Shown here piece by piece: positions 1 to 52,402 of a stretch of 52,402 nucleotides of DNA. A program made the translations under genes and the position numbers. Source of the DNA: an uncultured Oscillospiraceae bacterium (GTDB taxonomy: Bacteria > Bacillota > Clostridia > Oscillospirales > Oscillospiraceae); contig CANQNS010000015.1 in NCBI GenBank assembly GCA_947625285.1, positions 1 to 52,402 of the forward strand. The letters run 5' to 3'. Position 1 is the stretch's first letter. Each line of letters starts with the position of its first letter. The notes under the pieces are model-generated. The model ran no database searches. It saw only the letters and a list, made by a program, of their open reading frames with translations, and was not told the origin of the DNA.

Positions 1-80
1 TACGAGACGCAGCTTTTCTTTTTTCAAGACACCAAGACATCATCGCTCCCTTGACCGGGAGAACCAAAGGAGGAATTTTT

Positions 81-98
81 ATGCGACTGAACATTTGA
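81..98 (+). other. 5-codon mini-ORF (MRLNI) with strong RBS
   Basis: An AAAGGAGG site (66-73) precedes an ATG that opens five codons (MRLNI) and stops at 96-98, 12 bases before the next ATG. It may be a translational leader for the downstream mob genes or the remnant of a gene start. No function can be assigned. Confidence 0.25.
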
Positions 99-110
99 GA
101 AAGGAACTAG

Positions 111-290
111 ATGTCAAAAAAGAATAACCCCGGCAAAACCGAATCCATGCAGATACCCGACTACGCCATCGAGCGCATGGCCCGCTGTCTGCTTCCCATG
201 ATCCAGCGCTACTATGAGAGCGAAGAAGGCCAGAAGGAACTGCGGCAGTGGGAGGCACAGCGACAGGCAAAGGAGGTCCGGCATGGATAA
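111..290 (+). CDS. small hypothetical protein of a mobilizable element (59 aa)
   Basis: This 59-residue protein starts at ATG 111 after a GAAAGGAA ribosome site. It is hydrophilic and has a helical, charged second half (RYYESEEGQKELRQWEAQRQ). Its stop codon overlaps the start of the DUF3847 gene at 283, so the two are probably translationally coupled. Small proteins in this position are common in Firmicutes mobilizable elements just before DUF3847 and MobA/L genes. No motif identifies a biochemical role. It is recognised by position and coupling, not by a known family. Confidence 0.6.
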   Translation: MSKKNNPGKTESMQIPDYAIERMARCLLPMIQRYYESEEGQKELRQWEAQRQAKEVRHG

Positions 291-579
291 CCTCGCAAAG
301 ATCGCCAAACTGCGGGAGAGCGTGGAAAAGGCACAGCGCGAGCTGCGATATACGGAAGATCATCAGAAGATGATCGCCCGGCAGATCAGTGAGCTGACGC
401 GCAGGGAGCGGACCAACCGTCTGTGCACGCGGGCGGGGATGCTGGAGAGCTTTCTCCGGCACCCGGAGGCGCTGTCCAACGATCAGGTTATGGACCTGCT
501 CAAGACCGCGTTCCGTCAGCCAGCTGTGCAGCAGCTTCTGACACAAATGCTGGAAGATGCCGACTATCCAAACCCTTGA
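283..579 (+). CDS. DUF3847-like protein of mobilizable element (98 aa)
   Basis: The start is ATG 283, which has AAAGGAGG at 270-277 and overlaps the preceding stop codon. The 98 residues are mostly charged helix: a predicted coiled coil (about residues 5-45, KLRESVEKAQRELRYTEDHQ) followed by RTNRLCTRAGMLESFL and a C-terminal helical part. This pattern fits the DUF3847 family, which sits beside MobA/MobL relaxases in integrative and mobilizable elements of gut Firmicutes. A role as accessory DNA-processing or oriT-binding protein is inferred from context only. The next gene is the relaxase, separated by a hairpin-rich gap. Confidence 0.7.
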   Translation: MDNLAKIAKLRESVEKAQRELRYTEDHQKMIARQISELTRRERTNRLCTRAGMLESFLRHPEALSNDQVMDLLKTAFRQPAVQQLLTQMLEDADYPNP

Positions 580-584
580 CTTTA

Positions 585-691
585 GGCAAGGGCGCAATTA
601 TACCCCCGTCCCGGGGAGTTTGCGTTCTCCGAAGGGCGAGGGTGTTGTGCGGCCCTCGCCGCACAAAAACAGGGGAAGCCGTCTTCCCCTG
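585..691 (+). other. candidate origin of transfer (oriT) with nested hairpins
   Basis: A non-coding block lies between the DUF3847 gene and the relaxase. On the minus strand, 584-605 reads as ATAATTGCGCCCTTGCC, resembling the TAAGTGCGCCCT nick core of MobQ-type (RSF1010-like) oriTs. Four inverted repeats follow: CCCCG/CGGGG (604-608/612-616), GGAG/CTCC (615-618/627-630), GGCGAGGG/CCCTCGCC (635-642/653-660) and CAGGGGAAG/CTTCCCCTG (670-678/683-691). Position directly before the relaxase gene is typical of oriT. The assignment is inferred. Confidence 0.5.
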
Positions 692-735
692 CGCCAGCTG
701 CGCTGTCTACCCTATCTTTGAAGGAGGTTTTGCCT

Positions 736-2286
736 ATACCATGTCCGCACTTTAAGCTCACGATCACCCAGCGAAGCCGGGGCCAGTCCGCCGTCGCCGG
801 GGCTGCATATCAGAGCGGCGAACGCCTGTTTTCTGAATACGACGGAAAGCGGAAATCCTACTCTGAGAAGCGCGGCATCGTTTACACGGAGATCATGCTC
901 CCGCCAAACGCGCCGCCGGAATTTGCTGATCGGAACACGCTTTGGAATTCGGCTGAGCGGAAAGAAAATCAATGGAACTCTCAGCTTGCCCGCCGCATCG
1001 TTATGGCTCTGCCGCGGGAGGTCCCGCCGGAGCAGTATCCGCAGATGCTGCGCGATTACTGCCAGGCGCAATTCGTCTCCAAAGGGATGTGCGTGGATTT
1101 CGCCATCCACGACAAGGGGACCGGCAATCCCCATGCCCACGTCATGCTGACCATGCGGCCGATGGACGAGCATGGCCGCTGGCTGCCAAAGACCAGGAAG
1201 GTCTATGATCTGGACGAAAACGGCCAGCGATATAAATGTCCCAACAGCCGCTATTGGGCCAGCCACAAGGAGGACACCGTTGACTGGAATGACAGGAAAT
1301 ACGGCGAGATCTGGCGGCACGCCTGGGAGGTCGTGCAGAACGATTACCTGGAGCGAAATGACCGCCCGGAGCGTGTAGATCTGCGTTCCTATGCTCGGCA
1401 GGGCATTGACAAGATACCGACCGTCCACATGGGTCCGGCGGTCTTCCAGATGGAGAAGCGAGGCATACGGACCAACATCGGCGATCTCAATCGGGACATC
1501 AAAGCCGCCAACAGTCTGATGGCATCCATCCGCGCCCACATCCGGCATTTGAAAGCGTGGCTGGACACGCTGGCGAATGCTCTGGAAACGCGCAAGGGGC
1601 CGACCGTCCCGGCGTTGCTGGCCCGGTACATGGAGATGCGGGAGGACGAGCGCGCAAGCTGGTCCGCCATGGGGCAGCTCAAAGGAACCGCCGCAGACCT
1701 TGACAAAGTAATGCAAGCCATATCGTATCTGAAAGAAAACAGCCTGATCTCCGTGGACGCTTTCAGGGCCAAGCTGTCCGCGACGCAGAGCAAAGCTGAC
1801 ACGATCCGCAAAGATATGCGAGCCAACGAAAAGCGGATGAAGGTCATCGCCGCCACGCTGGATGCATACAGAACATACCTGGACCTCAAACCCGTGTATG
1901 ACGCTTACAGCAAAAAGGGTTTCAAACGTGCCAAAGAGAAGTATGCCGCCGAGCACAAGGATGAGCTTGCCGCCATGAAAAAGGCATATGGCTATCTCAT
2001 GCACCATGGTGGAGTGGACGATGTGCCTGTCCAGGATCTGCAAACGGAGTACAACGCTCTGCGGGAACAGAACCGGGACAAGGAAACCCGGCTGGCCGCC
2101 ATCCAAGGCGATCTGCGCAAGCTAAAGGAGATTCGCACCTGGGTTGATAAGGTCATCCCCGGCCTTCTGCCGGACTCTGCCGAGCAGAAGCAGGAGCGTT
2201 CTTCTGTCCTCGCCAAGCTACAAGACGCCTCGCCGCAGCCGAGCGTCCATCCGGCCAAGCAAAAGACACAAGACATGGAGCACTAA
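736..2286 (+). CDS. MobA/MobL family relaxase
   Basis: This is a conjugative mobilization relaxase that would nick oriT and stay bound to the 5' end. Its N-terminal half matches the MobA/MobL (MobQ) family: TQRSRGQSAVAGAAYQSGE, with candidate nucleophile Tyr25, and the metal-binding NPHAHVM motif with His133 and His135 (numbering from codon 736). The C-terminal half (about 245-500) is charged helix and coiled coil. The start is unusual. The AAGGAGG at 721-727 is ideally spaced (8 nt) from an ATA codon at 736, which would give the family-typical start (M)PCPHF. The in-frame TTG codons at 718 and 730 are poorly spaced. The family call is firm; the start is not. Confidence 0.85.
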   Translation: MPCPHFKLTITQRSRGQSAVAGAAYQSGERLFSEYDGKRKSYSEKRGIVYTEIMLPPNAPPEFADRNTLWNSAERKENQWNSQLARRIVMALPREVPPEQYPQMLRDYCQAQFVSKGMCVDFAIHDKGTGNPHAHVMLTMRPMDEHGRWLPKTRKVYDLDENGQRYKCPNSRYWASHKEDTVDWNDRKYGEIWRHAWEVVQNDYLERNDRPERVDLRSYARQGIDKIPTVHMGPAVFQMEKRGIRTNIGDLNRDIKAANSLMASIRAHIRHLKAWLDTLANALETRKGPTVPALLARYMEMREDERASWSAMGQLKGTAADLDKVMQAISYLKENSLISVDAFRAKLSATQSKADTIRKDMRANEKRMKVIAATLDAYRTYLDLKPVYDAYSKKGFKRAKEKYAAEHKDELAAMKKAYGYLMHHGGVDDVPVQDLQTEYNALREQNRDKETRLAAIQGDLRKLKEIRTWVDKVIPGLLPDSAEQKQERSSVLAKLQDASPQPSVHPAKQKTQDMEH

Positions 2287-2293
2287 CACGCAA

Positions 2294-2316
2294 GAGGCGG
2301 GCATCGCGCCCGCCTC
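2294..2316 (+). terminator. hairpin after relaxase gene
   Basis: GAGGCGGGC (2294-2302) pairs with GCCCGCCTC (2308-2316) across a 5-nt loop, 7 bases after the relaxase stop. No U-run follows, so it may be an mRNA-end stabiliser or weak terminator rather than a full intrinsic terminator. Confidence 0.45.
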
Positions 2317-2383
2317 CACATAAAATAAATTGAAAACGAGAAAGGAGATAATCGCTTACATTTAATGAGAAAAGAAAAACGCT

Positions 2384-2821
2384 ATGAGCTTATTCCATCT
2401 TGAGCTGCTGCCGCCCATTGAGCGAAAGCCGGACGGGTCTCTCCCGCGCATGACCGGCAGACAGCGGCAACGGACCGTCACGCTCATCCACCGACTGTGC
2501 AGCGCCTGTGATAATGGGCACTGTCTGTATCTGGATGACGGCGAGGAAGTCCCGTGTCCTCAAACGCTCTCCTATTCCGTCTGCTGCAAGTTCTTTCGAT
2601 GGGTGCTGTTGAAGGATAAAGATGGAGAGGATCTTGAAACGGAGGTTTTCGGCAAGGACGCAGCGAAACGATGCGCGATCTGCGGGAAAGCGTTTATCCC
2701 CGGCTCTAACCGGGCGCTGTACTGTGACGACTGTAAGCCCGTAGCCCGGCGGCGGCAAAAAGCGGAGTACGCCAAGCGCCATAGGGCGGAGAGTAGAACG
2801 TTAGACCAGCAAAGCCACTGA
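2384..2821 (+). CDS. cysteine-rich VLP-like protein of mobilizable element
   Basis: This 145-residue protein has two cysteine clusters. The N-terminal part (about 40-70) carries CSACDNGHCLYLDDGEEVPC and SYSVCCKFFRW, typical of the Cys-rich VLP family that accompanies MobA/L genes. The C-terminal part (about 95-120) carries RCAICGKAF and YCDDC, a zinc-ribbon-like pair, followed by a basic tail (RRRQKAEYAKRHR) that could contact nucleic acid. Its start at 2384 has only a weak ribosome site. A 12-codon ORF (2365-2403) overlaps it and may couple translation. The role in mobilization is unknown, and metal binding is inferred from the cysteines. Confidence 0.65.
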   Translation: MSLFHLELLPPIERKPDGSLPRMTGRQRQRTVTLIHRLCSACDNGHCLYLDDGEEVPCPQTLSYSVCCKFFRWVLLKDKDGEDLETEVFGKDAAKRCAICGKAFIPGSNRALYCDDCKPVARRRQKAEYAKRHRAESRTLDQQSH

Positions 2822-3045
2822 ATTTGTAAGGCTTTCCGGGCGCAAAACCCGGAGGGGTGGTATCCTACCATTCCCTCTGCAAAATTAGGCTTTATCATTC
2901 TATGCCATTCCGATATATGCCGCAAATTCTGATATGCTGATCTGTGCTTTCCAGTATCTCCACAATTGGTAAGGGTCCGCTGCAAACTCGCGTTTTGCAG
3001 CGGACCCGTTCTGTTTACAACTCAATATCCTCAATATACACAAGA
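2822..3045. other. non-coding end of mobilizable element with inverted repeats
   Basis: No convincing gene is seen here. The stretch is less GC-rich than its surroundings and holds three inverted repeats: TCCGGG/CCCGGA (2835-2840/2848-2853), GAGGGGTGGTA/TACCATTCCCTC (2852-2862/2866-2877) and a perfect 14-bp stem (2973-2986/2994-3007) with a 7-nt loop. The last is a strong hairpin and could terminate transcripts from either side. The element/chromosome junction should lie here or at the tmRNA 3' end. Confidence 0.5.
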
Positions 3046-3083
3046 AACCCGAACCCGTTTCCTATTGGAATCAGGTTCGGATT
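3046..3083 (-). terminator. intrinsic terminator of ssrA
   Basis: On the minus strand a 12-bp stem (3072-3083 with 3046-3057, three G-U pairs) starts 9 nt past the tmRNA 3' end and is followed by a U-rich UUUCUUGU tail. It fits as the ssrA terminator. Confidence 0.65.
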
Positions 3084-3092
3084 TCTCAAGTG

Positions 3093-3452
3093 TGGTGGAG
3101 CTGAGGGGAATCGAACCCCTGTCCGAAAACGCTTCAACGAGACCTTCTCCGGGCGCAGACGGTCATCTTGCGCTTACGCGCTCTTCCCCTTCCCGGTGCA
3201 GGCCGTCACGCATGACGGGTCAGGTAGCTTCATGATGCATGGTGCGCTCAAAGCTTTGCGCACGCACGGACGCTGCTAGTCGACGCCCAGGCCCCGGGCC
3301 GCAGCGCTCCCGGGCTGGACGGGCCTGCCTTAAGCGGCGGCCAGAACGGTGTTGTCGTTCTCAGTTAATTTCGCTTTCCCGGTTTTATGGATGGCCGGGG
3401 CATCCGCCCGCTTATCCCGTCCCCACGCCCCCGTCGAAACCATTGCAGCCCC
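3093..3452 (-). ncRNA. ssrA: transfer-messenger RNA (tmRNA)
   Basis: On the minus strand the 5' end reads GGGGCTGCAATGGTTTCGAC and the 3' end GAATCGAACCCC... reversed as a T-arm plus CAGCTCCACCA. The 7-bp acceptor stem (GGGGCUG with CAGCUCC) pairs, and CCA is encoded. Length is about 360 nt. The tag reading frame (3374-3330) encodes AKLTENDNTVLAAA then TAA, ending in the usual small hydrophobic degradation signal. With SmpB (encoded upstream on the same strand) it rescues stalled ribosomes. Its 3' end faces the mobilizable element, and tmRNA 3' ends are common integration sites. Confidence 0.95.
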
Positions 3453-3510
3453 TCGATGCGCGCCGGGGCGAAAGCCCGGGCGCGCGGCATGAGAACGAAT
3501 GTGTGTACTA

Positions 3511-4029
3511 TTATGCCTTCTTCGGCTCGGGATAATCCTGGCCGAAGGTGTCCACCGTGACCTTTTGCATGATCTGGGGCGTCAGGGGCTTATCGCCCCA
3601 GCCGGTCTTTACCGCGGCGATCTTATCCACCACGTCCATGCCCTCCAGCACCTGGCCGAAGGCGGCGTACTGGCCGTCCAGATGGGGCGCGTCCTCATGC
3701 ATGATGAAAAACTGGCTGCCGGCGGAGTCCGGGTCCATGGCCCGGGCCATGCTCAGCACGCCCCGGGTATGGCGCAGGTCGTTCACATAGCCGTTGGCGG
3801 TGAACTCGCCGGGGATGGAATACCCCGGCCCGCCGGTGCCGTTGCCCTGGGGGCAGCCCCCCTGGATCATGAAGCCAGGGATGACCCGGTGGAAGATCAG
3901 ATCGTTGTAAAAGCCCTTTTTCACAAGGGAGATGAAGTTATTGACCGTATTGGGCGCGATCTCCGGGTACAGCTCCGCCTTGATGACGCCGCCGTCGTTC
4001 ATCCGAATGGTCACGATGGGATTTTTCAT
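3511..4029 (-). CDS. peptidyl-prolyl cis-trans isomerase, cyclophilin type
   Basis: This 172-residue single-domain cyclophilin catalyses proline isomerisation in proteins. Family motifs are clear: [13 protein letters not shown] (with the catalytic Arg), [26 protein letters not shown] and [19 protein letters not shown]. No signal peptide is seen, so it is likely cytoplasmic. The start at 4029 is preceded by GGAGG and overlaps the smpB stop by 4 nt (ATGA), showing translational coupling. It lies between smpB and ssrA on the same strand. Its link to ribosome rescue is probably only shared transcription. Confidence 0.93.
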
Positions 4030-4496
4030 GCGTTTGCCTCCTTGAATTTCCGATCCATCTCGCGGCGGGCGGATTTTTCCGCCGCGTCGCTGCGCTTGTC
4101 GTATAGCTTTTTGCCCTTGCACAGCCCCAGCTCCACCTTTACGAGACTGTCCTTGAAATACAGGCTCAGCGGCACCAGGGCCAGTCCCTCCTGCTGGACC
4201 TTCGCCCCCAGCCGGACGATCTCCCGCCGGTGCATCAAAAGCCGGCGGTCCCTGTCCGGGTCGGCGTTGAAGTAGCTGCCCTGCTTATAGGGACTGATGT
4301 GCATCCCCTTGACCCACAGCTCCCCGTCCTTCACGCGGGCGTAGCAGTCTTTCAGATTCAGGGTCCCGGCCCGGACGGATTTGACCTCCGTGCCGGTCAG
4401 CTCGATGCCCGCCTCAAAGCAGTCCAGGACAAAGTAATCGTGACGGGCCTTGCGGTTTTCCGCGATCAGCTTCGTGCCCTTTCCACCGGCCGGCAT
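4026..4496 (-). CDS. smpB: SsrA-binding protein SmpB
   Basis: This 156-residue protein binds tmRNA and delivers it to stalled ribosomes. Typical SmpB motifs are present: [59 protein letters not shown] and the basic C-terminal tail. The start at ATG 4496 follows a purine-rich GGAGATGGAG site; an upstream in-frame ATG would add 25 residues unlike the family. The gene for its RNA partner, ssrA, lies two genes downstream. A consensus promoter lies 41 nt upstream. Confidence 0.96.
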
Positions 4497-4536
4497 CGCT
4501 CCATCTCCCTTCCTCCCCGCAGGTCTCGGGGGAGAT

Positions 4537-4565
4537 ATTATACTACATTTTCCCACTTTTAGCAA
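4537..4565 (-). promoter_or_regulatory. sigma-A promoter of smpB
   Basis: On the minus strand TTGCTA (4565-4560) is separated by 17 nt from a perfect TATAAT (4542-4537). The predicted start is about 4530, giving a short leader to smpB at 4496. Confidence 0.75.
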
Positions 4566-4677
4566 TGACAACCACCCGGCGCGGAAAAAAGTTTACAGAT
4601 AGGCAATATACCATGTCGCGGTCACGCGGTTTCGGCTCCAGCCGGGAGCGCGACCGGTATCTTTTTATACCACGGCC

Positions 4678-5136
4678 TCAGCGCGAAAAATGCCGTCTCA
4701 GCACCTCCGCCGCGTCCTTTTCCGCCAGGCACATGCCCTGCTCCACGGCGTGCCGCTCCCAGTCCGCCGAGACGAGGGCCGCTTCGCCGTACTCATACAG
4801 GGCCGGCGCCGCCGCTGTCTCCGATACCGCCAGCAGATAGCCGCTGTCCAGCGCGTACAGCGCGCTCTCTCCGTCCCGAATAGCCAGCGCGCCGGATAAA
4901 AGGGCCTCCAGGTCCGCAAAATAAAATGCCGGCCGCATATCCCTGGCGGGCCGGGCGATCACCAGAGCGTCCTCCCCCGCAGCGAAGCACTCCACCTCCG
5001 CCGCCGGCCAGGGCGTCAGCCCCCGCTCCGCCAGCGACCGGCGTATCAACGCCAGCAGCGCGTCCGCCCGGGGGACCTCCTCCCGGGTGATCCAGATGGA
5101 CACCGCCGTTTCCGCCGCCTGCACCGTTTTCATCAT
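4678..5136 (-). CDS. MecA-like adaptor protein
   Basis: The 152-residue protein resembles the C-terminal domain of MecA, the adaptor that hands substrates to ClpCP. The order FADLEALLSGAL, then ESALYALDSGYLLAV, then ALYEYGEAAL, then ERHAVEQGMCLAEKDAAEVL follows the MecA pattern (Phe-x-Asp-Leu-Glu, sLYxxxxxYYLvv, lxEYg, leEHGkxixxxdAi). It is shorter than MecA of Bacillus (about 218 residues); the N-terminal substrate-binding domain is reduced or divergent. Two ATGs (5136, 5133) are possible starts, after GGGGAGG. The gene stands alone, divergent from the NUDIX gene. The assignment is by pattern and not certain. Confidence 0.55.
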   Translation of the reverse strand: MMKTVQAAETAVSIWITREEVPRADALLALIRRSLAERGLTPWPAAEVECFAAGEDALVIARPARDMRPAFYFADLEALLSGALAIRDGESALYALDSGYLLAVSETAAAPALYEYGEAALVSADWERHAVEQGMCLAEKDAAEVLRRHFSR

Positions 5137-5293
5137 GCCGCCTCCCCCGCCAAAAACTCCATGTCACGATGATAGCACGAAACCCCACCCCCGCGCATTC
5201 ACAAAAATGTGGTAATTTGCCGAGAGATGTGTTATACTGTTCCAAAATGTTGTTATGTAACCTTTTTTGACCGCATTTGGAATGGAGCATAGG

Positions 5294-5833
5294 ATGGACT
5301 ATACGGAAAAGAAGCTGCGCCGGGTCTGCGCCCATCGGGGCCCGGTGGTGGAGCTGACAGAGGACATGGTGGAACTGCCCAACGGGGCCGTCAGCGTCCG
5401 GGAGGTGGTCCACCACCCCGGCGGGGTCTGCGTGGCGGCGGTGGACGATGACGGAACGGTGACGCTGGTGCGCCAGTTCCGCTACCCCTTCGGTCAGGAG
5501 CTGCTGGAGCTGCCGGCGGGAAAGCTGGAGCCGGGCGAGGAGCCCTTTGACGCGGTGCGGCGGGAGCTCAGCGAGGAGACCGGCCTGGAGGCGGACAGCT
5601 GGCGGGACCTGGGCTTTCTGTATGTCTCCCCCGGCATATCCACGGAGAAGATATACATTTACCTCGCCACCGGTCTGCGCCAGGGCAGGGCCCACCCGGA
5701 CCCCAATGAGTTCCTGTCGCTGGAAAAGCTGCCCCTGCGCCGGCTGGTGGACATGGTCCTGTCCGGCCAGATCCGGGACGCCAAGACCGTGGCCGGCACG
5801 CTGAAGGCCGCCGCCATCCTCCTCGGGAATTGA
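5294..5833 (+). CDS. NUDIX hydrolase, ADP-ribose pyrophosphatase type
   Basis: This 179-residue enzyme likely hydrolyses ADP-ribose or related nucleoside diphosphates. The NUDIX box is intact: G-x5-E-x7-REL-x-EE-x-G (GKLEPGEEPFDAVRREL, then SEETGLEA; about residues 84-108). It is preceded by VTLVRQFRYPFGQELLELPAG, typical of the ADP-ribose pyrophosphatase branch. The start at 5294 has GGAG 6 nt upstream; ATG 5282 lacks a ribosome site. The stop codon overlaps the -35 box of the murA promoter, so the genes abut but murA has its own promoter. Confidence 0.9.
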   Translation: MDYTEKKLRRVCAHRGPVVELTEDMVELPNGAVSVREVVHHPGGVCVAAVDDDGTVTLVRQFRYPFGQELLELPAGKLEPGEEPFDAVRRELSEETGLEADSWRDLGFLYVSPGISTEKIYIYLATGLRQGRAHPDPNEFLSLEKLPLRRLVDMVLSGQIRDAKTVAGTLKAAAILLGN

Positions 5834-5858
5834 TTTTCCGGCGCATATGTGCTACAAT
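5830..5858 (+). promoter_or_regulatory. sigma-A promoter of the murA operon
   Basis: TTGATT (5830-5835) and TACAAT (5853-5858) are spaced by 17 nt. The -35 box overlaps the stop codon of the NUDIX gene. It should drive murA and its downstream genes. Confidence 0.7.
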
Positions 5859-5934
5859 ATCTTGCGTATGTGCCAGAGAAATACAGAAGACGACCTCTCG
5901 GGCCGTCTGCGTACATAAAAAGTTGGGAGACTGT

Positions 5935-7248
5935 ATGGAAAAGTACGTTATTCATGGCGGAAGGCCCCTGCACGGTTCAGTGGAGATATCCGGCGCGAAA
6001 AACGCGGCGGTCGCCATCATCCCGGCGGCCATCATGGTCCGGGGCGTGTGCCGGCTGGAGAACCTGCCTGAGATAAGCGACACCGATACGCTCCTTCACA
6101 CCCTCACCTACATGGGCGCGAAGGTGAACATGATAAACCGCTCCACCGTGGAGCTGGACTGCACCCACGTACAGATGGACACGCTGCCGGAGGATATGTG
6201 GGTCCGGACCCGGAAGATCCGGGCCAGCTACTACCTGCTCGGGGCCATGCTGGGCCGCTTCGGCCGCGCCCGCACCACCATGCCCGGCGGCTGCAACTTC
6301 GGCGTGCGGCCCATCGACCAGCACATCAAGGGCCTGACGGCCCTGGGCGCGGACATCCGGCTCAACGGCGGCTTCATCATCGCCGAGGCCAAGGACGGCC
6401 GGCTGAAGGGCGGCACCGTCTATTTGGATAAGGTGTCCGTGGGCGCCACCATCAACATCATGATCGCCGCCGCCACGGCGGAGGGCCGTACGGTCATCGA
6501 GAACGTGGCCCGGGAGCCCCACATCGTGGACTTGGCAAACTTCCTCAACTCCATGGGCGCGGACGTGCGGGGCGCGGGCACCGACGTGATCAAGATCCGG
6601 GGCGTGAAGCAGCTGCATGGCGGCACCTATACCCTGATCCCCGACCAGATCGAGGCGGGCACCTACATGACCGCCGTGGCCGCCGCCGGCGGCGCGGTGA
6701 AGATCGCCAACGTGATCCCCAAGCACCTGGAGTGCATCTCCACCAAGCTGCGGGAGATGAACGTGGAGGTGGAGGAGGGCGACGACTATGTTCTGGTCCG
6801 GCGGGACGGGCCTCTGCACGCGGTCAACCTCAAGACCAAGCCCTACCCCGGCTTCCCCACCGATATGCAGCCGCAGATGACCGCCGTGCTGTGCTGCGCC
6901 CCCGGCGTCAGCGTGGTGACGGAGGGCGTGTGGAACAACGGCCGGTTCAAGTATGTGGGCGAGCTGAAAAAGATGGGGGCCCAGATCGAGGTGGAGGACC
7001 AGTCCGCCTTCCTGCAGGGCGTGGATCATCTGACCGGCGCGGTGGTGCGCTCCTGTGACCTGCGGGCCGGCGCGGCCATGGTGATCGCTGGGCTGTCCGC
7101 CCAGGGCGTCACCACCGTGGAGGACATCGTTTACATCGAGCGGGGCTACCAGGACGTGGTGGGCAAGTTCCGCGCCCTGGGCGCGGACATCCGCTGCGTT
7201 GACGAGCCGGAGGAACCGGCGGACCCGGCCGATATCTCCGCCGGCTGA
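5935..7248 (+). CDS. murA: UDP-N-acetylglucosamine 1-carboxyvinyltransferase
   Basis: This 437-residue enzyme transfers enolpyruvate from PEP to UDP-GlcNAc, the first committed step of peptidoglycan synthesis. It has EPSP synthase-like repeats, the N-terminal GGRPLHGSVEISGAKNAA with the catalytic Lys, and TTMPGGCNFGVRPIDQH with the active-site Cys (the fosfomycin target). WVRTRKIRASYYLLG and the NNGRFKYVGELKKMGA region also match. The start at 5935 follows GGGAG. Its stop overlaps the walJ start by one base (TGATG). Firmicutes often carry two MurA paralogs; which one this is cannot be settled here. Confidence 0.96.
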   Translation: MEKYVIHGGRPLHGSVEISGAKNAAVAIIPAAIMVRGVCRLENLPEISDTDTLLHTLTYMGAKVNMINRSTVELDCTHVQMDTLPEDMWVRTRKIRASYYLLGAMLGRFGRARTTMPGGCNFGVRPIDQHIKGLTALGADIRLNGGFIIAEAKDGRLKGGTVYLDKVSVGATINIMIAAATAEGRTVIENVAREPHIVDLANFLNSMGADVRGAGTDVIKIRGVKQLHGGTYTLIPDQIEAGTYMTAVAAAGGAVKIANVIPKHLECISTKLREMNVEVEEGDDYVLVRRDGPLHAVNLKTKPYPGFPTDMQPQMTAVLCCAPGVSVVTEGVWNNGRFKYVGELKKMGAQIEVEDQSAFLQGVDHLTGAVVRSCDLRAGAAMVIAGLSAQGVTTVEDIVYIERGYQDVVGKFRALGADIRCVDEPEEPADPADISAG

Positions 7249-8027
7249 TGCGGCTGGTCGTCTTTGCCAGCGGCTCCACCGGCAACTGCGCCCTGGTCCG
7301 GGGCGGCGGCCGCGGCGTTCTGCTGGACGCGGGCATATCCGCCAAGCGGATGCGCGGCTCTCTTCTGGCCGAGGGCGTGGAGCCCGGCGGGCTGGACGGC
7401 ATTTTCATAACCCATGAACACGCGGACCACATAGCGGGACTGGCCGTATTCATCCGGCAGTTCCCCATGCCGGTCTACGCCCCCGGAACCGTGGCGGACG
7501 CGCTGCGGCGGTCGGCCCCCGGCGCGAGTCCCTATGTGCGGACCATCCAGCCGGAGCGGCCCGTGTCTCTGGGGCAGATGACGGTGACGGCCTTCCCCAC
7601 CCCCCACGATACGGCCCAGAGCGTGGGCTATCGGTTTGAGGCGGACGGGGCCGTGCTGGCGGCGGCCACGGACACCGGCTGTGTGACGGACACCATGCTC
7701 CGCTACTTTTCCGGCGCGGACGCGGCGCTCATCGAGGCCAATCATGACGTGGAGATGCTCCGGGGCGGACCCTACCCCGCCTATCTGAAGCGGCGCATCC
7801 TCTCCGATTCCGGGCACCTTTCCAACGCCGAGTGTACCTGGCTGGCGGCGGTGCTGGCCCGGCAGGGCACCCGCCGGATCGTGCTGGGCCATATCTCCAA
7901 AAACAACAACCTGCCCGGCCTGGCCCGGCGCACCGTCCTTCGGGGCGTGGAGGGCACCGGGGCCCAGATAGATATCGCGCCGGAATACGGCCGGCTGGCG
8001 GTGGAGGTATCGGCGTGCTTCGTGTGA
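7248..8027 (+). CDS. walJ: metallo-beta-lactamase fold hydrolase, WalJ/YycJ type
   Basis: This 259-residue protein starts with FASGSTGNCALV and carries the metal-binding HEHADH motif, then PTPHDTAQSVGY, ATDTGCVTD, EANHD and LGHISKNNN. That order is the WalJ/YycJ family, linked in Firmicutes to the WalRK operon and to coordination of cell division with DNA replication. It is probably a cytoplasmic nuclease or hydrolase. The gene is coupled to murA (TGATG). Its neighbour rlmH overlaps its 3' end by 13 nt; walJ and rlmH (yydA) are also close in Bacillus and Staphylococcus, supporting the call. Confidence 0.88.
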   Translation: MRLVVFASGSTGNCALVRGGGRGVLLDAGISAKRMRGSLLAEGVEPGGLDGIFITHEHADHIAGLAVFIRQFPMPVYAPGTVADALRRSAPGASPYVRTIQPERPVSLGQMTVTAFPTPHDTAQSVGYRFEADGAVLAAATDTGCVTDTMLRYFSGADAALIEANHDVEMLRGGPYPAYLKRRILSDSGHLSNAECTWLAAVLARQGTRRIVLGHISKNNNLPGLARRTVLRGVEGTGAQIDIAPEYGRLAVEVSACFV

Positions 8028-8440
8028 GCGTCATTTGCCAGGGCCGGCTGAAGGAGCCCTACTACATCGCCGCCTGTCAGGAGTATATGAAGCGGCTCTC
8101 CGCCTTTTGCAAGGTCCAGGTCACGGAGCTGGCTGAGGACGGGGACGTGGCGGCGCGCATCCCCAAGGGGGCCTATGTTATCGCGCTGTGCATCGAGGGG
8201 GAAAAGCTCTCCAGCCCCGCCCTGGCGGAGCGGCTGCGGGAGCTTACCAACCGGGGCGTCAGCAGCGTCTGCTTTCTGATCGGCGGGTCCGAGGGCCTGC
8301 CGGAGAGCGCGAAAAAAGCGGCGGACTTCCGCCTTTCCATGTCGGATATGACCTTCCCCCACCATCTGGCGCGGGTAATGGTCCTGGAGCAGCTCTACCG
8401 GGCGTTTTCCATCAACGCCGGAACAAAATACCACAAATGA
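8015..8440 (+). CDS. rlmH: 23S rRNA (pseudouridine1915-N3)-methyltransferase
   Basis: This 141-residue SPOUT methyltransferase modifies pseudouridine 1915 in 23S rRNA helix 69. Diagnostic features are FLIGGSEGL, the SAM-binding knot, and the C-terminal MTFPHHLARVMVLEQLYRAF followed by NAGTKYHK. The start is GTG 8015, with GGAGG at 8003-8007 giving 7-nt spacing and the family-typical beginning (M)LRVSVICQGRLKEPYY. It overlaps the end of walJ. The ATG codons further upstream are in shadow sequence of walJ. Confidence 0.95.
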   Translation: MLRVSVICQGRLKEPYYIAACQEYMKRLSAFCKVQVTELAEDGDVAARIPKGAYVIALCIEGEKLSSPALAERLRELTNRGVSSVCFLIGGSEGLPESAKKAADFRLSMSDMTFPHHLARVMVLEQLYRAFSINAGTKYHK

Positions 8441-8464
8441 TCGTTTTTAAAGCGAGGTGCGGCC

Positions 8465-8779
8465 ATGTCCTGGGCATTGCACAAATTTGGAGAGGACTAT
8501 GACGCCTGGCCCAAGGGGCCCGACGGCGAGCCGGAGGAGCCGGTCTTTCTCGTCAACTGCTCCCAGCTGGATATGCAGGCGGACATGACCCGCAATATGC
8601 TCCAGGCCTATGGCATACCCAGCTTTCCCCGCTATCCGGGTGACGGCGCTTTCGGAAAGGTCGTGATCGGCATGAGCGGCAGCGGGGTGGATATTTTCGT
8701 ACCAAAAAGCTGCCTGGAAGAAGCCCAGGAACTTTTGAAAGGAGAGCCTGAAAATGACGGACTACAGGAGGGAGTATGA
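8465..8779 (+). CDS. DUF2007-like putative signal-transducing protein
   Basis: The protein has 104 residues. FLVNCSQLDMQADMTRNMLQAYGIPSF, seen as the pieces VFLVNC, ADMTRNMLQAYGIPSF and VDIFVPKSCLEEAQELL, fits the small alpha-beta DUF2007 fold, often found alone beside metabolic genes. No catalytic residues are evident. A ribosome site (GCGAGGTGCGGCC) precedes ATG 8465. Its 3' end overlaps the phosphohexomutase start by 26 nt, so translation is probably coupled. The family call rests on the short C-terminal motif and length. Confidence 0.6.
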   Translation: MSWALHKFGEDYDAWPKGPDGEPEEPVFLVNCSQLDMQADMTRNMLQAYGIPSFPRYPGDGAFGKVVIGMSGSGVDIFVPKSCLEEAQELLKGEPENDGLQEGV

Positions 8780-10490
8780 GCGTTGGCTGGACAGCCCCGC
8801 CCTGTCGGATGAGGAGTGGCATGAGCTGGACGCTATCCGGGACAACGACGACGAGATCAAAAGCCGCTTTCGCGGCCCGCTGGAATTTGGCACCGCCGGT
8901 CTGCGGGGCGTGATGGGCGCGGGCCTGGCCCGGATGAACATCCACGTGGTCCGCTGGGCCACCCAGGCCTTCGCCTCGCTGATCGTGGCGGAGGGCGACG
9001 AGGCCCGCCACAAAGGCGTGGTCATCGCCCACGACTGCCGCATCAACAGCCCGGAGTTCGCCAGGGAGGCCGCCTGCGTGTGCGCCGCCAGCGGCATCCA
9101 TGTGCGCCTGTTCGACGATCTGCGCCCCACCCCGGAGCTGAGCTTCGGCGTGCTGCACTACGGCGCCACCGCCGGCATCAACATCACCGCCAGCCACAAC
9201 CCCATGGCCTACAACGGCTATAAGGTCTACTGGTCCGACGGCGCCCAGCTGCCGCCCCACCACGCGGAGGCGGTGGCCCGGAACATGGCCGGGATCGACA
9301 TCTTCAACGGCGTCGCCTCCATGCCCTTTGACGAGGCCGTGGAGAAGGGCCTGATCGAGATCATCGGCGCGGAGACCGACGAGCTGTTCCTGCAAAACGT
9401 GCTGGCCCAGGCCATCGACCCGGCGGCGGTGAAGGCCGTGGCGGACGATTTCCAGGTGGTCTACACCCCCTTCCACGGGGCGGGCCACATCCTGGTGCCG
9501 GAGGCGTTGAAGCGGCTGGGACTGAAGCACATCCACCCGGTCCCGGAGCAGATGGTGATCGACGGCCATTTCCCCACGGTGGAGAGCCCCAACCCGGAGA
9601 ACCCAGAGGGCTTTTATCTGGCGGTGGACCTGGCAAAGAAGGTCAAGAGCGACCTCATAATCGGCACCGACCCGGACTCCGACCGGGTGGGCGTCATGGC
9701 CCGGGGCAAGGACGACGAGTTCCACACCATCACCGGCAACCAGATGGGCGCGCTGCTGGCGGACTATGTGATCTGCGCCCGGCAGAAAAGCGGCACCATG
9801 CCCGAAAAGCCCGTGATCCTGTCCACCATCGTCTCCACCGGCATGACCCGCGCCATCTGCGAGGCCAACGGCGTTGGCTACGGAGAGACCTTCACCGGCT
9901 TCAAATTCATGGCGGAGCGGCTGGCCTCCTATGCCGCCGCCGGCACCGGCGAGCGGTATATCCTGGCCTTTGAGGAGAGCTATGGCTACATGATGGGCGA
10001 CTACGTCCGGGATAAGGACGCCGTCACCGCCTCCATGATGATCGCGGAGATGGCCGCCCACTATTACCAGAAGGGCATGACCCTGCTGGACGCGCTGGAT
10101 GCGCTGTATGAAAAATATGGCTGCTTCGTGGAAAAGACCGTCAACGTCTACATGGAGGGCGTGGACGGGCCGGAGCGCATGGCCGCGCTGATGACGAAGC
10201 TGCGGACCGAGCCGCCGGCGGACCTGGCGGGCCAGCGGGTGGTCCGGGTCCGGGATTACAAGGACGGCACTGTCTCCGTGCCTGGTCTGGGCGCGGTGGA
10301 CCGCACGCCCATTTCCGGGTCCAACGTCCTGTATTTCGAGCTTGAAAACGACACAAACTTTATCATCCGCCCCTCCGGCACGGAGCCCAAGATCAAGATC
10401 TATATCCTGGTCAGAGGAAAGGACCGGGCCGAATGCCAGGCCCGCGCCGGCGTCTGCGCCGCTGTGGCGGAGGCAATGGGAAAGGAGTAA
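8754..10490 (+). CDS. pgcA: phospho-sugar mutase (alpha-phosphohexomutase)
   Basis: This 578-residue enzyme interconverts hexose 1- and 6-phosphates (glucose or mannose). All four family signatures are present in order: catalytic phosphoserine loop ITASHNPMAYNGYK, metal loop IGTDPDSDRVG, sugar-specificity loop FEESYGYM, and phosphate-binding RPSGTEPKIKIYI near the C-terminus. Length matches the Firmicutes PgcA group. The start overlaps the preceding ORF; GAAAGGAGAGCC gives a good ribosome site. Substrate preference cannot be read from sequence alone. Glucose-1-phosphate supply for wall polymers would fit the murA neighbourhood. Confidence 0.93.
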   Translation: MTDYRREYERWLDSPALSDEEWHELDAIRDNDDEIKSRFRGPLEFGTAGLRGVMGAGLARMNIHVVRWATQAFASLIVAEGDEARHKGVVIAHDCRINSPEFAREAACVCAASGIHVRLFDDLRPTPELSFGVLHYGATAGINITASHNPMAYNGYKVYWSDGAQLPPHHAEAVARNMAGIDIFNGVASMPFDEAVEKGLIEIIGAETDELFLQNVLAQAIDPAAVKAVADDFQVVYTPFHGAGHILVPEALKRLGLKHIHPVPEQMVIDGHFPTVESPNPENPEGFYLAVDLAKKVKSDLIIGTDPDSDRVGVMARGKDDEFHTITGNQMGALLADYVICARQKSGTMPEKPVILSTIVSTGMTRAICEANGVGYGETFTGFKFMAERLASYAAAGTGERYILAFEESYGYMMGDYVRDKDAVTASMMIAEMAAHYYQKGMTLLDALDALYEKYGCFVEKTVNVYMEGVDGPERMAALMTKLRTEPPADLAGQRVVRVRDYKDGTVSVPGLGAVDRTPISGSNVLYFELENDTNFIIRPSGTEPKIKIYILVRGKDRAECQARAGVCAAVAEAMGKE

Positions 10491-10500
10491 GACCCGGCTT

Positions 10501-11364
10501 ATGAAAAAGATCGTCAGCATTTTTCTCGCGCTTTGTATGCTTCTGTGTCTGACCGTCCCCGCCCTGGCGGTGTCGGAGGGCCAGGCCCGGGTAGTCATCG
10601 GCGCGAATCTGAGCAGCGACCAGATCCTCTCGGTCTACACCCAGTTCGGCCTGACCCGCGGCAGCGTGACGGAGCTCACCGTCACCAACGCCGAGGAGCG
10701 GACCTATCTGGAGGGCCTGGTAAGCGAGGACGTGATCGGCCACAACAGCATCTCCTGCGTGTATATCCGCACGCTGCCGGCAGGCTCCGGCCTCACTGTG
10801 TCCACCAACAATATAACCTGGTGTACGCAGGATATGTATAAGTCCGCCCTGATGACCGCGGGCATCTACGACGCGGAGGTGAAGGTGGGCGCGCCCTTTG
10901 GGGTGTCCGGCACCGCCGCTCTGACGGGCATCTACAAGGCCTATGAGAGCATCACCGGCGTGCAGCTGCAGCAGGAGAACAAGACCGCCGCCACCGACGA
11001 GCTGGTGATCACCGCCGAGCTGGCGGACCAGATCGAGGACGTGGACGCGGTGGCTATCGTCAACGAGCTGAAGCTGATCCTGGACGAGACCCAGAACATG
11101 ACCGACGACGAGCTGCGCGCCCAGATAACCCAGATCGCCACCCAGTACGGCTACACCCTGGAGGAGAGCATGGTGAACCAGCTGGTGAGCCTGTGCCGCA
11201 CGCTGGAGGGACTGGACACTGCCCAGCTCACCGAGAAGGTGGAGCAGTTCAAGAGCACGCTGTCCAACGTGGCCCAGTACGCCCAGCAGGTCCAGGGCTT
11301 CGGCGCGAAGCTCTCCGCCGTGGTTGACAGCATCAAGGGATTCTTCCAGGGACTATTCAGCTAA
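10501..11364 (+). CDS. DUF1002 secreted protein (YpuA-like)
   Basis: This 287-residue exported protein begins with MKKIVSIFLALCMLLCLTVP and an ALA-type signal peptidase site (about residue 25). The mature part starts ARVVIGANLSSDQILSVY and contains TVTNAEERTYLEGLV, SCVYIRTLPAGSGLTVSTNN, ITWCT and FGVSGTAALTGIYKAYE, all typical of DUF1002 (YpuA of Bacillus). The C-terminal third is helical (EEVxxxLxDE-like repeats). Function is unknown. The start at 10501 follows GGAGTAAGACC. Structured element copy A starts 8 nt after its stop codon. Confidence 0.8.
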   Translation: MKKIVSIFLALCMLLCLTVPALAVSEGQARVVIGANLSSDQILSVYTQFGLTRGSVTELTVTNAEERTYLEGLVSEDVIGHNSISCVYIRTLPAGSGLTVSTNNITWCTQDMYKSALMTAGIYDAEVKVGAPFGVSGTAALTGIYKAYESITGVQLQQENKTAATDELVITAELADQIEDVDAVAIVNELKLILDETQNMTDDELRAQITQIATQYGYTLEESMVNQLVSLCRTLEGLDTAQLTEKVEQFKSTLSNVAQYAQQVQGFGAKLSAVVDSIKGFFQGLFS

Positions 11365-11370
11365 CAACAA

Positions 11371-11550
11371 AAGCCTCGCAGAGTTTGCGCCCGCAGGCGC
11401 AAATAAAGTTGGATATGATTTCCGGGGACATGCGCCTCGGAAATCATTCTTTACGGCCCGCAAACGTGAACGCCCCCACCCGATGGATGGGGGCGCTTTG
11501 CGCTGCGGCGGGCCGCAGCCTTCTCGTTTGAATGCGATGCATTCAAACGA
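11371..11550 (+). ncRNA. structured intergenic element, copy A (candidate RNA family)
   Basis: First of three related copies. Helices seen: P1 TTTGCGCC/GGCGCAAA (11384-11391/11396-11403); P2 ATGATTTCCG/CGGAAATCAT (11415-11424/11438-11447) extended by GGG/CCT to a loop ACATGCG; P3 GCAAA/TTTGC (11460-11464/11497-11501), internal loop CGTGAA, capped by CGCCCCCA/TGGGGGCG (11471-11478/11488-11495); P4 GCTGCGG/CCGCAGC with loop CGGG (11502-11519); P5 12-bp terminal hairpin with loop GAT (11524-11550). Bases 11371-11477 are identical to copy B. It lies between the convergent DUF1002 and serpin genes, and P5 overlaps the serpin stop codon. Function is unknown; bidirectional terminator, 3'-UTR element or ncRNA are all possible. 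Confidence 0.75.
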
Positions 11551-12805
11551 CTGTGATCGCTCCAATGAATAGCGGTACGCCGTGGGCGCAGTCGATGAGC
11601 ATATAGATGAAGGGCCTGTCCAGATGGACCTGCTCCATGGGCCCCATCATGGACGCCTCCCGGATCTCCACGGCGGTGGCGGCCCCGGCCTGGGTGCCCT
11701 TTTCATCCACCTGGATAAAGGTCTTGTGCAGCACCTGGTCCACGTAAAGGCTCCCGGGCGCGGCCTCCGCCAGCCGGGAGAAGTCCGCCCGGCCGCTGTC
11801 AAAGGCGTCCGTGACGCCCATGGCCCGCAGGGCCTCGTTCAGCGCCGCGCCGTACTGGGCGGTGAATTTGGGGATGGCCGCGTCCACCGGCACGTCCTCC
11901 CGGACCGAGGCCAGGATGTCCCGCACCCGCTCCCCGGTGAGGGAGGCGGCGTAATCCGCCAGGGCCGTTCCCTGATCCGGCAGCAGGGCCGCGAAGGCGT
12001 AATTGCGGTCCTTATAATACTTCAAAAAGCCCCTGGCGTTTTCATCCTGTAAAAAGGCCCCCTCCTGGGAGAACATCATCTCCGCGTCCCGGGCCTGGCC
12101 GTCCTGGGTGGTGAAGGTCCCGGCCCGGACCTGGTCCTCGCTGTAGATATCCTCCCACTCCCCGTCAAAGGCCAGGGCGTTGACAAGCGTCATGACCGCG
12201 CCGGGAGAGAGCTGGTCCACGATCTTGTCCACGCAGCCGCCGGTGTTGTCCTTCACCCAGGCGTTGATCTCGTCGGCGGTGGTATCGTCATAGGGCGCGG
12301 AGCGGACCGCCGCGCCGTAGTAGTCGGCGTTGGCCTGCAAAAATTCCTGCCGGACGGTCAGGCCCGCGCCGGTGTTGAACCAGATGCCGTTGGCAAGCTC
12401 CGTCCGGCCTCCGTCCTCCGCCGGCAGCGCGTCCCGGTAGGCTAGCAGCGCGGCGTTCAGCTCGTCCATGGGCAGGCCGAAGGCCGTTTCCAACTGCGCC
12501 AGGGTCTCCCCGTCCGTGCCATTGGCGGTCATAGCCAGGGCCGACATCACCGACAGCGGCGACACCAGCGTGTTGGCCGCGCCGTCGAAGCATTCCCGGA
12601 ACAGCGCGACGCCAAAATCCGTCACCGCGCCGATCTCCTCCCCCACAGTCGCGCCGCCGCCGGACACCTGGGCGGACACGCCCTCCATCAGATCCCCGGT
12701 CCGGGGCTGCTCCACGGTGGGAGGCGGCTCCGTGGCCGCCGGGCTCCCGGCCCCGCAGCCGGACAGCAGCGCCAGCAGCAGGCACATGGCAAGGATGCGT
12801 TTCAT
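11543..12805 (-). CDS. lipoprotein serpin (serine protease inhibitor)
   Basis: This 420-residue serpin has a lipoprotein signal (LLLALLSGC, lipidated Cys at about 17), so it would sit on the cell surface. The serpin fold is supported by NTLVSPLSVMSALAMTANG, FNTGAGLTV, the region around ELANGIWF, LVNALAFDGEW, the FTAQYG/MGVTDAF segments and the C-terminal RPFIYMLIDCAHGVPLFIGAI. The hinge EKGTQAGAATAVEI carries the small residues needed for loop insertion, so it is likely inhibitory. The reactive loop (EASMMGPMEQ) suggests Ala or Met at or near P1; its length makes P1 uncertain. A target such as a host or microbial protease in the gut is inferred. The start at 12805 follows AGGAGGG. Confidence 0.92.
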   Translation of the reverse strand: MKRILAMCLLLALLSGCGAGSPAATEPPPTVEQPRTGDLMEGVSAQVSGGGATVGEEIGAVTDFGVALFRECFDGAANTLVSPLSVMSALAMTANGTDGETLAQLETAFGLPMDELNAALLAYRDALPAEDGGRTELANGIWFNTGAGLTVRQEFLQANADYYGAAVRSAPYDDTTADEINAWVKDNTGGCVDKIVDQLSPGAVMTLVNALAFDGEWEDIYSEDQVRAGTFTTQDGQARDAEMMFSQEGAFLQDENARGFLKYYKDRNYAFAALLPDQGTALADYAASLTGERVRDILASVREDVPVDAAIPKFTAQYGAALNEALRAMGVTDAFDSGRADFSRLAEAAPGSLYVDQVLHKTFIQVDEKGTQAGAATAVEIREASMMGPMEQVHLDRPFIYMLIDCAHGVPLFIGAITVV

Positions 12806-12857
12806 CCCGATCCCTCCTTTTTCCTTATTCTACCCCATATGCCCGCAGAATTGCAAC

Positions 12858-12890
12858 AAAACGCCCGGAACGGTCCGTTCCGGGCGTTTT
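12858..12890 (-). terminator. palindromic intrinsic terminator
   Basis: A near-perfect palindrome (AAAACGCCCGGAACGG with CCGTTCCGGGCGTTTT) with U-runs on both strands lies 11 nt after the small lipoprotein gene and before the serpin gene. It should end the upstream minus-strand transcript. Confidence 0.75.
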
Positions 12891-12901
12891 GCTGCTCTCT
12901 C

Positions 12902-13363
12902 TCACTGGATCGTCAGCTCCACGCTGCCGGTGAAGTGGTCGAATTCCAAGTTGAAGTAGTTGCTGCCGGGGGCCAGATAGGCGGTCTCGGTGAACGTGCC
13001 CTCCCCGTCGGCCAGGACCACAGGCTCCTCCGCCCCGCAGTTCCAGACCAGCTTCGCCCCGCCGCCGCCTTCGATGGCGGCCGTCACGGTCACGTGTTCG
13101 TTCTCCCGCCGCTGGAGCATGGTGCCCCCAAAAGGGCACTCCTCCCCGGTGAAGTCCTCATACTGGGCCGAATAGGTCCCGGTATACTTGTCCACGCCGA
13201 ATTTCCGCTCCCCCTTCAGGGTCAGGCCGCTGTCCAGGCCCACGTTCCCCGCCGCGGCCACCAACCCGCCGTATATGTCCAGCACCTGGTCCTTGCCGCA
13301 GCCCGGCAGCAGCGTCCCCGCCAGCAGCAGGACCGCGAACACAAAAGCCGTTATCTTTGCCAT
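12902..13363 (-). CDS. small lipoprotein of unknown function
   Basis: The product has 153 residues with a lipobox-like LLLAGTLLPGC (lipidated Cys at about 22). The mature part is beta-rich, with VTVTAAIEGGGGAKLVWNC, TFTETAYLAPGSNYFNLEF and a terminal GSVELTIQ, suggesting a small beta-sandwich on the cell surface. No enzyme motif is seen. The gene follows the Bce-type permease gene after 13 nt on the same strand, with a ribosome site GAAAGGAGG, so it is probably the last gene of that operon. A role with the Bce-type transporter (for example sensing or binding an antimicrobial peptide) is only contextual inference. Confidence 0.6.
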   Translation of the reverse strand: MAKITAFVFAVLLLAGTLLPGCGKDQVLDIYGGLVAAAGNVGLDSGLTLKGERKFGVDKYTGTYSAQYEDFTGEECPFGGTMLQRRENEHVTVTAAIEGGGGAKLVWNCGAEEPVVLADGEGTFTETAYLAPGSNYFNLEFDHFTGSVELTIQ

Positions 13364-13376
13364 ACCGCGCCTCCTT

Positions 13377-15401
13377 TCACATACTCACCAGCCGGTAATA
13401 GGTCCGGGCTGTGAGGACATACACCACGGCGTACAGCGCGGCAAAGACCCCAAAGGAGCCCAGCACGCACCACAGGTAAAACCCGCTGCTCATCAGGTTA
13501 AATAGCGCCATCACCCGGTTGATGATGGGGAACGCGAAGCCCGTGTGCAGCCCCGCCGTCACCAGAGGCAGGAAGAACACGATCAGCACCTGGGCCTGGA
13601 TGGTCCGCTTCACCTCCAGCCGGCTCATGCCCACCTTTTGCATGATCTGGAACCGCTCCCTATCGTCCCGGCCCTCGCTCATCTGCTTGTAATAGATGAT
13701 GAGGATGGCCGCCATGGTGAACAGCAGCCCCAAAAAGACGCCCAGGAAGAAAAGGCTGCCGTACAGGCTCACGAAATCCTGCCGCTCCCAGGCCCGGCAC
13801 TCGTAGGTGCCCTCCAGGTCCGAGCCTTCATCCTCCAGCGCCTGGTTCCAGGCAGCCCGGACGGCCAGCCGGGCGTCCAGGGCCGTTTCCTCGTCGTGGC
13901 CGGCCACGTCGAAGCCGTAAAACCGCTGCAAGGTATAGAGCCCATCCACCCGGTACTGCTCGGATGACCTGACGTCCTCCGAGGCAATGGCGGCGGCCAG
14001 GTCCGTCAGGGCCTCCCTGTCCGGCACCACGATGTAGCAGGTACTTGTCAGGTTGGCGGTCATCAGCCCGTACCGGACCATATCCTCCACCTGCGCCTTC
14101 ACGGTATAGGTCTTGCCCAGAAGTTCCAGGGTGTCCGATCCGTATTTCATCCGATCCACTTTCAGCAGTATCTCGTCCGGGCCCAGGTCATAGTCCTGGC
14201 CGGTACAGCGGTTATAATCGTCCAGGTCCGTCACCAGCACGTCGCACAGCGTGCTCTCCGTGTTGAAGGTATAATCCGTGGTGACATCCAGCCCGCCGGG
14301 CCGGCTGTAGGCGGCGAAGTTTACATAACTATACTCCGCCTCATTCACCGGCACGATGCCCGCCTCCGCCACGGCCTTTTTCGTCAGCGCGACGGTGGCC
14401 TCGTCGCTGTGGGAGATGTTCATGTCGTAGGGGTACCGCTCAAAAAGGGCTCTGTCCATGCCCAGCATCAGGCAGCTTGTGCCGGATATCATCACCAGCA
14501 CCATGGTGGAGAGGATGCAGATGTTGGCAAGGCCCACGGCGTTTTGCTTCATTCGGTACATCATGCCGGACACGGCGGTGAAGTGGCGGGTCTTATAATA
14601 GTACCGCTTATTTCGCTTCAGGAGCTTCAAAAGGGCGATGCTGCCGGCGGTGAACAGCAGGTATGTGCCCACGATCACCAGCACCACCGCCACGAAGAAC
14701 AGGAACATGGCCTGGATCACGTCGGTGGTGGTGACGGCGATATAATATCCCGCCCCCAGGCACACCAGCCCCAACAGGGCCATGAGCCACTTGGCCCGGG
14801 GCTCCCGCTCCCCCGCGTGCTCGGCCTGCAAAAGCTCCACCGGCCGGGCCACGTACACCTGCCGGATGCTGTAAAGGAAGATCAGCAGAAAGATGCCCCC
14901 AAAGAGGGCCGCCGTGACGCCGATCACCGCGGCCAGCAGCCGGGGCCCGGCAAAAAAGCCCATGGGCGGCGCGATGCCCAGTATCTTCGCCGCCACCAAA
15001 AGCAGCAGCTTTGCCAGCGCCACCCCCAGCGCAAGGCCCAGCGCAAGGCTTATCAGCGCGGTGTACGCCGTCTCATAGCCGATGACCCGGGCCAGATGCT
15101 TCTTTTCCAGCCCCAGCACGTTGAAAAGGCCGAACTCCCGCTTGCGCCGCTTGATGAGGAAGCTGTTGGTGTAAAAAATGAAGATCACCGCGAACAGCCC
15201 CACCACGATCACCCCGTAGCGGATCACCACCTGCACGGTGGTGGCCCCGGTCATGGACTGCAGGCTGGGGCTCACCGCCAGGGCCAGGATGATGAAGAAC
15301 ATACACACCGTCAGCACGCAGGCCAGGATGAAGGGCCCGTAGGACCGGGCGTTTTTCCGCAGGTTCCGCCGGGCTAGCCGGGAGAGGAATTTACTGTTCA
15401 T
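13377..15401 (-). CDS. BceB-type ABC transporter permease (FtsX family)
   Basis: The 674-residue membrane protein starts FLSRLARRNLRKNARSYGPF, as in BceB-like permeases. It has about ten predicted membrane helices: one near the N-terminus, pairs around residues 60-250, a large extracellular domain (about 310-540), and the last three near the C-terminus. This layout is typical of transporters that remove bacitracin or lantibiotics from lipid II-cycle targets and also serve as the sensor for the partner kinase. The gene overlaps the ATPase gene by 11 nt. The peptide recognised cannot be told from sequence. Confidence 0.9.
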   Translation of the reverse strand: MNSKFLSRLARRNLRKNARSYGPFILACVLTVCMFFIILALAVSPSLQSMTGATTVQVVIRYGVIVVGLFAVIFIFYTNSFLIKRRKREFGLFNVLGLEKKHLARVIGYETAYTALISLALGLALGVALAKLLLLVAAKILGIAPPMGFFAGPRLLAAVIGVTAALFGGIFLLIFLYSIRQVYVARPVELLQAEHAGEREPRAKWLMALLGLVCLGAGYYIAVTTTDVIQAMFLFFVAVVLVIVGTYLLFTAGSIALLKLLKRNKRYYYKTRHFTAVSGMMYRMKQNAVGLANICILSTMVLVMISGTSCLMLGMDRALFERYPYDMNISHSDEATVALTKKAVAEAGIVPVNEAEYSYVNFAAYSRPGGLDVTTDYTFNTESTLCDVLVTDLDDYNRCTGQDYDLGPDEILLKVDRMKYGSDTLELLGKTYTVKAQVEDMVRYGLMTANLTSTCYIVVPDREALTDLAAAIASEDVRSSEQYRVDGLYTLQRFYGFDVAGHDEETALDARLAVRAAWNQALEDEGSDLEGTYECRAWERQDFVSLYGSLFFLGVFLGLLFTMAAILIIYYKQMSEGRDDRERFQIMQKVGMSRLEVKRTIQAQVLIVFFLPLVTAGLHTGFAFPIINRVMALFNLMSSGFYLWCVLGSFGVFAALYAVVYVLTARTYYRLVSM

Positions 15402-16161
15402 GGCTCTCCCCTCCCGTAGCCAGCAGGGTCAGTGTGTCCGCGATCTTCTGGTACATCTGCTCGTTGGCGGCCTCGCCCCGGTATATCTGGTGGAACAGCT
15501 CCCCGTCCTTGATGAAGATCACCCGCCCGGCGTGGCTGGCGGCTTTGGTGGAGTGGGTCACCATCAAAATGGTCTGGCCCTCCCGGTTGAGCTGGGAGAA
15601 AAGGTCCATGAGCCCGTCGGAGGACTTGGAGTCCAACGCCCCGGTGGGCTCGTCCGCCAGCAGCAGCCTGGGCCCCGTGATCACCGCCCGGGCCACGGCG
15701 GCCCGCTGCTTCTGGCCCCCGGAGACCTCATAGGGGTACTTAGTCAGTATGTCCGTGATGCCCATCTTTTGGGCGATGGGCTGGAGCCTCTGGCTCATCT
15801 CCACATAGCCCTTGCCCGCCAGCACCAGGGGCAGAAAGATGTTGTCCCGGAGATTGAAGGTGTCCAGCAGGTTGAAGTCCTGGAACACGAAGCCCAGGCT
15901 GTCCCGCCGGAAGGCGGCCAGCTCGTTCTCCTGGATCTCGGACAGGTCCCGGCCCTCCAGCAGCACCCGGCCGCTGGTGGGCTTGTCGAAGGCCGCCAGC
16001 ATATTCAAAAGCGTGGTCTTGCCGGAGCCGGACTCGCCCATGATGGCTACGTATTCCCCCTGCTCCACGGAAAAGGACACATTGGACAGAGCTTTCACCT
16101 GGTTGGCCCCGAAGCGGCCGGTATAGATCTTTCCCAGGTTTTCTACTTCCAGGATCGTCAT
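15391..16161 (-). CDS. BceA-type ABC transporter ATPase
   Basis: The 256-residue ATPase carries Walker A (GESGSGKTTLLN), Q-loop (FVFQDFNLLDTF), signature (YEVSGGQKQRAAVARA), Walker B (LLLADEPTGALD) and switch His (VTHSTKAASHA). The N-terminus ILEVENLGKIYTGRFGANQVKAL fits the BceA/MacB-like antimicrobial peptide group. The start at 16161 follows AAAGGAGGG; the upstream ATGs lack such sites. It is translated just before the permease and is separated by about 100 nt from the kinase gene, a gap holding a likely regulated promoter. Confidence 0.93.
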   Translation of the reverse strand: MTILEVENLGKIYTGRFGANQVKALSNVSFSVEQGEYVAIMGESGSGKTTLLNMLAAFDKPTSGRVLLEGRDLSEIQENELAAFRRDSLGFVFQDFNLLDTFNLRDNIFLPLVLAGKGYVEMSQRLQPIAQKMGITDILTKYPYEVSGGQKQRAAVARAVITGPRLLLADEPTGALDSKSSDGLMDLFSQLNREGQTILMVTHSTKAASHAGRVIFIKDGELFHQIYRGEAANEQMYQKIADTLTLLATGGESHEQ

Positions 16162-16186
16162 AGTCGTTCCCTCCTTTTGCGCCCTT

Positions 16187-16255
16187 ATCATAACAAATAC
16201 CCCCGGAGGCCGAAATCGAATCAAGTGACAATTCGGCCCCCGGAGGTGACAAATT
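16187..16255 (-). promoter_or_regulatory. candidate response-regulator-controlled promoter of the Bce-type transporter genes
   Basis: On the minus strand a TATGAT -10 box (16192-16187) has no good -35 hexamer. Upstream lie two direct repeats, AATTTGTCAC (16255-16246) and AATTGTCAC (16233-16225), 21 nt apart, i.e. two helical turns on one face. Weak -35 plus upstream repeats suggests activation by the adjacent response regulator. Confidence 0.4.
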
Positions 16256-16263
16256 CGTAAGGT

Positions 16264-17268
16264 CTACTCCACTTCCAGCCTGTCCCGGCGCATATCCAGA
16301 TAAAAGACGCTGCCCTTCCCCGGCTCCGACTCCGCCCACAGCCGGTGGCGGAGCTTTTCCGCCGCCTGCCGGCACAAGTACAGCCCCAGGCCCGTGGCGG
16401 CCTTGTCGGCGCGGCCGTTGTAGCCGGTGAAGCCCTTTTCAAAGATCCGGGGCAGGTCCGACGCGGATATGCCGATGCCCGTGTCCGCCACGGAGAGCGT
16501 CTTCTCCGCCGAGACGGAAACGGTCACGCCTCCGGCGGGGGTGTACTTCACCGCGTTGTCCAGAAGCTGCTCGATGATGAAGGACAGCCACTTCTCGTCC
16601 GACAGCACCTGCTGGTCCGTGCCCTCGTAGCGCAGATAGAGCTTGCGTCGGACGAACTGGGGGGCGTACTTGTGGACCGCCTGGCGGATCACCCCGTCCA
16701 GGGCCACGGTCTCGATCCGCAGATCGCCGGCCCCCTCTCCCAGCCGCAGATAGGTCAAAGCCATCTGGGCGTACTGGCTCACCCGGAAAAGCTCCGCCTC
16801 CAGGTCCCGGTGCTCCGGGGTGTCCTCCGCCTGGAGCGTCAGGCGCATGACCGCGATGGGGGTCTTGATCTGGTGGACCCAGGCGGTGAACCAGTCCAGA
16901 TTCTCCCGCCGGGCCCGGTCCGCCTCGGTGGACAGCGCGTCGTAGGCCGCCTTCATCCGCCGGACCATCTCCCGAAGATCCGCCTCCGCCGGGGTCTCCG
17001 CCGCGGGCAGGCTCTCCGCCGGCAGGATCAGCAGATTTTCCAGCGCGGCCAGCCGGCGCATATGCCCCCGCCGGAAGCGGACATACCCCGCCGCCAGCAG
17101 TACGGCCCCCGCCAGGGCGCACAGCCCCGCCCCGTACAGGGCCGGCTCCGCCGGCACGTCATATAAGACCAGCACCGCCGCGTAAATGGCCGCGAACAGG
17201 GCGAACACGCCCATGGCCCGGCCCTTTGACCGGATATAGGCCCAAAAAAGGCCCCGCTCCCTCTTCAT
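16264..17268 (-). CDS. BceS-type intramembrane-sensing histidine kinase
   Basis: The 334-residue kinase has two membrane helices near the N-terminus (about 18-36 and 42-62) with almost no extracellular loop, so it cannot bind a ligand outside by itself; such kinases are driven by the Bce permease. The phosphoacceptor motif is VHQIKTPIAVMRL, followed by the N box (EQLLDNAVKYTP), G1 (VADTGIGIS), F (IFEKGFTG) and G2 (ATGLGLYLC) boxes. It lies 4 nt after the response regulator gene. Confidence 0.92.
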   Translation of the reverse strand: MKRERGLFWAYIRSKGRAMGVFALFAAIYAAVLVLYDVPAEPALYGAGLCALAGAVLLAAGYVRFRRGHMRRLAALENLLILPAESLPAAETPAEADLREMVRRMKAAYDALSTEADRARRENLDWFTAWVHQIKTPIAVMRLTLQAEDTPEHRDLEAELFRVSQYAQMALTYLRLGEGAGDLRIETVALDGVIRQAVHKYAPQFVRRKLYLRYEGTDQQVLSDEKWLSFIIEQLLDNAVKYTPAGGVTVSVSAEKTLSVADTGIGISASDLPRIFEKGFTGYNGRADKAATGLGLYLCRQAAEKLRHRLWAESEPGKGSVFYLDMRRDRLEVE

Positions 17269-17272
17269 CCGC

Positions 17273-17944
17273 TCACCCCACGATATAGCCCGCGCCCACG
17301 CGGGTGGCGATGAAGTCCGGCAGCCCCGCCTCCGCCAGCTTCCGCCGCAGACGGGTCACGTTCACGGTCAGGGTGTTCTCCTCCACATAGGCGTCCATCT
17401 GCCACAGCCGGGTCATGAGGGTGTCCCGGCTGACTACCTTTCCCTTGTTCTCCATAAGGGTCTGCAGGATGCGAAACTCGTTTTTCGTAAGCTCCACCCG
17501 CCTGCCCTCGTAGGTGAGGCTGGCGTCGTTCAGATTCAGCACCGCCCCCCGATGCTCCAGCACCGGGGTCTTGCCCCCCAGGTCGTAGGCCCGGCGCAGC
17601 ACCGCCTGCAGCTTGGCAGTCATCACGTTCAGGTCCACCGGCTTGGGCAGAAAATCGTCCCCGCCCATAGCCATAGCCATGACGATGTTCATGTTGTCAG
17701 ACGCCGAGGAGATGAACACCACCGGCACGGCGGACACCCGGCGTATCTCCCCGCACCAGTGATAGCCGTCATAAAAGGGCAGGCCGATGTCCAGCAGCAC
17801 CAGATGGGGCCCGAAATCCGCGAACTCCCCCATCACGTTCTGAAAGTCCCTCACACATCGGACCTGATGGCCCCAGGACGCGATCTGCCGGCTCATGACC
17901 TCCGCCAAGGCCCGGTCGTCCTCCACGATCAGTATCTTATACAT
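17273..17944 (-). CDS. BceR-type OmpR-family response regulator
   Basis: The 223-residue regulator has a receiver domain (residues 1-115) with acidic pocket EDD, phosphoacceptor Asp in HLVLLDIGLPFYDG, conserved FISSAS and Lys in LPKPVDL. A winged-helix DNA-binding domain follows (about 130-223; ELTKNEFRILQTLMENKGKV, YVEENTLTVNVTRLRRKL). It pairs with the kinase immediately downstream and probably controls the transporter promoter at about 16.2 kb. It lies 9 nt from the DHHW-family gene upstream on the same strand. Confidence 0.93.
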   Translation of the reverse strand: MYKILIVEDDRALAEVMSRQIASWGHQVRCVRDFQNVMGEFADFGPHLVLLDIGLPFYDGYHWCGEIRRVSAVPVVFISSASDNMNIVMAMAMGGDDFLPKPVDLNVMTAKLQAVLRRAYDLGGKTPVLEHRGAVLNLNDASLTYEGRRVELTKNEFRILQTLMENKGKVVSRDTLMTRLWQMDAYVEENTLTVNVTRLRRKLAEAGLPDFIATRVGAGYIVG

Positions 17945-17953
17945 CCCGCCGCC

Positions 17954-19273
17954 TCACGGTCCCGCCAGGACCTGTACGCCGTCCTGGTCCGTATCGCCCG
18001 GCAGATACGCGGTGAAGCCCTCCGGGCCGGGGATGGCCTCGTATACCGTGCCGCCGGCCCGCACATAGACCGCCGTCTCCGCCGCCAGGTCCTCCGGCAG
18101 CGTCCCGGTCAGCTTCACATACCCCTCCAGGGTCTTGTCCGGCTCCTCCCAGGTCAGCAGGCTCTCCGTCTCCACGGCCCCCGCTATCGCCGCCCCGTCC
18201 CGCTCCGGCGCGGGGAACACCGCCGGGTACTTCAAAAGATACTCCAGCGTCCGCTCCGCCAGCTCCACCACCACCAGCGTGGCGTCCTGCCGGTCAACAT
18301 AGTCTATCCTGTAATTGTTGCTCCGGGAGAAATACGCCCGGCCAAAGCTCTGGGCCATATAGGGATACAGGCTCCGGCCGGAGGAGTCCCGGAACATGAG
18401 AAGGCTCCCCGCCGCGCCGGGGTTTTCCGTTTCAATGGTAGGGTCGTCCGCCGAGTGGAACTGGCTCAGATAGGAGAAGGTGAAGCCCGGCTCCCAGGCA
18501 TAGTCCTCCTCCTGGGCGGCGCCGGTGGGATAAAGCATCTCGTAAAGGTCCCCGGTGTGGCCCGGCGCCGGCGTGAAGGGCCCGGAAAAATAGTCTGTCT
18601 CCCGCCCCGCCGCGGCCAGGATGGCGTCCGCCGCCAGGGCCGCGCCCCGGCTGTGCCAGTGGCTGTCCCAACGCCAGTAAAGCTCCTCGTCCACAGCCGT
18701 AAAGACGTCGTATAGGTTTACATAATTCACCCCCTGCTCCGCCAGGGCCGCCTCCAGCAGCTCCCGGTTGCCGGGCTGGGCCACGGTCACATACTCCGGG
18801 GCGTGCTCCGGGTAGAGGGTGTACTTGCCGCAGGGGACGGTGAACAAAAACTGCGCGCCCCGGCTCTGGACATATTCCTGCATGAGCCACAGGCTCCGGG
18901 CGGCGCACCAGACCTGCCGGGGGGTCATCTGATTGGCCCCGGAGATATCGTCGGCGGCCGCGCCGTAGAACAGCCACCCGTCCGGGCCGATGAGCACGTC
19001 GTCGTTGGCGGAGGTGTGAAAGACCTTCGCCGTCAGCGCGTCCCAGGCGGTGACGGCCTGCAGCCGGCCGAAAAAGCCGCTTGCCATGTAGTTTTGCAGG
19101 TCGGACAAAACATCCGGGTCGAACTTGCCGTCAAAGCCCACCAGCCGGGGCTTGGCGGCAGGTATCTCATTGGCCGCCGCAGGGGCGGGACCGGCCAGGA
19201 GCATACCCACCGACGGGATCAGGCAGGCCAGGAAAAACACCCCGGCGAACAGGCCGTACCAGAACTTTTTCAT
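17954..19273 (-). CDS. DHHW/AlgX-like SGNH-type protein (O-acetylation partner)
   Basis: The 439-residue protein has an N-terminal membrane anchor (FWYGLFAGVFFLACLIPSVG) and then an extracytoplasmic domain. GWLFYGAAADDISG, FTVPCGKYTLYP and YWRWDSHWHSRGA resemble the AlgX/AlgJ and DHHW families that act with MBOAT acyltransferases in O-acetylation of surface polysaccharides. FRDSSGRSLYPYMAQSF would supply the DS motif. A non-catalytic C-terminal part (about 350-439) includes two beta stretches. The gene follows the MBOAT gene by 13 nt and is clearly its partner. The substrate polymer is unknown. Confidence 0.75.
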   Translation of the reverse strand: MKKFWYGLFAGVFFLACLIPSVGMLLAGPAPAAANEIPAAKPRLVGFDGKFDPDVLSDLQNYMASGFFGRLQAVTAWDALTAKVFHTSANDDVLIGPDGWLFYGAAADDISGANQMTPRQVWCAARSLWLMQEYVQSRGAQFLFTVPCGKYTLYPEHAPEYVTVAQPGNRELLEAALAEQGVNYVNLYDVFTAVDEELYWRWDSHWHSRGAALAADAILAAAGRETDYFSGPFTPAPGHTGDLYEMLYPTGAAQEEDYAWEPGFTFSYLSQFHSADDPTIETENPGAAGSLLMFRDSSGRSLYPYMAQSFGRAYFSRSNNYRIDYVDRQDATLVVVELAERTLEYLLKYPAVFPAPERDGAAIAGAVETESLLTWEEPDKTLEGYVKLTGTLPEDLAAETAVYVRAGGTVYEAIPGPEGFTAYLPGDTDQDGVQVLAGP

Positions 19274-19286
19274 GGCTCTCCCTCCC

Positions 19287-20753
19287 TCAGAACTGCAGAT
19301 AGATGAACGGCACGAAGCCGCTCTGGGCCATGCTCATGACGCACAGCACCGCCAGTGCCAGCGACAGCACATAGCTGGCGGGCACGGCGCATTTTTGCAG
19401 CCCCGCCGGGACACGCCAGCTCTTGGGCGGCACGATCACGCTCAACGCCAGGCCCAACACCAGCGCAAAAACGCTCTGGCCCGTCAGGACCTTTTGCAGC
19501 GTCAGCAAAGCCAGGGGCGAGGTCCGCCAGCCGGTGAACATGGCGGCGAACATCCGCCCCGCCCCGGCCAGGGTCCCGGCCCGGAACAGGACCGTTCCCA
19601 GCAGCACCACCAGCCAGGTATACGCCCGCAGCAGGCACCGGCCGCCAAAGCTCTTTTCCAGGCCCTTGGTGCGGATCAGGCCCACCCCCTCCAGCGCGCA
19701 GAAAAGCCCGTGCCACAGGCCCCACAGCACATAGGTCCAGGCCGCCCCGTGCCACAGGCCCGTCAGCAGCCACACCACCGCCATGGGGATCAGGATGGAG
19801 AGCTTGTTGGCCTTGGCCCGGCCGTATTTGGCGGACCATTTTTTATAGAGCCGCTGCAGGGGCCGGGTCATGACAAGGGGCATATAGACATAGTTCCGAA
19901 ACCAGGCGGTCAGGCTCATGTGCCACCGCTTCCAGAAGTCCGTGAGCCCCAGGGCCGTATAGGGACGGTCGAAGTTCTCCGGCAGGGTGAAGCCGAAGCA
20001 GCCGCCGATGCCGATCGCCATGTCGGAATACCCGGCGAAGTCGAAGTAGATCTGCACCGCGTAGGCCGCGGCGGCCAGCCAGGCCAGCCCGGCGTCCACC
20101 GCCGGCGCGGCGTATATCCCGTCCACCACCCGGCCGGCGATGTCCGCGATCAGCAGCTTTTTGCCCATGCCCACGATGAACCGGCGCAGGCCCCGGGCGG
20201 TCCGCTCCGGGTCGCAGGACCGCTGGCGAAGCTGGGGCGCGGCGGTCTTCCAGGGGGTGATGGGGCCGGACAGGATGGCCGGGAAAAAGGATATGTACAC
20301 CGCCACATCCAACAGGCTGTCCGCCCGGTTGGCCGGCTTGCGCCAGACCTCGATCACATAGCTCATGGCCGTGAAGGTGAAAAAGGATATGCCCAAAGGC
20401 AGGGGGATGTTCGCCGGGGGGATGGACGCGCCGAAAAGCCCGTTGATGTTTTCCAGGATAAAGTCCAGGTACTTGAATACCCCCATCAGGGCCAGGTCGA
20501 ACGCCACCGCCGCCACGCCCACGGCCCGCCGCCGGCCCTTTCCCTCCAGGGTGCCCAGCAGCCGCCCGGCGGCCCAGTTTACCAGGATGGACGCCATGAG
20601 CAGCGGCGTATAGGCCAGGCCGCCGAAGCTGTAAAAGACCAGGCTCACCAGCACCAAAACGATGTTTTTGCCTCTGATCCCCGGCGTGAGCCTGTATACG
20701 GCCCAGGCCAGCGGGAAAAAGGCAAACAGGAAAACCGCGCTGGAAAATACCAT
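19287..20753 (-). CDS. MBOAT family O-acyltransferase (AlgI-like)
   Basis: The 488-residue polytopic protein belongs to the membrane-bound O-acyltransferases. Typical features are FSSAVFLFAFFPLAW at the start, YSFGGLAYTPLLM, the PLGISFFTFTAMSYVIEVWR segment, NFDRPYTALGLTDFWKRWHMSL (catalytic region) and TGLWHGAAWTYVLWG with the conserved His. AlgI-type enzymes move acetyl groups across the membrane to a periplasmic or extracytoplasmic partner, here the DHHW protein downstream. The start at 20753 has AGGAGG 9 nt upstream; an upstream ATG (20783) lies in the terminator of khpB. Confidence 0.92.
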   Translation of the reverse strand: MVFSSAVFLFAFFPLAWAVYRLTPGIRGKNIVLVLVSLVFYSFGGLAYTPLLMASILVNWAAGRLLGTLEGKGRRRAVGVAAVAFDLALMGVFKYLDFILENINGLFGASIPPANIPLPLGISFFTFTAMSYVIEVWRKPANRADSLLDVAVYISFFPAILSGPITPWKTAAPQLRQRSCDPERTARGLRRFIVGMGKKLLIADIAGRVVDGIYAAPAVDAGLAWLAAAAYAVQIYFDFAGYSDMAIGIGGCFGFTLPENFDRPYTALGLTDFWKRWHMSLTAWFRNYVYMPLVMTRPLQRLYKKWSAKYGRAKANKLSILIPMAVVWLLTGLWHGAAWTYVLWGLWHGLFCALEGVGLIRTKGLEKSFGGRCLLRAYTWLVVLLGTVLFRAGTLAGAGRMFAAMFTGWRTSPLALLTLQKVLTGQSVFALVLGLALSVIVPPKSWRVPAGLQKCAVPASYVLSLALAVLCVMSMAQSGFVPFIYLQF

Positions 20754-20779
20754 AACGCCGCTCCTCCTTTCCTCACATA

Positions 20780-20814
20780 GCAATCGGGACGGCCTGAAAA
20801 GCCGTCCCTATTGC
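20780..20814 (-). terminator. intrinsic-type hairpin after khpB
   Basis: GCAAT-C-GGGACGGC pairs with GCCGTCCC-T-ATTGC with a 7-nt loop, 11 nt past the khpB stop. It separates the rpmH-khpB operon from the MBOAT gene. The U-run is short. Confidence 0.6.
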
Positions 20815-20824
20815 GATCAAACTC

Positions 20825-21676
20825 TTAACACCACTCTTTGTAGCCCTTGTCGCCGTCGTTCTTTTCCTCGCTCTCCGATTTCACGTAGGAAACGACCACC
20901 CGGCGGTTGGGCTCGGTGCCGATGGAGCTGGTAGTCACGCCCTCATAGTCCTGCAGGGCGGTGTGGATCACGTGGCGCTCATAGGAGTTCATGGGCTCCA
21001 GAGCCATGCTCCGCCTGTATTTGACGGCCTTGTCGGCCATCTTCTCCGCCAGATGGACCAGCGAGTCCTCCCGCTTGGCCCGGTAATTCTCCGCGTCCAC
21101 GTTGATATGGGCGTGGCGGTCGGAGCCCCGGTTCACGGCGTAGTTTGTCAGGTGCTGTATGGCGTCCAGGGTCTCCCCCCGGCGGCCGATGACCGCGCCG
21201 ATGTGGTCCCCGGCCAACTGCACGTCAAGACCCCCGCCCTCCCGTGGCGCGATAGTCATCTCCGCCTGCACGCCCATGTGGGCCAGCAGGCCCTCCAAAA
21301 ACTGCCGGGTCTGCTCCGCTTGGGTATCGGCCTGCTTCCAGGCCGCGTCCGCCGGGCCCGCGCCCATGGGGACCGCCGCCTGCCGGGCCGGTTTGGAGGC
21401 CGGTCTTTCCGCCTTGGGAGCGGACTTTTCCGCCTTGGGAGCCGGCTTGGGCTCCTTGGAGGGAGCGGGCTTCTCCGCCGGGGGAACGCTCTCCTCGCCG
21501 GCCGCGTCGTAGGTCAGGCGCACCACCGCGTCCACCGCGCCGATGCCAAAGACGCCCTTTTTGCCCCGCTCCACGATCTCAACGGAGACGTCGTCCCGCT
21601 CCAGGCCCAGCTCCGCCAGGCCCGCCGCTATGGCGTCGTCCGCCGTCTTGCCTCGGACTTCCAATGACTTTTGCAT
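20825..21676 (-). CDS. khpB: RNA-binding protein KhpB (Jag)
   Basis: The 283-residue protein has an N-terminal Jag domain (about 1-55, SLEVRGKTADDAIAAGLAEL, RGKKGVFGIGAVDA), a long Ala/Pro/Lys linker (60-120), a KH domain (about 135-205, with the IGRRGETLDAIQ loop) and a C-terminal R3H domain (about 215-275; MNSYERHVIHTAL). KhpB binds RNA with KhpA and affects cell elongation and division in Firmicutes. The gene follows yidC by 4 nt, the usual Firmicutes order. The C-terminus has an extra acidic tail (SESEEKNDGDKG). Confidence 0.95.
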   Translation of the reverse strand: MQKSLEVRGKTADDAIAAGLAELGLERDDVSVEIVERGKKGVFGIGAVDAVVRLTYDAAGEESVPPAEKPAPSKEPKPAPKAEKSAPKAERPASKPARQAAVPMGAGPADAAWKQADTQAEQTRQFLEGLLAHMGVQAEMTIAPREGGGLDVQLAGDHIGAVIGRRGETLDAIQHLTNYAVNRGSDRHAHINVDAENYRAKREDSLVHLAEKMADKAVKYRRSMALEPMNSYERHVIHTALQDYEGVTTSSIGTEPNRRVVVSYVKSESEEKNDGDKGYKEWC

Positions 21677-21680
21677 ATCG

Positions 21681-23042
21681 TCAGTTTTCCTCCGTTATCT
21701 CATCCGCGGCGGCCGTTTCGCTCTCCCGGTCAGGGGTCTGATCCACGACCGGGGCTTCCTCCGCCGTTGCCGCGGCAGTCTCGCCGGCCGCGGCCAGCGA
21801 CTCGTCATACTCCGCGCTCTCCTCTGCCGCGGCCTGGGTCTTGGCCTCCGCCTCGTCGGGGTTGGTGTACCGGTCCGGCACATAGGCCCGGCCACGGGCG
21901 TACCGGCGGTCCCCCACCTGGGAGGCGGGGATATCCTCCTCGGCGTCCAGGCCCTTCTTCACCCGGCGGGCGGCGCGGGCCTCGGCGGCCTTGCGCTCCA
22001 CCTCTTTCTGGGCGGCCACGGCACGCTTGTTCTTCTTGGAGGTGTTCCTGTTCTCCACGGTGGCGCCCTCGGCCTTCAGCCGCTCGGTCTCGGCGCGCTT
22101 GGCCTCCAGTTCGGCCTCCTTGGCCTTCTCACGGGCGATCCGGTCCGCGTCCTCAATGTCCAGCTGGCGGTTATACACTTTGTTCAGGATCAGGTCCTGG
22201 GCCATGGCGAACACGCTCTGGGCGATCCAGTAGATGCCCATGACGCCGGGCATGGTGAAGCAGATATAGAGGCTCATCAGCGGCATGAACAGATTCATGA
22301 TCTTCATCTGCTGCTGTTGCTGCTCCATCTGGGGGCTGGCGGCGTTTGCGGCCTTCATGGAAAGCCAGCTCAAAACCGCGCTCAGCACCGGGATCATGAA
22401 CAGGCCCAGGGCCGGCAGCCACTTGGACGTGTCGCTGAAATCCCAGCGCCAGAAAGAGAACTGAGGCACCTGGCTCAAGTCCAGGCCCAGGAACCTGTAG
22501 CTCAACTCCTGGAATTTTTCCGAGATGTTCTGGAAGGCCGCCAGATGGCCCTGGGAGATGAACTCGGACTGATAGATCTGCTCATAGAACTGGGCGCTGC
22601 GCCCGGTGGTGAAATTGGCGATGTCGTAGCCCAGCTTCTGCAAAAGCTGATAAGCGGCGCCGCCCTCCGCCAGCAGGCTCTCCGGCACGCCCATCATGAT
22701 GGTAAGCGGGTAGCGGATGGCCTGATAGAGCGCGATCAGGATGGGGAACGGCAGAAAGCTCCACAGGCACCCGCCCATGGGGTTGACGCCCTCTTCCCTA
22801 TAGAGCTTGGCCATCTCCTGCTGGTACCGCTGCTGGTCGTTGCCGAATTTTTTCTCCAGCTCCTTGAGCCGGGGGGTCATGCGGCTCATGCGCATCATGC
22901 TCTTTTTGCTCTTCAGCTGGAAGGGCAGCATGATCAGCTTCACCACCAGGGCGAACAGGATCACGGCCACGCCGTAGTTGCCCGTCAGGTTGTAAAGCCA
23001 CAGCATCAGCGCGCCGAACGGCTTTGCGATCGTTTTTAACAT
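21681..23042 (-). CDS. yidC: membrane protein insertase YidC
   Basis: The 453-residue insertase helps integrate membrane proteins with or without SecYEG. Helices lie at about 10-35 (LYNLTGNYGVAVILFALVV), 85-110, 215-240 and 265-290 (MPLMSLYICFTMPGVMGIYW). The hydrophilic-groove region VKLIMLPFQLKSKKSMMRM, with Lys/Arg in the first helix hairpin, is typical. An extension of about 150 residues at the C-terminus is charged then Ala/Glu rich (AAAEESAEYDESLAAAGE); such tails occur in clostridial YidC. Unlike Bacillus SpoIIIJ/YidC2, it has no obvious lipobox. It is translated between yidD and khpB. Confidence 0.95.
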   Translation of the reverse strand: MLKTIAKPFGALMLWLYNLTGNYGVAVILFALVVKLIMLPFQLKSKKSMMRMSRMTPRLKELEKKFGNDQQRYQQEMAKLYREEGVNPMGGCLWSFLPFPILIALYQAIRYPLTIMMGVPESLLAEGGAAYQLLQKLGYDIANFTTGRSAQFYEQIYQSEFISQGHLAAFQNISEKFQELSYRFLGLDLSQVPQFSFWRWDFSDTSKWLPALGLFMIPVLSAVLSWLSMKAANAASPQMEQQQQQMKIMNLFMPLMSLYICFTMPGVMGIYWIAQSVFAMAQDLILNKVYNRQLDIEDADRIAREKAKEAELEAKRAETERLKAEGATVENRNTSKKNKRAVAAQKEVERKAAEARAARRVKKGLDAEEDIPASQVGDRRYARGRAYVPDRYTNPDEAEAKTQAAAEESAEYDESLAAAGETAAATAEEAPVVDQTPDRESETAAADEITEEN

Positions 23043-23056
23043 ACTTCTCTCCTAAA

Positions 23057-23275
23057 TCACGGTACAGGATCGTAAAAATCGTGTTCTCCCCGATGGAAGG
23101 GATGGCAGCGGCAGATGCGCTTGAGCGCCAGCCAACCGCCCTTCCAGGCCCCGTACCGCTCGATGGCGATCAGGGCATACTCGCTGCAGGTGGGGATGAA
23201 CCGGCAGCATGGCCGGGTCAGAGGCGAGATGCGCTTTCTGTAAAAACGCACGATAGCCAGCAGCAGGCGTTTCAC
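23057..23275 (-). CDS. yidD: membrane protein insertion efficiency factor YidD
   Basis: The 72-residue protein has the invariant YidD motifs [31 protein letters not shown] and [15 protein letters not shown]. It is a membrane-associated helper of YidC. The start overlaps the rnpA stop by 4 nt, and yidC follows after 14 nt, the standard order. Confidence 0.96.
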
Positions 23276-23607
23276 AACGCCGCCCCCAGCTCTTTGCTTG
23301 CAGACAGAAATTCCTTCTCCAGCCGCCGGTACTCCGCCGCGGCCGCCCGTGTCCGGGCCACCACCACCAGGTCGTACCCCGGCTGAAGGTCCTCCTCATG
23401 CAGACGGTATATCTCCCGCAGACGGCGGCGCACCAGGTTACGGGTGTGGGCCTTGCCCACCTTGGCCGTCACCGTCAGGCCAAGCCGGCTGACCGGCCCG
23501 CCGGTCCTTCTGGCGTACACCACCAGGCATGGCCGCACCGCGCTCCTGCCCTTTCGGTAGACCCTGCGGAAATCCCGGTCCAGCTTCAGGGAGGTCGTGA
23601 ATCTCAC
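23272..23607 (-). CDS. rnpA: ribonuclease P protein component
   Basis: The 111-residue protein is the protein subunit of RNase P, needed for tRNA 5' maturation. The RNR-type motif ([16 protein letters not shown]) and [12 protein letters not shown] match the family. It lies 24 nt after rpmH and overlaps yidD by 4 nt. RNase P RNA itself was not found in the window. Confidence 0.96.
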
Positions 23608-23631
23608 CGTTGCTACCCAGGCCGGCGGCTG

Positions 23632-23766
23632 TCAGTAGCTCAGCCTCTTGCGGCCCTTGGCCCGGCGGGCGGAAAGCACCTTCCGGCCGTTGCGGGTGGA
23701 CATGCGCTTGCGGAAACCGTGCTCCTTCTGAGCGTGGATCTTCTTGGGCTGATAAGTCCTCAGCAT
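23632..23766 (-). CDS. rpmH: 50S ribosomal protein L34
   Basis: The 44-residue protein reads [20 protein letters not shown] at the start and ends [11 protein letters not shown], the L34 pattern. ATG at 23766 is preceded by GAAAGGACGAGA. The gene is too short for many ORF callers. It begins the rpmH-rnpA-yidD-yidC-khpB operon. Confidence 0.97.
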
Positions 23767-23853
23767 CTTCTCTCGTCCTTTCTTTCACGTATTACTCATC
23801 GCCGGAGCGGCCGGGCCGCCCCGCCGTTAGTTGGTTTGCTCAGCAACTTGACT

Positions 23854-23882
23854 ATTATATATAATAATCCAAACTCTGTCAA
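23854..23882 (-). promoter_or_regulatory. consensus sigma-A promoter of rpmH operon
   Basis: On the minus strand TTGACA (23882-23877), a 17-nt spacer and TATAAT (23859-23854) match the sigma-A consensus at all 12 positions. The start would be near 23847, giving an 80-nt leader before rpmH. Confidence 0.85.
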
Positions 23883-23902
23883 CCTAAAATCGCACAGGAA
23901 AA

Positions 23903-23925
23903 AACGCCGCCCCCGGGGCGGCGTT
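23903..23925 (-). terminator. intrinsic terminator after plsY-like gene
   Basis: AACGCCGCCCC pairs with GGGGCGGCGTT, and on the minus strand the stem is followed by a U-run (UUUUUU). It ends the der/plsY transcript 20 nt upstream of the rpmH promoter. Confidence 0.8.
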
Positions 23926-23947
23926 ATCCTGCGAAGCGGAAAAGATA

Positions 23948-24622
23948 TCAGAACCGGTCGTCCCGCTGGCGGCGGGGCGTGCCGGAGCCGCTGCCCCACT
24001 TGACCTTGGGCTCCCGCTTGTTCATGATCTTGATGATGTTGCCCCGGTGCCGCCAGATGATCGCCACGGCGGTGAACATGGCCAGCGCGCCGGACAGGCC
24101 CCGCATATTCTCCGAGGGGATGAACACCCAGGCGGACAGCGCGCCCGCCAGGCACCCGGCCATCCCCGCCAGGGACACATACTGGGAAAAAGCCACCACG
24201 ATGATGAACACGCCCGTCGCCACCAGACCCAGCCGCCAGTCCGTCAGCCAGTAGGCCGTCAGGCAGCACACCACGCCCCGGCCGCCCCGGAGCTGGTTCT
24301 GGATGGGGTACATCTGCCCCAGGGTCAGGCACAGGCCCGCGAAGAGCTTGCCCACGACCACATAGTTCCCGTCCCCGTTGATGAGCAGGGTGATGAGCCC
24401 GCCGGTGAACACCGCCACCGCACTTTTCAGGATGTCCACCACCACGGCCGCGGGTCCCCAGTTGGAGCCGCACTCATGGGTGAAGTTGGCGTAGTTCACC
24501 CGGCCGCTGCCGCACTTACGCAGGTCCTTGTGGAACACGAAGCGGCTCAGCAGAGACACGCCGCTCACCGCGCCCAGCACATAGGATATCAAGGCGATGA
24601 GGATGAAAAGCAGTGGGATCAT
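23948..24622 (-). CDS. plsY: divergent PlsY-like glycerol-3-phosphate acyltransferase
   Basis: The 224-residue membrane protein has about five helices and the PlsY frame: the first segment PLLFILIALISYVLGA, then GSGRVNYANFTHECG where PlsY has GSGNxGATN, then LRGGRGVV where PlsY has GGKGxA, and HRGNIIKIMN matching the third motif. PlsY would use acyl-phosphate to acylate glycerol-3-phosphate. The changed motifs 1 and 2 make substrate use uncertain; it could be a paralog with altered donor or acceptor. Its start overlaps the der stop by 4 nt, an order (der-plsY) common in Firmicutes. Confidence 0.75.
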   Translation of the reverse strand: MIPLLFILIALISYVLGAVSGVSLLSRFVFHKDLRKCGSGRVNYANFTHECGSNWGPAAVVVDILKSAVAVFTGGLITLLINGDGNYVVVGKLFAGLCLTLGQMYPIQNQLRGGRGVVCCLTAYWLTDWRLGLVATGVFIIVVAFSQYVSLAGMAGCLAGALSAWVFIPSENMRGLSGALAMFTAVAIIWRHRGNIIKIMNKREPKVKWGSGSGTPRRQRDDRF

Positions 24623-25944
24623 TCGTTCTCTCCTTTCTGACGTATCGTCAGCCTCACAGGCGTGCCCTCAAGGCCGAAGGCCGCCCGGATGCGGTTTTCG
24701 ATGTATCGCTGATAGGAAAAGTGGAACAGCTCCTTGCTGTTGCAAAACACGACGAAATGGGGCGGCTTCACGCCGGTCTGGGTCATGTAGTACACCTTCA
24801 GCCGGCGGCCCTTGTCGGTGGGCGGCTGCTGCCGGGCCTGGGCGTCCGCCAGAAGGTCGTTGAGCCTGCCGGTAGAGATGCGCAGCGACGCCTGCTCGTT
24901 GACGGCGTTTATCATATCAAATATACGCCCAGTTCGCTGTCCCGTCAAGCACGAGATGAAGATAACGGGCGCATAATCCATGAAAGACAGGTCCTGCTTG
25001 ACCCGTTTACGCATCTCGGCCATGGTGTTGGTCTGCTTCTCCACCAGGTCCCACTTGTTCACCACGATGATGCTGGCCTTGCCCGCCTCATGGGCCAGGC
25101 CGGCGATCTTGGTGTCCTGCTCCGTGACCCCCTCCCGGGCGTCCAGCATGATGAGGCACACGTCGCTGCGCTCCACCGCCAGCCGGGCCCGCATGACGGA
25201 GAACTTCTCCACCCGGTCGCTGACCTTCGACTTGCGGCGGATGCCCGCCGTGTCGATGAAGAGGTAGCTGCCGAATTCGTTGTCCACGGGGGTGTCCACC
25301 GCGTCCCGGGTGGTGCCGGGCATATCCGCCACGATCACCCGCTTCTCCCCCAGGATGTGATTGATAAGGGAGCTCTTGCCCACGTTGGGCTTGCCGATGA
25401 CCGCCACATGGATGCGTCCGTCCTCGGCCGCCTCCGCCTCCGGGGGCGGGAAATGGGCCACGCAGGCGTCCAGCAGGTCCCCGGTGCCGTGGCCGTGGAC
25501 GGCGGACAGGGCGATGGGGTCCCCCAGGCCCAGGTTGTAAAACTCATAGATGCCCGGATCGTCGGGGCCGATGGCGTCCATCTTGTTCACCGCCAGCACC
25601 ACGGGCTTGCCGCTGCGCTGGAGCATGCCCGCCACATCCTGGTCCGCGGCGGTGATGCCGGTGCCGATCTCCGTCACCATGACGATCACGTCCGCGCTGT
25701 CGATGGCCAGCATGGCCTGCTCCCGCATGAACAGCAGTATCTCGTTGGCGGTGTTGGGCTCGATGCCGCCGGTGTCCACGATGTCGAAGCTCCGGCCCGC
25801 CCACTCGCAGGAGGCGTACAGCCTGTCCCGGGTCACGCCGGGGGTGTCCTCCACGATGGACAGCCGCTTTCCCGCCAGCCTGTTGAAGAGCATGCTCTTG
25901 CCCACGTTGGGCCGGCCCACGATAGCCACAAGGGGTCTTGCCAT
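24619..25944 (-). CDS. der: ribosome biogenesis GTPase Der (EngA)
   Basis: The 441-residue protein has two GTPase domains and a KH-like C-terminal domain, the Der hallmark. Domain 1 has GRPNVGKSMLFN, DTPGVTRD, DTGG and NKMD; domain 2 has GKPNVGKSSLIN, DMPGTTRD, DTAGI and NKWD. The C-terminal part (about 355-441) carries RRLKVYYMTQTGVKPPHFV, the KH-like RNA-binding region. Der assembles the 50S subunit. The start is ATG 25944 after AAAGGAGGCGTC. Confidence 0.97.
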   Translation of the reverse strand: MARPLVAIVGRPNVGKSMLFNRLAGKRLSIVEDTPGVTRDRLYASCEWAGRSFDIVDTGGIEPNTANEILLFMREQAMLAIDSADVIVMVTEIGTGITAADQDVAGMLQRSGKPVVLAVNKMDAIGPDDPGIYEFYNLGLGDPIALSAVHGHGTGDLLDACVAHFPPPEAEAAEDGRIHVAVIGKPNVGKSSLINHILGEKRVIVADMPGTTRDAVDTPVDNEFGSYLFIDTAGIRRKSKVSDRVEKFSVMRARLAVERSDVCLIMLDAREGVTEQDTKIAGLAHEAGKASIIVVNKWDLVEKQTNTMAEMRKRVKQDLSFMDYAPVIFISCLTGQRTGRIFDMINAVNEQASLRISTGRLNDLLADAQARQQPPTDKGRRLKVYYMTQTGVKPPHFVVFCNSKELFHFSYQRYIENRIRAAFGLEGTPVRLTIRQKGENE

Positions 25945-26031
25945 GGCTTTGACGCCTCCTTTCTTTTAGTATAGCGCGTCAGGGACGGCATTAAGCCGCC
26001 CCAGGGTGATATCGCTTCATGCCCAGCAAAA

Positions 26032-26054
26032 AAGGGAGGCTTTTTACCCCCCTT
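26032..26054 (-). terminator. intrinsic terminator of yceD-rpmF
   Basis: On the minus strand AAGGGGGG (26054-26047) pairs with CCUCCCUU (26039-26032), followed by a U-run (plus-strand A-run 26028-26033), 11 nt past rpmF. Confidence 0.8.
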
Positions 26055-26065
26055 ATCTTGCCTTG

Positions 26066-26254
26066 TTACTTCTCCTCGCCTACAGCGATGACTTCACGTC
26101 CGTCGTACTTGCCGCAGGCAGGGCAGGCGCGGTGAGGCATGTGGTACTCGCCGCAGTTGGGGCACGCCACCAGCTTGGGAAGGCCCAGCTTCCAGACGCT
26201 GGAGCGGCGCTTGCTCTTTCTGGCATGGGAAACTTTTCTCTTAGGGACCGCCAT
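26066..26254 (-). CDS. rpmF: 50S ribosomal protein L32
   Basis: The 62-residue protein starts AVPKRKVSHARKSKRRS and has two Cys pairs (ACPNCGEYH and CPACGKY) that bind zinc, so this is the zinc-containing form. It follows the DUF177 gene by 3 nt, the classical yceD-rpmF pair. Confidence 0.97.
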   Translation of the reverse strand: MAVPKRKVSHARKSKRRSSVWKLGLPKLVACPNCGEYHMPHRACPACGKYDGREVIAVGEEK

Positions 26255-26257
26255 CGT

Positions 26258-26764
26258 TCACACCTCCTGATCGTCATCCAACAACTGTCCCAGGACAGCC
26301 ATTCTCGGATCGATTTGTTTTTTGCAGCCGCAGGCTCCGTCGTTCAGGTCCTTCCCGCAGGTGGGGCAAAGGCCCTTGCAGTCGTCCCGGCACAGGAATT
26401 TGGTATCCATATCCAGGATCATGCAGGTCTCCGCCACGTCCGACACGTCCACGCCGTCCCCGGTCAGGGGAAAGACGTTTTCGCTGTCCGCGTCCTCCGC
26501 GTCGGCCTGCAGCGTGGCGGCGTACCGGGGCGTCAGCCTCTTTTCAAAGACCCGCCCGCACCGGTCGCACCGTACGGACATATCCGCCTCCACATCGCAG
26601 GCCAGCTCCAGGACCCCGGCGATGTTCTTCACCTGGCCCCGGGCCGTCACCGGTCCGTGAAAGGCCACCAGCGTGGGAAAACTCAGCCGCTCCCGGTCCA
26701 GCTCGCACTGGAAGGGGACGCTCCGGCCCGGCATCTCGATTATCTCGTGCAGATCCAGATACAT
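26258..26764 (-). CDS. yceD: DUF177 (YceD) family protein
   Basis: The 168-residue protein belongs to the YceD/DUF177 family, which accompanies rpmF and affects 23S rRNA or ribosome assembly. The conserved Cys pair sits in SVRCDRCGRVFEKRL (about residues 65-80). The second half has another pair, CKGLCPTCGKDLNDGACGC, giving a possible second zinc site. A consensus promoter lies 28 nt upstream and overlaps that of the divergent RluA-family gene. Confidence 0.92.
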   Translation of the reverse strand: MYLDLHEIIEMPGRSVPFQCELDRERLSFPTLVAFHGPVTARGQVKNIAGVLELACDVEADMSVRCDRCGRVFEKRLTPRYAATLQADAEDADSENVFPLTGDGVDVSDVAETCMILDMDTKFLCRDDCKGLCPTCGKDLNDGACGCKKQIDPRMAVLGQLLDDDQEV

Positions 26765-26792
26765 GGGACAAACCTCATACAGTCGCCAAAGT

Positions 26793-26821
26793 ATTATAAA
26801 TTAAGACATTCCCGTTGTCAA
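26793..26821 (-). promoter_or_regulatory. consensus promoter of yceD-rpmF
   Basis: TTGACA (26821-26816), 17-nt spacer and TATAAT (26798-26793) on the minus strand are a perfect sigma-A promoter. Its -35 box overlaps the -35 box of the divergent plus-strand promoter. Confidence 0.85.
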
Positions 26822-26843
26822 CTACATTTTTTCGTGCTATCAT
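26815..26843 (+). promoter_or_regulatory. promoter of the RluA-family gene
   Basis: TTGTCA (26815-26820), 17-nt spacer and TATCAT (26838-26843). The expected start (about 26850) coincides with the ATG of the gene, suggesting a leaderless transcript. Confidence 0.6.
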
Positions 26844-26849
26844 ACCCCC

Positions 26850-27875
26850 ATGCGAGAGTTTACCGTCACGAAAAACGACGCGGGCCAGCGGCTGGACCGA
26901 TTCGCCGCCAAGCTGGTCCCCTCCATGCCCTCCGCCCTGCTGCAAAAATACTTCCGCCGGAAGGAGATCAAGGTCAACGGCCATTGGGCCCGGCCCGATC
27001 TGCGTCTGGCGGAGGGGGACCGCGTGCGCCTTTTTCTGCCGGAGGAGTTCTTCACCGCCGCCGGGCGGGACGAAAACCGGTGGCTGGCGGATATCGTTCC
27101 CAATTTGGACGTGGTATACGAGGACGAAAACATCCTGCTGGTGAACAAGCGGCCGGGGGTATTGTGCCACGCGGCGGAGGGCTGGCAGCCGGACACGCTG
27201 ATCGCCCGCGTCCAGGCCCGGGCCTACCAGGCGGGCCAGTGGGACCCGGCGGCGGAGAACAGTTTCGCCCCCGCCCTGTGCAACCGCATCGACCGGGGCA
27301 CCGGCGGCATCGTCATCGCCGCGAAAAACGCCCCCGCCCTGCGGGTCATGGACGAGAAGATCCGCTCCCGGCAGGTCACGAAGGAATACCTCTGCGTGTG
27401 CCTGGGCGCGCCGCGGCCGGCGGCCGGACGGCTGGAGGGGTGGTTATTCAAGGACGCGGTGAAAAACCGGGTCTATGTCAAGCCCCGGCAGGAGCCGGGA
27501 GCCAGCTTCGCCGCCACGGACTACCGGGTCCTGGCCGCCCGGGAGGGGCTCTCGCTGGTGGCCTGCCGGCTCCACACCGGCCGGACCCACCAGATCCGGG
27601 TCCAGATGGCCCACGCCGGCTGGCCCCTGCTGGGGGACGGCAAGTACGGCGTGGAGCGGCTCAGCCGCCGGTACGGCGAGGCCCGGCAGCTCCTCTGGTC
27701 CTGGCGGGTGCGCTTCGACTTCACGGAGCCCGCGGAGGAGCTGGACTATCTGGCGGGCCGGACCTTCGCCGTGGAGCGGGTCCCCTTCGTGGACAAGTAC
27801 TTCCCCGGCTTTGCCGTGCCGGGGGCCGACGCCGACATTTTTCGCCTTGCTCTTGACAACCGGGCGAGGCGTTGA
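26850..27875 (+). CDS. RluA family RNA pseudouridine synthase
   Basis: The 341-residue enzyme has an S4 RNA-binding domain (about 1-65, QRLDRFAAKLVPSMPSALLQKYFRRKEIKVNG) and a catalytic domain with RIDRGTGGIVIAAKN (catalytic Asp, where RluA has HRLDxxTSG) and RLHTGRTHQIRVQMAH. The His-to-Asn change before RID (CNRIDRGTGG) occurs in some RluC/D-like groups. The target uridine (23S rRNA or another RNA) cannot be assigned. No Shine-Dalgarno precedes ATG 26850, and the promoter lies right upstream, so it may be translated from a leaderless mRNA. The stop codon lies inside the next promoter. Confidence 0.9.
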   Translation: MREFTVTKNDAGQRLDRFAAKLVPSMPSALLQKYFRRKEIKVNGHWARPDLRLAEGDRVRLFLPEEFFTAAGRDENRWLADIVPNLDVVYEDENILLVNKRPGVLCHAAEGWQPDTLIARVQARAYQAGQWDPAAENSFAPALCNRIDRGTGGIVIAAKNAPALRVMDEKIRSRQVTKEYLCVCLGAPRPAAGRLEGWLFKDAVKNRVYVKPRQEPGASFAATDYRVLAAREGLSLVACRLHTGRTHQIRVQMAHAGWPLLGDGKYGVERLSRRYGEARQLLWSWRVRFDFTEPAEELDYLAGRTFAVERVPFVDKYFPGFAVPGADADIFRLALDNRARR

Positions 27876-27881
27876 TACAAT
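27853..27881 (+). promoter_or_regulatory. consensus promoter for the 27.9-28.3 kb leader/ncRNA
   Basis: TTGACA (27853-27858), 17-nt spacer and TACAAT (27876-27881), inside and just after the 3' end of the RluA-family gene. The predicted start is about 27888. Confidence 0.75.
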
Positions 27882-27887
27882 AGCCTA

Positions 27888-28260
27888 GTCTCAATTGGAA
27901 ATCGTTTTTCCAAAGCAGGATGCGACCGCCGGCCTCCCCGGAGGACGGCCAAGGCCACACGGACAGCCGGGTCGAATGCCGATCGCCGCCTTGCGCGGCT
28001 GGCAGCGGAAGCTGCCTTATTGATTGAGTTGGGAGCGCTCGCCGCGCCCAGGGCTCAAGTTTTATAAGTTGGTTACTTTATAACCGGTGCCGGGCGGCAC
28101 AGAAACTTGTAAAATGGTCAGTAAGAGTAGGGCAAGGCATTTTGCTTTCAGAAAACTCTCAGCTCCATTGGGACGGACCGCCGTCATCCCCCCGGGCGGA
28201 CGGCCGGGACGGGACCTATCGCAAGTGGAACGCGCCTCTGGCACGTTCCACTTGTTTTTT
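27888..28260 (+). ncRNA. unidentified ~370-nt structured RNA or leader upstream of potA
   Basis: This ~370-nt non-coding stretch has its own consensus promoter and ends in a strong terminator just before potA. Local helices seen include TTGGAAA/TTTCCAA (from 27895), CCTCC/GGAGG inside GCCG/CGGC (27928-27949), GCCGC/GCGGC (27985-27999), GGCAGC-GGAA-GCTGCC (28001-28016) and CAAGTTT/AAACTTG enclosing a GTGCC/GGCAC hairpin (about 28055-28109). It does not show RNase P, SRP, T-box, TPP, c-di-GMP, SAM or FMN signatures that I could recognise. It may be a stable ncRNA or a riboswitch-type attenuator for the polyamine transporter. Confidence 0.5.
28222..28260 (+). terminator. intrinsic terminator directly before potA
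   Basis: CAAGTGGAACG (28222-28232) pairs with CGTTCCACTTG (28244-28254), an 11-bp stem, followed by TTTTTT (28255-28260). It lies 15 nt before the potA ATG, so any potA transcription from upstream must read through it. Confidence 0.88.
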
Positions 28261-28275
28261 GTTAGGAGACAGGCC

Positions 28276-29397
28276 ATGGCAAAAAAGATCATCGAGCTGA
28301 AGAACATCACCAAGTCCTTTGACGGCCAGGTGGTGCTGGACGACATCTGTCTGGACATCTACGACAACGAGTTCCTCACGCTGCTGGGTCCCTCCGGCTG
28401 CGGCAAGACCACGCTGCTGCGGCTCATCGGCGGGTTCGAGACCCCCGACGCCGGCGACATCCTGTTCCTGGGCCAGCGCATCAACGACCTGCCCCCCCAC
28501 AAGCGGAACGTGAACACGGTCTTTCAGCGTTATGCCCTGTTCCCCCACCTGAGCGTGTTCGAGAACGTGGCGTTCGCCCTGCGGGAGCGGAAGGCACCCC
28601 GGGAGGAGATCGAGGCGCGGGTGGAGGAGATGCTGTCCATGGTGGCTCTGACGGGCTTTGAAAACCGCTCCGTCACCCGGCTCTCCGGGGGCCAGCAGCA
28701 GCGGGTAGCCATCGCCCGCGCCCTGGTGGGCCGGCCCCGGGTGCTGCTGCTGGACGAGCCGCTGGCGGCTCTGGACCTGAAGCTGCGCAAGGATATGCAG
28801 CAGGAGCTGAAGAAGATCCAAAAGGCCACGGGCGTCACCTTCGTCTTTGTCACCCACGACCAGGAGGAGGCCCTCTCCATGTCTGACACCATCGTGGTGA
28901 TCAGCGAGGGCCGCATCCAGCAGATCGGCGCCAGCACCGACGTGTACAACGAGCCGAAAAACGCTTTCGTGGCGGACTTCATCGGTGAGAGCAACATCGT
29001 GGACGGGGTGATGCTGGCGGACCGGTCCGTGTCCTTCTCCGGCCACACCTTTGACTGCGTGGACGGGGGCTTTGAGAGAAACGAGCCGGTGGACGTGGTG
29101 GTCCGGCCGGAGGACGTGGACATCGTGCCGGAGGACAAGGGCATGCTCCGGGGGGTCGTCACCTCCGTCACCTTCATGGGGGTCCACTATGAGGTGATCG
29201 TGGACATCGGCGGGTTCAAGTGGATGATCCAGACCACGGACTTCGTGGACGTGGACGAGCGCATCGGCCTTTACATCGAGCCGGACGCCATCCACATCAT
29301 GAAAAAGAGCGAGTATTCGGGCCTGTACGGGGACTACGCCTCCTTCTCCAACGAGTTCGACGAGCTGTCCGACGCGGAAAGCGAGGCGGAGGAATGA
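28276..29397 (+). CDS. potA: spermidine/putrescine ABC transporter ATPase PotA
   Basis: The 373-residue ATPase powers polyamine uptake. It has Walker A ([14 protein letters not shown]), Q-loop ([17 protein letters not shown]), signature ([16 protein letters not shown]), Walker B ([12 protein letters not shown]) and switch His (VTHDQEEAL). A C-terminal TOBE-like regulatory domain (about 280-360, [11 protein letters not shown]) is present. The start is ATG 28276 after TTAGGAGAC; upstream in-frame codons lie inside the terminator and leader. The stop overlaps the potB start (ATGA). Confidence 0.94.
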
Positions 29398-30281
29398 ACG
29401 ACCGTTCCCGCCGCCGCTCTCTTGTCACCGGCGTCACCAGCGCGCCCTACCAGCTCTGGGCGGTCCTGTTCATCCTGGTGCCGCTGGCTTTCGTGGCCTA
29501 TTACGCCTTCACGGACAACGCCTTCCACTTCACCACGGCCAACATCGCCCGGTTCTTCACCGCCACCTCCCCCGTGACGGACGCCGGCGGCAGCCCGGTC
29601 CAGGTGCGCACCTATATGGTGATCGCCTGGCGCAGCGTCAAGCTGGCGGTGATCGCCACGGCGGTGTGCCTGCTTCTGGGCTATCCTCTGGCCTACATCA
29701 TCTCCCGCGCCCCGGCCAAGGTCCAAAAGACCATGATGACCCTCATCATGATCCCCATGTGGATGAACTTCCTGATCCGCACCTATGCCTGGATGACTAT
29801 TTTGCAGGACACGGGCATCCTCAATAACCTCCTGGCCGCCCTGCATCTGCGGCGGGTCCACATCATCGGCACCCAGACCGCCGTTATCATCGGCATGGTC
29901 TACGACTATCTGCCCTATATGATCCTGCCCCTTTACTCCATCATGGCAAAGATGGACCACCGGCTCATCGAGGCGGCCCGGGACCTGGGCTGCGCCCCGG
30001 CGGGGGTGCTGCGGCGGGTGATCCTGCCTTTGAGCATGCCCGGCGTCGTCAACGGCGTGACTATGGTCCTGATCCCCTCCATCAGCACCTTTTACATCTC
30101 CCAAAAGCTGGGCGACGGGATGTTCTTCCTGCTGGGTGACGCCATCGAGGGGCAGTACGTGGCCGGCAACCTGCACTTTGCCGCGGCCATCGCCTTCATC
30201 CTGATGGTGGCCCTGCTGGCCGCCATGGCCCTGATGCGCCGGCTCACCGGCAAGTACACCTACGGAGGCGCGGCGGCATGA
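29394..30281 (+). CDS. potB: spermidine/putrescine ABC transporter permease PotB
   Basis: The 295-residue inner permease has six predicted helices, starting with [21 protein letters not shown]. The EAA loop ([29 protein letters not shown], about 210-238) contacts PotA, and [19 protein letters not shown] is typical of PotB. Start at 29394 overlaps the potA stop; AGGCGGAGG gives the ribosome site. It overlaps the next gene by 4 nt, so all three are coupled. Confidence 0.94.
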
Positions 30282-32251
30282 AAAAAGCGTCCAAGGTCTT
30301 TACCGTACTGATGTTCGCGTTCCTGTTCGCGCCCATCGCCATACTGCTGCTGTTCTCCTTCAACGAGGCCAGGAGCCTTTCCGTGTTCTCCGGCTTCTCC
30401 CTGAAATGGTACCGGGAGCTTTTCCGGGACACGGAGACCCTCAAAACGGTCCGCAACACCCTGGTGCTGGCGGTGTGCGCCGCGGGCATATCCACCGTCA
30501 TGGGCACCGCCGCCGCCGTGGGCATCCACCGGATGCGCAATAAGTACCTGCGTTCCGCCCTGGACATGGTGACTAACATCCCCATGATCGACCCGGACAT
30601 CATCACCGGCATCTCCATGATGCTGATGTTCGTGTTCGTGAGCCGTCTTTTGGGCCTTGCCAACAGCCTGAGCTTCGCCACGCTGCTCATCGCCCACATC
30701 ACCTTCTGCCTGCCCTATGTGATCTTGCAGGTGCTGCCCAAGCTGCGGCAGATGGACGCCTCCTTGCCGGAGGCGGCCATGGACCTGGGCTGCACCCCCT
30801 GGGGGGCCTTCTGGAAGGTGGAGCTGCCGGAGCTGATGCCCGCCATCGTCACGGGCATGATCATGGCCTTCACCCTGAGCCTGGACGACTTCGTGATAAG
30901 CTACTTCACCACCGGCACGGGCTTCCAGACCCTGCCCATCCGCATCTACAACATGACGAAAAAGACCGTGACGCCGGATATGTACGCGCTGGCTACGCTG
31001 ATCTTCTTCGTGATACTGGCGCTGCTGCTGCTGTCCAACCTGACCGACCGGGAGGACTCCCAGCGCATCCGGGCCGCCCGGAAGGCCAGGCGGGCCGCAA
31101 AGGGCCGTCCGCCCATGAGCCCCCGGCGGCAGCGGGCCCTGTACACCGCCGGCGGCGCGCTGGTGCTGGCGGCCCTGACCGCCTCCCTGATCTTCGCCGT
31201 CACCGAGACCGACGACAAGCCCCAGGTGCTGAACGTGTACAACTGGGGCGAGTACATCTCCGACGGCTCCGAGGGCACCATGGACGTGGTGGCGGAGTTC
31301 GAGCGGTGGTATCAGCGGCAATACGGCCGGCCGGTGCAGGTCAACTACACCACCTTTGCCTCCAACGAGGATATGTACGCGAAGCTGTCCTCCGGCGCGG
31401 TCAGCTACGACGTGATCATCCCCTCCGACTACATGATCGCCCGGATGATCTCGGAGGATATGCTGCTGCCCCTGGACCTTGCGAACATCCCCAACGCCCA
31501 GTATATCTCGGAGGATTTCCAGGGTCTTTACTACGACCCGGAGGGCGTGTATTCGGTGCCCTACGCCTATGGCATCGTGGGGATCATCTATAACGCCAAC
31601 GTGGTGGACCCGGCCGACGCCGGGACCTGGGACCTGCTGTGGAACGAGAAATACGCCGGGCAGATCCTCCAGTTCAACAACTCCCGGGACGCCTTCGGCA
31701 CCGCCATGTACCGGGCGGGCCTGGACGTGAACACCACCGACCGGGCGGTGTGGGACGACGCGCTGGACAGCCTGATGGAGCAGCGGGGCGTGGTGCGCAG
31801 CTACGTCATGGACGAGGTGTATAACATGATGGAGGCCGGCGAGGCCGCTGTCGCCCCCTACTACGCCGGGGACTACTTCACCATGCTGGACGCCCAGGCC
31901 CCCACGGTGGACCTGCGGTTTTACTACCCCGACCCCACCAACTTCTACATCGACGCCATGTGCATCCCCGCCTGCTGCCAGAACAAGACCCTGGCGGAGA
32001 CATTCATCAACTTCATGCTGTCCGCCGGCCCCGCCATCGCCAACGCCGAGTATACCTACTACGCCTCTCCCAACACGCTGGTCTACGAGGACCCGGACTA
32101 CATCGACGAGATGGGCCCGGAGGCCATGGAGATCCTCTACCCCGGCTGGGACGACTTCGCCCGGCAGTATAACGCCTACGCCTACCGGAACCTGGACGCC
32201 GAGACCCTGGACTACATCAATACTCTGTGGGAAACCCTCAAAATAAACTAA
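30278..32251 (+). CDS. potCD: fused polyamine permease and binding protein (PotC-PotD)
   Basis: The 657-residue protein joins two usually separate subunits. Residues 1 to about 260 form a PotC permease (six helices; EAA loop PEAAMDLGCTPWGAFWKVELPELMP). A basic cytoplasmic linker (about 262-290, RIRAARKARRAAKGRPPMSP) leads into an extra helix (about 293-312, LVLAALTASLIFAV). Residues about 318-657 are a PotD-like binding protein (LNVYNWGEYISDGS, YDVIIPSDYMIARM, VPYAYGIVGIIYN, YYAGDYFTML). The added helix puts the binding domain outside, tethered to the pore. Such fusions are known in some Firmicutes. There is no separate signal peptide or lipobox. Element copy B begins one base after the stop codon. 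Confidence 0.9.
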   Translation: MKKASKVFTVLMFAFLFAPIAILLLFSFNEARSLSVFSGFSLKWYRELFRDTETLKTVRNTLVLAVCAAGISTVMGTAAAVGIHRMRNKYLRSALDMVTNIPMIDPDIITGISMMLMFVFVSRLLGLANSLSFATLLIAHITFCLPYVILQVLPKLRQMDASLPEAAMDLGCTPWGAFWKVELPELMPAIVTGMIMAFTLSLDDFVISYFTTGTGFQTLPIRIYNMTKKTVTPDMYALATLIFFVILALLLLSNLTDREDSQRIRAARKARRAAKGRPPMSPRRQRALYTAGGALVLAALTASLIFAVTETDDKPQVLNVYNWGEYISDGSEGTMDVVAEFERWYQRQYGRPVQVNYTTFASNEDMYAKLSSGAVSYDVIIPSDYMIARMISEDMLLPLDLANIPNAQYISEDFQGLYYDPEGVYSVPYAYGIVGIIYNANVVDPADAGTWDLLWNEKYAGQILQFNNSRDAFGTAMYRAGLDVNTTDRAVWDDALDSLMEQRGVVRSYVMDEVYNMMEAGEAAVAPYYAGDYFTMLDAQAPTVDLRFYYPDPTNFYIDAMCIPACCQNKTLAETFINFMLSAGPAIANAEYTYYASPNTLVYEDPDYIDEMGPEAMEILYPGWDDFARQYNAYAYRNLDAETLDYINTLWETLKIN

Positions 32252-32252
32252 G

Positions 32253-32431
32253 TCGATCAAATGCAAGCATTTGATCGAAAAGGCTGCGGCCCGCTGCAAC
32301 GCAAAGCGCCCCCGCCCGATGGGCGGGGGCGTTCACGTTTGCGGGCCGTAAAGAATGATTTCCGAGGCGCATGTCCCCGGAAATCATATCCAACTTTATT
32401 TGCGCCTGCGGGCGCAAACTCTGCGAGGCTT
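32253..32431 (-). ncRNA. structured intergenic element, copy B (candidate RNA family)
   Basis: This is copy B, on the minus strand. P5 is TCGATCAAATGC/GCATTTGATCGA (32253-32264/32267-32278); the P3 cap CGCCCCCGCCC/GGGCGGGGGCG is a perfect 11-bp stem (32307-32317/32321-32331); P2 is at 32355-32364/32378-32387 and P1 at 32399-32406/32411-32418. It is identical to copy A from its 5' end to the base of the P3 cap (about 107 nt), then differs mostly in helix bases that still pair. It lies between the convergent potCD and HtrA genes. Its 5' end is 19 nt after the HtrA stop, and its terminal hairpin is one base after the potCD stop. Confidence 0.75.
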
Positions 32432-32448
32432 TTTGCCCCGTACTTAGC

Positions 32449-33687
32449 TCACCCTATATGCTCCTGGCCGAATTGGCGCAGGAAATCCTCCAGAGAGCTG
32501 CCGAAGTCATCCCAATCGTCCCGGTCCTGGCGGCCGCCCTCCTCATCGGGCCTGGCGTCCGCGTTGGACCCGGTCTCCGGCTCCGGCGTGGGCGTGGGCA
32601 GGGCGTCCTGGGTCTTTTCCCCCACCGTCACGGTGACCTCCGTCTCCCGGCCCTGCCGGTAAACGGTGAGCGTCAGCTTGCTGCCCGGCTCCGCCGCGCC
32701 TACGATGTCGGTGAGGTCCCGCCGGCCTGTGACGGGCTGGCCGTCCACGGCGGTTACGATGTCGTTCTCCTGCAGGCCGGCCTCCGCGGCGGGACTGTCC
32801 TCCTCCACGGAGTGGATGGCCGCGCCCTCGGGCAGACCGTAGCCCAGGGCCTCGGAGCTCACGTCGGAGATCGTCACGCCGATATAGGGCTTGGCGATGT
32901 AGCCCTTCTCGATGATGCTCTGCACGATGCCGGCCACCTGGCTGATGGGGATGGCGAAGCCGATGTTGTCTATGGACGCGCCCATGCCGCTGCTGGAGTA
33001 CTTGGCGTTGGTGATGCCGATGACCTCGCCGTACATATTGAACAGCGCGCCGCCGGAGTTGCCGGAGTTGATGGCGCAGTCGGTCTGGATCAGGTCCATA
33101 GTCACGCCGCCGGACACGGTGATCTCCCGGTCCAGCGCGCTGACCAGGCCGCCGGTCAGAGAGAAGGTCAGCTCGCCCAGAGGGTTGCCGATGGCTACCA
33201 CCTCGTCGCCCACCCGCAGGGCGGCGGAGTCGCCCACCGTCACGGGGACCAGGTCCTCGGCGTCCACCTTCAGCACGGCGATGTCGTTGCTCTCGTCATA
33301 GCCCACCAGCTCCCCGTCGTAGGTGGTTCCGTCGTACAGGGCCACGGTGATGGTCTCGGCCTTCTCCACCACATGGTAGTTAGTCAGGATGTACCCGTCG
33401 TCGGTGACGATGAAGCCGGAGCCGGCGGCGGCGGACTTGGTCTCATAACCCCAGTAGTTGGTGGTGGTGACGGCGGTGGTGATGCCCACGGTGGAGTTCA
33501 CGTTCTGTTCGTATATATCCGCCGCGCTCATCTGCTGGCGGCTGTCGGCGGCGGCCAGGGTCAGGGCCCCGCCGTTACCGCTTTTGGCCCGTGTGGTGCC
33601 GCCGAAGGTACCGGCCAGCATAGCCAGGCACAGCGCCAGGACCAGTATCCTCCCGGCCAGCTTCTTCCCGTTTTTATGTTCAAACAT
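32449..33687 (-). CDS. HtrA/DegP-like trypsin family protease with PDZ domain
   Basis: The 412-residue protease is membrane-anchored by an N-terminal helix (about 10-30, AGRILVLALCLAMLAGTFGG). The catalytic triad is His in LTNYHVV, Asp in SNDIAVLKV and Ser in NSGNSGGALF. One PDZ domain follows (about 270-360; KPYIGVTISDVSSEALGYGL). The C-terminus is a Pro/Asp/Arg-rich tail (TPTPEPETGSNADARPDEE). HtrA proteases degrade or refold damaged exported proteins. The start at 33687 follows GAAAGGAAG; the ORF could extend 32 codons upstream but without a ribosome site. Element copy B follows the stop on its strand. Confidence 0.94.
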   Translation of the reverse strand: MFEHKNGKKLAGRILVLALCLAMLAGTFGGTTRAKSGNGGALTLAAADSRQQMSAADIYEQNVNSTVGITTAVTTTNYWGYETKSAAAGSGFIVTDDGYILTNYHVVEKAETITVALYDGTTYDGELVGYDESNDIAVLKVDAEDLVPVTVGDSAALRVGDEVVAIGNPLGELTFSLTGGLVSALDREITVSGGVTMDLIQTDCAINSGNSGGALFNMYGEVIGITNAKYSSSGMGASIDNIGFAIPISQVAGIVQSIIEKGYIAKPYIGVTISDVSSEALGYGLPEGAAIHSVEEDSPAAEAGLQENDIVTAVDGQPVTGRRDLTDIVGAAEPGSKLTLTVYRQGRETEVTVTVGEKTQDALPTPTPEPETGSNADARPDEEGGRQDRDDWDDFGSSLEDFLRQFGQEHIG

Positions 33688-33821
33688 GATAACGCGCTTC
33701 CTTTCGGTTTTTGGGTGTTCCCCTTTTTGATGGTCCCATTGTACGCGCCCCGCCGGGAAAGATGTTAACGATAGATTTAACATTTTTTGAAAGAAATATG
33801 AACGCCCGTTTTTCCGTCATC

Positions 33822-33850
33822 TTTACAATCATGGTCGGTTATGCTATCAT
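33822..33850 (+). promoter_or_regulatory. promoter of the GT2-GtrA gene
   Basis: TTTACA (33822-33827), 17-nt spacer and TATCAT (33845-33850). The leader to 33936 holds a hairpin CCGCGTCC/GGACGCGG (33898-33905/33914-33921) just before the ribosome site. Confidence 0.6.
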
Positions 33851-33935
33851 TTTTGGCGTGTCTTTCAATATGCGATCATTTTCCTTTTTTGATGAGACCG
33901 CGTCCTGTTTCGCGGACGCGGAGAAAGAGGTATCC

Positions 33936-35006
33936 ATGTATAAAAACGTGATCATCATACCGGCTTTGAACCCGCCGGATCGGTTCACGGGCTATGTTCT
34001 CGATCTCATAGCGCATGGGTTTGAGCGGATCCTGTTGATCGACGACGGCAGCGACGCGGATCACCGCCCGCTTTTTGACAGCCTTGCCAGGCAGAAGCAG
34101 GTCACGGTCTTGCGCCATGCCGTCAATCTTGGCAAGGGACGCGCTCTGAAGGACGCCTTCAACTATGCCCTGGTCTCCTGGCCGGAGGACTATGCCGGCG
34201 TCATCACTGCGGATTCTGACGGCCAGCATACCGTGGAGGATGTTACCAAGATCAGCGAAGCCCTGGATAAGAACGAAAACACGCTGCTGCTGGGCACGCG
34301 GGACTTCAGCGGCCCCTCCGTCCCCTTCAAGAGCCGCAACGGCAACAAGATCACCAGCGTCGTTTTCCGCCTGCTGTACGGCCAGGATCTCCGGGACACC
34401 CAGACGGGCCTGCGGGGCATTCCCCGCGCTCTCCTGGGGCCCTATATGACCCTGGATGGAGAGAGATTTGAATACGAGATGAATATGCTGATCTATAACG
34501 CCCGATACGGCGCCCCTCCCGAACAGATCTTCATCCAAACCGTCTACTTTGACAGCAACAGCGAGACCCACTTCCGGCCTTTTGCGGACTCCTTTAAGAT
34601 CTACCGCCTGATCCTCGGTAGTTTTTTCAAGTATATCCTGGCCTCCCTCTCCTCTGCGCTGCTGGATCTGGGCGTGTTTCATCTGGCGATGCTTGCCCTG
34701 GGGCGCATGCGGGACGCCGCGGCCATCGTGACGGCCACGGTCGCCGCACGGGTCATATCTTCCCTTTACAACTTCATCGTCAACCGAAACGCCGTTTTCG
34801 AGAGCGGCGGCAGCGCGTCCGGGCAGATGCTCCGCTATTATACGCTCTGCGCCGCACAGCTTGCCCTCTCTGCGGGGCTGGTCGTAGCGGTCGACGCGCT
34901 GCTGGGCTGGAATAAGACCGCCGAAAAGGCGGTGGTGGACAGCGTGCTGTTTCTCATCAGTTATCAGATCCAGCGCGCCTGGGTATTCCGGGTGGACAAG
35001 CGATGA
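33936..35006 (+). CDS. GT2 glycosyltransferase fused to GtrA-like membrane domain
   Basis: The 356-residue protein has an N-terminal DPM1-like GT2 domain (about 1-220; IIIPALNPPDR, ILLIDDGSD, NLGKGRALKDAFNYAL, ITADSDGQHTVED with the DxD-like motif) and a C-terminal GtrA domain of four helices (about 225-356; KYILASLSSALLDLGVFHLAML, YNFIVNRNAVFESG, SYQIQRAWVFRVD). Such proteins make a polyprenyl-phosphate sugar and may flip it. The start at 33936 follows AAAGAGG. The stop overlaps the next start (ATGA). This fused GT2-GtrA with a following polytopic protein suggests a lipid-linked sugar donor feeding a GT-C-like transferase. Confidence 0.88.
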   Translation: MYKNVIIIPALNPPDRFTGYVLDLIAHGFERILLIDDGSDADHRPLFDSLARQKQVTVLRHAVNLGKGRALKDAFNYALVSWPEDYAGVITADSDGQHTVEDVTKISEALDKNENTLLLGTRDFSGPSVPFKSRNGNKITSVVFRLLYGQDLRDTQTGLRGIPRALLGPYMTLDGERFEYEMNMLIYNARYGAPPEQIFIQTVYFDSNSETHFRPFADSFKIYRLILGSFFKYILASLSSALLDLGVFHLAMLALGRMRDAAAIVTATVAARVISSLYNFIVNRNAVFESGGSASGQMLRYYTLCAAQLALSAGLVVAVDALLGWNKTAEKAVVDSVLFLISYQIQRAWVFRVDKR

Positions 35007-36736
35007 ACGGACTCATAACAGCCTTTCGGGTCGCTATTCTGCTGTTCTCCCTGCTGGGATACGCCCACGCGGCGGCCAGGCGTCTGCGCCCGGAGTTTGC
35101 CATCGGGACAGTTTTCGTCTGCATCGGCAGCATAATGTTCCTGGCCGGTATACTGAATATCCTGCGGGAGACCGCCTGGGCCGTCTGTCTCGCCGGCGAT
35201 GGGCTCGCCCTGCGCGCCCTATGGAAAAAGGAGCCCTTCCGCAGCCTGCTGTGCGCGGGAAATATTTTCTTCCTGTTTATAGCCGTCGCGCTGGCCTATA
35301 TACTGTATGGCAGCAAGTTCTTCTTCCTTGACAATTTCTCCCACTGGGCCCGGATCCCCCAGATCCTTCTGCACGAAAACCGCCTGCCCAACTTTTTGAA
35401 CGCCAACCTCATCCACCAGTCGTACCCGACCGGCAGCGGTTCGTTCATCTACTATATGCTGACTATCGCCGGCGTCGATGCCGAGTGGGTGCAGATGTAC
35501 GCCCAGGCCACGCTGTCTGTGAGCCTCACCATCGGACTGTTCGCCTTTACCGACCGGCCGGAGCTGAAAGCGCTGACCGCCGCCGCGGCGGCGACGCTGT
35601 TTTGCAGCAATATCGCGTTCATCGACCTTTTGGTGGACAACCTGCTGCCCATGATCGGGCTGGGCGGTATGTGCCTTTGCCTTTTCTACCGCCGGGAGCT
35701 CCCGGATAAGCTCCCATGGACGGTCCCCTACTGCGTGTTTCTCCTGTCCGTCAAGAGCAGCGGCATCTATTTTGTGCTGGTCATCCTGATCTATGCTTTC
35801 GTGTGTCTGCCCAAGGACAGGCGTTCCATCCTCACCTGGCTTTTCTGCGCGCTGTGTACGGCCTTCGTCATGCTCCTGTGGCAGAAGCACGTGTCGCTGG
35901 TATTTGCCAACGGACTGCATTCCCGGCACGCTGTATCGTTTTCCAACTTCGCGTCCATCTTCGGTGCGCGGACGGCCCAGGAGATCCACACCATTCTGGC
36001 ACACTTTTTCCGCCAGGTGTTCTCCCTGTCCAACAGCGCCATTTTCCTGCTGATACTGCAGTTGCTGGCGCACCTGTTCGTCCGTTTCGTCCTAAAACGC
36101 CCCGCAAAAACCCTCGGCGGAGCAACGTGGCTGATCCTGCTTTCCTACGTTGGGTATGTTCTCGGGCTGCTTGGCATGTACCTGTTCAACATGCCCGGCC
36201 AGGACGCCGCGTACCTGAGCGGGTATCCCCGCTATATGTCCACCGGCGTCACTTTCATCGGCGGGCTCATGTGGATCGAGCTTCTCTCCTTAGCGGATGC
36301 CGCCCTGTCGTCCGCCAGAGAGCGGAGCATATTCGCCGGCTTCTGCACGGTGAGTCTGGCTCTGATCTACCTCTCCATCGGGTCCCCGATCCTGCGCCAG
36401 TTTCATCGGCAGGACCTCTCCGACCCGGACAACACCGCCCTCCAGACGCGGCTGGCCTTTGAACAGTTGATAGACGAACAGGCCATCCCCTCCGGCTATA
36501 GCTACATCATCCTGCGTCAGAGCAATGACGGGTTCTGCCAATATCTCACCGACTATCTGCTGTACTCCACGAACAGTGCCGAATACGCGGTCGCCGAGCT
36601 CGCCGCGGATAACAGCCGCCTGCAAGGCTTCGATTACCTCATCGCCCTGGACGATACGGAGGACATACGCGCCTATATGGAGTCCACTTTCGGGGACGCC
36701 GCGCTGCGTGTGGTCCCATTGGAAAACGCCCCCTGA
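35003..36736 (+). CDS. polytopic membrane protein, probable GT-C-type glycosyltransferase
   Basis: The 577-residue protein has about eleven to thirteen predicted helices, with a loop after helix 3 reading FFLDNFSHWARIPQILLHEN (an Asp and His that could be active-site residues as in GT-C folds). The C-terminal ~110 residues are soluble (from about 465: LRQFHRQDLSDPDNTALQTR onward). It is translationally coupled (4-nt overlap) to the GT2-GtrA gene, so it likely uses the polyprenyl-linked sugar made there to decorate a wall polymer. I do not recognise a specific family; a flippase or polymerase role is also possible. Confidence 0.6.
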   Translation: MNGLITAFRVAILLFSLLGYAHAAARRLRPEFAIGTVFVCIGSIMFLAGILNILRETAWAVCLAGDGLALRALWKKEPFRSLLCAGNIFFLFIAVALAYILYGSKFFFLDNFSHWARIPQILLHENRLPNFLNANLIHQSYPTGSGSFIYYMLTIAGVDAEWVQMYAQATLSVSLTIGLFAFTDRPELKALTAAAAATLFCSNIAFIDLLVDNLLPMIGLGGMCLCLFYRRELPDKLPWTVPYCVFLLSVKSSGIYFVLVILIYAFVCLPKDRRSILTWLFCALCTAFVMLLWQKHVSLVFANGLHSRHAVSFSNFASIFGARTAQEIHTILAHFFRQVFSLSNSAIFLLILQLLAHLFVRFVLKRPAKTLGGATWLILLSYVGYVLGLLGMYLFNMPGQDAAYLSGYPRYMSTGVTFIGGLMWIELLSLADAALSSARERSIFAGFCTVSLALIYLSIGSPILRQFHRQDLSDPDNTALQTRLAFEQLIDEQAIPSGYSYIILRQSNDGFCQYLTDYLLYSTNSAEYAVAELAADNSRLQGFDYLIALDDTEDIRAYMESTFGDAALRVVPLENAP

Positions 36737-36756
36737 CGACGCGAAACGGCGCAAAA

Positions 36757-36785
36757 ACCGCCCCGGACATCTTGTCCGGGGCGGT
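36757..36785. terminator. bidirectional terminator between convergent genes
   Basis: ACCGCCCCGGACA pairs with TGTCCGGGGCGGT, 13 bp with a 3-nt loop; the A-run 36753-36757 gives a U-tract on the minus strand, ending the nucleotidase transcript. It can also stop the plus-strand operon. This convergent gap has a plain terminator in place of the structured element seen elsewhere. Confidence 0.85.
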
Positions 36786-36807
36786 CGCTATATTGGGGTT
36801 CGCTGGG

Positions 36808-38544
36808 TCACTCGATGGTGATGCGGCCCTGGCCCTCCAGGTCCTCATAGCCCGTCACGTTGGGCAGGCCGTCGCCGTCGGTGTCCTCAAAGGACTGGAT
36901 GTAGTTGGCAAGGACCATGTAGTCCTCCATCACGTAGTCGATGATGTTGGTGGCGCCGTCGAACATGGAGAAGCCGTCGCCCAGATCCCGCAGGGTGTAG
37001 TTATAGCCCGCCAGGTTGTAGGTGCCCTTGGGGTCCAGGGGCTCGTACTTGCCGGTCTCATGGTCCAGGATCTGCACGTCCTTGACCCGGTAATCGCCGT
37101 CCACGCCGGTGAACACGCCCTTTTCATCCATGGTGACGGAGCTGTCCACGCTGGTGTCGATGGTGTACTTGGCCCCGGAAACCTGCAGGAAGCCGCCGAT
37201 CTCCTCGCCGGTGCCCACGCCCCGGGCGCCGAACTCCAGCGCGTCCAGGATCTGCTGGCCGGTGACCTGGATGAAGCAGGCCACATTGCCGAAGGTGTGC
37301 ATATTCTTGCAGGTCAGGTAGCTGATCTCGCCGGTGATGGCCTCGTTGCGGATGCCGCCGCCGTTCATGATAGCCATATCCACGGGGCTGCCCTCCACGA
37401 TGTTGGTCTTGTCGAACAGATAATACAGCGCGTCAGCCGCGAAGTCGCCGGAGTTGGTCTCCTGGCTGCGGACAAGACGGGTGCCGTCCTCGGCGTAGTT
37501 GTCCAGCACGTCCTCCGTGGTGCCGATGACTACGCCCAGCTCCTCGTTGACCTGCTCGATCCAGCCGGTCTGGCAGGCGTCCACGTCCACCTCCAGATCG
37601 TCCACCGTCAGCTCGCCGGCCTTCAGCTTGGCGAGGATCACGTCGTACAGGGCGGCCTTCACCTCCGCGGGGGTGAGAAGCTCGGTGGTGATGGTGCCGT
37701 CAGGGGCGATGGTCATCTGGCCCAGGTTGTTGAAGTAGGAGCCGGTCTGGGTCAGGATGACGGTGTTGCCGTCCGCGTCCGAGACCTCCTGCATGGGGAC
37801 CTCGGTGTGGGAGTGGCCGTCGATGAAGGCGTCAAAGCCGGTGGTGTTGGCGATGACCTCCTCGCTGGTCCAGGGCTTGGAAGCCGGGTCCACGCCCAGA
37901 TGGCCCAGGCCGATGACCACGTCGGCCTCCTGGGCCGCGGCGTCGATGGCCTCCTGCACGGTCTCGTACAGGTCGGAGCCGTCCTCACCGCCGGCGATGC
38001 CGTAGATGTAGTTGCCGTCCTCGTCCTGGAAGTAGGCGGGGGTGGACTTGGTGAAGGACTCGGGGGTGGTGACGCCCACGAAGGCGATCTTCCTGCCGCC
38101 CACCTCAAAGACCTTGTAGGGGTCCAGCACGTTGTCGCCCTTCACGCCGTCCTTCTCATGATAGAAGTTGCAGGACACATAGGGGAACTGGGCCCACTCG
38201 ATGGCGTCCATGGTCCCCTCCATGCCGTAGTCGAACTCATGGTTGCCCAGCGTCGCCACGTCATAGCGGGCCAGGTTCATCAGGTCGATGATGGTCTTGC
38301 CCTTGTCCATGGACCCGAAGGCGGTGCCCTGGATGTGGTCGCCGGCGTCCACCAGCAGCACGTTGTCCAGGGTGTCCCGGTACTGGGCGGCCACGGTGTA
38401 GTTCAGGTCCTTGTCGATGTAGGTGTGTACGTCGTTGGTGTACAGCACCGTGACGGTCTCGCCCTCCGCCTCGTCCGCGAGGACGGGAACGGCCAGGCTC
38501 AGGACCATCACCAGCGCCAGCAGCAGGGAAAAGAGCTTCTTCAT
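36808..38544 (-). CDS. secreted 5'-nucleotidase / metallophosphatase (UshA-like)
   Basis: The 578-residue exported protein has a signal peptide (KKLFSLLLALVMVLSLAVPVLA). Metallophosphatase motifs follow: LYTNDVHTYI, VDAGDHIQG, TLGNHEFDYG, GLGHLG and FIDGHSHTE (di-metal ligands). The C-terminal 5'-nucleotidase domain (about 325-550) has AIMNGGGIRNEAITGEISY and the FGNVACFIQVTGQQIL core. It ends with DTDGDGLPNVTGYED, an EF-hand-like Asp loop that could bind calcium. It would release nucleosides from extracellular nucleotides. The start at 38544 follows AGGAGGATATCAC. Confidence 0.92.
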   Translation of the reverse strand: MKKLFSLLLALVMVLSLAVPVLADEAEGETVTVLYTNDVHTYIDKDLNYTVAAQYRDTLDNVLLVDAGDHIQGTAFGSMDKGKTIIDLMNLARYDVATLGNHEFDYGMEGTMDAIEWAQFPYVSCNFYHEKDGVKGDNVLDPYKVFEVGGRKIAFVGVTTPESFTKSTPAYFQDEDGNYIYGIAGGEDGSDLYETVQEAIDAAAQEADVVIGLGHLGVDPASKPWTSEEVIANTTGFDAFIDGHSHTEVPMQEVSDADGNTVILTQTGSYFNNLGQMTIAPDGTITTELLTPAEVKAALYDVILAKLKAGELTVDDLEVDVDACQTGWIEQVNEELGVVIGTTEDVLDNYAEDGTRLVRSQETNSGDFAADALYYLFDKTNIVEGSPVDMAIMNGGGIRNEAITGEISYLTCKNMHTFGNVACFIQVTGQQILDALEFGARGVGTGEEIGGFLQVSGAKYTIDTSVDSSVTMDEKGVFTGVDGDYRVKDVQILDHETGKYEPLDPKGTYNLAGYNYTLRDLGDGFSMFDGATNIIDYVMEDYMVLANYIQSFEDTDGDGLPNVTGYEDLEGQGRITIE

Positions 38545-38596
38545 GTGATATCCTCCTAAGATCATGTATTGTGGCTCGTACGCTGTTGCTTGTACA

Positions 38597-38625
38597 ATTA
38601 TATCAACATATTGTGGTCATGTCAA
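38597..38625 (-). promoter_or_regulatory. consensus promoter of the 5'-nucleotidase gene
   Basis: TTGACA (38625-38620), 17-nt spacer and TATAAT (38602-38597) on the minus strand, all 12 bases consensus; start near 38590 gives a leader of about 45 nt. Confidence 0.85.
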
Positions 38626-38708
38626 AGAAAAACCGAGCGCGGAACACAAAATATTCCACAAAAATTCGGCCCCGATCCTGTGAAATTACCCTTATTTTTC
38701 CAATTCGG

Positions 38709-39218
38709 TCATTTTCCGGCCCGATAGGCGTCTTTCCGCGCCACATAGCCGGCGGCGTTTTTCAGGTTGGACTGCTTCTGCGCCGTCAGGCCGGTCTTCA
38801 CCACCTTGGCCGGGATCCCCAGGACCAGGGAGCAGGGCGGGATCACCGTGCCGGCGGTCACAACGGCCCCCGCGCCCACGATGGAGTACTCCCCCACCAC
38901 CGCGTCGTCCAGCACAACCGCCCCCATGCCGATGAGCGCGCCGTTTTCCACGGTGCAGCCGTGGACCACCGCGTTGTGGCCCACCGTCACGTCGTCACCG
39001 ATAGTCAGCGGGTGGCCCGGATCGCAGTGGAGGGTCACGTTGTCCTGAACGCTGGTCCGGCGGCCCACCCGGATGGGCTCGTTGTCCCCCCGGAGCACCG
39101 CCCCGAACCAGACGGAGGAGTCCTCCCCCACCGTCACGTCCCCGATCAGCGTGGCGTTTTCCGCCACGAACACGCTCCCGTCCACCGCCGGGGTCTTGCC
39201 CTTATATGTCAGTATCAT
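38709..39218 (-). CDS. gamma-carbonic anhydrase-like hexapeptide protein
   Basis: The 169-residue protein is a left-handed beta-helix of hexapeptide repeats with three His ligand positions (around TLHCDPGHPLTIGDD and VTVGHNAVVHGCTVENG), the gamma-carbonic anhydrase/YrdA group. SVWFGAVLRGDNEPIRVG and GIPAKVVKTG are characteristic. It would form a zinc-bound trimer; true carbonic anhydrase activity is not proven for many members. The start at 39218 follows AAGGAGAAG. A palindrome ATGCGCC/GGCGCAT (39238-39244/39247-39253) lies between it and the divergent TauE gene. Confidence 0.9.
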   Translation of the reverse strand: MILTYKGKTPAVDGSVFVAENATLIGDVTVGEDSSVWFGAVLRGDNEPIRVGRRTSVQDNVTLHCDPGHPLTIGDDVTVGHNAVVHGCTVENGALIGMGAVVLDDAVVGEYSIVGAGAVVTAGTVIPPCSLVLGIPAKVVKTGLTAQKQSNLKNAAGYVARKDAYRAGK

Positions 39219-39314
39219 GGAACTTCTCCTTGCAATCATGCGCCTGGGCGCATATAGTGTATAGGGAAATTATAGAGAAAAGGCCGGTGCCTGTCAACCG
39301 GCGGAGGTGTTTTT

Positions 39315-40112
39315 ATGGCCCCCTGGATGCAGTATCTGATCGTGTGCCCGCTGGTGTTTCTGGGGGGCTTTGTGGACGCCATCGCCGGGGGCGGCGGCCT
39401 TATCAGCCTGCCCGCCTATCTGATCGCGGGGCTGCCGGTGCATATGAGCATCGGCACCAATAAGCTGAGCTCCGCCATGGGCACCACCGTCACCACCGTC
39501 AAATTCTGGCGGGCGGGGTATATGCGGCCGAAGCTGTGCCTGCTGTGCGCGGCGTTCGCCCTGGCGGGCTCCGCGGCGGGCGCGAACCTGGCCCTGCTGG
39601 TGGGCGACCGGGTGTTTCGGGTCATATTGCTTTTCGTGCTGCCGCTGACGGCCCTGTACGTGTTCAAAAGCAAGGCCATGGACACGCCGGACCGGGAGCC
39701 GCTGGCCCCGGGAAAGACCTACGCGCTGTGCGCCGCGCTGGCCCCGGGAAAGACCTACGCGCTGTGCGCCGCGCTGGCCCTGTCCCTGGGCGTTTACGAC
39801 GGCTTTTACGGTCCCGGCACCGGCACCTTTCTGCTGCTGCTGTTGACGGGCCTGGCCCGGCTGAGCCTGCACGACGCCGCCGGGGCCACCAAGGCCATCA
39901 ACCTGGCTACCAACGTGGCCGCGCTGGCGACCTACCTGGTCAACGGCCAGGTGTGGCTGCCGCTGGGGCTCACCGCCGGTCTTTTCGGCGTCGCCGGCAA
40001 CTACATAGGCGCACGCTGCTTCACCAGCAGAGGCTCCAGGATCGTCAAGCCCCTCATCGCCCTGGTGCTGACTATCTTCTTCATCCGGGTGGTCTATGAG
40101 ACATTTTTCTGA
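39315..40112 (+). CDS. TauE/SafE (TSUP) family permease
   Basis: The 265-residue protein has about eight helices and the TSUP signatures: GGFVDAIAGGGGLISLPAYL at the N-terminus, GTNKLSSAMGTTVTTVKFWR, and in the second half GVYDGFYGPGTGTFLLLLL and GATKAINLATN. Such proteins export or import sulfite, sulfoacetate or related anions; the substrate is unknown. A perfect in-frame tandem duplication (two copies of LAPGKTYALCAA, residues 130-153) lengthens the loop before helix 5. Translation starts at ATG 39315 after GGCGGAGGTG. A terminator follows. Confidence 0.9.
   Translation: MAPWMQYLIVCPLVFLGGFVDAIAGGGGLISLPAYLIAGLPVHMSIGTNKLSSAMGTTVTTVKFWRAGYMRPKLCLLCAAFALAGSAAGANLALLVGDRVFRVILLFVLPLTALYVFKSKAMDTPDREPLAPGKTYALCAALAPGKTYALCAALALSLGVYDGFYGPGTGTFLLLLLTGLARLSLHDAAGATKAINLATNVAALATYLVNGQVWLPLGLTAGLFGVAGNYIGARCFTSRGSRIVKPLIALVLTIFFIRVVYETFF
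39702..39773 (+). repeat. 36-bp perfect tandem duplication within the TauE/SafE gene
   Basis: Bases 39702-39737 and 39738-39773 are identical and encode LAPGKTYALCAA twice, in frame. Identity at all 36 bases, including third codon positions, points to a recent slippage or duplication event. Confidence 0.93.
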
Positions 40113-40128
40113 AGAGCGCACTCTCCCC

Positions 40129-40157
40129 CCCCGCCCGCCGCCGGGCGGGGGTTTTTT
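40129..40157 (+). terminator. intrinsic terminator of the TauE/SafE gene
   Basis: CCCCGCCCG (40129-40137) pairs with CGGGCGGGG (40142-40150) and is followed by GTTTTTT (40151-40157). The rest of the 295-nt gap before the FemAB gene is AT-richer and shows an AGAC/GTCT-type inverted repeat near 40320 and a weak possible promoter (TTGTCA near 40345), nothing more. Confidence 0.88.
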
Positions 40158-40407
40158 ATTCTTAAAAAAAGCCTAAGAGGCCGTTCATCATTTGTTCATA
40201 TTTTCCCTCTACCATGCCGTTAGTAACAAAAATTACAGACCCCGCCGAAACAAAGGGCCGGGAAAAAATGTATTATTTACGGCGGCCGCCGTGACAGGCG
40301 GCACGGCGGGGACGTCTACCAGACAGACGGTCTGTTACTTTTTGTCACGTTTCAAACGGCAGGGGTGTTATTCAAAACGACGGAAAAAACGGGAGGAGGG
40401 ACCGAAT

Positions 40408-41535
40408 ATGCGCTATGTGACCGACGAGCAGTCCCGGCGGCAGTACACGGAGTTTTTGAGCCGCCATGAGCGGTGCAATTTCCAGCAGTCCGTGGAGTGG
40501 GCCGCCGTCAAGAGCGGCTGGAAAAACGAGATCGTCCTGGCGGAAGACGGCCAGGGCAATATCACCGGCGGCATGAGCATACTCATCCGAAAGATACCCC
40601 TTTTTGGCAATCTGATGTACTGTGCCCGGGGGCCGGTGTGCGACACCCACGACCGGGCCAGCCTCCGGCAGCTGATCGAGGGGGCGGAGCTGCTGGCCTG
40701 GAAGTACGACGCCATGGCCCTGCGGATGGAGCCGGACGTGTCCGCCGGGGACGGGGATTTCCGGGCCATCGTGGAGAGCCTGGGCTGCAAGGTCCGGGAC
40801 GGGTCCGGGCGCGCCGGAGGCGGGATACAGCCCCGGAGCGTGTTCCGGCTGGACATCCGGGGCAAGAGCGAGGCCCAGCTTCTGGCGGGCTTTTCCAGCA
40901 AGCTGCGCTACAACATCCGCCTGGCCCAGCGGCGGGGCGCGGTGGTCCGGGAGGGGACCCGGGAGGACCTGCCGGCCTTTTGCGCCCTCATGCGGGAGAC
41001 AGCGGCCCGGGACCATTTTCTGGCCCGGCCTTTGGAGTACTTTGAGCGGATCTGGGACCAGATGGGCCCGGAGCACATGACGCTGCTGCTGGCGTATTTT
41101 CAGGACGAGCCCATCGCCGGGGCCATCTGCATCTTCTACGGCAACAAGACCTGGTACGCCTACGGCGCCAGCTCCGACCGGCACCGGGGCGTGATGCCCA
41201 ACTACCTGCTCCAGTGGGAGATGATCCGCCGGGCGGCGGCCCGGGGCGACGCGGTGTACGACCTGCGGGGGGCGCTGGACAACACGGACACGTCCAACGG
41301 CCTTTACCTTTTCAAGCGGCGTTTCGGCGGAGACCTGGTCCGATTCATCGGGGAGGTCTACGCCCCCTACAAGCCGGTGGTATACGGCGCGTACCGGGTG
41401 GCGGAGCGGCTCTATATGCGCCTCCGGGGCGGGCTGCGCCGGACCGCCCCGTCCGGGCCCGCCGCGCCGGCGGAGGACGGGCCCCGGCCCCTGCCCTGGG
41501 ACATGCCCGCGCTGTTTTCCTCCCGGGCCGGGTGA
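40408..41535 (+). CDS. FemAB/FemX-like peptidoglycan bridge-forming transferase
   Basis: The 375-residue protein has two GNAT-like domains as in FemAB enzymes, which add amino acids from aminoacyl-tRNA to lipid II or wall stem peptides. Supportive segments are FQQSVEWAAVKSGWK and the core SKLRYNIRLAQRRGAVVREG, FYGNKTWYAYGASSDRHRGV, MPNYLLQWEMIRRAAARG and YDLRGALDNTDTSNGLYLFK (Fem C-terminal signature). The start follows a strong GGGAGGAGGG. The amino acid added and the acceptor residue are unknown. A Pro-rich C-terminal tail (TAPSGPAAPAEDGPRPLP) is extra. Confidence 0.9.
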   Translation: MRYVTDEQSRRQYTEFLSRHERCNFQQSVEWAAVKSGWKNEIVLAEDGQGNITGGMSILIRKIPLFGNLMYCARGPVCDTHDRASLRQLIEGAELLAWKYDAMALRMEPDVSAGDGDFRAIVESLGCKVRDGSGRAGGGIQPRSVFRLDIRGKSEAQLLAGFSSKLRYNIRLAQRRGAVVREGTREDLPAFCALMRETAARDHFLARPLEYFERIWDQMGPEHMTLLLAYFQDEPIAGAICIFYGNKTWYAYGASSDRHRGVMPNYLLQWEMIRRAAARGDAVYDLRGALDNTDTSNGLYLFKRRFGGDLVRFIGEVYAPYKPVVYGAYRVAERLYMRLRGGLRRTAPSGPAAPAEDGPRPLPWDMPALFSSRAG

Positions 41536-41559
41536 GGGCGGATTTTTCCGCGCAAAAGG

Positions 41560-41588
41560 TTGACTTTTTGCGGCAGCGGTCCTATAAT
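41560..41588 (+). promoter_or_regulatory. sigma-A promoter of the aromatic operon leader
   Basis: TTGACT (41560-41565), 17-nt spacer, TATAAT (41583-41588). Predicted start is about 41595, 28 nt before the leader peptide ATG. Confidence 0.85.
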
Positions 41589-41622
41589 GTCACTGTCTTT
41601 CAATCGTAAGGAGCTTTTATCC

Positions 41623-41676
41623 ATGGTCCGTAACTTTTTCGGCAGCTATTACTTCTATTACTTTTTCGGAAAGTAA
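41623..41676 (+). CDS. Phe/Tyr-rich leader peptide of the aromatic operon
   Basis: A 17-codon ORF with a good ribosome site (TAAGGAG at 41607-41613, 9-nt spacing) encodes MVRNFFGSYYFYYFFGK: five Phe and four Tyr in 17 residues. It lies between a consensus promoter and a terminator directly before aroF, the layout of amino acid attenuators. Shortage of charged Phe- or Tyr-tRNA would stall the ribosome in the run. The coding sequence can form CTATTACTTT/AAAGTAATAG (41655-41664/41670-41679) or, alternatively, GCTATTACTT/AAGTAATAGC (41645-41654/41671-41680), so stalling would change which helix forms. Confidence 0.85.
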   Translation: MVRNFFGSYYFYYFFGK

Positions 41677-41718
41677 TAGCGATTTGTGCTGCGAAAAAGC
41701 GACCCGACGTTGATATCC

Positions 41719-41753
41719 AAGCTGTGCGGCACACCGGCCGCACAGCTTTTTTT
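41719..41753 (+). terminator. attenuator terminator before aroF
   Basis: AAGCTGTGCGGC (41719-41730) pairs with GCCGCACAGCTT (41737-41748), followed by a run of seven T (41747-41753). The aroF ribosome site (AAAGGAG) starts 3 nt later. An upstream segment TGTGCTGC (41685-41692) matches the 5' arm and could pair with GCCGCACA (41737-41744) at 7 of 8 positions, a candidate antiterminator. Confidence 0.88.
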
Positions 41754-41770
41754 GTAAAGGAGAACCCTCT

Positions 41771-42775
41771 ATGATCACCGTTTTGAAGCCCAACACCACC
41801 GACGAGCAGCGGGACCACCTGATCCACTGGCTGGAGGGCCAAAAGGTCCAGGTCCACGTGTCCAAGGGCGACGAGTACACCATCCTGGGCCTGGTGGGCG
41901 ACACCGCCCACATCGACATGGAGCTGCTGGAGAGCCTGGAGATCGTCCAGTCCGTGAAGCGGGTCAGCGAGCCCTTCAAAAAATGCAACCGGAAGTTCCA
42001 CCCGGAGGACACGGTAGTCAACGCGGGGGGCGTACCCATCGGCGGCGGCCACTTCGCCGTCATCGCCGGGCCCTGCTCCGTGGAGACGCGGGAGCAGATC
42101 GTGGGCATCGCAGAGTCCGTGAAGGCCAGCGGAGCCAAGCTCCTGCGGGGCGGCGCGTTCAAGCCCCGGACCAGCCCCTATGACTTCCAGGGCCTGCACG
42201 CCACGGGGCTGGAGCTTCTCAGCGAGGCGAAAAAGGACACGGGCCTGCCCATCGTGTCGGAGATCATGGACCTGCGGGACCTGGACCTGTTCGCGGACGT
42301 GGACGTGATCCAGGTGGGAGCCCGGAATATGCAGAACTTCGAGCTTCTGAAGGGCCTGGGCCGGACCGACAAGACCATTTTGCTCAAGCGCGGCCTGGCA
42401 AACACCCTGAAGGAGCTTCTCATGAGCGCGGAGTACATCATGGCCGGGGGCAACGAGAACGTGATCCTCTGCGAGCGGGGCATCCGCACCTATGAGACAT
42501 ACACCCGCAACACCCTGGACCTGTCCGCGGTGCCGGTGCTGCATGAGCTGAGCCACCTGCCTGTGGTGGTGGACCCCAGCCACGCCACCGGCCACTCCAG
42601 CCTGGTGCCGTCGATGGCCCTGGCGGCGGCCGCCGCCGGCGCGGACGGCATCATGGTGGAGGTCCACAACGACCCCCTGCACGCCCTGTGCGACGGGGCC
42701 CAGAGCCTGACCCCCGCCCAGTTCGACAGCCTGATGGCGCAGATGGCGCGCATATTGGAGGTCGTGAGGCCATGA
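41771..42775 (+). CDS. aroF: 3-deoxy-7-phosphoheptulonate (DAHP) synthase
   Basis: The 334-residue enzyme joins PEP and erythrose-4-phosphate, the entry step to the shikimate pathway. An N-terminal ferredoxin-like regulatory domain (about 1-72, VQVHVSKGDEYTILGLVGDT) precedes the barrel; this domain in type I-beta enzymes senses Tyr or Phe. Core motifs: AGPCSVE, LRGGAFKPRTSPYDFQGL, GARNMQNFELLK, LLKRGLANTL and VDPSHATGH (metal ligands). Its stop overlaps the tyrA start. Transcription must pass the attenuator directly upstream. Confidence 0.96.
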   Translation: MITVLKPNTTDEQRDHLIHWLEGQKVQVHVSKGDEYTILGLVGDTAHIDMELLESLEIVQSVKRVSEPFKKCNRKFHPEDTVVNAGGVPIGGGHFAVIAGPCSVETREQIVGIAESVKASGAKLLRGGAFKPRTSPYDFQGLHATGLELLSEAKKDTGLPIVSEIMDLRDLDLFADVDVIQVGARNMQNFELLKGLGRTDKTILLKRGLANTLKELLMSAEYIMAGGNENVILCERGIRTYETYTRNTLDLSAVPVLHELSHLPVVVDPSHATGHSSLVPSMALAAAAAGADGIMVEVHNDPLHALCDGAQSLTPAQFDSLMAQMARILEVVRP

Positions 42776-43605
42776 CGGTCGGCATCGTGGGGCTGGGGCT
42801 CATCGGCGGGTCTTTCGCTAAGGCGTACAAGCGGGACCCGTCCGTCACCGTCCTGGGGACGAACAGAAGCCCGTCCGTGACGGAATTCGCCATGCTGTCG
42901 GGAGCCATCGACGGAGAGCTGACCGGCGAAAACCTCAGAGACTGCGACCTGGTGCTGATCGCCCTGTACCCCCGGGCCGCCATGGACTACCTGGCCGCCC
43001 ACGCGGAGGATTTTTCCAAGACCGGCATCGTCATGGACTGCGCCGGGGTGAAGCGGGAGATATGCCGGTCCGCCTTTCCCCTGGCGGAAGCGCACGGCTT
43101 CACCTTCGTGGGGGGCCACCCCATGGCGGGCACCCAGTATTCCGGCTTCAAATACGCCAAGGCCAACCTCTATGACCGGGCCCCCATGGTGATCGTGCCG
43201 CCCCGGTTCGACGACGCGGCCCTTTTGCAGCGGGTGAAGGACCTTTTGAAGCCCGCCGGCTTCGGCCGTGTCAGCGTCACCACCGCCGAGGACCACGATG
43301 AGATGATCGCCTTCACCTCTCAGATGTGCCACATCGTCTCCAACGGCTACATCAAAAGCCCCACCGCCGCCCGGCACAAGGGCTTTTCCGCCGGCAGCTA
43401 TAAGGACCTGACCCGCGTGGCCTGGCTGGCCCCGGATATGTGGAGCGAGCTGATGCTGGATAACCGGGACAATATGCTGGCGGAACTGGACGCCTTCATC
43501 GCCAGCATGCAGGACTACCGCCGGGCCATCGCGGCGGGCGACTTCGACGCCCTCCGGGCCCTGCTGGACGAGGGCAGAAAACGCAAGGAGGAGATCGACG
43601 GATGA
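42772..43605 (+). CDS. tyrA: prephenate dehydrogenase
   Basis: The 277-residue enzyme oxidises prephenate to 4-hydroxyphenylpyruvate for tyrosine. The NAD(P) site is GIVGLGLIGGSFAKAYKRD; GGHPMAGTQYSGF and the helical C-terminal domain (MCHIVSNGYIKSPTAARHKGFSAGSYKDLTR, seen in pieces) match the TyrA family. It lacks a C-terminal ACT domain, so feedback is more likely at DAHP synthase or the attenuator. Start at 42772 overlaps the aroF stop; the stop overlaps aroB. Confidence 0.94.
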   Translation: MTVGIVGLGLIGGSFAKAYKRDPSVTVLGTNRSPSVTEFAMLSGAIDGELTGENLRDCDLVLIALYPRAAMDYLAAHAEDFSKTGIVMDCAGVKREICRSAFPLAEAHGFTFVGGHPMAGTQYSGFKYAKANLYDRAPMVIVPPRFDDAALLQRVKDLLKPAGFGRVSVTTAEDHDEMIAFTSQMCHIVSNGYIKSPTAARHKGFSAGSYKDLTRVAWLAPDMWSELMLDNRDNMLAELDAFIASMQDYRRAIAAGDFDALRALLDEGRKRKEEIDG

Positions 43606-44657
43606 AAACGGTCCATGTGCCTGTGTCCGTCCCCTATGACGTGCTGATCGGCCCCGGCCTGCTGCCCTCTCTGGGCGGCCGGGTCCGGGACCTGTGCCCA
43701 CGGGCGGCCCGTTTTCTGCTGGTGACGGACGACAACGTGGGGCCCCTGTGGGCGGCGGCCTGCGTCAAGAGCCTGGAAAGCGCGGGCCTGGCCGGGGACG
43801 TGTTCACTCTGCCCCACGGGGAGGCCAGCAAGACCGCCGGGAACCTGATCGAGATACTGTCCTTCGCCGCCCAACACCGCCTGACCCGCTCGGATGTTTT
43901 CCTCGCGCTGGGGGGCGGCATGACAGGGGACCTGACCGGCCTGGCCGCCGCCACGTTCCTGCGGGGCGTGGACTATATCCAGATCCCCACCACCCTGCTG
44001 GCGGCGGTGGACTCCTCCGTAGGCGGCAAGACCGCCGTGGACCTGCCCGCCGGGAAGAACCTGATGGGCGCCTTCTGGCAGCCCAGGCTGGTGCTGTGCG
44101 ACACCGATACCCTGTCCACCCTGGGGCCGGGGGACTTTGTCTCCGGCTGCGCGGAGGCGGTCAAGATGGGGATGCTGTTCGACCCGGACCTGTTCGCGCT
44201 GCTGACGAGGGACGGCCCGGACTTCGACCGGGAGACGGTGATCGCCCGGTCCGTGGAGCTAAAGCGGGACGTGGTGGCGGAGGACGAGTTCGACCGGGGC
44301 CGCCGGGCCCTTTTGAATCTGGGCCACACCCTGGGCCACGCGGTAGAGGCGGAGAGCGGCTTCACCCTGTCCCACGGCCAGTGCGTGGCCATCGGCATGG
44401 CCGTGGTCTGCCGGGCCGCCGCCAAATACGGCGTCTGTCCCCCGGACCTGCCGGCCCGGTTGGAGGCCGCGCTGGACCGCTTCGGCCTGCCCACCCGCAC
44501 CGATATCCCCTTCCCGGCCCTGATGGAGCGGATGCTGTCGGACAAAAAGCGCGCCGGCGGCACCATCGGCGTCATCGTGCCGAAGGCCGTAGGCCGCTGC
44601 GCCGTCCGGCCCATGAGCACGGAGGAAGCGGGCGCGTTCATGAAAGCGGGGCTGTGA
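43602..44657 (+). CDS. aroB: 3-dehydroquinate synthase
   Basis: The 351-residue enzyme converts DAHP to 3-dehydroquinate using NAD and a metal. Motifs: LGGGMTGDLTGLAAATFLRG, IPTTLLAAVDSSVGGKTAVD, the LPAGKNLMGAFWQP segment, and the His ligands in LNLGHTLGHAVEAE and SHGQCVAIG. It starts with a 4-nt overlap with tyrA; aroA begins 1 nt after its stop. Confidence 0.96.
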   Translation: MKTVHVPVSVPYDVLIGPGLLPSLGGRVRDLCPRAARFLLVTDDNVGPLWAAACVKSLESAGLAGDVFTLPHGEASKTAGNLIEILSFAAQHRLTRSDVFLALGGGMTGDLTGLAAATFLRGVDYIQIPTTLLAAVDSSVGGKTAVDLPAGKNLMGAFWQPRLVLCDTDTLSTLGPGDFVSGCAEAVKMGMLFDPDLFALLTRDGPDFDRETVIARSVELKRDVVAEDEFDRGRRALLNLGHTLGHAVEAESGFTLSHGQCVAIGMAVVCRAAAKYGVCPPDLPARLEAALDRFGLPTRTDIPFPALMERMLSDKKRAGGTIGVIVPKAVGRCAVRPMSTEEAGAFMKAGL

Positions 44658-44658
44658 G

Positions 44659-45885
44659 ATGAGAGCGATCCTCTCCCCCTCCCGGCTGGCCGGGACCATC
44701 CCGGCCGTGGCCTCCAAGAGCCAGGCCCACAGGCTGCTCATCTGCGCGTCGCTGGCGGACCGGCCCACCGCCGTCGCCTGCCCCACCCTGTCGGCGGACA
44801 TCGCCGCCACGGCGGACTGTCTGCGTGCGCTGGGGGCGGATATAACCTATGAAAACGGCGTCTTTTCCGTCTCCCCCATCCGCCGGATCCCGGACCGGCC
44901 CCGGCTGGACTGCGGGGAGAGCGGGTCCACGCTGCGTTTTCTGCTGCCGGTGGTCTGTGCGCTGGGGGCCGAAGCGGAGATAAAGCTGCGGGGCCGGCTG
45001 CCCCAGCGGCCTCTGTCCCCGCTGTGGGAGGAGCTTTGCGCCCACGGGGCGGAGCTGTCCCGGCCCGCGCCGGACGCCATCGCCACAGGGGGACGCCTGC
45101 GGCCGGGGGACTATACCGTCGCCGCCGACGTATCCTCCCAGTTCATCAGCGGACTGCTGTTCGCCCTGCCCCTGCTGGGCGGGGACAGCCGGGTCATACT
45201 GACCGGGAAGCTGGAGTCCGCCGCCTATGTCACCATGACGGTCCGGGCCCTGGCCCGGTTCGGAATAGAGTGTCCTTTTGCGGACGGCGCCTACGCCGTC
45301 CCCGCCGGGGGGCGGTATGCCTCTCCCGGCACGGCGGCGGTGGAGGGCGACTGGTCCAACGCCGCGTTCTGGATCGTGGCGGACCGCATCTGCGGCGGCG
45401 GCCTGACCGTCACGGGCCTGGACCCGGACTCCCCCCAGGGGGACCGGGCCGTGGTGTCCTTGGCGGAGGCCATCGCGGCGGGGAACGCGGTCATCGACTG
45501 TCAGGACGTGCCGGACCTGGTGCCGGTGTTGAGCGTGCTGGCGGCGGTGAGCCCCGGCGTCACGGAATTCGTCAACGCCGGGCGGCTGCGTATCAAGGAG
45601 AGCGACCGGCTTTCCGCCGTGGCGGGACTGCTGACGGCCCTGGGCGGGGACGTGCGGGAGCGGCCCGACGGCCTTGTGGTCGCGGGAAAGACCCGTCTGG
45701 CCGGCGGGACGGCCGACAGCTGCAACGACCACCGGATCGCCATGAGCGCGGCGGTGGCGTCCCTGGCCTGCCGCGGGCCCGTAATCCTCACCGGGGCCCA
45801 GGCCGTGAACAAATCCTATCCCACCTTCTGGGACGACTTCGCCCGGCTGGGAGGCCGGGCCGCTTTGGAGGACGACGAGACATGA
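44659..45885 (+). CDS. aroA: 3-phosphoshikimate 1-carboxyvinyltransferase (EPSP synthase)
   Basis: The 408-residue enzyme adds enolpyruvate to shikimate-3-phosphate. Motifs: PAVASKSQAHRLLICASLAD, the PEP-site region LDCGESGSTLRFLLPVVCALG, RIKESDRLSA and SCNDHRIAMSAAVAS. It uses ESGSTLRF and lacks the GNAGT(A)MRPL form of plant and enterobacterial enzymes, so glyphosate sensitivity cannot be judged by eye. aroC starts 4 nt before its stop codon ends. Confidence 0.95.
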   Translation: MRAILSPSRLAGTIPAVASKSQAHRLLICASLADRPTAVACPTLSADIAATADCLRALGADITYENGVFSVSPIRRIPDRPRLDCGESGSTLRFLLPVVCALGAEAEIKLRGRLPQRPLSPLWEELCAHGAELSRPAPDAIATGGRLRPGDYTVAADVSSQFISGLLFALPLLGGDSRVILTGKLESAAYVTMTVRALARFGIECPFADGAYAVPAGGRYASPGTAAVEGDWSNAAFWIVADRICGGGLTVTGLDPDSPQGDRAVVSLAEAIAAGNAVIDCQDVPDLVPVLSVLAAVSPGVTEFVNAGRLRIKESDRLSAVAGLLTALGGDVRERPDGLVVAGKTRLAGGTADSCNDHRIAMSAAVASLACRGPVILTGAQAVNKSYPTFWDDFARLGGRAALEDDET

Positions 45886-46889
45886 GCAACAGCTTTGGCA
45901 GCCGCTATCGCTTCACCATCTTCGGCCAGTCCCACGCCCCCGCCATCGGCGTGACCGTGGAGGGGCTGCCCGCGGGCTTCGCCCCGGACATGGAGGCTCT
46001 GGGGGCCTTTCTGGCCCGCCGGGCCCCGGGGAGAGGAGCCTGGTCCACCACCCGCCGGGAGGCGGACGCGCCGGAGTTCATCGCTGGCCTGGTGGACGGG
46101 CACACCTGCGGCGCGCCTGTGACGGCTATCATCCGCAACACCGACGCCCGCTCCGCCGACTATGACGAGCTTCGCCGCGTCCCCCGTCCGGGCCACGCGG
46201 ACTATACCGCCTTCGTGAAATACGGCCCCGGCCGGGACGTGGCCGGGGGCGGGCAGTTCTCCGGCCGGCTCACCGCGCCCCTTTGCATCGCGGGTGGCCT
46301 GGCGCTGCAGCTTCTGGCAAAGGAGGGCGTGACGGTGCACGCCCGCGTCGCCTCCATCGGCGGCGAAACGGACCCGGCCGCCATGGAGAGGCTTCTGGCG
46401 GAGGTAAAGGCCGCCGGCGACTCCGTGGGCGGCGTGATCGAGTGCGTGTGCGCAAACGTGCCCGCCGGGCTGGGCGAGCCCATGTTCGGGGGCATGGAGA
46501 ACCGCATCTCCCAGGCCCTGTTCGCCATCCCCGCCGCGAAGGGCGTGGAGTTCGGAGCGGGCTTTGCCGTGGGACATATGCGGGGCAGCGAGAACAACGA
46601 CCCCTTTTATTTTGACGGCGAAAACGGCGCGGTCCGCACCCGGACCAACCACCACGGGGGCATCCTGGGCGGCATCACCAGCGGTATGCCTCTGGTGTTC
46701 CGGGCCGCCTTCAAGCCCACCCCCTCCATCGCCATCGAGCAGGACAGCGTGGACCTGGAAAGGGGCGAGAACGTGAAGCTGACCGTCCGGGGCCGGCACG
46801 ACCCCTGCATCGTGCCGCGGGCGGTCCCCTGCGTGGAGGCCGCCGCTGCCGCAGCCCTCTACGACGCGCTTTTGGAAAGCAGGTGCTGA
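45882..46889 (+). CDS. aroC: chorismate synthase
   Basis: The 335-residue enzyme forms chorismate using reduced FMN. Motifs: FGQSHAPAIGVTVEGLPAG, RRAPGRGAWSTTRREAD, RPGHADYTAFVKYG, GGGQFSGRLTAPLCIAGG and GSENNDPF. FRAAFKPTPSIA is also typical. It is shorter than many (350-390), mostly in the C-terminal half. The start at 45882 overlaps aroA by 4 nt; a much longer upstream ORF in this frame is a shadow of aroA. Confidence 0.95.
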   Translation: MSNSFGSRYRFTIFGQSHAPAIGVTVEGLPAGFAPDMEALGAFLARRAPGRGAWSTTRREADAPEFIAGLVDGHTCGAPVTAIIRNTDARSADYDELRRVPRPGHADYTAFVKYGPGRDVAGGGQFSGRLTAPLCIAGGLALQLLAKEGVTVHARVASIGGETDPAAMERLLAEVKAAGDSVGGVIECVCANVPAGLGEPMFGGMENRISQALFAIPAAKGVEFGAGFAVGHMRGSENNDPFYFDGENGAVRTRTNHHGGILGGITSGMPLVFRAAFKPTPSIAIEQDSVDLERGENVKLTVRGRHDPCIVPRAVPCVEAAAAAALYDALLESRC

Positions 46890-46890
46890 C

Positions 46891-47166
46891 ATGGATCTGA
46901 ACGAGCTGCGCGCCCGTATCGACGCGGTGGACCGGGAGCTGGTGACGCTGCTGGAAAAGCGCATGGACATCTCCGCCGCCATCGGGGACTATAAGCGGGC
47001 CCACGGCCTGGCCGTGCTGGACCCGGGCCGGGAGGCCCAAAAGACGGAGGCCATCCGCACCCTGTGCCGCCCGGAGACAGCGGACCTGATCGCCGGGCTC
47101 TACGGCCCCATCATGGCCGCCAGCCGGGCCTATCAGCACAGACGCGGGGAGGATCGGCATGAATAA
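46891..47166 (+). CDS. chorismate mutase, AroQ class
   Basis: The 91-residue all-helical protein is a monofunctional AroQ-class chorismate mutase: DLNELRARIDAVDRELVTLL (with the catalytic Arg), EKRMDISAAIGDYKRAHG (with Lys) and a last helix with EAIRTLC. It turns chorismate to prephenate, the substrate of tyrA upstream. It begins 1 nt after aroC and overlaps the aroE-aroK fusion by 8 nt. There is no prephenate dehydratase (pheA) in the window. Confidence 0.92.
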   Translation: MDLNELRARIDAVDRELVTLLEKRMDISAAIGDYKRAHGLAVLDPGREAQKTEAIRTLCRPETADLIAGLYGPIMAASRAYQHRRGEDRHE

Positions 47167-48385
47167 TAAAAGATTTGGCCTGCTGGGGCGAAAGCTGGGC
47201 CACAGCTGGTCGCCCCGGATACACGCCATGCTGGCGGACTATGACTATCAGCTCTACCAGGTGGAGCCGGAGGACCTGGACGCCTTTTTGCGGACCACGG
47301 ACCTGGACGGCATGAACGTGACCATCCCCTACAAAAAGGACGTGGTCCCCTACTGCGCGGAGCTGTCCGACGCCGCCCGGCGCATCGGCAGCGTGAACAC
47401 CCTGGTCCGCACCCCCTCCGGCTGGCGGGGGGACAACACCGACTACGCCGGCTTCCGTTACATCGTGGAACGCTCCGGCATCGATATCCGGGGCAAAAAG
47501 ACCCTGGTCTTTGGCACCGGCGGGGCCTCTCTGGCCGTCAAGGCCGCCCTGGAGGACCTGGGCGCGGACCCCATCGTGTCCATTTCCCGCACAGGGGAAA
47601 ATAATTATGTAAACCTTTCAAAGCACCACGACGCCAAGATACTGGTGAATACCACCCCCCTGGGCATGTTCCCGGACACCGGCGCGGCACCGGCGGCGGT
47701 GGGGGACTTTCCCCGATGCGAGGGGGTGTTCGACGTGGTGTATAATCCCCAGCGGACGGCGTTTCTGCTGGAGGCGGAGCGGCTGGGCGTCCCCCATGCC
47801 GGTGGGCTGGGGATGCTGGTGGCTCAGGCCTGCCGCAGCGGTGAGCAGTTCGCGGGCCGGCCGGTGCCGGACAGCAAAATAGAAAAAATTATGTCAACTC
47901 TCTCCCGGCAGCTGAGCAACATCGTCCTGATCGGCATGCCGGGCTGCGGCAAGTCCGCGGTGGGCCGGGAGCTGGCCCACAAGCTGGGCCGGCCCCTGCT
48001 GGACGCGGACAAGGAGATCGAAAAGGAGGCCGGCATGACGATCCCGGCCATCTTCGAGGCCGAGGGGGAGGCGGGCTTCCGCCGGCGAGAGACAGCGGTG
48101 CTGGCCCGGCTGGGCAAGGGTTCCGGGGCCATCCTCTCCACCGGCGGCGGCTGCGTCACCGTGGCGGACAACTACCCCCTTCTGCACCAGAACGGCGTCA
48201 TCCTCTGGCTGCAGCGGGACCTTGACAAGCTGCCCACCGCCGGCCGTCCCCTCTCCCAGAGGAGTTCCGCCGGAACCCTTTACGCCCGGCGGAAAGAAAA
48301 ATACGCCGCGTTCGCGGACATCGCCGTGGACAACAACGGTCCTCTGATGGAGACCGTATCGCGGATCATGGAGGCGTTTCAATGA
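47159..48385 (+). CDS. aroE/aroK: fused shikimate dehydrogenase and shikimate kinase (AroE-AroK)
   Basis: The 408-residue protein contains an AroE domain (about 1-240; GRKLGHSWSPRIHAML, NVTIPYKKDVV with catalytic Lys, NTDYAGFRY with Asp, TLVFGTGGASLAV for NADP) and a shikimate kinase domain (about 245-408; IGMPGCGKSAVGRELA P-loop, DADKEIEKEAG, FRRRETAVLARL, LSTGGGCV, and RRKEKYAAFADIAV). The two steps (dehydroshikimate to shikimate, then to shikimate-3-phosphate) are consecutive, so channelling is possible. A short linker (RPVPDSKIEKIMSTLSR) joins them; an ATG inside it (47891) could allow a separate kinase. It overlaps aroQ by 4 nt. Confidence 0.94.
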   Translation: MNNKRFGLLGRKLGHSWSPRIHAMLADYDYQLYQVEPEDLDAFLRTTDLDGMNVTIPYKKDVVPYCAELSDAARRIGSVNTLVRTPSGWRGDNTDYAGFRYIVERSGIDIRGKKTLVFGTGGASLAVKAALEDLGADPIVSISRTGENNYVNLSKHHDAKILVNTTPLGMFPDTGAAPAAVGDFPRCEGVFDVVYNPQRTAFLLEAERLGVPHAGGLGMLVAQACRSGEQFAGRPVPDSKIEKIMSTLSRQLSNIVLIGMPGCGKSAVGRELAHKLGRPLLDADKEIEKEAGMTIPAIFEAEGEAGFRRRETAVLARLGKGSGAILSTGGGCVTVADNYPLLHQNGVILWLQRDLDKLPTAGRPLSQRSSAGTLYARRKEKYAAFADIAVDNNGPLMETVSRIMEAFQ

Positions 48386-48819
48386 AGATCCTTGTCATCA
48401 ACGGGCCCAACCTGAATATGCTGGGCATCCGGGAGCCGGGCATCTACGGCTCGGAGAGCTATGCCGATCTGACGGCGTTCATCAAGAGGGTCTGCGCGGA
48501 CCGGGGCGTGGAGGCCGAACTGTTCCAGTCCAACCACGAGGGGGCCATCGTGGACCGCATCCAGGCGGCCTACGGGGAGGCGGACGGCATCGTCATCAAC
48601 CCGGCCGCCTACACCCACACCAGCGTGGCCATCCTGGACGCGCTGAAGGCGGTGTCCATCCCGGCGGTGGAGGTCCATCTCAGCGACGTGTCCGCCCGGG
48701 AGCCTTTCCGGCAGGTCTCCTATGCCGGCATGGCCTGTGAAAAGACCTACGCCGGCCACGGCTTCGACGGCTACCGCATGGCGGTCGAGTATCTGGTCGA
48801 ACACCACGGAAAGAAATGA
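48382..48819 (+). CDS. aroQ: 3-dehydroquinate dehydratase, type II
   Basis: The 145-residue enzyme dehydrates 3-dehydroquinate. Type II motifs: VINGPNLNMLGIREPGIYG (catalytic Tyr region), FQSNHEGAIVDRI, IVINPAAYTHTSVAILDAL and VEVHLSDVSAREPFRQ. It is the last gene of the aromatic operon; every step from DAHP to chorismate is now encoded within the eight genes. A terminator follows 3 nt after the stop. Confidence 0.97.
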   Translation: MKILVINGPNLNMLGIREPGIYGSESYADLTAFIKRVCADRGVEAELFQSNHEGAIVDRIQAAYGEADGIVINPAAYTHTSVAILDALKAVSIPAVEVHLSDVSAREPFRQVSYAGMACEKTYAGHGFDGYRMAVEYLVEHHGKK

Positions 48820-48822
48820 CAA

Positions 48823-48850
48823 AAGGCGCGCCGCTCACGCGGCGCGCCTT
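48823..48850. terminator. terminator of the aromatic operon (bidirectional)
   Basis: AAGGCGCGCCGC (48823-48834) pairs with GCGGCGCGCCTT (48839-48850), a 12-bp stem with loop TCAC, between convergent aroQ and thiT. Only short U-runs flank it. Confidence 0.75.
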
Positions 48851-48894
48851 ATGACCGTGCCGGAAGAGAGGTACCGGCAGGTCGCGTATGTATC

Positions 48895-49467
48895 TCAGGC
48901 CAGGTCCTCGCCCCGGAAATACTTGCCCAGGGGCTTGTAGATGAGCAGGGCCACGATCTCCGTCAGGACCAGCTCTCCGGCCATGTACCAGCCGTTGTAC
49001 ACCAGGGAATAGACATAGCTGTTCATGCCGTAATCGTTGGGCCACATGGCGTCCCAGATCCACACGCCCGTGATGAAGTGGCACACGAAGCGGATGGCGA
49101 AGGTGACGGCGATGCCCACGGCCAGGGCGGCCATGTGGTTTTTCATCTTCCCGTCGAAGATGCCGGCCGCGCCGATGACGGTGTAGGCGATGATGTAGTC
49201 CAGCAGCGCGATAGCCACGGCCATGCCGAAGCTGGTGGCGTAGCGGACGTTATCCAGGCCCAGCACCATCTGCAGAAGGCTGTACACGAACGCGCTGACG
49301 ATGCCCCACTTCCAGCCGTAACGGAAGCTGAGGAGGACCAGCGGCAGCATGCTGCACAGCGTCAGGCCGCCCCCCATGGGCATATCGAACTTTACCAGGC
49401 TCAATACCGTTCCCACGGCGATGAGCATGGCGCTTTCCACCAGCTTGCGAGTTTGGATCTTTTTCAT
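48895..49467 (-). CDS. thiT: ECF transporter thiamine-binding subunit ThiT
   Basis: The 190-residue membrane protein is an S component of an energy-coupling factor transporter for thiamine. It has six helices, KLVESAMLIAVGTVLSLVKF at the start, LPLVLLSFRYGWKWGIVSAFVY, and the aromatic-rich segment WIWDAMWPNDYGMNSYVYSLVYNG (seen in pieces) that lines the thiamine site. A TPP riboswitch with its own promoter and terminator precedes it, confirming thiamine control. The ECF energising module (EcfA1A2T) is elsewhere. Start 49467 follows GAAAGGAGT. Confidence 0.95.
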   Translation of the reverse strand: MKKIQTRKLVESAMLIAVGTVLSLVKFDMPMGGGLTLCSMLPLVLLSFRYGWKWGIVSAFVYSLLQMVLGLDNVRYATSFGMAVAIALLDYIIAYTVIGAAGIFDGKMKNHMAALAVGIAVTFAIRFVCHFITGVWIWDAMWPNDYGMNSYVYSLVYNGWYMAGELVLTEIVALLIYKPLGKYFRGEDLA

Positions 49468-49494
49468 TTTGACTCCTTTCTTTTTGCGAAAACG

Positions 49495-49529
49495 GGACCG
49501 CCCTCGGCATGATGATCCGACGGCGGTCC
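49495..49529 (-). terminator. TPP riboswitch expression-platform terminator
   Basis: On the minus strand GGACCGCC (49529-49522) pairs with GGCGGTCC (49502-49495), with an inner CGG/CCG pairing, then CGTTTTC. It lies between the aptamer and the thiT ribosome site, so TPP binding would favour termination. Confidence 0.7.
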
Positions 49530-49553
49530 TTCGCGCAGCTCTCGCTGCGATTT

Positions 49554-49637
49554 TTCCTACGCCGGTATTATCCGGATCAGGTTCCAGGGCCCGGTGCGTC
49601 TACGCACCATCTCAGCCGGGTCACACCCAGCACCCCT
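49554..49637 (-). promoter_or_regulatory. TPP (thiamin pyrophosphate) riboswitch
   Basis: On the minus strand the aptamer reads GGGGTGCTGGGTGTGACCC, then GGCTGAGA and, after a variable GGTGCGTAGACGCACC hairpin, CCCTGGAACCTGATCCGG and ATAATACCGGCGTAGGAA. The CUGAGA and ACCUGAUC...AAUACCGGCGUAGG core are the conserved TPP-binding parts. It lies upstream of thiT and downstream of a consensus promoter. Confidence 0.97.
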
Positions 49638-49653
49638 TTTCGGTTGTATGCTC

Positions 49654-49682
49654 ATTATAGTCCCGGTATGTCCGCTTGTCAA
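49654..49682 (-). promoter_or_regulatory. consensus promoter of TPP riboswitch-thiT
   Basis: TTGACA (49682-49677), 17-nt spacer and TATAAT (49659-49654), all consensus. The -35 box overlaps the queH stop codon (49679-49681). Confidence 0.87.
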
Positions 49683-50302
49683 TCGTCCGCTGCGGTTTTC
49701 TCCAAATCCTCCGGCCATCCGCAGCCGCAGTACTCCTGCCGGTAAAGGCCGTACTGTTTGGAAAGCTGTATGGAGCGCAGATATCCGTCCCGCTTTTTGA
49801 AGTCTGACGGCAGCCACTTCACGCCGTACTCCTCCGCCAGCTCCTCCCCGATGCGGTTGATGCGCTCCGCGTCCTTGTGGGGGCTCACGGTCAGGGTGGT
49901 GCCGAAAAAGTCAAAGCCCCACTCCGCCGCGGTGCGGGCGGTCTCGGCAAGCCGCAGCCGGAAGCAGGCCGTGCATCTGGCTCCCCCCTCCGGCTCGCTC
50001 TCCAGGCCCCGGGCCGCCTGTACAAAGTCCTCCCCCCGCCAGCTTGGCTCCAGCAGCGCGGGCGGGTGGTCCATGGGCATGGCGGACAAAAGCCGCTTCA
50101 GGGTGTCCAGCCGCTTTTCATACTCCGCCTCCGGCCGGATGTTGGGGTTATAGTAAAATACCGTCACGTCGAAGTACTTCGTCAGGTACTCCAGCACATA
50201 GCTGGAGCAGGGCCCGCAGCAGCTTTGCAGCAGCAGACCGGGCCGCCCCGCCAGGCCGCCCGTCACCGCGTCCAGTTCCTTTTGGTAGTTCCGCTTTTCC
50301 AT
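49679..50302 (-). CDS. queH: epoxyqueuosine reductase QueH
   Basis: The 207-residue protein reduces epoxyqueuosine to queuosine in tRNA, as the non-cobalamin alternative to QueG. Signature motifs: LLQSCCGPCSSYVLEYL (Cys pair near 28), FYYNPNIRPEAEYEKRL, GGARCTACFRLRL (Cys pair near 110), GTTLTVSPHKD and QEYCGCGW. They supply cysteines for a 4Fe-4S cluster and metal. The start at 50302 follows GAGG; the long ORF upstream in this frame lies opposite the dCMP deaminase gene. Possible TTACTA/TATTAT promoter boxes on the minus strand lie just upstream. Confidence 0.93.
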   Translation of the reverse strand: MEKRNYQKELDAVTGGLAGRPGLLLQSCCGPCSSYVLEYLTKYFDVTVFYYNPNIRPEAEYEKRLDTLKRLLSAMPMDHPPALLEPSWRGEDFVQAARGLESEPEGGARCTACFRLRLAETARTAAEWGFDFFGTTLTVSPHKDAERINRIGEELAEEYGVKWLPSDFKKRDGYLRSIQLSKQYGLYRQEYCGCGWPEDLEKTAADD

Positions 50303-50392
50303 GGCCTCATTATAATAGCACAGTTTTAACCGAATAGTAACCATTTTTTCACGAAAACCGCCTATAATAAGCAAAACGAGGGGGAAAACGGC

Positions 50393-50869
50393 ATGGAACG
50401 AAAGAGCAAGCTGGATTATTACCTGGATATCGCGGACGCGGCCCGGGAGCGGTCCACCTGCCTGCGGCGGACCTACGGGGCCATCATCGTGAAAAACGAC
50501 GAGATCCTTGCCACGGGTTACAACGGCGCGCCCCGGGGCCGGTGCAACTGCGTGGATATGGGCGTGTGCCACCGGGAGGAGCTGCAGATCCCCTCCGGCG
50601 AGCGGTATGAGCTGTGCCGCTCCGTCCACGCCGAGGCCAACGCCATCATCTCCGCCGCCCGGCGGGATATGATCGGCGCCACCATGTATCTGGTGGGCCG
50701 GGACGCCAAGACCGGCGAGTACCTTTCCGACACCACCTCCTGCTCCATGTGCCGGCGGCTCATCATCAACGCCGGCATCGAAAAGGTCGTGGCCCGCCTG
50801 GGCGAGAACGATATCCGCGTCACCGATGTGAACCAATGGATATTCCAGGACGATACGGTCGTGAGCTGA
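50393..50869 (+). CDS. deoxycytidylate (dCMP) deaminase, ComEB-like
   Basis: The 158-residue enzyme likely makes dUMP from dCMP for thymidylate synthesis. Zinc-binding motifs are HAEANAI and SCSMCRRLI (in place of PCxxC); a second cluster in RCNCVDMGVCHR (about 42-53) is typical of the dCMP deaminase/ComEB family with an extra zinc. The start follows GAGGGGGAAA. A TATAAT (50363-50368) lies upstream with only a poor -35. The 3' end overlaps the next gene by 34 nt. Confidence 0.93.
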   Translation: MERKSKLDYYLDIADAARERSTCLRRTYGAIIVKNDEILATGYNGAPRGRCNCVDMGVCHREELQIPSGERYELCRSVHAEANAIISAARRDMIGATMYLVGRDAKTGEYLSDTTSCSMCRRLIINAGIEKVVARLGENDIRVTDVNQWIFQDDTVVS

Positions 50870-52071
50870 CAGAGCGTTTCCCGGCGCGGCGGCGGATCCT
50901 GTTTGCCCTGCTGGCGCTCATGGCCCTGGGCTATTTCCTCCTGAGCGACCTGATGGACGGCAGTCTCTGGGCCCATGAGCCCTGGGACAGCTATTCCCTG
51001 CAGACCTATAACTGGCTCCGGGGCCGGACCTATATCCCTGACGGGGCGGACTATGATTTTTTGGAGCTGGCTATCTACCGGGGCCGGTACTATGTGTCCT
51101 TTCCCCCGCTGCCGTCGGTGGTCCTGATCCCCCTGGTGGCGGTCTTTGGGCTGTATACCCCCGACAACCTGCTCATGGCCGTCTATGGCCTGATCGCGGC
51201 GGACCTGGCCTATCGGATCATGCTCAAAGCGGGCAGGACCCCCCTGGTCAGCGCGTTTTGGGCGTTGGTGTGCGTGTGGGGCTGCAATATGCTGTGGCTG
51301 ACTACCAACGCCGGCGTCTGGTTCCAGGCCCAGGCGTTGAATTTCGTCCTGTGTCTGGCGGCGGCGCTGTGCGCGCAGTACGGCCGCAAGGCCCTTTCCA
51401 CCACGTTCCTGGCCCTGGCGGTGGGCTGCCGGCCTTTGAGCGCGGTGTTCCTGCCGGTGTTCGCCCTGACCTTCGCCTGGAACGAGCGGGCGGAGCGCGG
51501 CGGCTTTCTCAAAAGCTGCCTGGCCCAGTGGCGGTGCCTGATCGGTCCGATCCTGATCGGGGCCTGCTATATGGTCTATAACTACGTGCGGTTCGATGAT
51601 CCCCTGGAGTTCGGCCACAACTATCTGCCGGAATTCGTCGCGGCGGAGCACGGACAGTTCCACTGGAGCTACCTGGCCCGCAACCTGCGGCAGATGTTCC
51701 TGGCGCCGGTGCTGTTCTGGGACGGCCGGCTCCAGTTCCCCATCTATCAGGGGTTCATGTTCTATGTGGCGAACCCCCTTTTCATCCTCTACTTCCTCTG
51801 CCTGCTCCGGCACGTGACGCGCCGGGAGGCGGGTTTGGAGGACGCGCTGACGGCCGCCGGCATCGCTTTGGTGCTGGCGCTGACCTGTTTGCACCGGACC
51901 CTGGGGGCCTGGCAGTTCGGCTCCCGGTATTCCTGCGACACGATCCCCTTCGCGTATCTGTACCTGGCCCGCCGGGGACGGCAGCGGCCCGCCCTGTGGG
52001 AGATAGTCTTGGGCTGCGCCGCCGTGGCCTTCAACGCCTACGGGGCATTGTACATGTACTTTTACGGATAA
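50836..52071 (+). CDS. polytopic membrane protein, probable GT-C glycosyltransferase
   Basis: The 411-residue protein has about nine helices. Segments near the start (EPWDSYSLQTYNWLRGRTYI, YRGRYYVSFPPLPSVVL) and in the middle (VYNYVRFDDPLEFGHNYLPE) resemble GT-C enzymes such as ArnT-like mannosyl or arabinosyl transferases, with an acidic pair (Asp in WDSY) in the first outer loop. The start is uncertain: ATG 50836 overlaps the deaminase gene and has no clear ribosome site, while ATG 50919 would remove part of helix 1. It is the third gene of this GT-like type in the window. Element copy C follows its stop by 9 nt. Confidence 0.6.
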   Translation: MDIPGRYGRELTERFPARRRILFALLALMALGYFLLSDLMDGSLWAHEPWDSYSLQTYNWLRGRTYIPDGADYDFLELAIYRGRYYVSFPPLPSVVLIPLVAVFGLYTPDNLLMAVYGLIAADLAYRIMLKAGRTPLVSAFWALVCVWGCNMLWLTTNAGVWFQAQALNFVLCLAAALCAQYGRKALSTTFLALAVGCRPLSAVFLPVFALTFAWNERAERGGFLKSCLAQWRCLIGPILIGACYMVYNYVRFDDPLEFGHNYLPEFVAAEHGQFHWSYLARNLRQMFLAPVLFWDGRLQFPIYQGFMFYVANPLFILYFLCLLRHVTRREAGLEDALTAAGIALVLALTCLHRTLGAWQFGSRYSCDTIPFAYLYLARRGRQRPALWEIVLGCAAVAFNAYGALYMYFYG

Positions 52072-52079
52072 AATAGTTT

Positions 52080-52263
52080 CGCCTCGCTTAAGTTCGCGCC
52101 CGGAGGCGCGAATAAAGTGAGATCATTTTTCCCGGCGACATGTGCATCGGGAAAAATTCTTCTCAGCCCGCAAACGTGAACGCCCCCGTCCATCTGGACG
52201 GGGGCGCTTTGCGCTGCAGCGGGCTGCAGCTTATGCATTGAAAAGGCTTTGCCTTTTCAATGC
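52080..52263 (+). ncRNA. structured intergenic element, copy C (candidate RNA family)
   Basis: This third copy is more divergent but keeps the architecture. P1 is TTCGCGCC/GGCGCGAA (52093-52100/52105-52112); P2 ATTTTTCCCG/CGGGAAAAAT (52125-52134/52148-52157) with loop ACATGTG; P3 GCAAA/TTTGC with the invariant CGTGAA and an 11-bp cap (52181-52191/52196-52206); P4 GCTGCAG/CTGCAGC with loop CGGG (52213-52230); P5 GCATTGAAAAGGC/GCCTTTTCAATGC (52235-52263), unlike P5 of A or B. Changes relative to A are mostly paired. It lies between the convergent GT-C-like gene and rpsR, ending 1 nt from the rpsR stop. Confidence 0.75.
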
Positions 52264-52264
52264 C

Positions 52265-52402
52265 TTAATCGGCCACGTAGGGCAGCAGCGCGATCTGACG
52301 GGCCCGCTTGATGGCCTCCGTCACCTGACGCTGATGCATGGCGCAGGTGCCGGTGGTCCGGCGGGGCAGGATCTTGCCGCGCTCGGACAGATACTTGCGC
52401 AG
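52265..52402 (-). CDS. rpsR: 30S ribosomal protein S18 (partial, C-terminal part)
   Basis: The last 45 codons of S18 on the minus strand, running off the window: [35 protein letters not shown] and [10 protein letters not shown]. This matches the S18 C-terminal RNA-binding helix. In most bacteria ssb and rpsF lie upstream, outside this window. Confidence 0.96.

What the first reader, a model, noticed from the sequence alone, without database searches (positions are those of the whole stretch)
11371..52263. New structured RNA/repeat family with covariation (three copies)
A ~180-nt element occurs at 11371-11550 (+), 32253-32431 (-) and 52080-52263 (+). A and B are identical for about 107 nt and C is divergent. 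Compensatory changes (A to C) keep pairs: P1 T-A to C-G; three pairs in P2; P3 cap pairs (A-T to G-C; C.A in A, C-G in B, T-A in C); P4 G-C to A-T. P5 is almost unrelated in sequence in the three copies but always a 12-13 bp hairpin. Invariant parts are AATAAAGT, loop ACATGYG, internal loop CGTGAA and loop CGGG. I do not recognise it as a described Rfam family.
Basis: partly seen in the sequence, partly recalled or inferred. Interest (0 to 1): 0.88.

Follow-up and report, generated by a model that had tools for sequence, protein, structure and literature searches.

The report
Repeated hairpin spacer at gene ends
A repeated stretch of about 180 DNA letters that folds into a fixed chain of hairpins is scattered through many gut bacteria of one group, where it often fills the whole gap behind a gene's stop signal; it is real and matched no named family here, but what it does is not yet proven.

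Summary
All three copies exist; the genome has 20 exact copies of the 5' 13-mer of A and B, reversed control 0. A covariance model from 14 copies finds the family in 41 of 80 genomes searched: 34 of 35 of the genus, 4 of 14 in other genera of the family, 3 of 31 elsewhere in the order. In 114 further matches 48 of 49 pairs change on both sides. No Rfam family reached its threshold on the element.

"New RNA" is not shown. In the genus its stop codon lies at or inside that end in 88 of 91. In relatives, junctions at copies A and B hold plain hairpins or inverted copies; another site is empty in three.

I read it as a REP/MITE-like, probably mobile DNA hairpin element that becomes the spacer between genes, able to supply a stop codon, a hairpin behind it and sometimes a Shine-Dalgarno. 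Polarity weakens outside the genus, and T-run hairpins are commoner there, so a terminator role stays open. No mobilising protein was found.

The parts
   Evidence: CM hit 213.2 bits
32251..32433 (-). copy B, whole element
   Evidence: CM hit 213.2 bits
52077..52265 (+). copy C, whole element
   Evidence: CM hit 187.1 bits
11373..11385 (+). conserved 5' tail GCCTCGCAGAGTT of copy A; on the other strand AACTCTGCGAGGC with a Shine-Dalgarno-like GAGG
   Evidence: exact in 128 of 142 copies found by CM rather than by the motif
11383..11404 (+). P1 hairpin of copy A
11415..11447 (+). P2 hairpin of copy A; loop ACATGCG at 11428-11434
11454..11515 (+). P3 stem of copy A (11454-11461 with 11508-11515)
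11471..11495 (+). P4 hypervariable hairpin slot of copy A
   Evidence: 55 different slot fillings in 82 parsed genus copies; 11 of 93 not parsed
11525..11549 (+). P5 hairpin of copy A; contains the stop codon (11543-11545) of the gene on the other strand
11543..12805 (-). serpin-like gene whose 3' end faces P5 of copy A
   Evidence: PF00079 E 3e-81
10342..11364 (+). DUF1002 gene convergent with the serpin-like gene at copy A (start codon uncertain)
   Evidence: PF06207
30278..32251 (+). transporter gene (permease plus binding-protein domains) whose stop abuts P5 of copy B
32449..33783 (-). trypsin/PDZ protease gene on the other side of copy B
50614..52071 (+). gene ending 5 nt before copy C; no Pfam match

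Best explanation
This is a dispersed, non-coding DNA repeat of the REP/BIME/MITE type, probably moved in trans by an unidentified protein. One strand folds into a chain: a conserved 13-nt tail, hairpins P1 and P2 with a conserved 7-nt loop, a stem P3 holding an exchangeable hairpin slot P4, and a terminal hairpin P5. Copies settle in gaps between genes, mostly with P5 towards a gene's stop codon. In the host genus a copy usually is the whole spacer: its end (AGTCGTTTGA on the coding strand) can complete or supply the stop codon, the mRNA then carries a hairpin directly behind the stop, and in some tandem genes the far end (CTCTGCGAGGC) can serve as the next gene's Shine-Dalgarno. Shown: structure, covariation, copy number, position, polarity in the genus, shared descent at many sites, gain or replacement at some junctions. 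Inferred: movement by a protein, and an effect on translation or mRNA decay of the upstream gene like that reported for E. coli REPs lying close to stop codons.
For: Copy number: the 13-mer occurs 20 times in the own genome, 93 in G054, 73 in G077, 0 in G019, G041 and G048; reversed control 0 in all 11 genomes but G054 (1). Covariation: 31 of 49 pairs with double changes in 14 own copies; 48 of 49 in 114 other matches, 1347 double-change cells against 372 shuffled and 115-218 slid (alignment fitted to the model). Position: P5 side is a gene 3' end in 183, a 5' end in 17, uncalled in 16 of 216; genus 91 of 92 called. Stop codon from -19 to +5 nt of the P5 end in 88 of 91, overlapping in 58. SD: an open ATG lies 3-11 nt after the element's own GAGG in 16 of 84 copies with a gene start on that side (genus 15 of 43), against 4-10 of 84 (1-7 of 43) in the next four 9-nt bins and 7 of 104 copies with a gene end there. 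Replacement. Inheritance: one site kept with both flanks in 5 species.
Against: No mobilising enzyme found: Y1 transposase has no match in 7 of 10 element-bearing genomes tested. No target duplication or exact boundary could be read; flanks had changed at the two sites examined. Polarity is not universal: in annotated Vescimonas fastidiosa stretches the P5 side is a 3' end in 5, a 5' end in 4 and unclear in 1 of 10 copies, 3 of them between divergent genes (my reading); in viral contigs 3' end in 6, 5' end in 2, uncalled in 2 of 10 distinct copies. Stop abutment is absent in family f7 (0 of 25 within 15 nt) and partial in other genomes (22 of 57 at +5 or closer). The G.T against A.C strand test is not decisive: outside the one position P1+P2 give 30 against 30, P5 60 against 30, and ordinary terminators 68 against 49. 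T-run hairpins lie in 59 of 123 copies outside the genus, which suits a terminator.
Confidence: 0.5

Rival explanations
1. A structured non-coding RNA (trans-acting, or an antisense RNA made from the reader's strand) whose fold is under RNA-level selection.
Against: About 20 to 90 copies in several genomes beside unrelated genes; the strand is antisense to the P5-side gene in 183 of 200 called copies; slot P4 and P5 change freely. No transcript evidence either way.
Confidence: 0.15
2. A family of bidirectional transcription terminators or insulators kept between genes, above all convergent ones.
For: 88 of 216 copies lie between convergent genes; G010 and G009 have a plain hairpin at the junction of copy A, and 9 of 10 element-free loci behind the protease gene of copy B have a T-run terminator. 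Some P4 or P5 fillings are T-run terminators. T-run hairpins within 8 nt of the element: 24 of 93 genus copies, 10 of 33 in f7, 49 of 90 elsewhere; within 70 nt of convergent copies: 15 of 44, 12 of 13 and 26 of 31.
Against: In the genus most convergent copies show no T-run terminator (15 of 44 do, against 16 of 30 element-free loci behind two genes), a weak contrast; 83 copies lie between tandem genes; one copy sits inside a phage tail gene cluster, where termination would silence later genes.
Confidence: 0.25
3. A passive relic: old repeats whose hairpins stay perfect only because replication template switching copies one arm onto the other, with no function and no current movement.
For: Almost all changes are double: 107 double-change cells against 6 one-sided ones; P4 and P5 are often unrelated between copies yet good hairpins.
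Against: The mostly unpaired 13-mer is exact in 128 of 142 CM-found copies and the loop classes recur across families; a site occupied in one species is empty in three relatives.
Confidence: 0.2

Closest known systems
REP / BIME elements of enterobacteria
   Same: Dispersed intergenic palindromes near gene 3' ends; some lie within 15 nt of stop codons and are reported to stall ribosomes and lower translation (passages of PMC12306157)
   Different: REPs are much shorter single hairpins (recalled); in E. coli 446 of 4072 lie within 15 nt of a stop, here 88 of 91 lie at +5 or closer in the genus; no Y1 transposase match in 7 of 10 carriers tested; exchangeable hairpin slot, 13-nt tail and loop motif are unlike REP as recalled
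BOX, RUP, ERIC and other MITE-like bacterial repeats
   Same: Non-coding, about 100-200 nt, modular, intergenic, foldable (recalled)
   Different: No terminal inverted repeats seen here; strong polarity to the upstream stop codon in the genus; their sequences were not compared
Group IIC introns
   Same: Recalled as inserting behind terminator hairpins with fixed orientation
   Different: P5 is mostly a recurring element-own hairpin; no reverse transcriptase or intron domain was searched for beyond Rfam (no hit on the element)
Candidate structured RNAs of human microbiomes (PMC8040213)
   Same: Palindromic intergenic candidates from gut bacteria
   Different: Only passages of the main text were seen; the supplementary list could not be read, so an overlap cannot be excluded

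Membership tests
Rfam families (release 15) | score above gathering threshold | tested here: not met
   3 window hits, none on the element; 0 hits in 16 other loci; in the weak search the best row on an element is Xoo1 on copy C, minus strand, 28.8 bits against 70, E 0.15
REP/BIME | dispersed intergenic palindromes in many copies | tested here: met
REP/BIME | Y1 (RAYT/IS200-like) transposase in the carrier genome | tested here: not met
   0 matches in G000, G010, G014, G011, G039, G054, G077; one each in G017, G038, G045; genomes are incomplete to differing degrees
REP/BIME | short hairpin with 5' GTAG-type tetranucleotide (definition recalled) | tested here: not met
   left end is GCCTCGCAGAGTT in 128 of 142 CM-found copies
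MITE | terminal inverted repeats | tested here: not met
   ends AAGCCTCGCAGAG.. and ..CGACT are not inverted repeats by reading; the G009 mini-form is an exception
MITE | target-site duplication | tested here: inconclusive
   two sites with element-free relatives; flanks changed
mobile element | presence in one relative and absence in others at the same junction | tested here: met
structured RNA family | covariation above controls | tested here: met
   no phylogeny-aware test was run
structured RNA family | transcribed | not testable with these tools
   no RNA data held
intrinsic terminator | hairpin plus T-run | tested here: inconclusive
   in either direction within 8 nt of the element: 24 of 93 genus, 10 of 33 f7, 49 of 90 other copies

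The most novel reading that the evidence does not exclude
A new class of single-strand-folding mobile DNA whose insertion is aimed at stop codons: it lands at the end of a reading frame, rebuilds the stop from its own end in whichever frame it meets, and brings a Shine-Dalgarno for the next gene, so that it can enter even overlapping genes without breaking either. Its mobilising protein, reading the 13-nt tail and the P2 loop, is unknown.
Probability: 0.22. Interest if true: 0.85.

Novelty: new variant of a known kind. Interest (0 to 1): 0.62.

Why it matters
It is an abundant (93 copies of its 13-mer in one genome), strongly structured element of gut Oscillospirales that matched no Rfam family here. 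Its tie to stop codons and, in part, start sites suggests that it shapes gene ends on a genome-wide scale, and it gives a testable model of how a mobile element can live in very tight genomes. Named strains carry it (Flavonifractor sp. An10, Pseudoflavonifractor gallinarum DSM 107456, Vescimonas fastidiosa MM35), so transcript and reporter tests look possible.

Tried and rejected
Terminator replacement as the full explanation: in the genus T-run terminators lie in or within 70 nt of 15 of 44 convergent copies, against 16 of 30 element-free loci behind two genes; too weak a contrast either way. Outside the genus T-run hairpins are frequent, so this rival stays open; on recounting for this report I raised it from 0.20 to 0.25 and lowered the best explanation from 0.55 to 0.50.

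G.T versus A.C as proof of DNA-level selection: parity in P1/P2, but the control with ordinary terminators also lacks a strong G.T excess, so I do not use it as proof. An earlier count scored G.T favourably and is superseded.

RAYT/IS200-type mobilisation: no Y1 transposase match in 7 of 10 carriers tested. In-place inversion: the part's output that was shown (it was cut) holds two inverted pairs; the one read in full (E107/E127) has different subtypes, so independent insertion is likelier. Locus B of G000 and G010 (same P5, opposite orientation) remains open.

First gene-direction script was wrongly trained and gave nonsense; it was discarded and replaced.

Rows dropped: 229 model matches, 225 after removing duplicates, 216 after removing weak or antisense matches. 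Searches were given 198 loci, including 65 of the 120 named-genome loci. The 74 copies from pattern-chosen loci are left out of the 13-mer count because the pattern contains the 13-mer.

Literature. Of 11 papers holding the 13-mer, its complement or near variants, none is about these bacteria by title; the other searches show only lists of titles (20 of 265, 11 of 11, 8 of 4129, 4 of 4, 8 of 33), none of them about this repeat. PMC8040213 and PMC12306157 were seen only as passages, the others only as listings. Definitions of REP, MITE, BOX and group IIC introns are recalled.
Full report
What is there. Each folds far better than its shuffles (z -7.2 to -9.8). A BLAST search of the own genome with copy A gave 43 rows. 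The covariance model made from 14 copies lists 51 matches there, of which 16 reach 132 bits or more (one, on C10, is cut by another element) and many of the rest are antisense or partial. The exact 13-mer GCCTCGCAGAGTT occurs 20 times in the own genome, 15 in G009, 20 in G010, 18 in G014, 2 in G015, 0 in G019, 1 in G022, 0 in G041 and G048, 93 in G054 and 73 in G077; the reversed control gives 0 in all but G054 (1).

Structure. On 14 own copies 49 pairs give 95.4% paired cells, 31 pairs changed on both sides, covariation 0.437 against 0.158 in shuffles and at most 0.114 when the arms are slid. On 114 further matches, in an alignment fitted to the model, 48 of 49 pairs change on both sides, with 96.6% paired cells. 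P4 is a slot rather than a fixed hairpin: 82 parsed genus copies gave 55 different fillings (11 of 93 not parsed), nearly all self-complementary and many unrelated to each other, including terminator-like hairpins and, in two cases, a second repeat of about 100 nt. The loop is ACATGYG or GCRTGTA, so positions 1 and 7 exchange A/G for G/A; these classes cover 188 of 206 copies read. The 13-mer is exact in 128 of 142 copies found by the model.

Who has it. In 80 genomes searched with the model, the own one included, 41 had a match: 34 of 35 genomes of the genus (all but G019), 4 of 14 other genomes of the family and 3 of 31 of other families of the order, one of them weak. Two genomes of family f7 have 101 and 71 matches. 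Vescimonas fastidiosa has 23 places on one replicon and 1 on another. Two phage records match only about a fifth of copy A. Eleven viral contigs hold the pattern. Of two examined, one encodes a tail sheath and a tape-measure protein and the other tail-fibre and virion proteins; in the first the element starts directly behind a stop codon between those tail genes.

Where it sits. A codon model trained on the fetched DNA called the neighbours of 216 distinct copies. The P5 side faces a gene 3' end in 183, a 5' end in 17 and was uncalled in 16; the other side faces a 3' end in 109 and a 5' end in 89, uncalled in 18. Convergent 88, tandem with P5 at the upstream gene 83, the opposite tandem 14, divergent 1, the other 30 with a side uncalled. 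In the genus 91 of 92 called P5 sides are 3' ends. The stop codon of that gene lies between -19 and +5 nt of the element end in 88 of 91 genus copies, and in 58 it overlaps the element, which reads T|AG, TA|A, TG|A or, further in..TTTGA. On the other side, stops of convergent genes lie -5 to +16 nt from the element in 40 of 45. Where that side holds a gene start, an open ATG lies 3-11 nt behind the element's own GAGG in 16 of 84 copies, 15 of 43 in the genus; the next four 9-nt bins hold 4-10 of 84 and 1-7 of 43, and copies with a gene end there give 7 of 104. So in the genus the element usually is the whole spacer, and its end can act as a ribosome-binding site in some copies.

Limits of that pattern. 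In family f7 the stop is 16 to over 100 nt away (25 copies), other genomes are mixed (22 of 57 at +5 or closer). In annotated Vescimonas stretches 4 of 10 copies have P5 at a gene 5' end, 5 at a 3' end, 1 unclear, and 3 lie between divergent genes (my reading of the tables, which are incomplete). In the viral contigs 6 of 10 distinct copies have P5 at a 3' end, 2 at a 5' end, 2 uncalled.

Same junction, different fillings. Behind the serpin-like gene of copy A, 22 loci of relatives and self could be read: 2 carry the element, 20 do not. Three relatives keep the same convergent neighbour closely enough to compare: G010 and G009 have a plain hairpin, G010 with a P5-like scar, and G014 has the element the other way round. 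Behind the protease gene of copy B, 13 loci were read: G000 has the element, G010 has it inverted with an extra insert, G009 has a short palindrome made of two left ends followed by a T-run, and 10, mostly with other neighbours, have none; 9 of those 10 carry a T-run terminator by my scan, against 7 of the 20 at locus A. One G010 copy lies between two genes that overlap or abut (TAATG, TAAATG) in G000, G009 and G011, and in G033 the same slot holds another hairpin repeat. Other sites are conserved with flanks on both sides in the same orientation, one of them in five species. The picture is gain, loss and replacement in gene gaps over a background of vertical descent.

How it may work. Shown: structure, covariation, position, polarity in the genus, replacement. 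Inferred: a DNA strand folding into hairpins is recognised by a mobility protein, since the tail and loop are among the most conserved parts; the mRNA of the upstream gene then ends, or continues, with a hairpin directly behind the stop codon. E. coli REPs within 15 nt of a stop are reported to stall ribosomes and lower translation, and 446 of 4072 REPs lie so close (passages of PMC12306157). In the host genus nearly every copy does. I therefore think a REP-like effect on the upstream gene, plus a spacer role, is the likeliest consequence. A strong terminator is unlikely for the phage copy and for the tandem copies of the genus; for copies outside the genus, where T-run hairpins lie within 8 nt of the element in 59 of 123, it remains possible.

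Which strand. Ordinary terminators of the same DNA give 68 against 49, and 32 against 29 with an A-run, so the test cannot by itself decide between RNA and DNA.

Verdict. The family is real and, as far as the searches named here go, undescribed. The title 'structured RNA' goes beyond the evidence; 'structured, probably mobile DNA repeat that serves as gene spacer' fits better. The tie to stop codons in the genus is the surprising part.

Noticed in passing
G000 C28:20486-20563, C7:80249-80326, C10:63779-63948 (L018, L023, L044): Three element copies at contig ends are interrupted near the 5' foot of P2 by what looks like the end of one insertion sequence (..AAGTGCAACAGGG); its body was not found. 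It may target the hairpin as some IS target REPs.
   Followed up: partly
L045 (G000 C8:7836-8101); L066 142-409; L276 (G010): A second repeat of about 100 nt (like GAGAGGAGGAACCGTGAGCCATTCGAGTTTTGCCGC) is nested in the P3/P4 slot of several copies.
   Followed up: no
L402, L404 (G033 C3): Another hairpin repeat (GGCCCCCTCTGACGAGGGGGC .. CCTCCCTCGTCAGAGGGAGG) fills two gene gaps that hold the element in G010.
   Followed up: no
L020 (G000 C32:2147-2304): The first 24-26 nt of the element occur three times at 42-nt spacing, the third at the start of a full copy.
   Followed up: no
L277 (G009, locus B): A mini-form: two left ends as inverted repeat (GCCTCGCAGAGTTTGCGC TTCC GGGCGCAAACTCTGCGAGGC) followed by a T-run, REPIN-like and terminator-like.
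   Followed up: partly
window 27923-27982 (+): Rfam match to the Streptococcus sRNA SpF59 (61.8 bits, gathering 37.2) in this Oscillospirales genome, outside the host group of its name.
   Followed up: no
window 3093-3452 (-), 49536-49647 (-): tmRNA and a TPP riboswitch found by Rfam.
   Followed up: no
window 52264-52402 (-): The gene behind copy C reads like the C-terminus of ribosomal protein S18 (by eye, no call).
   Followed up: no
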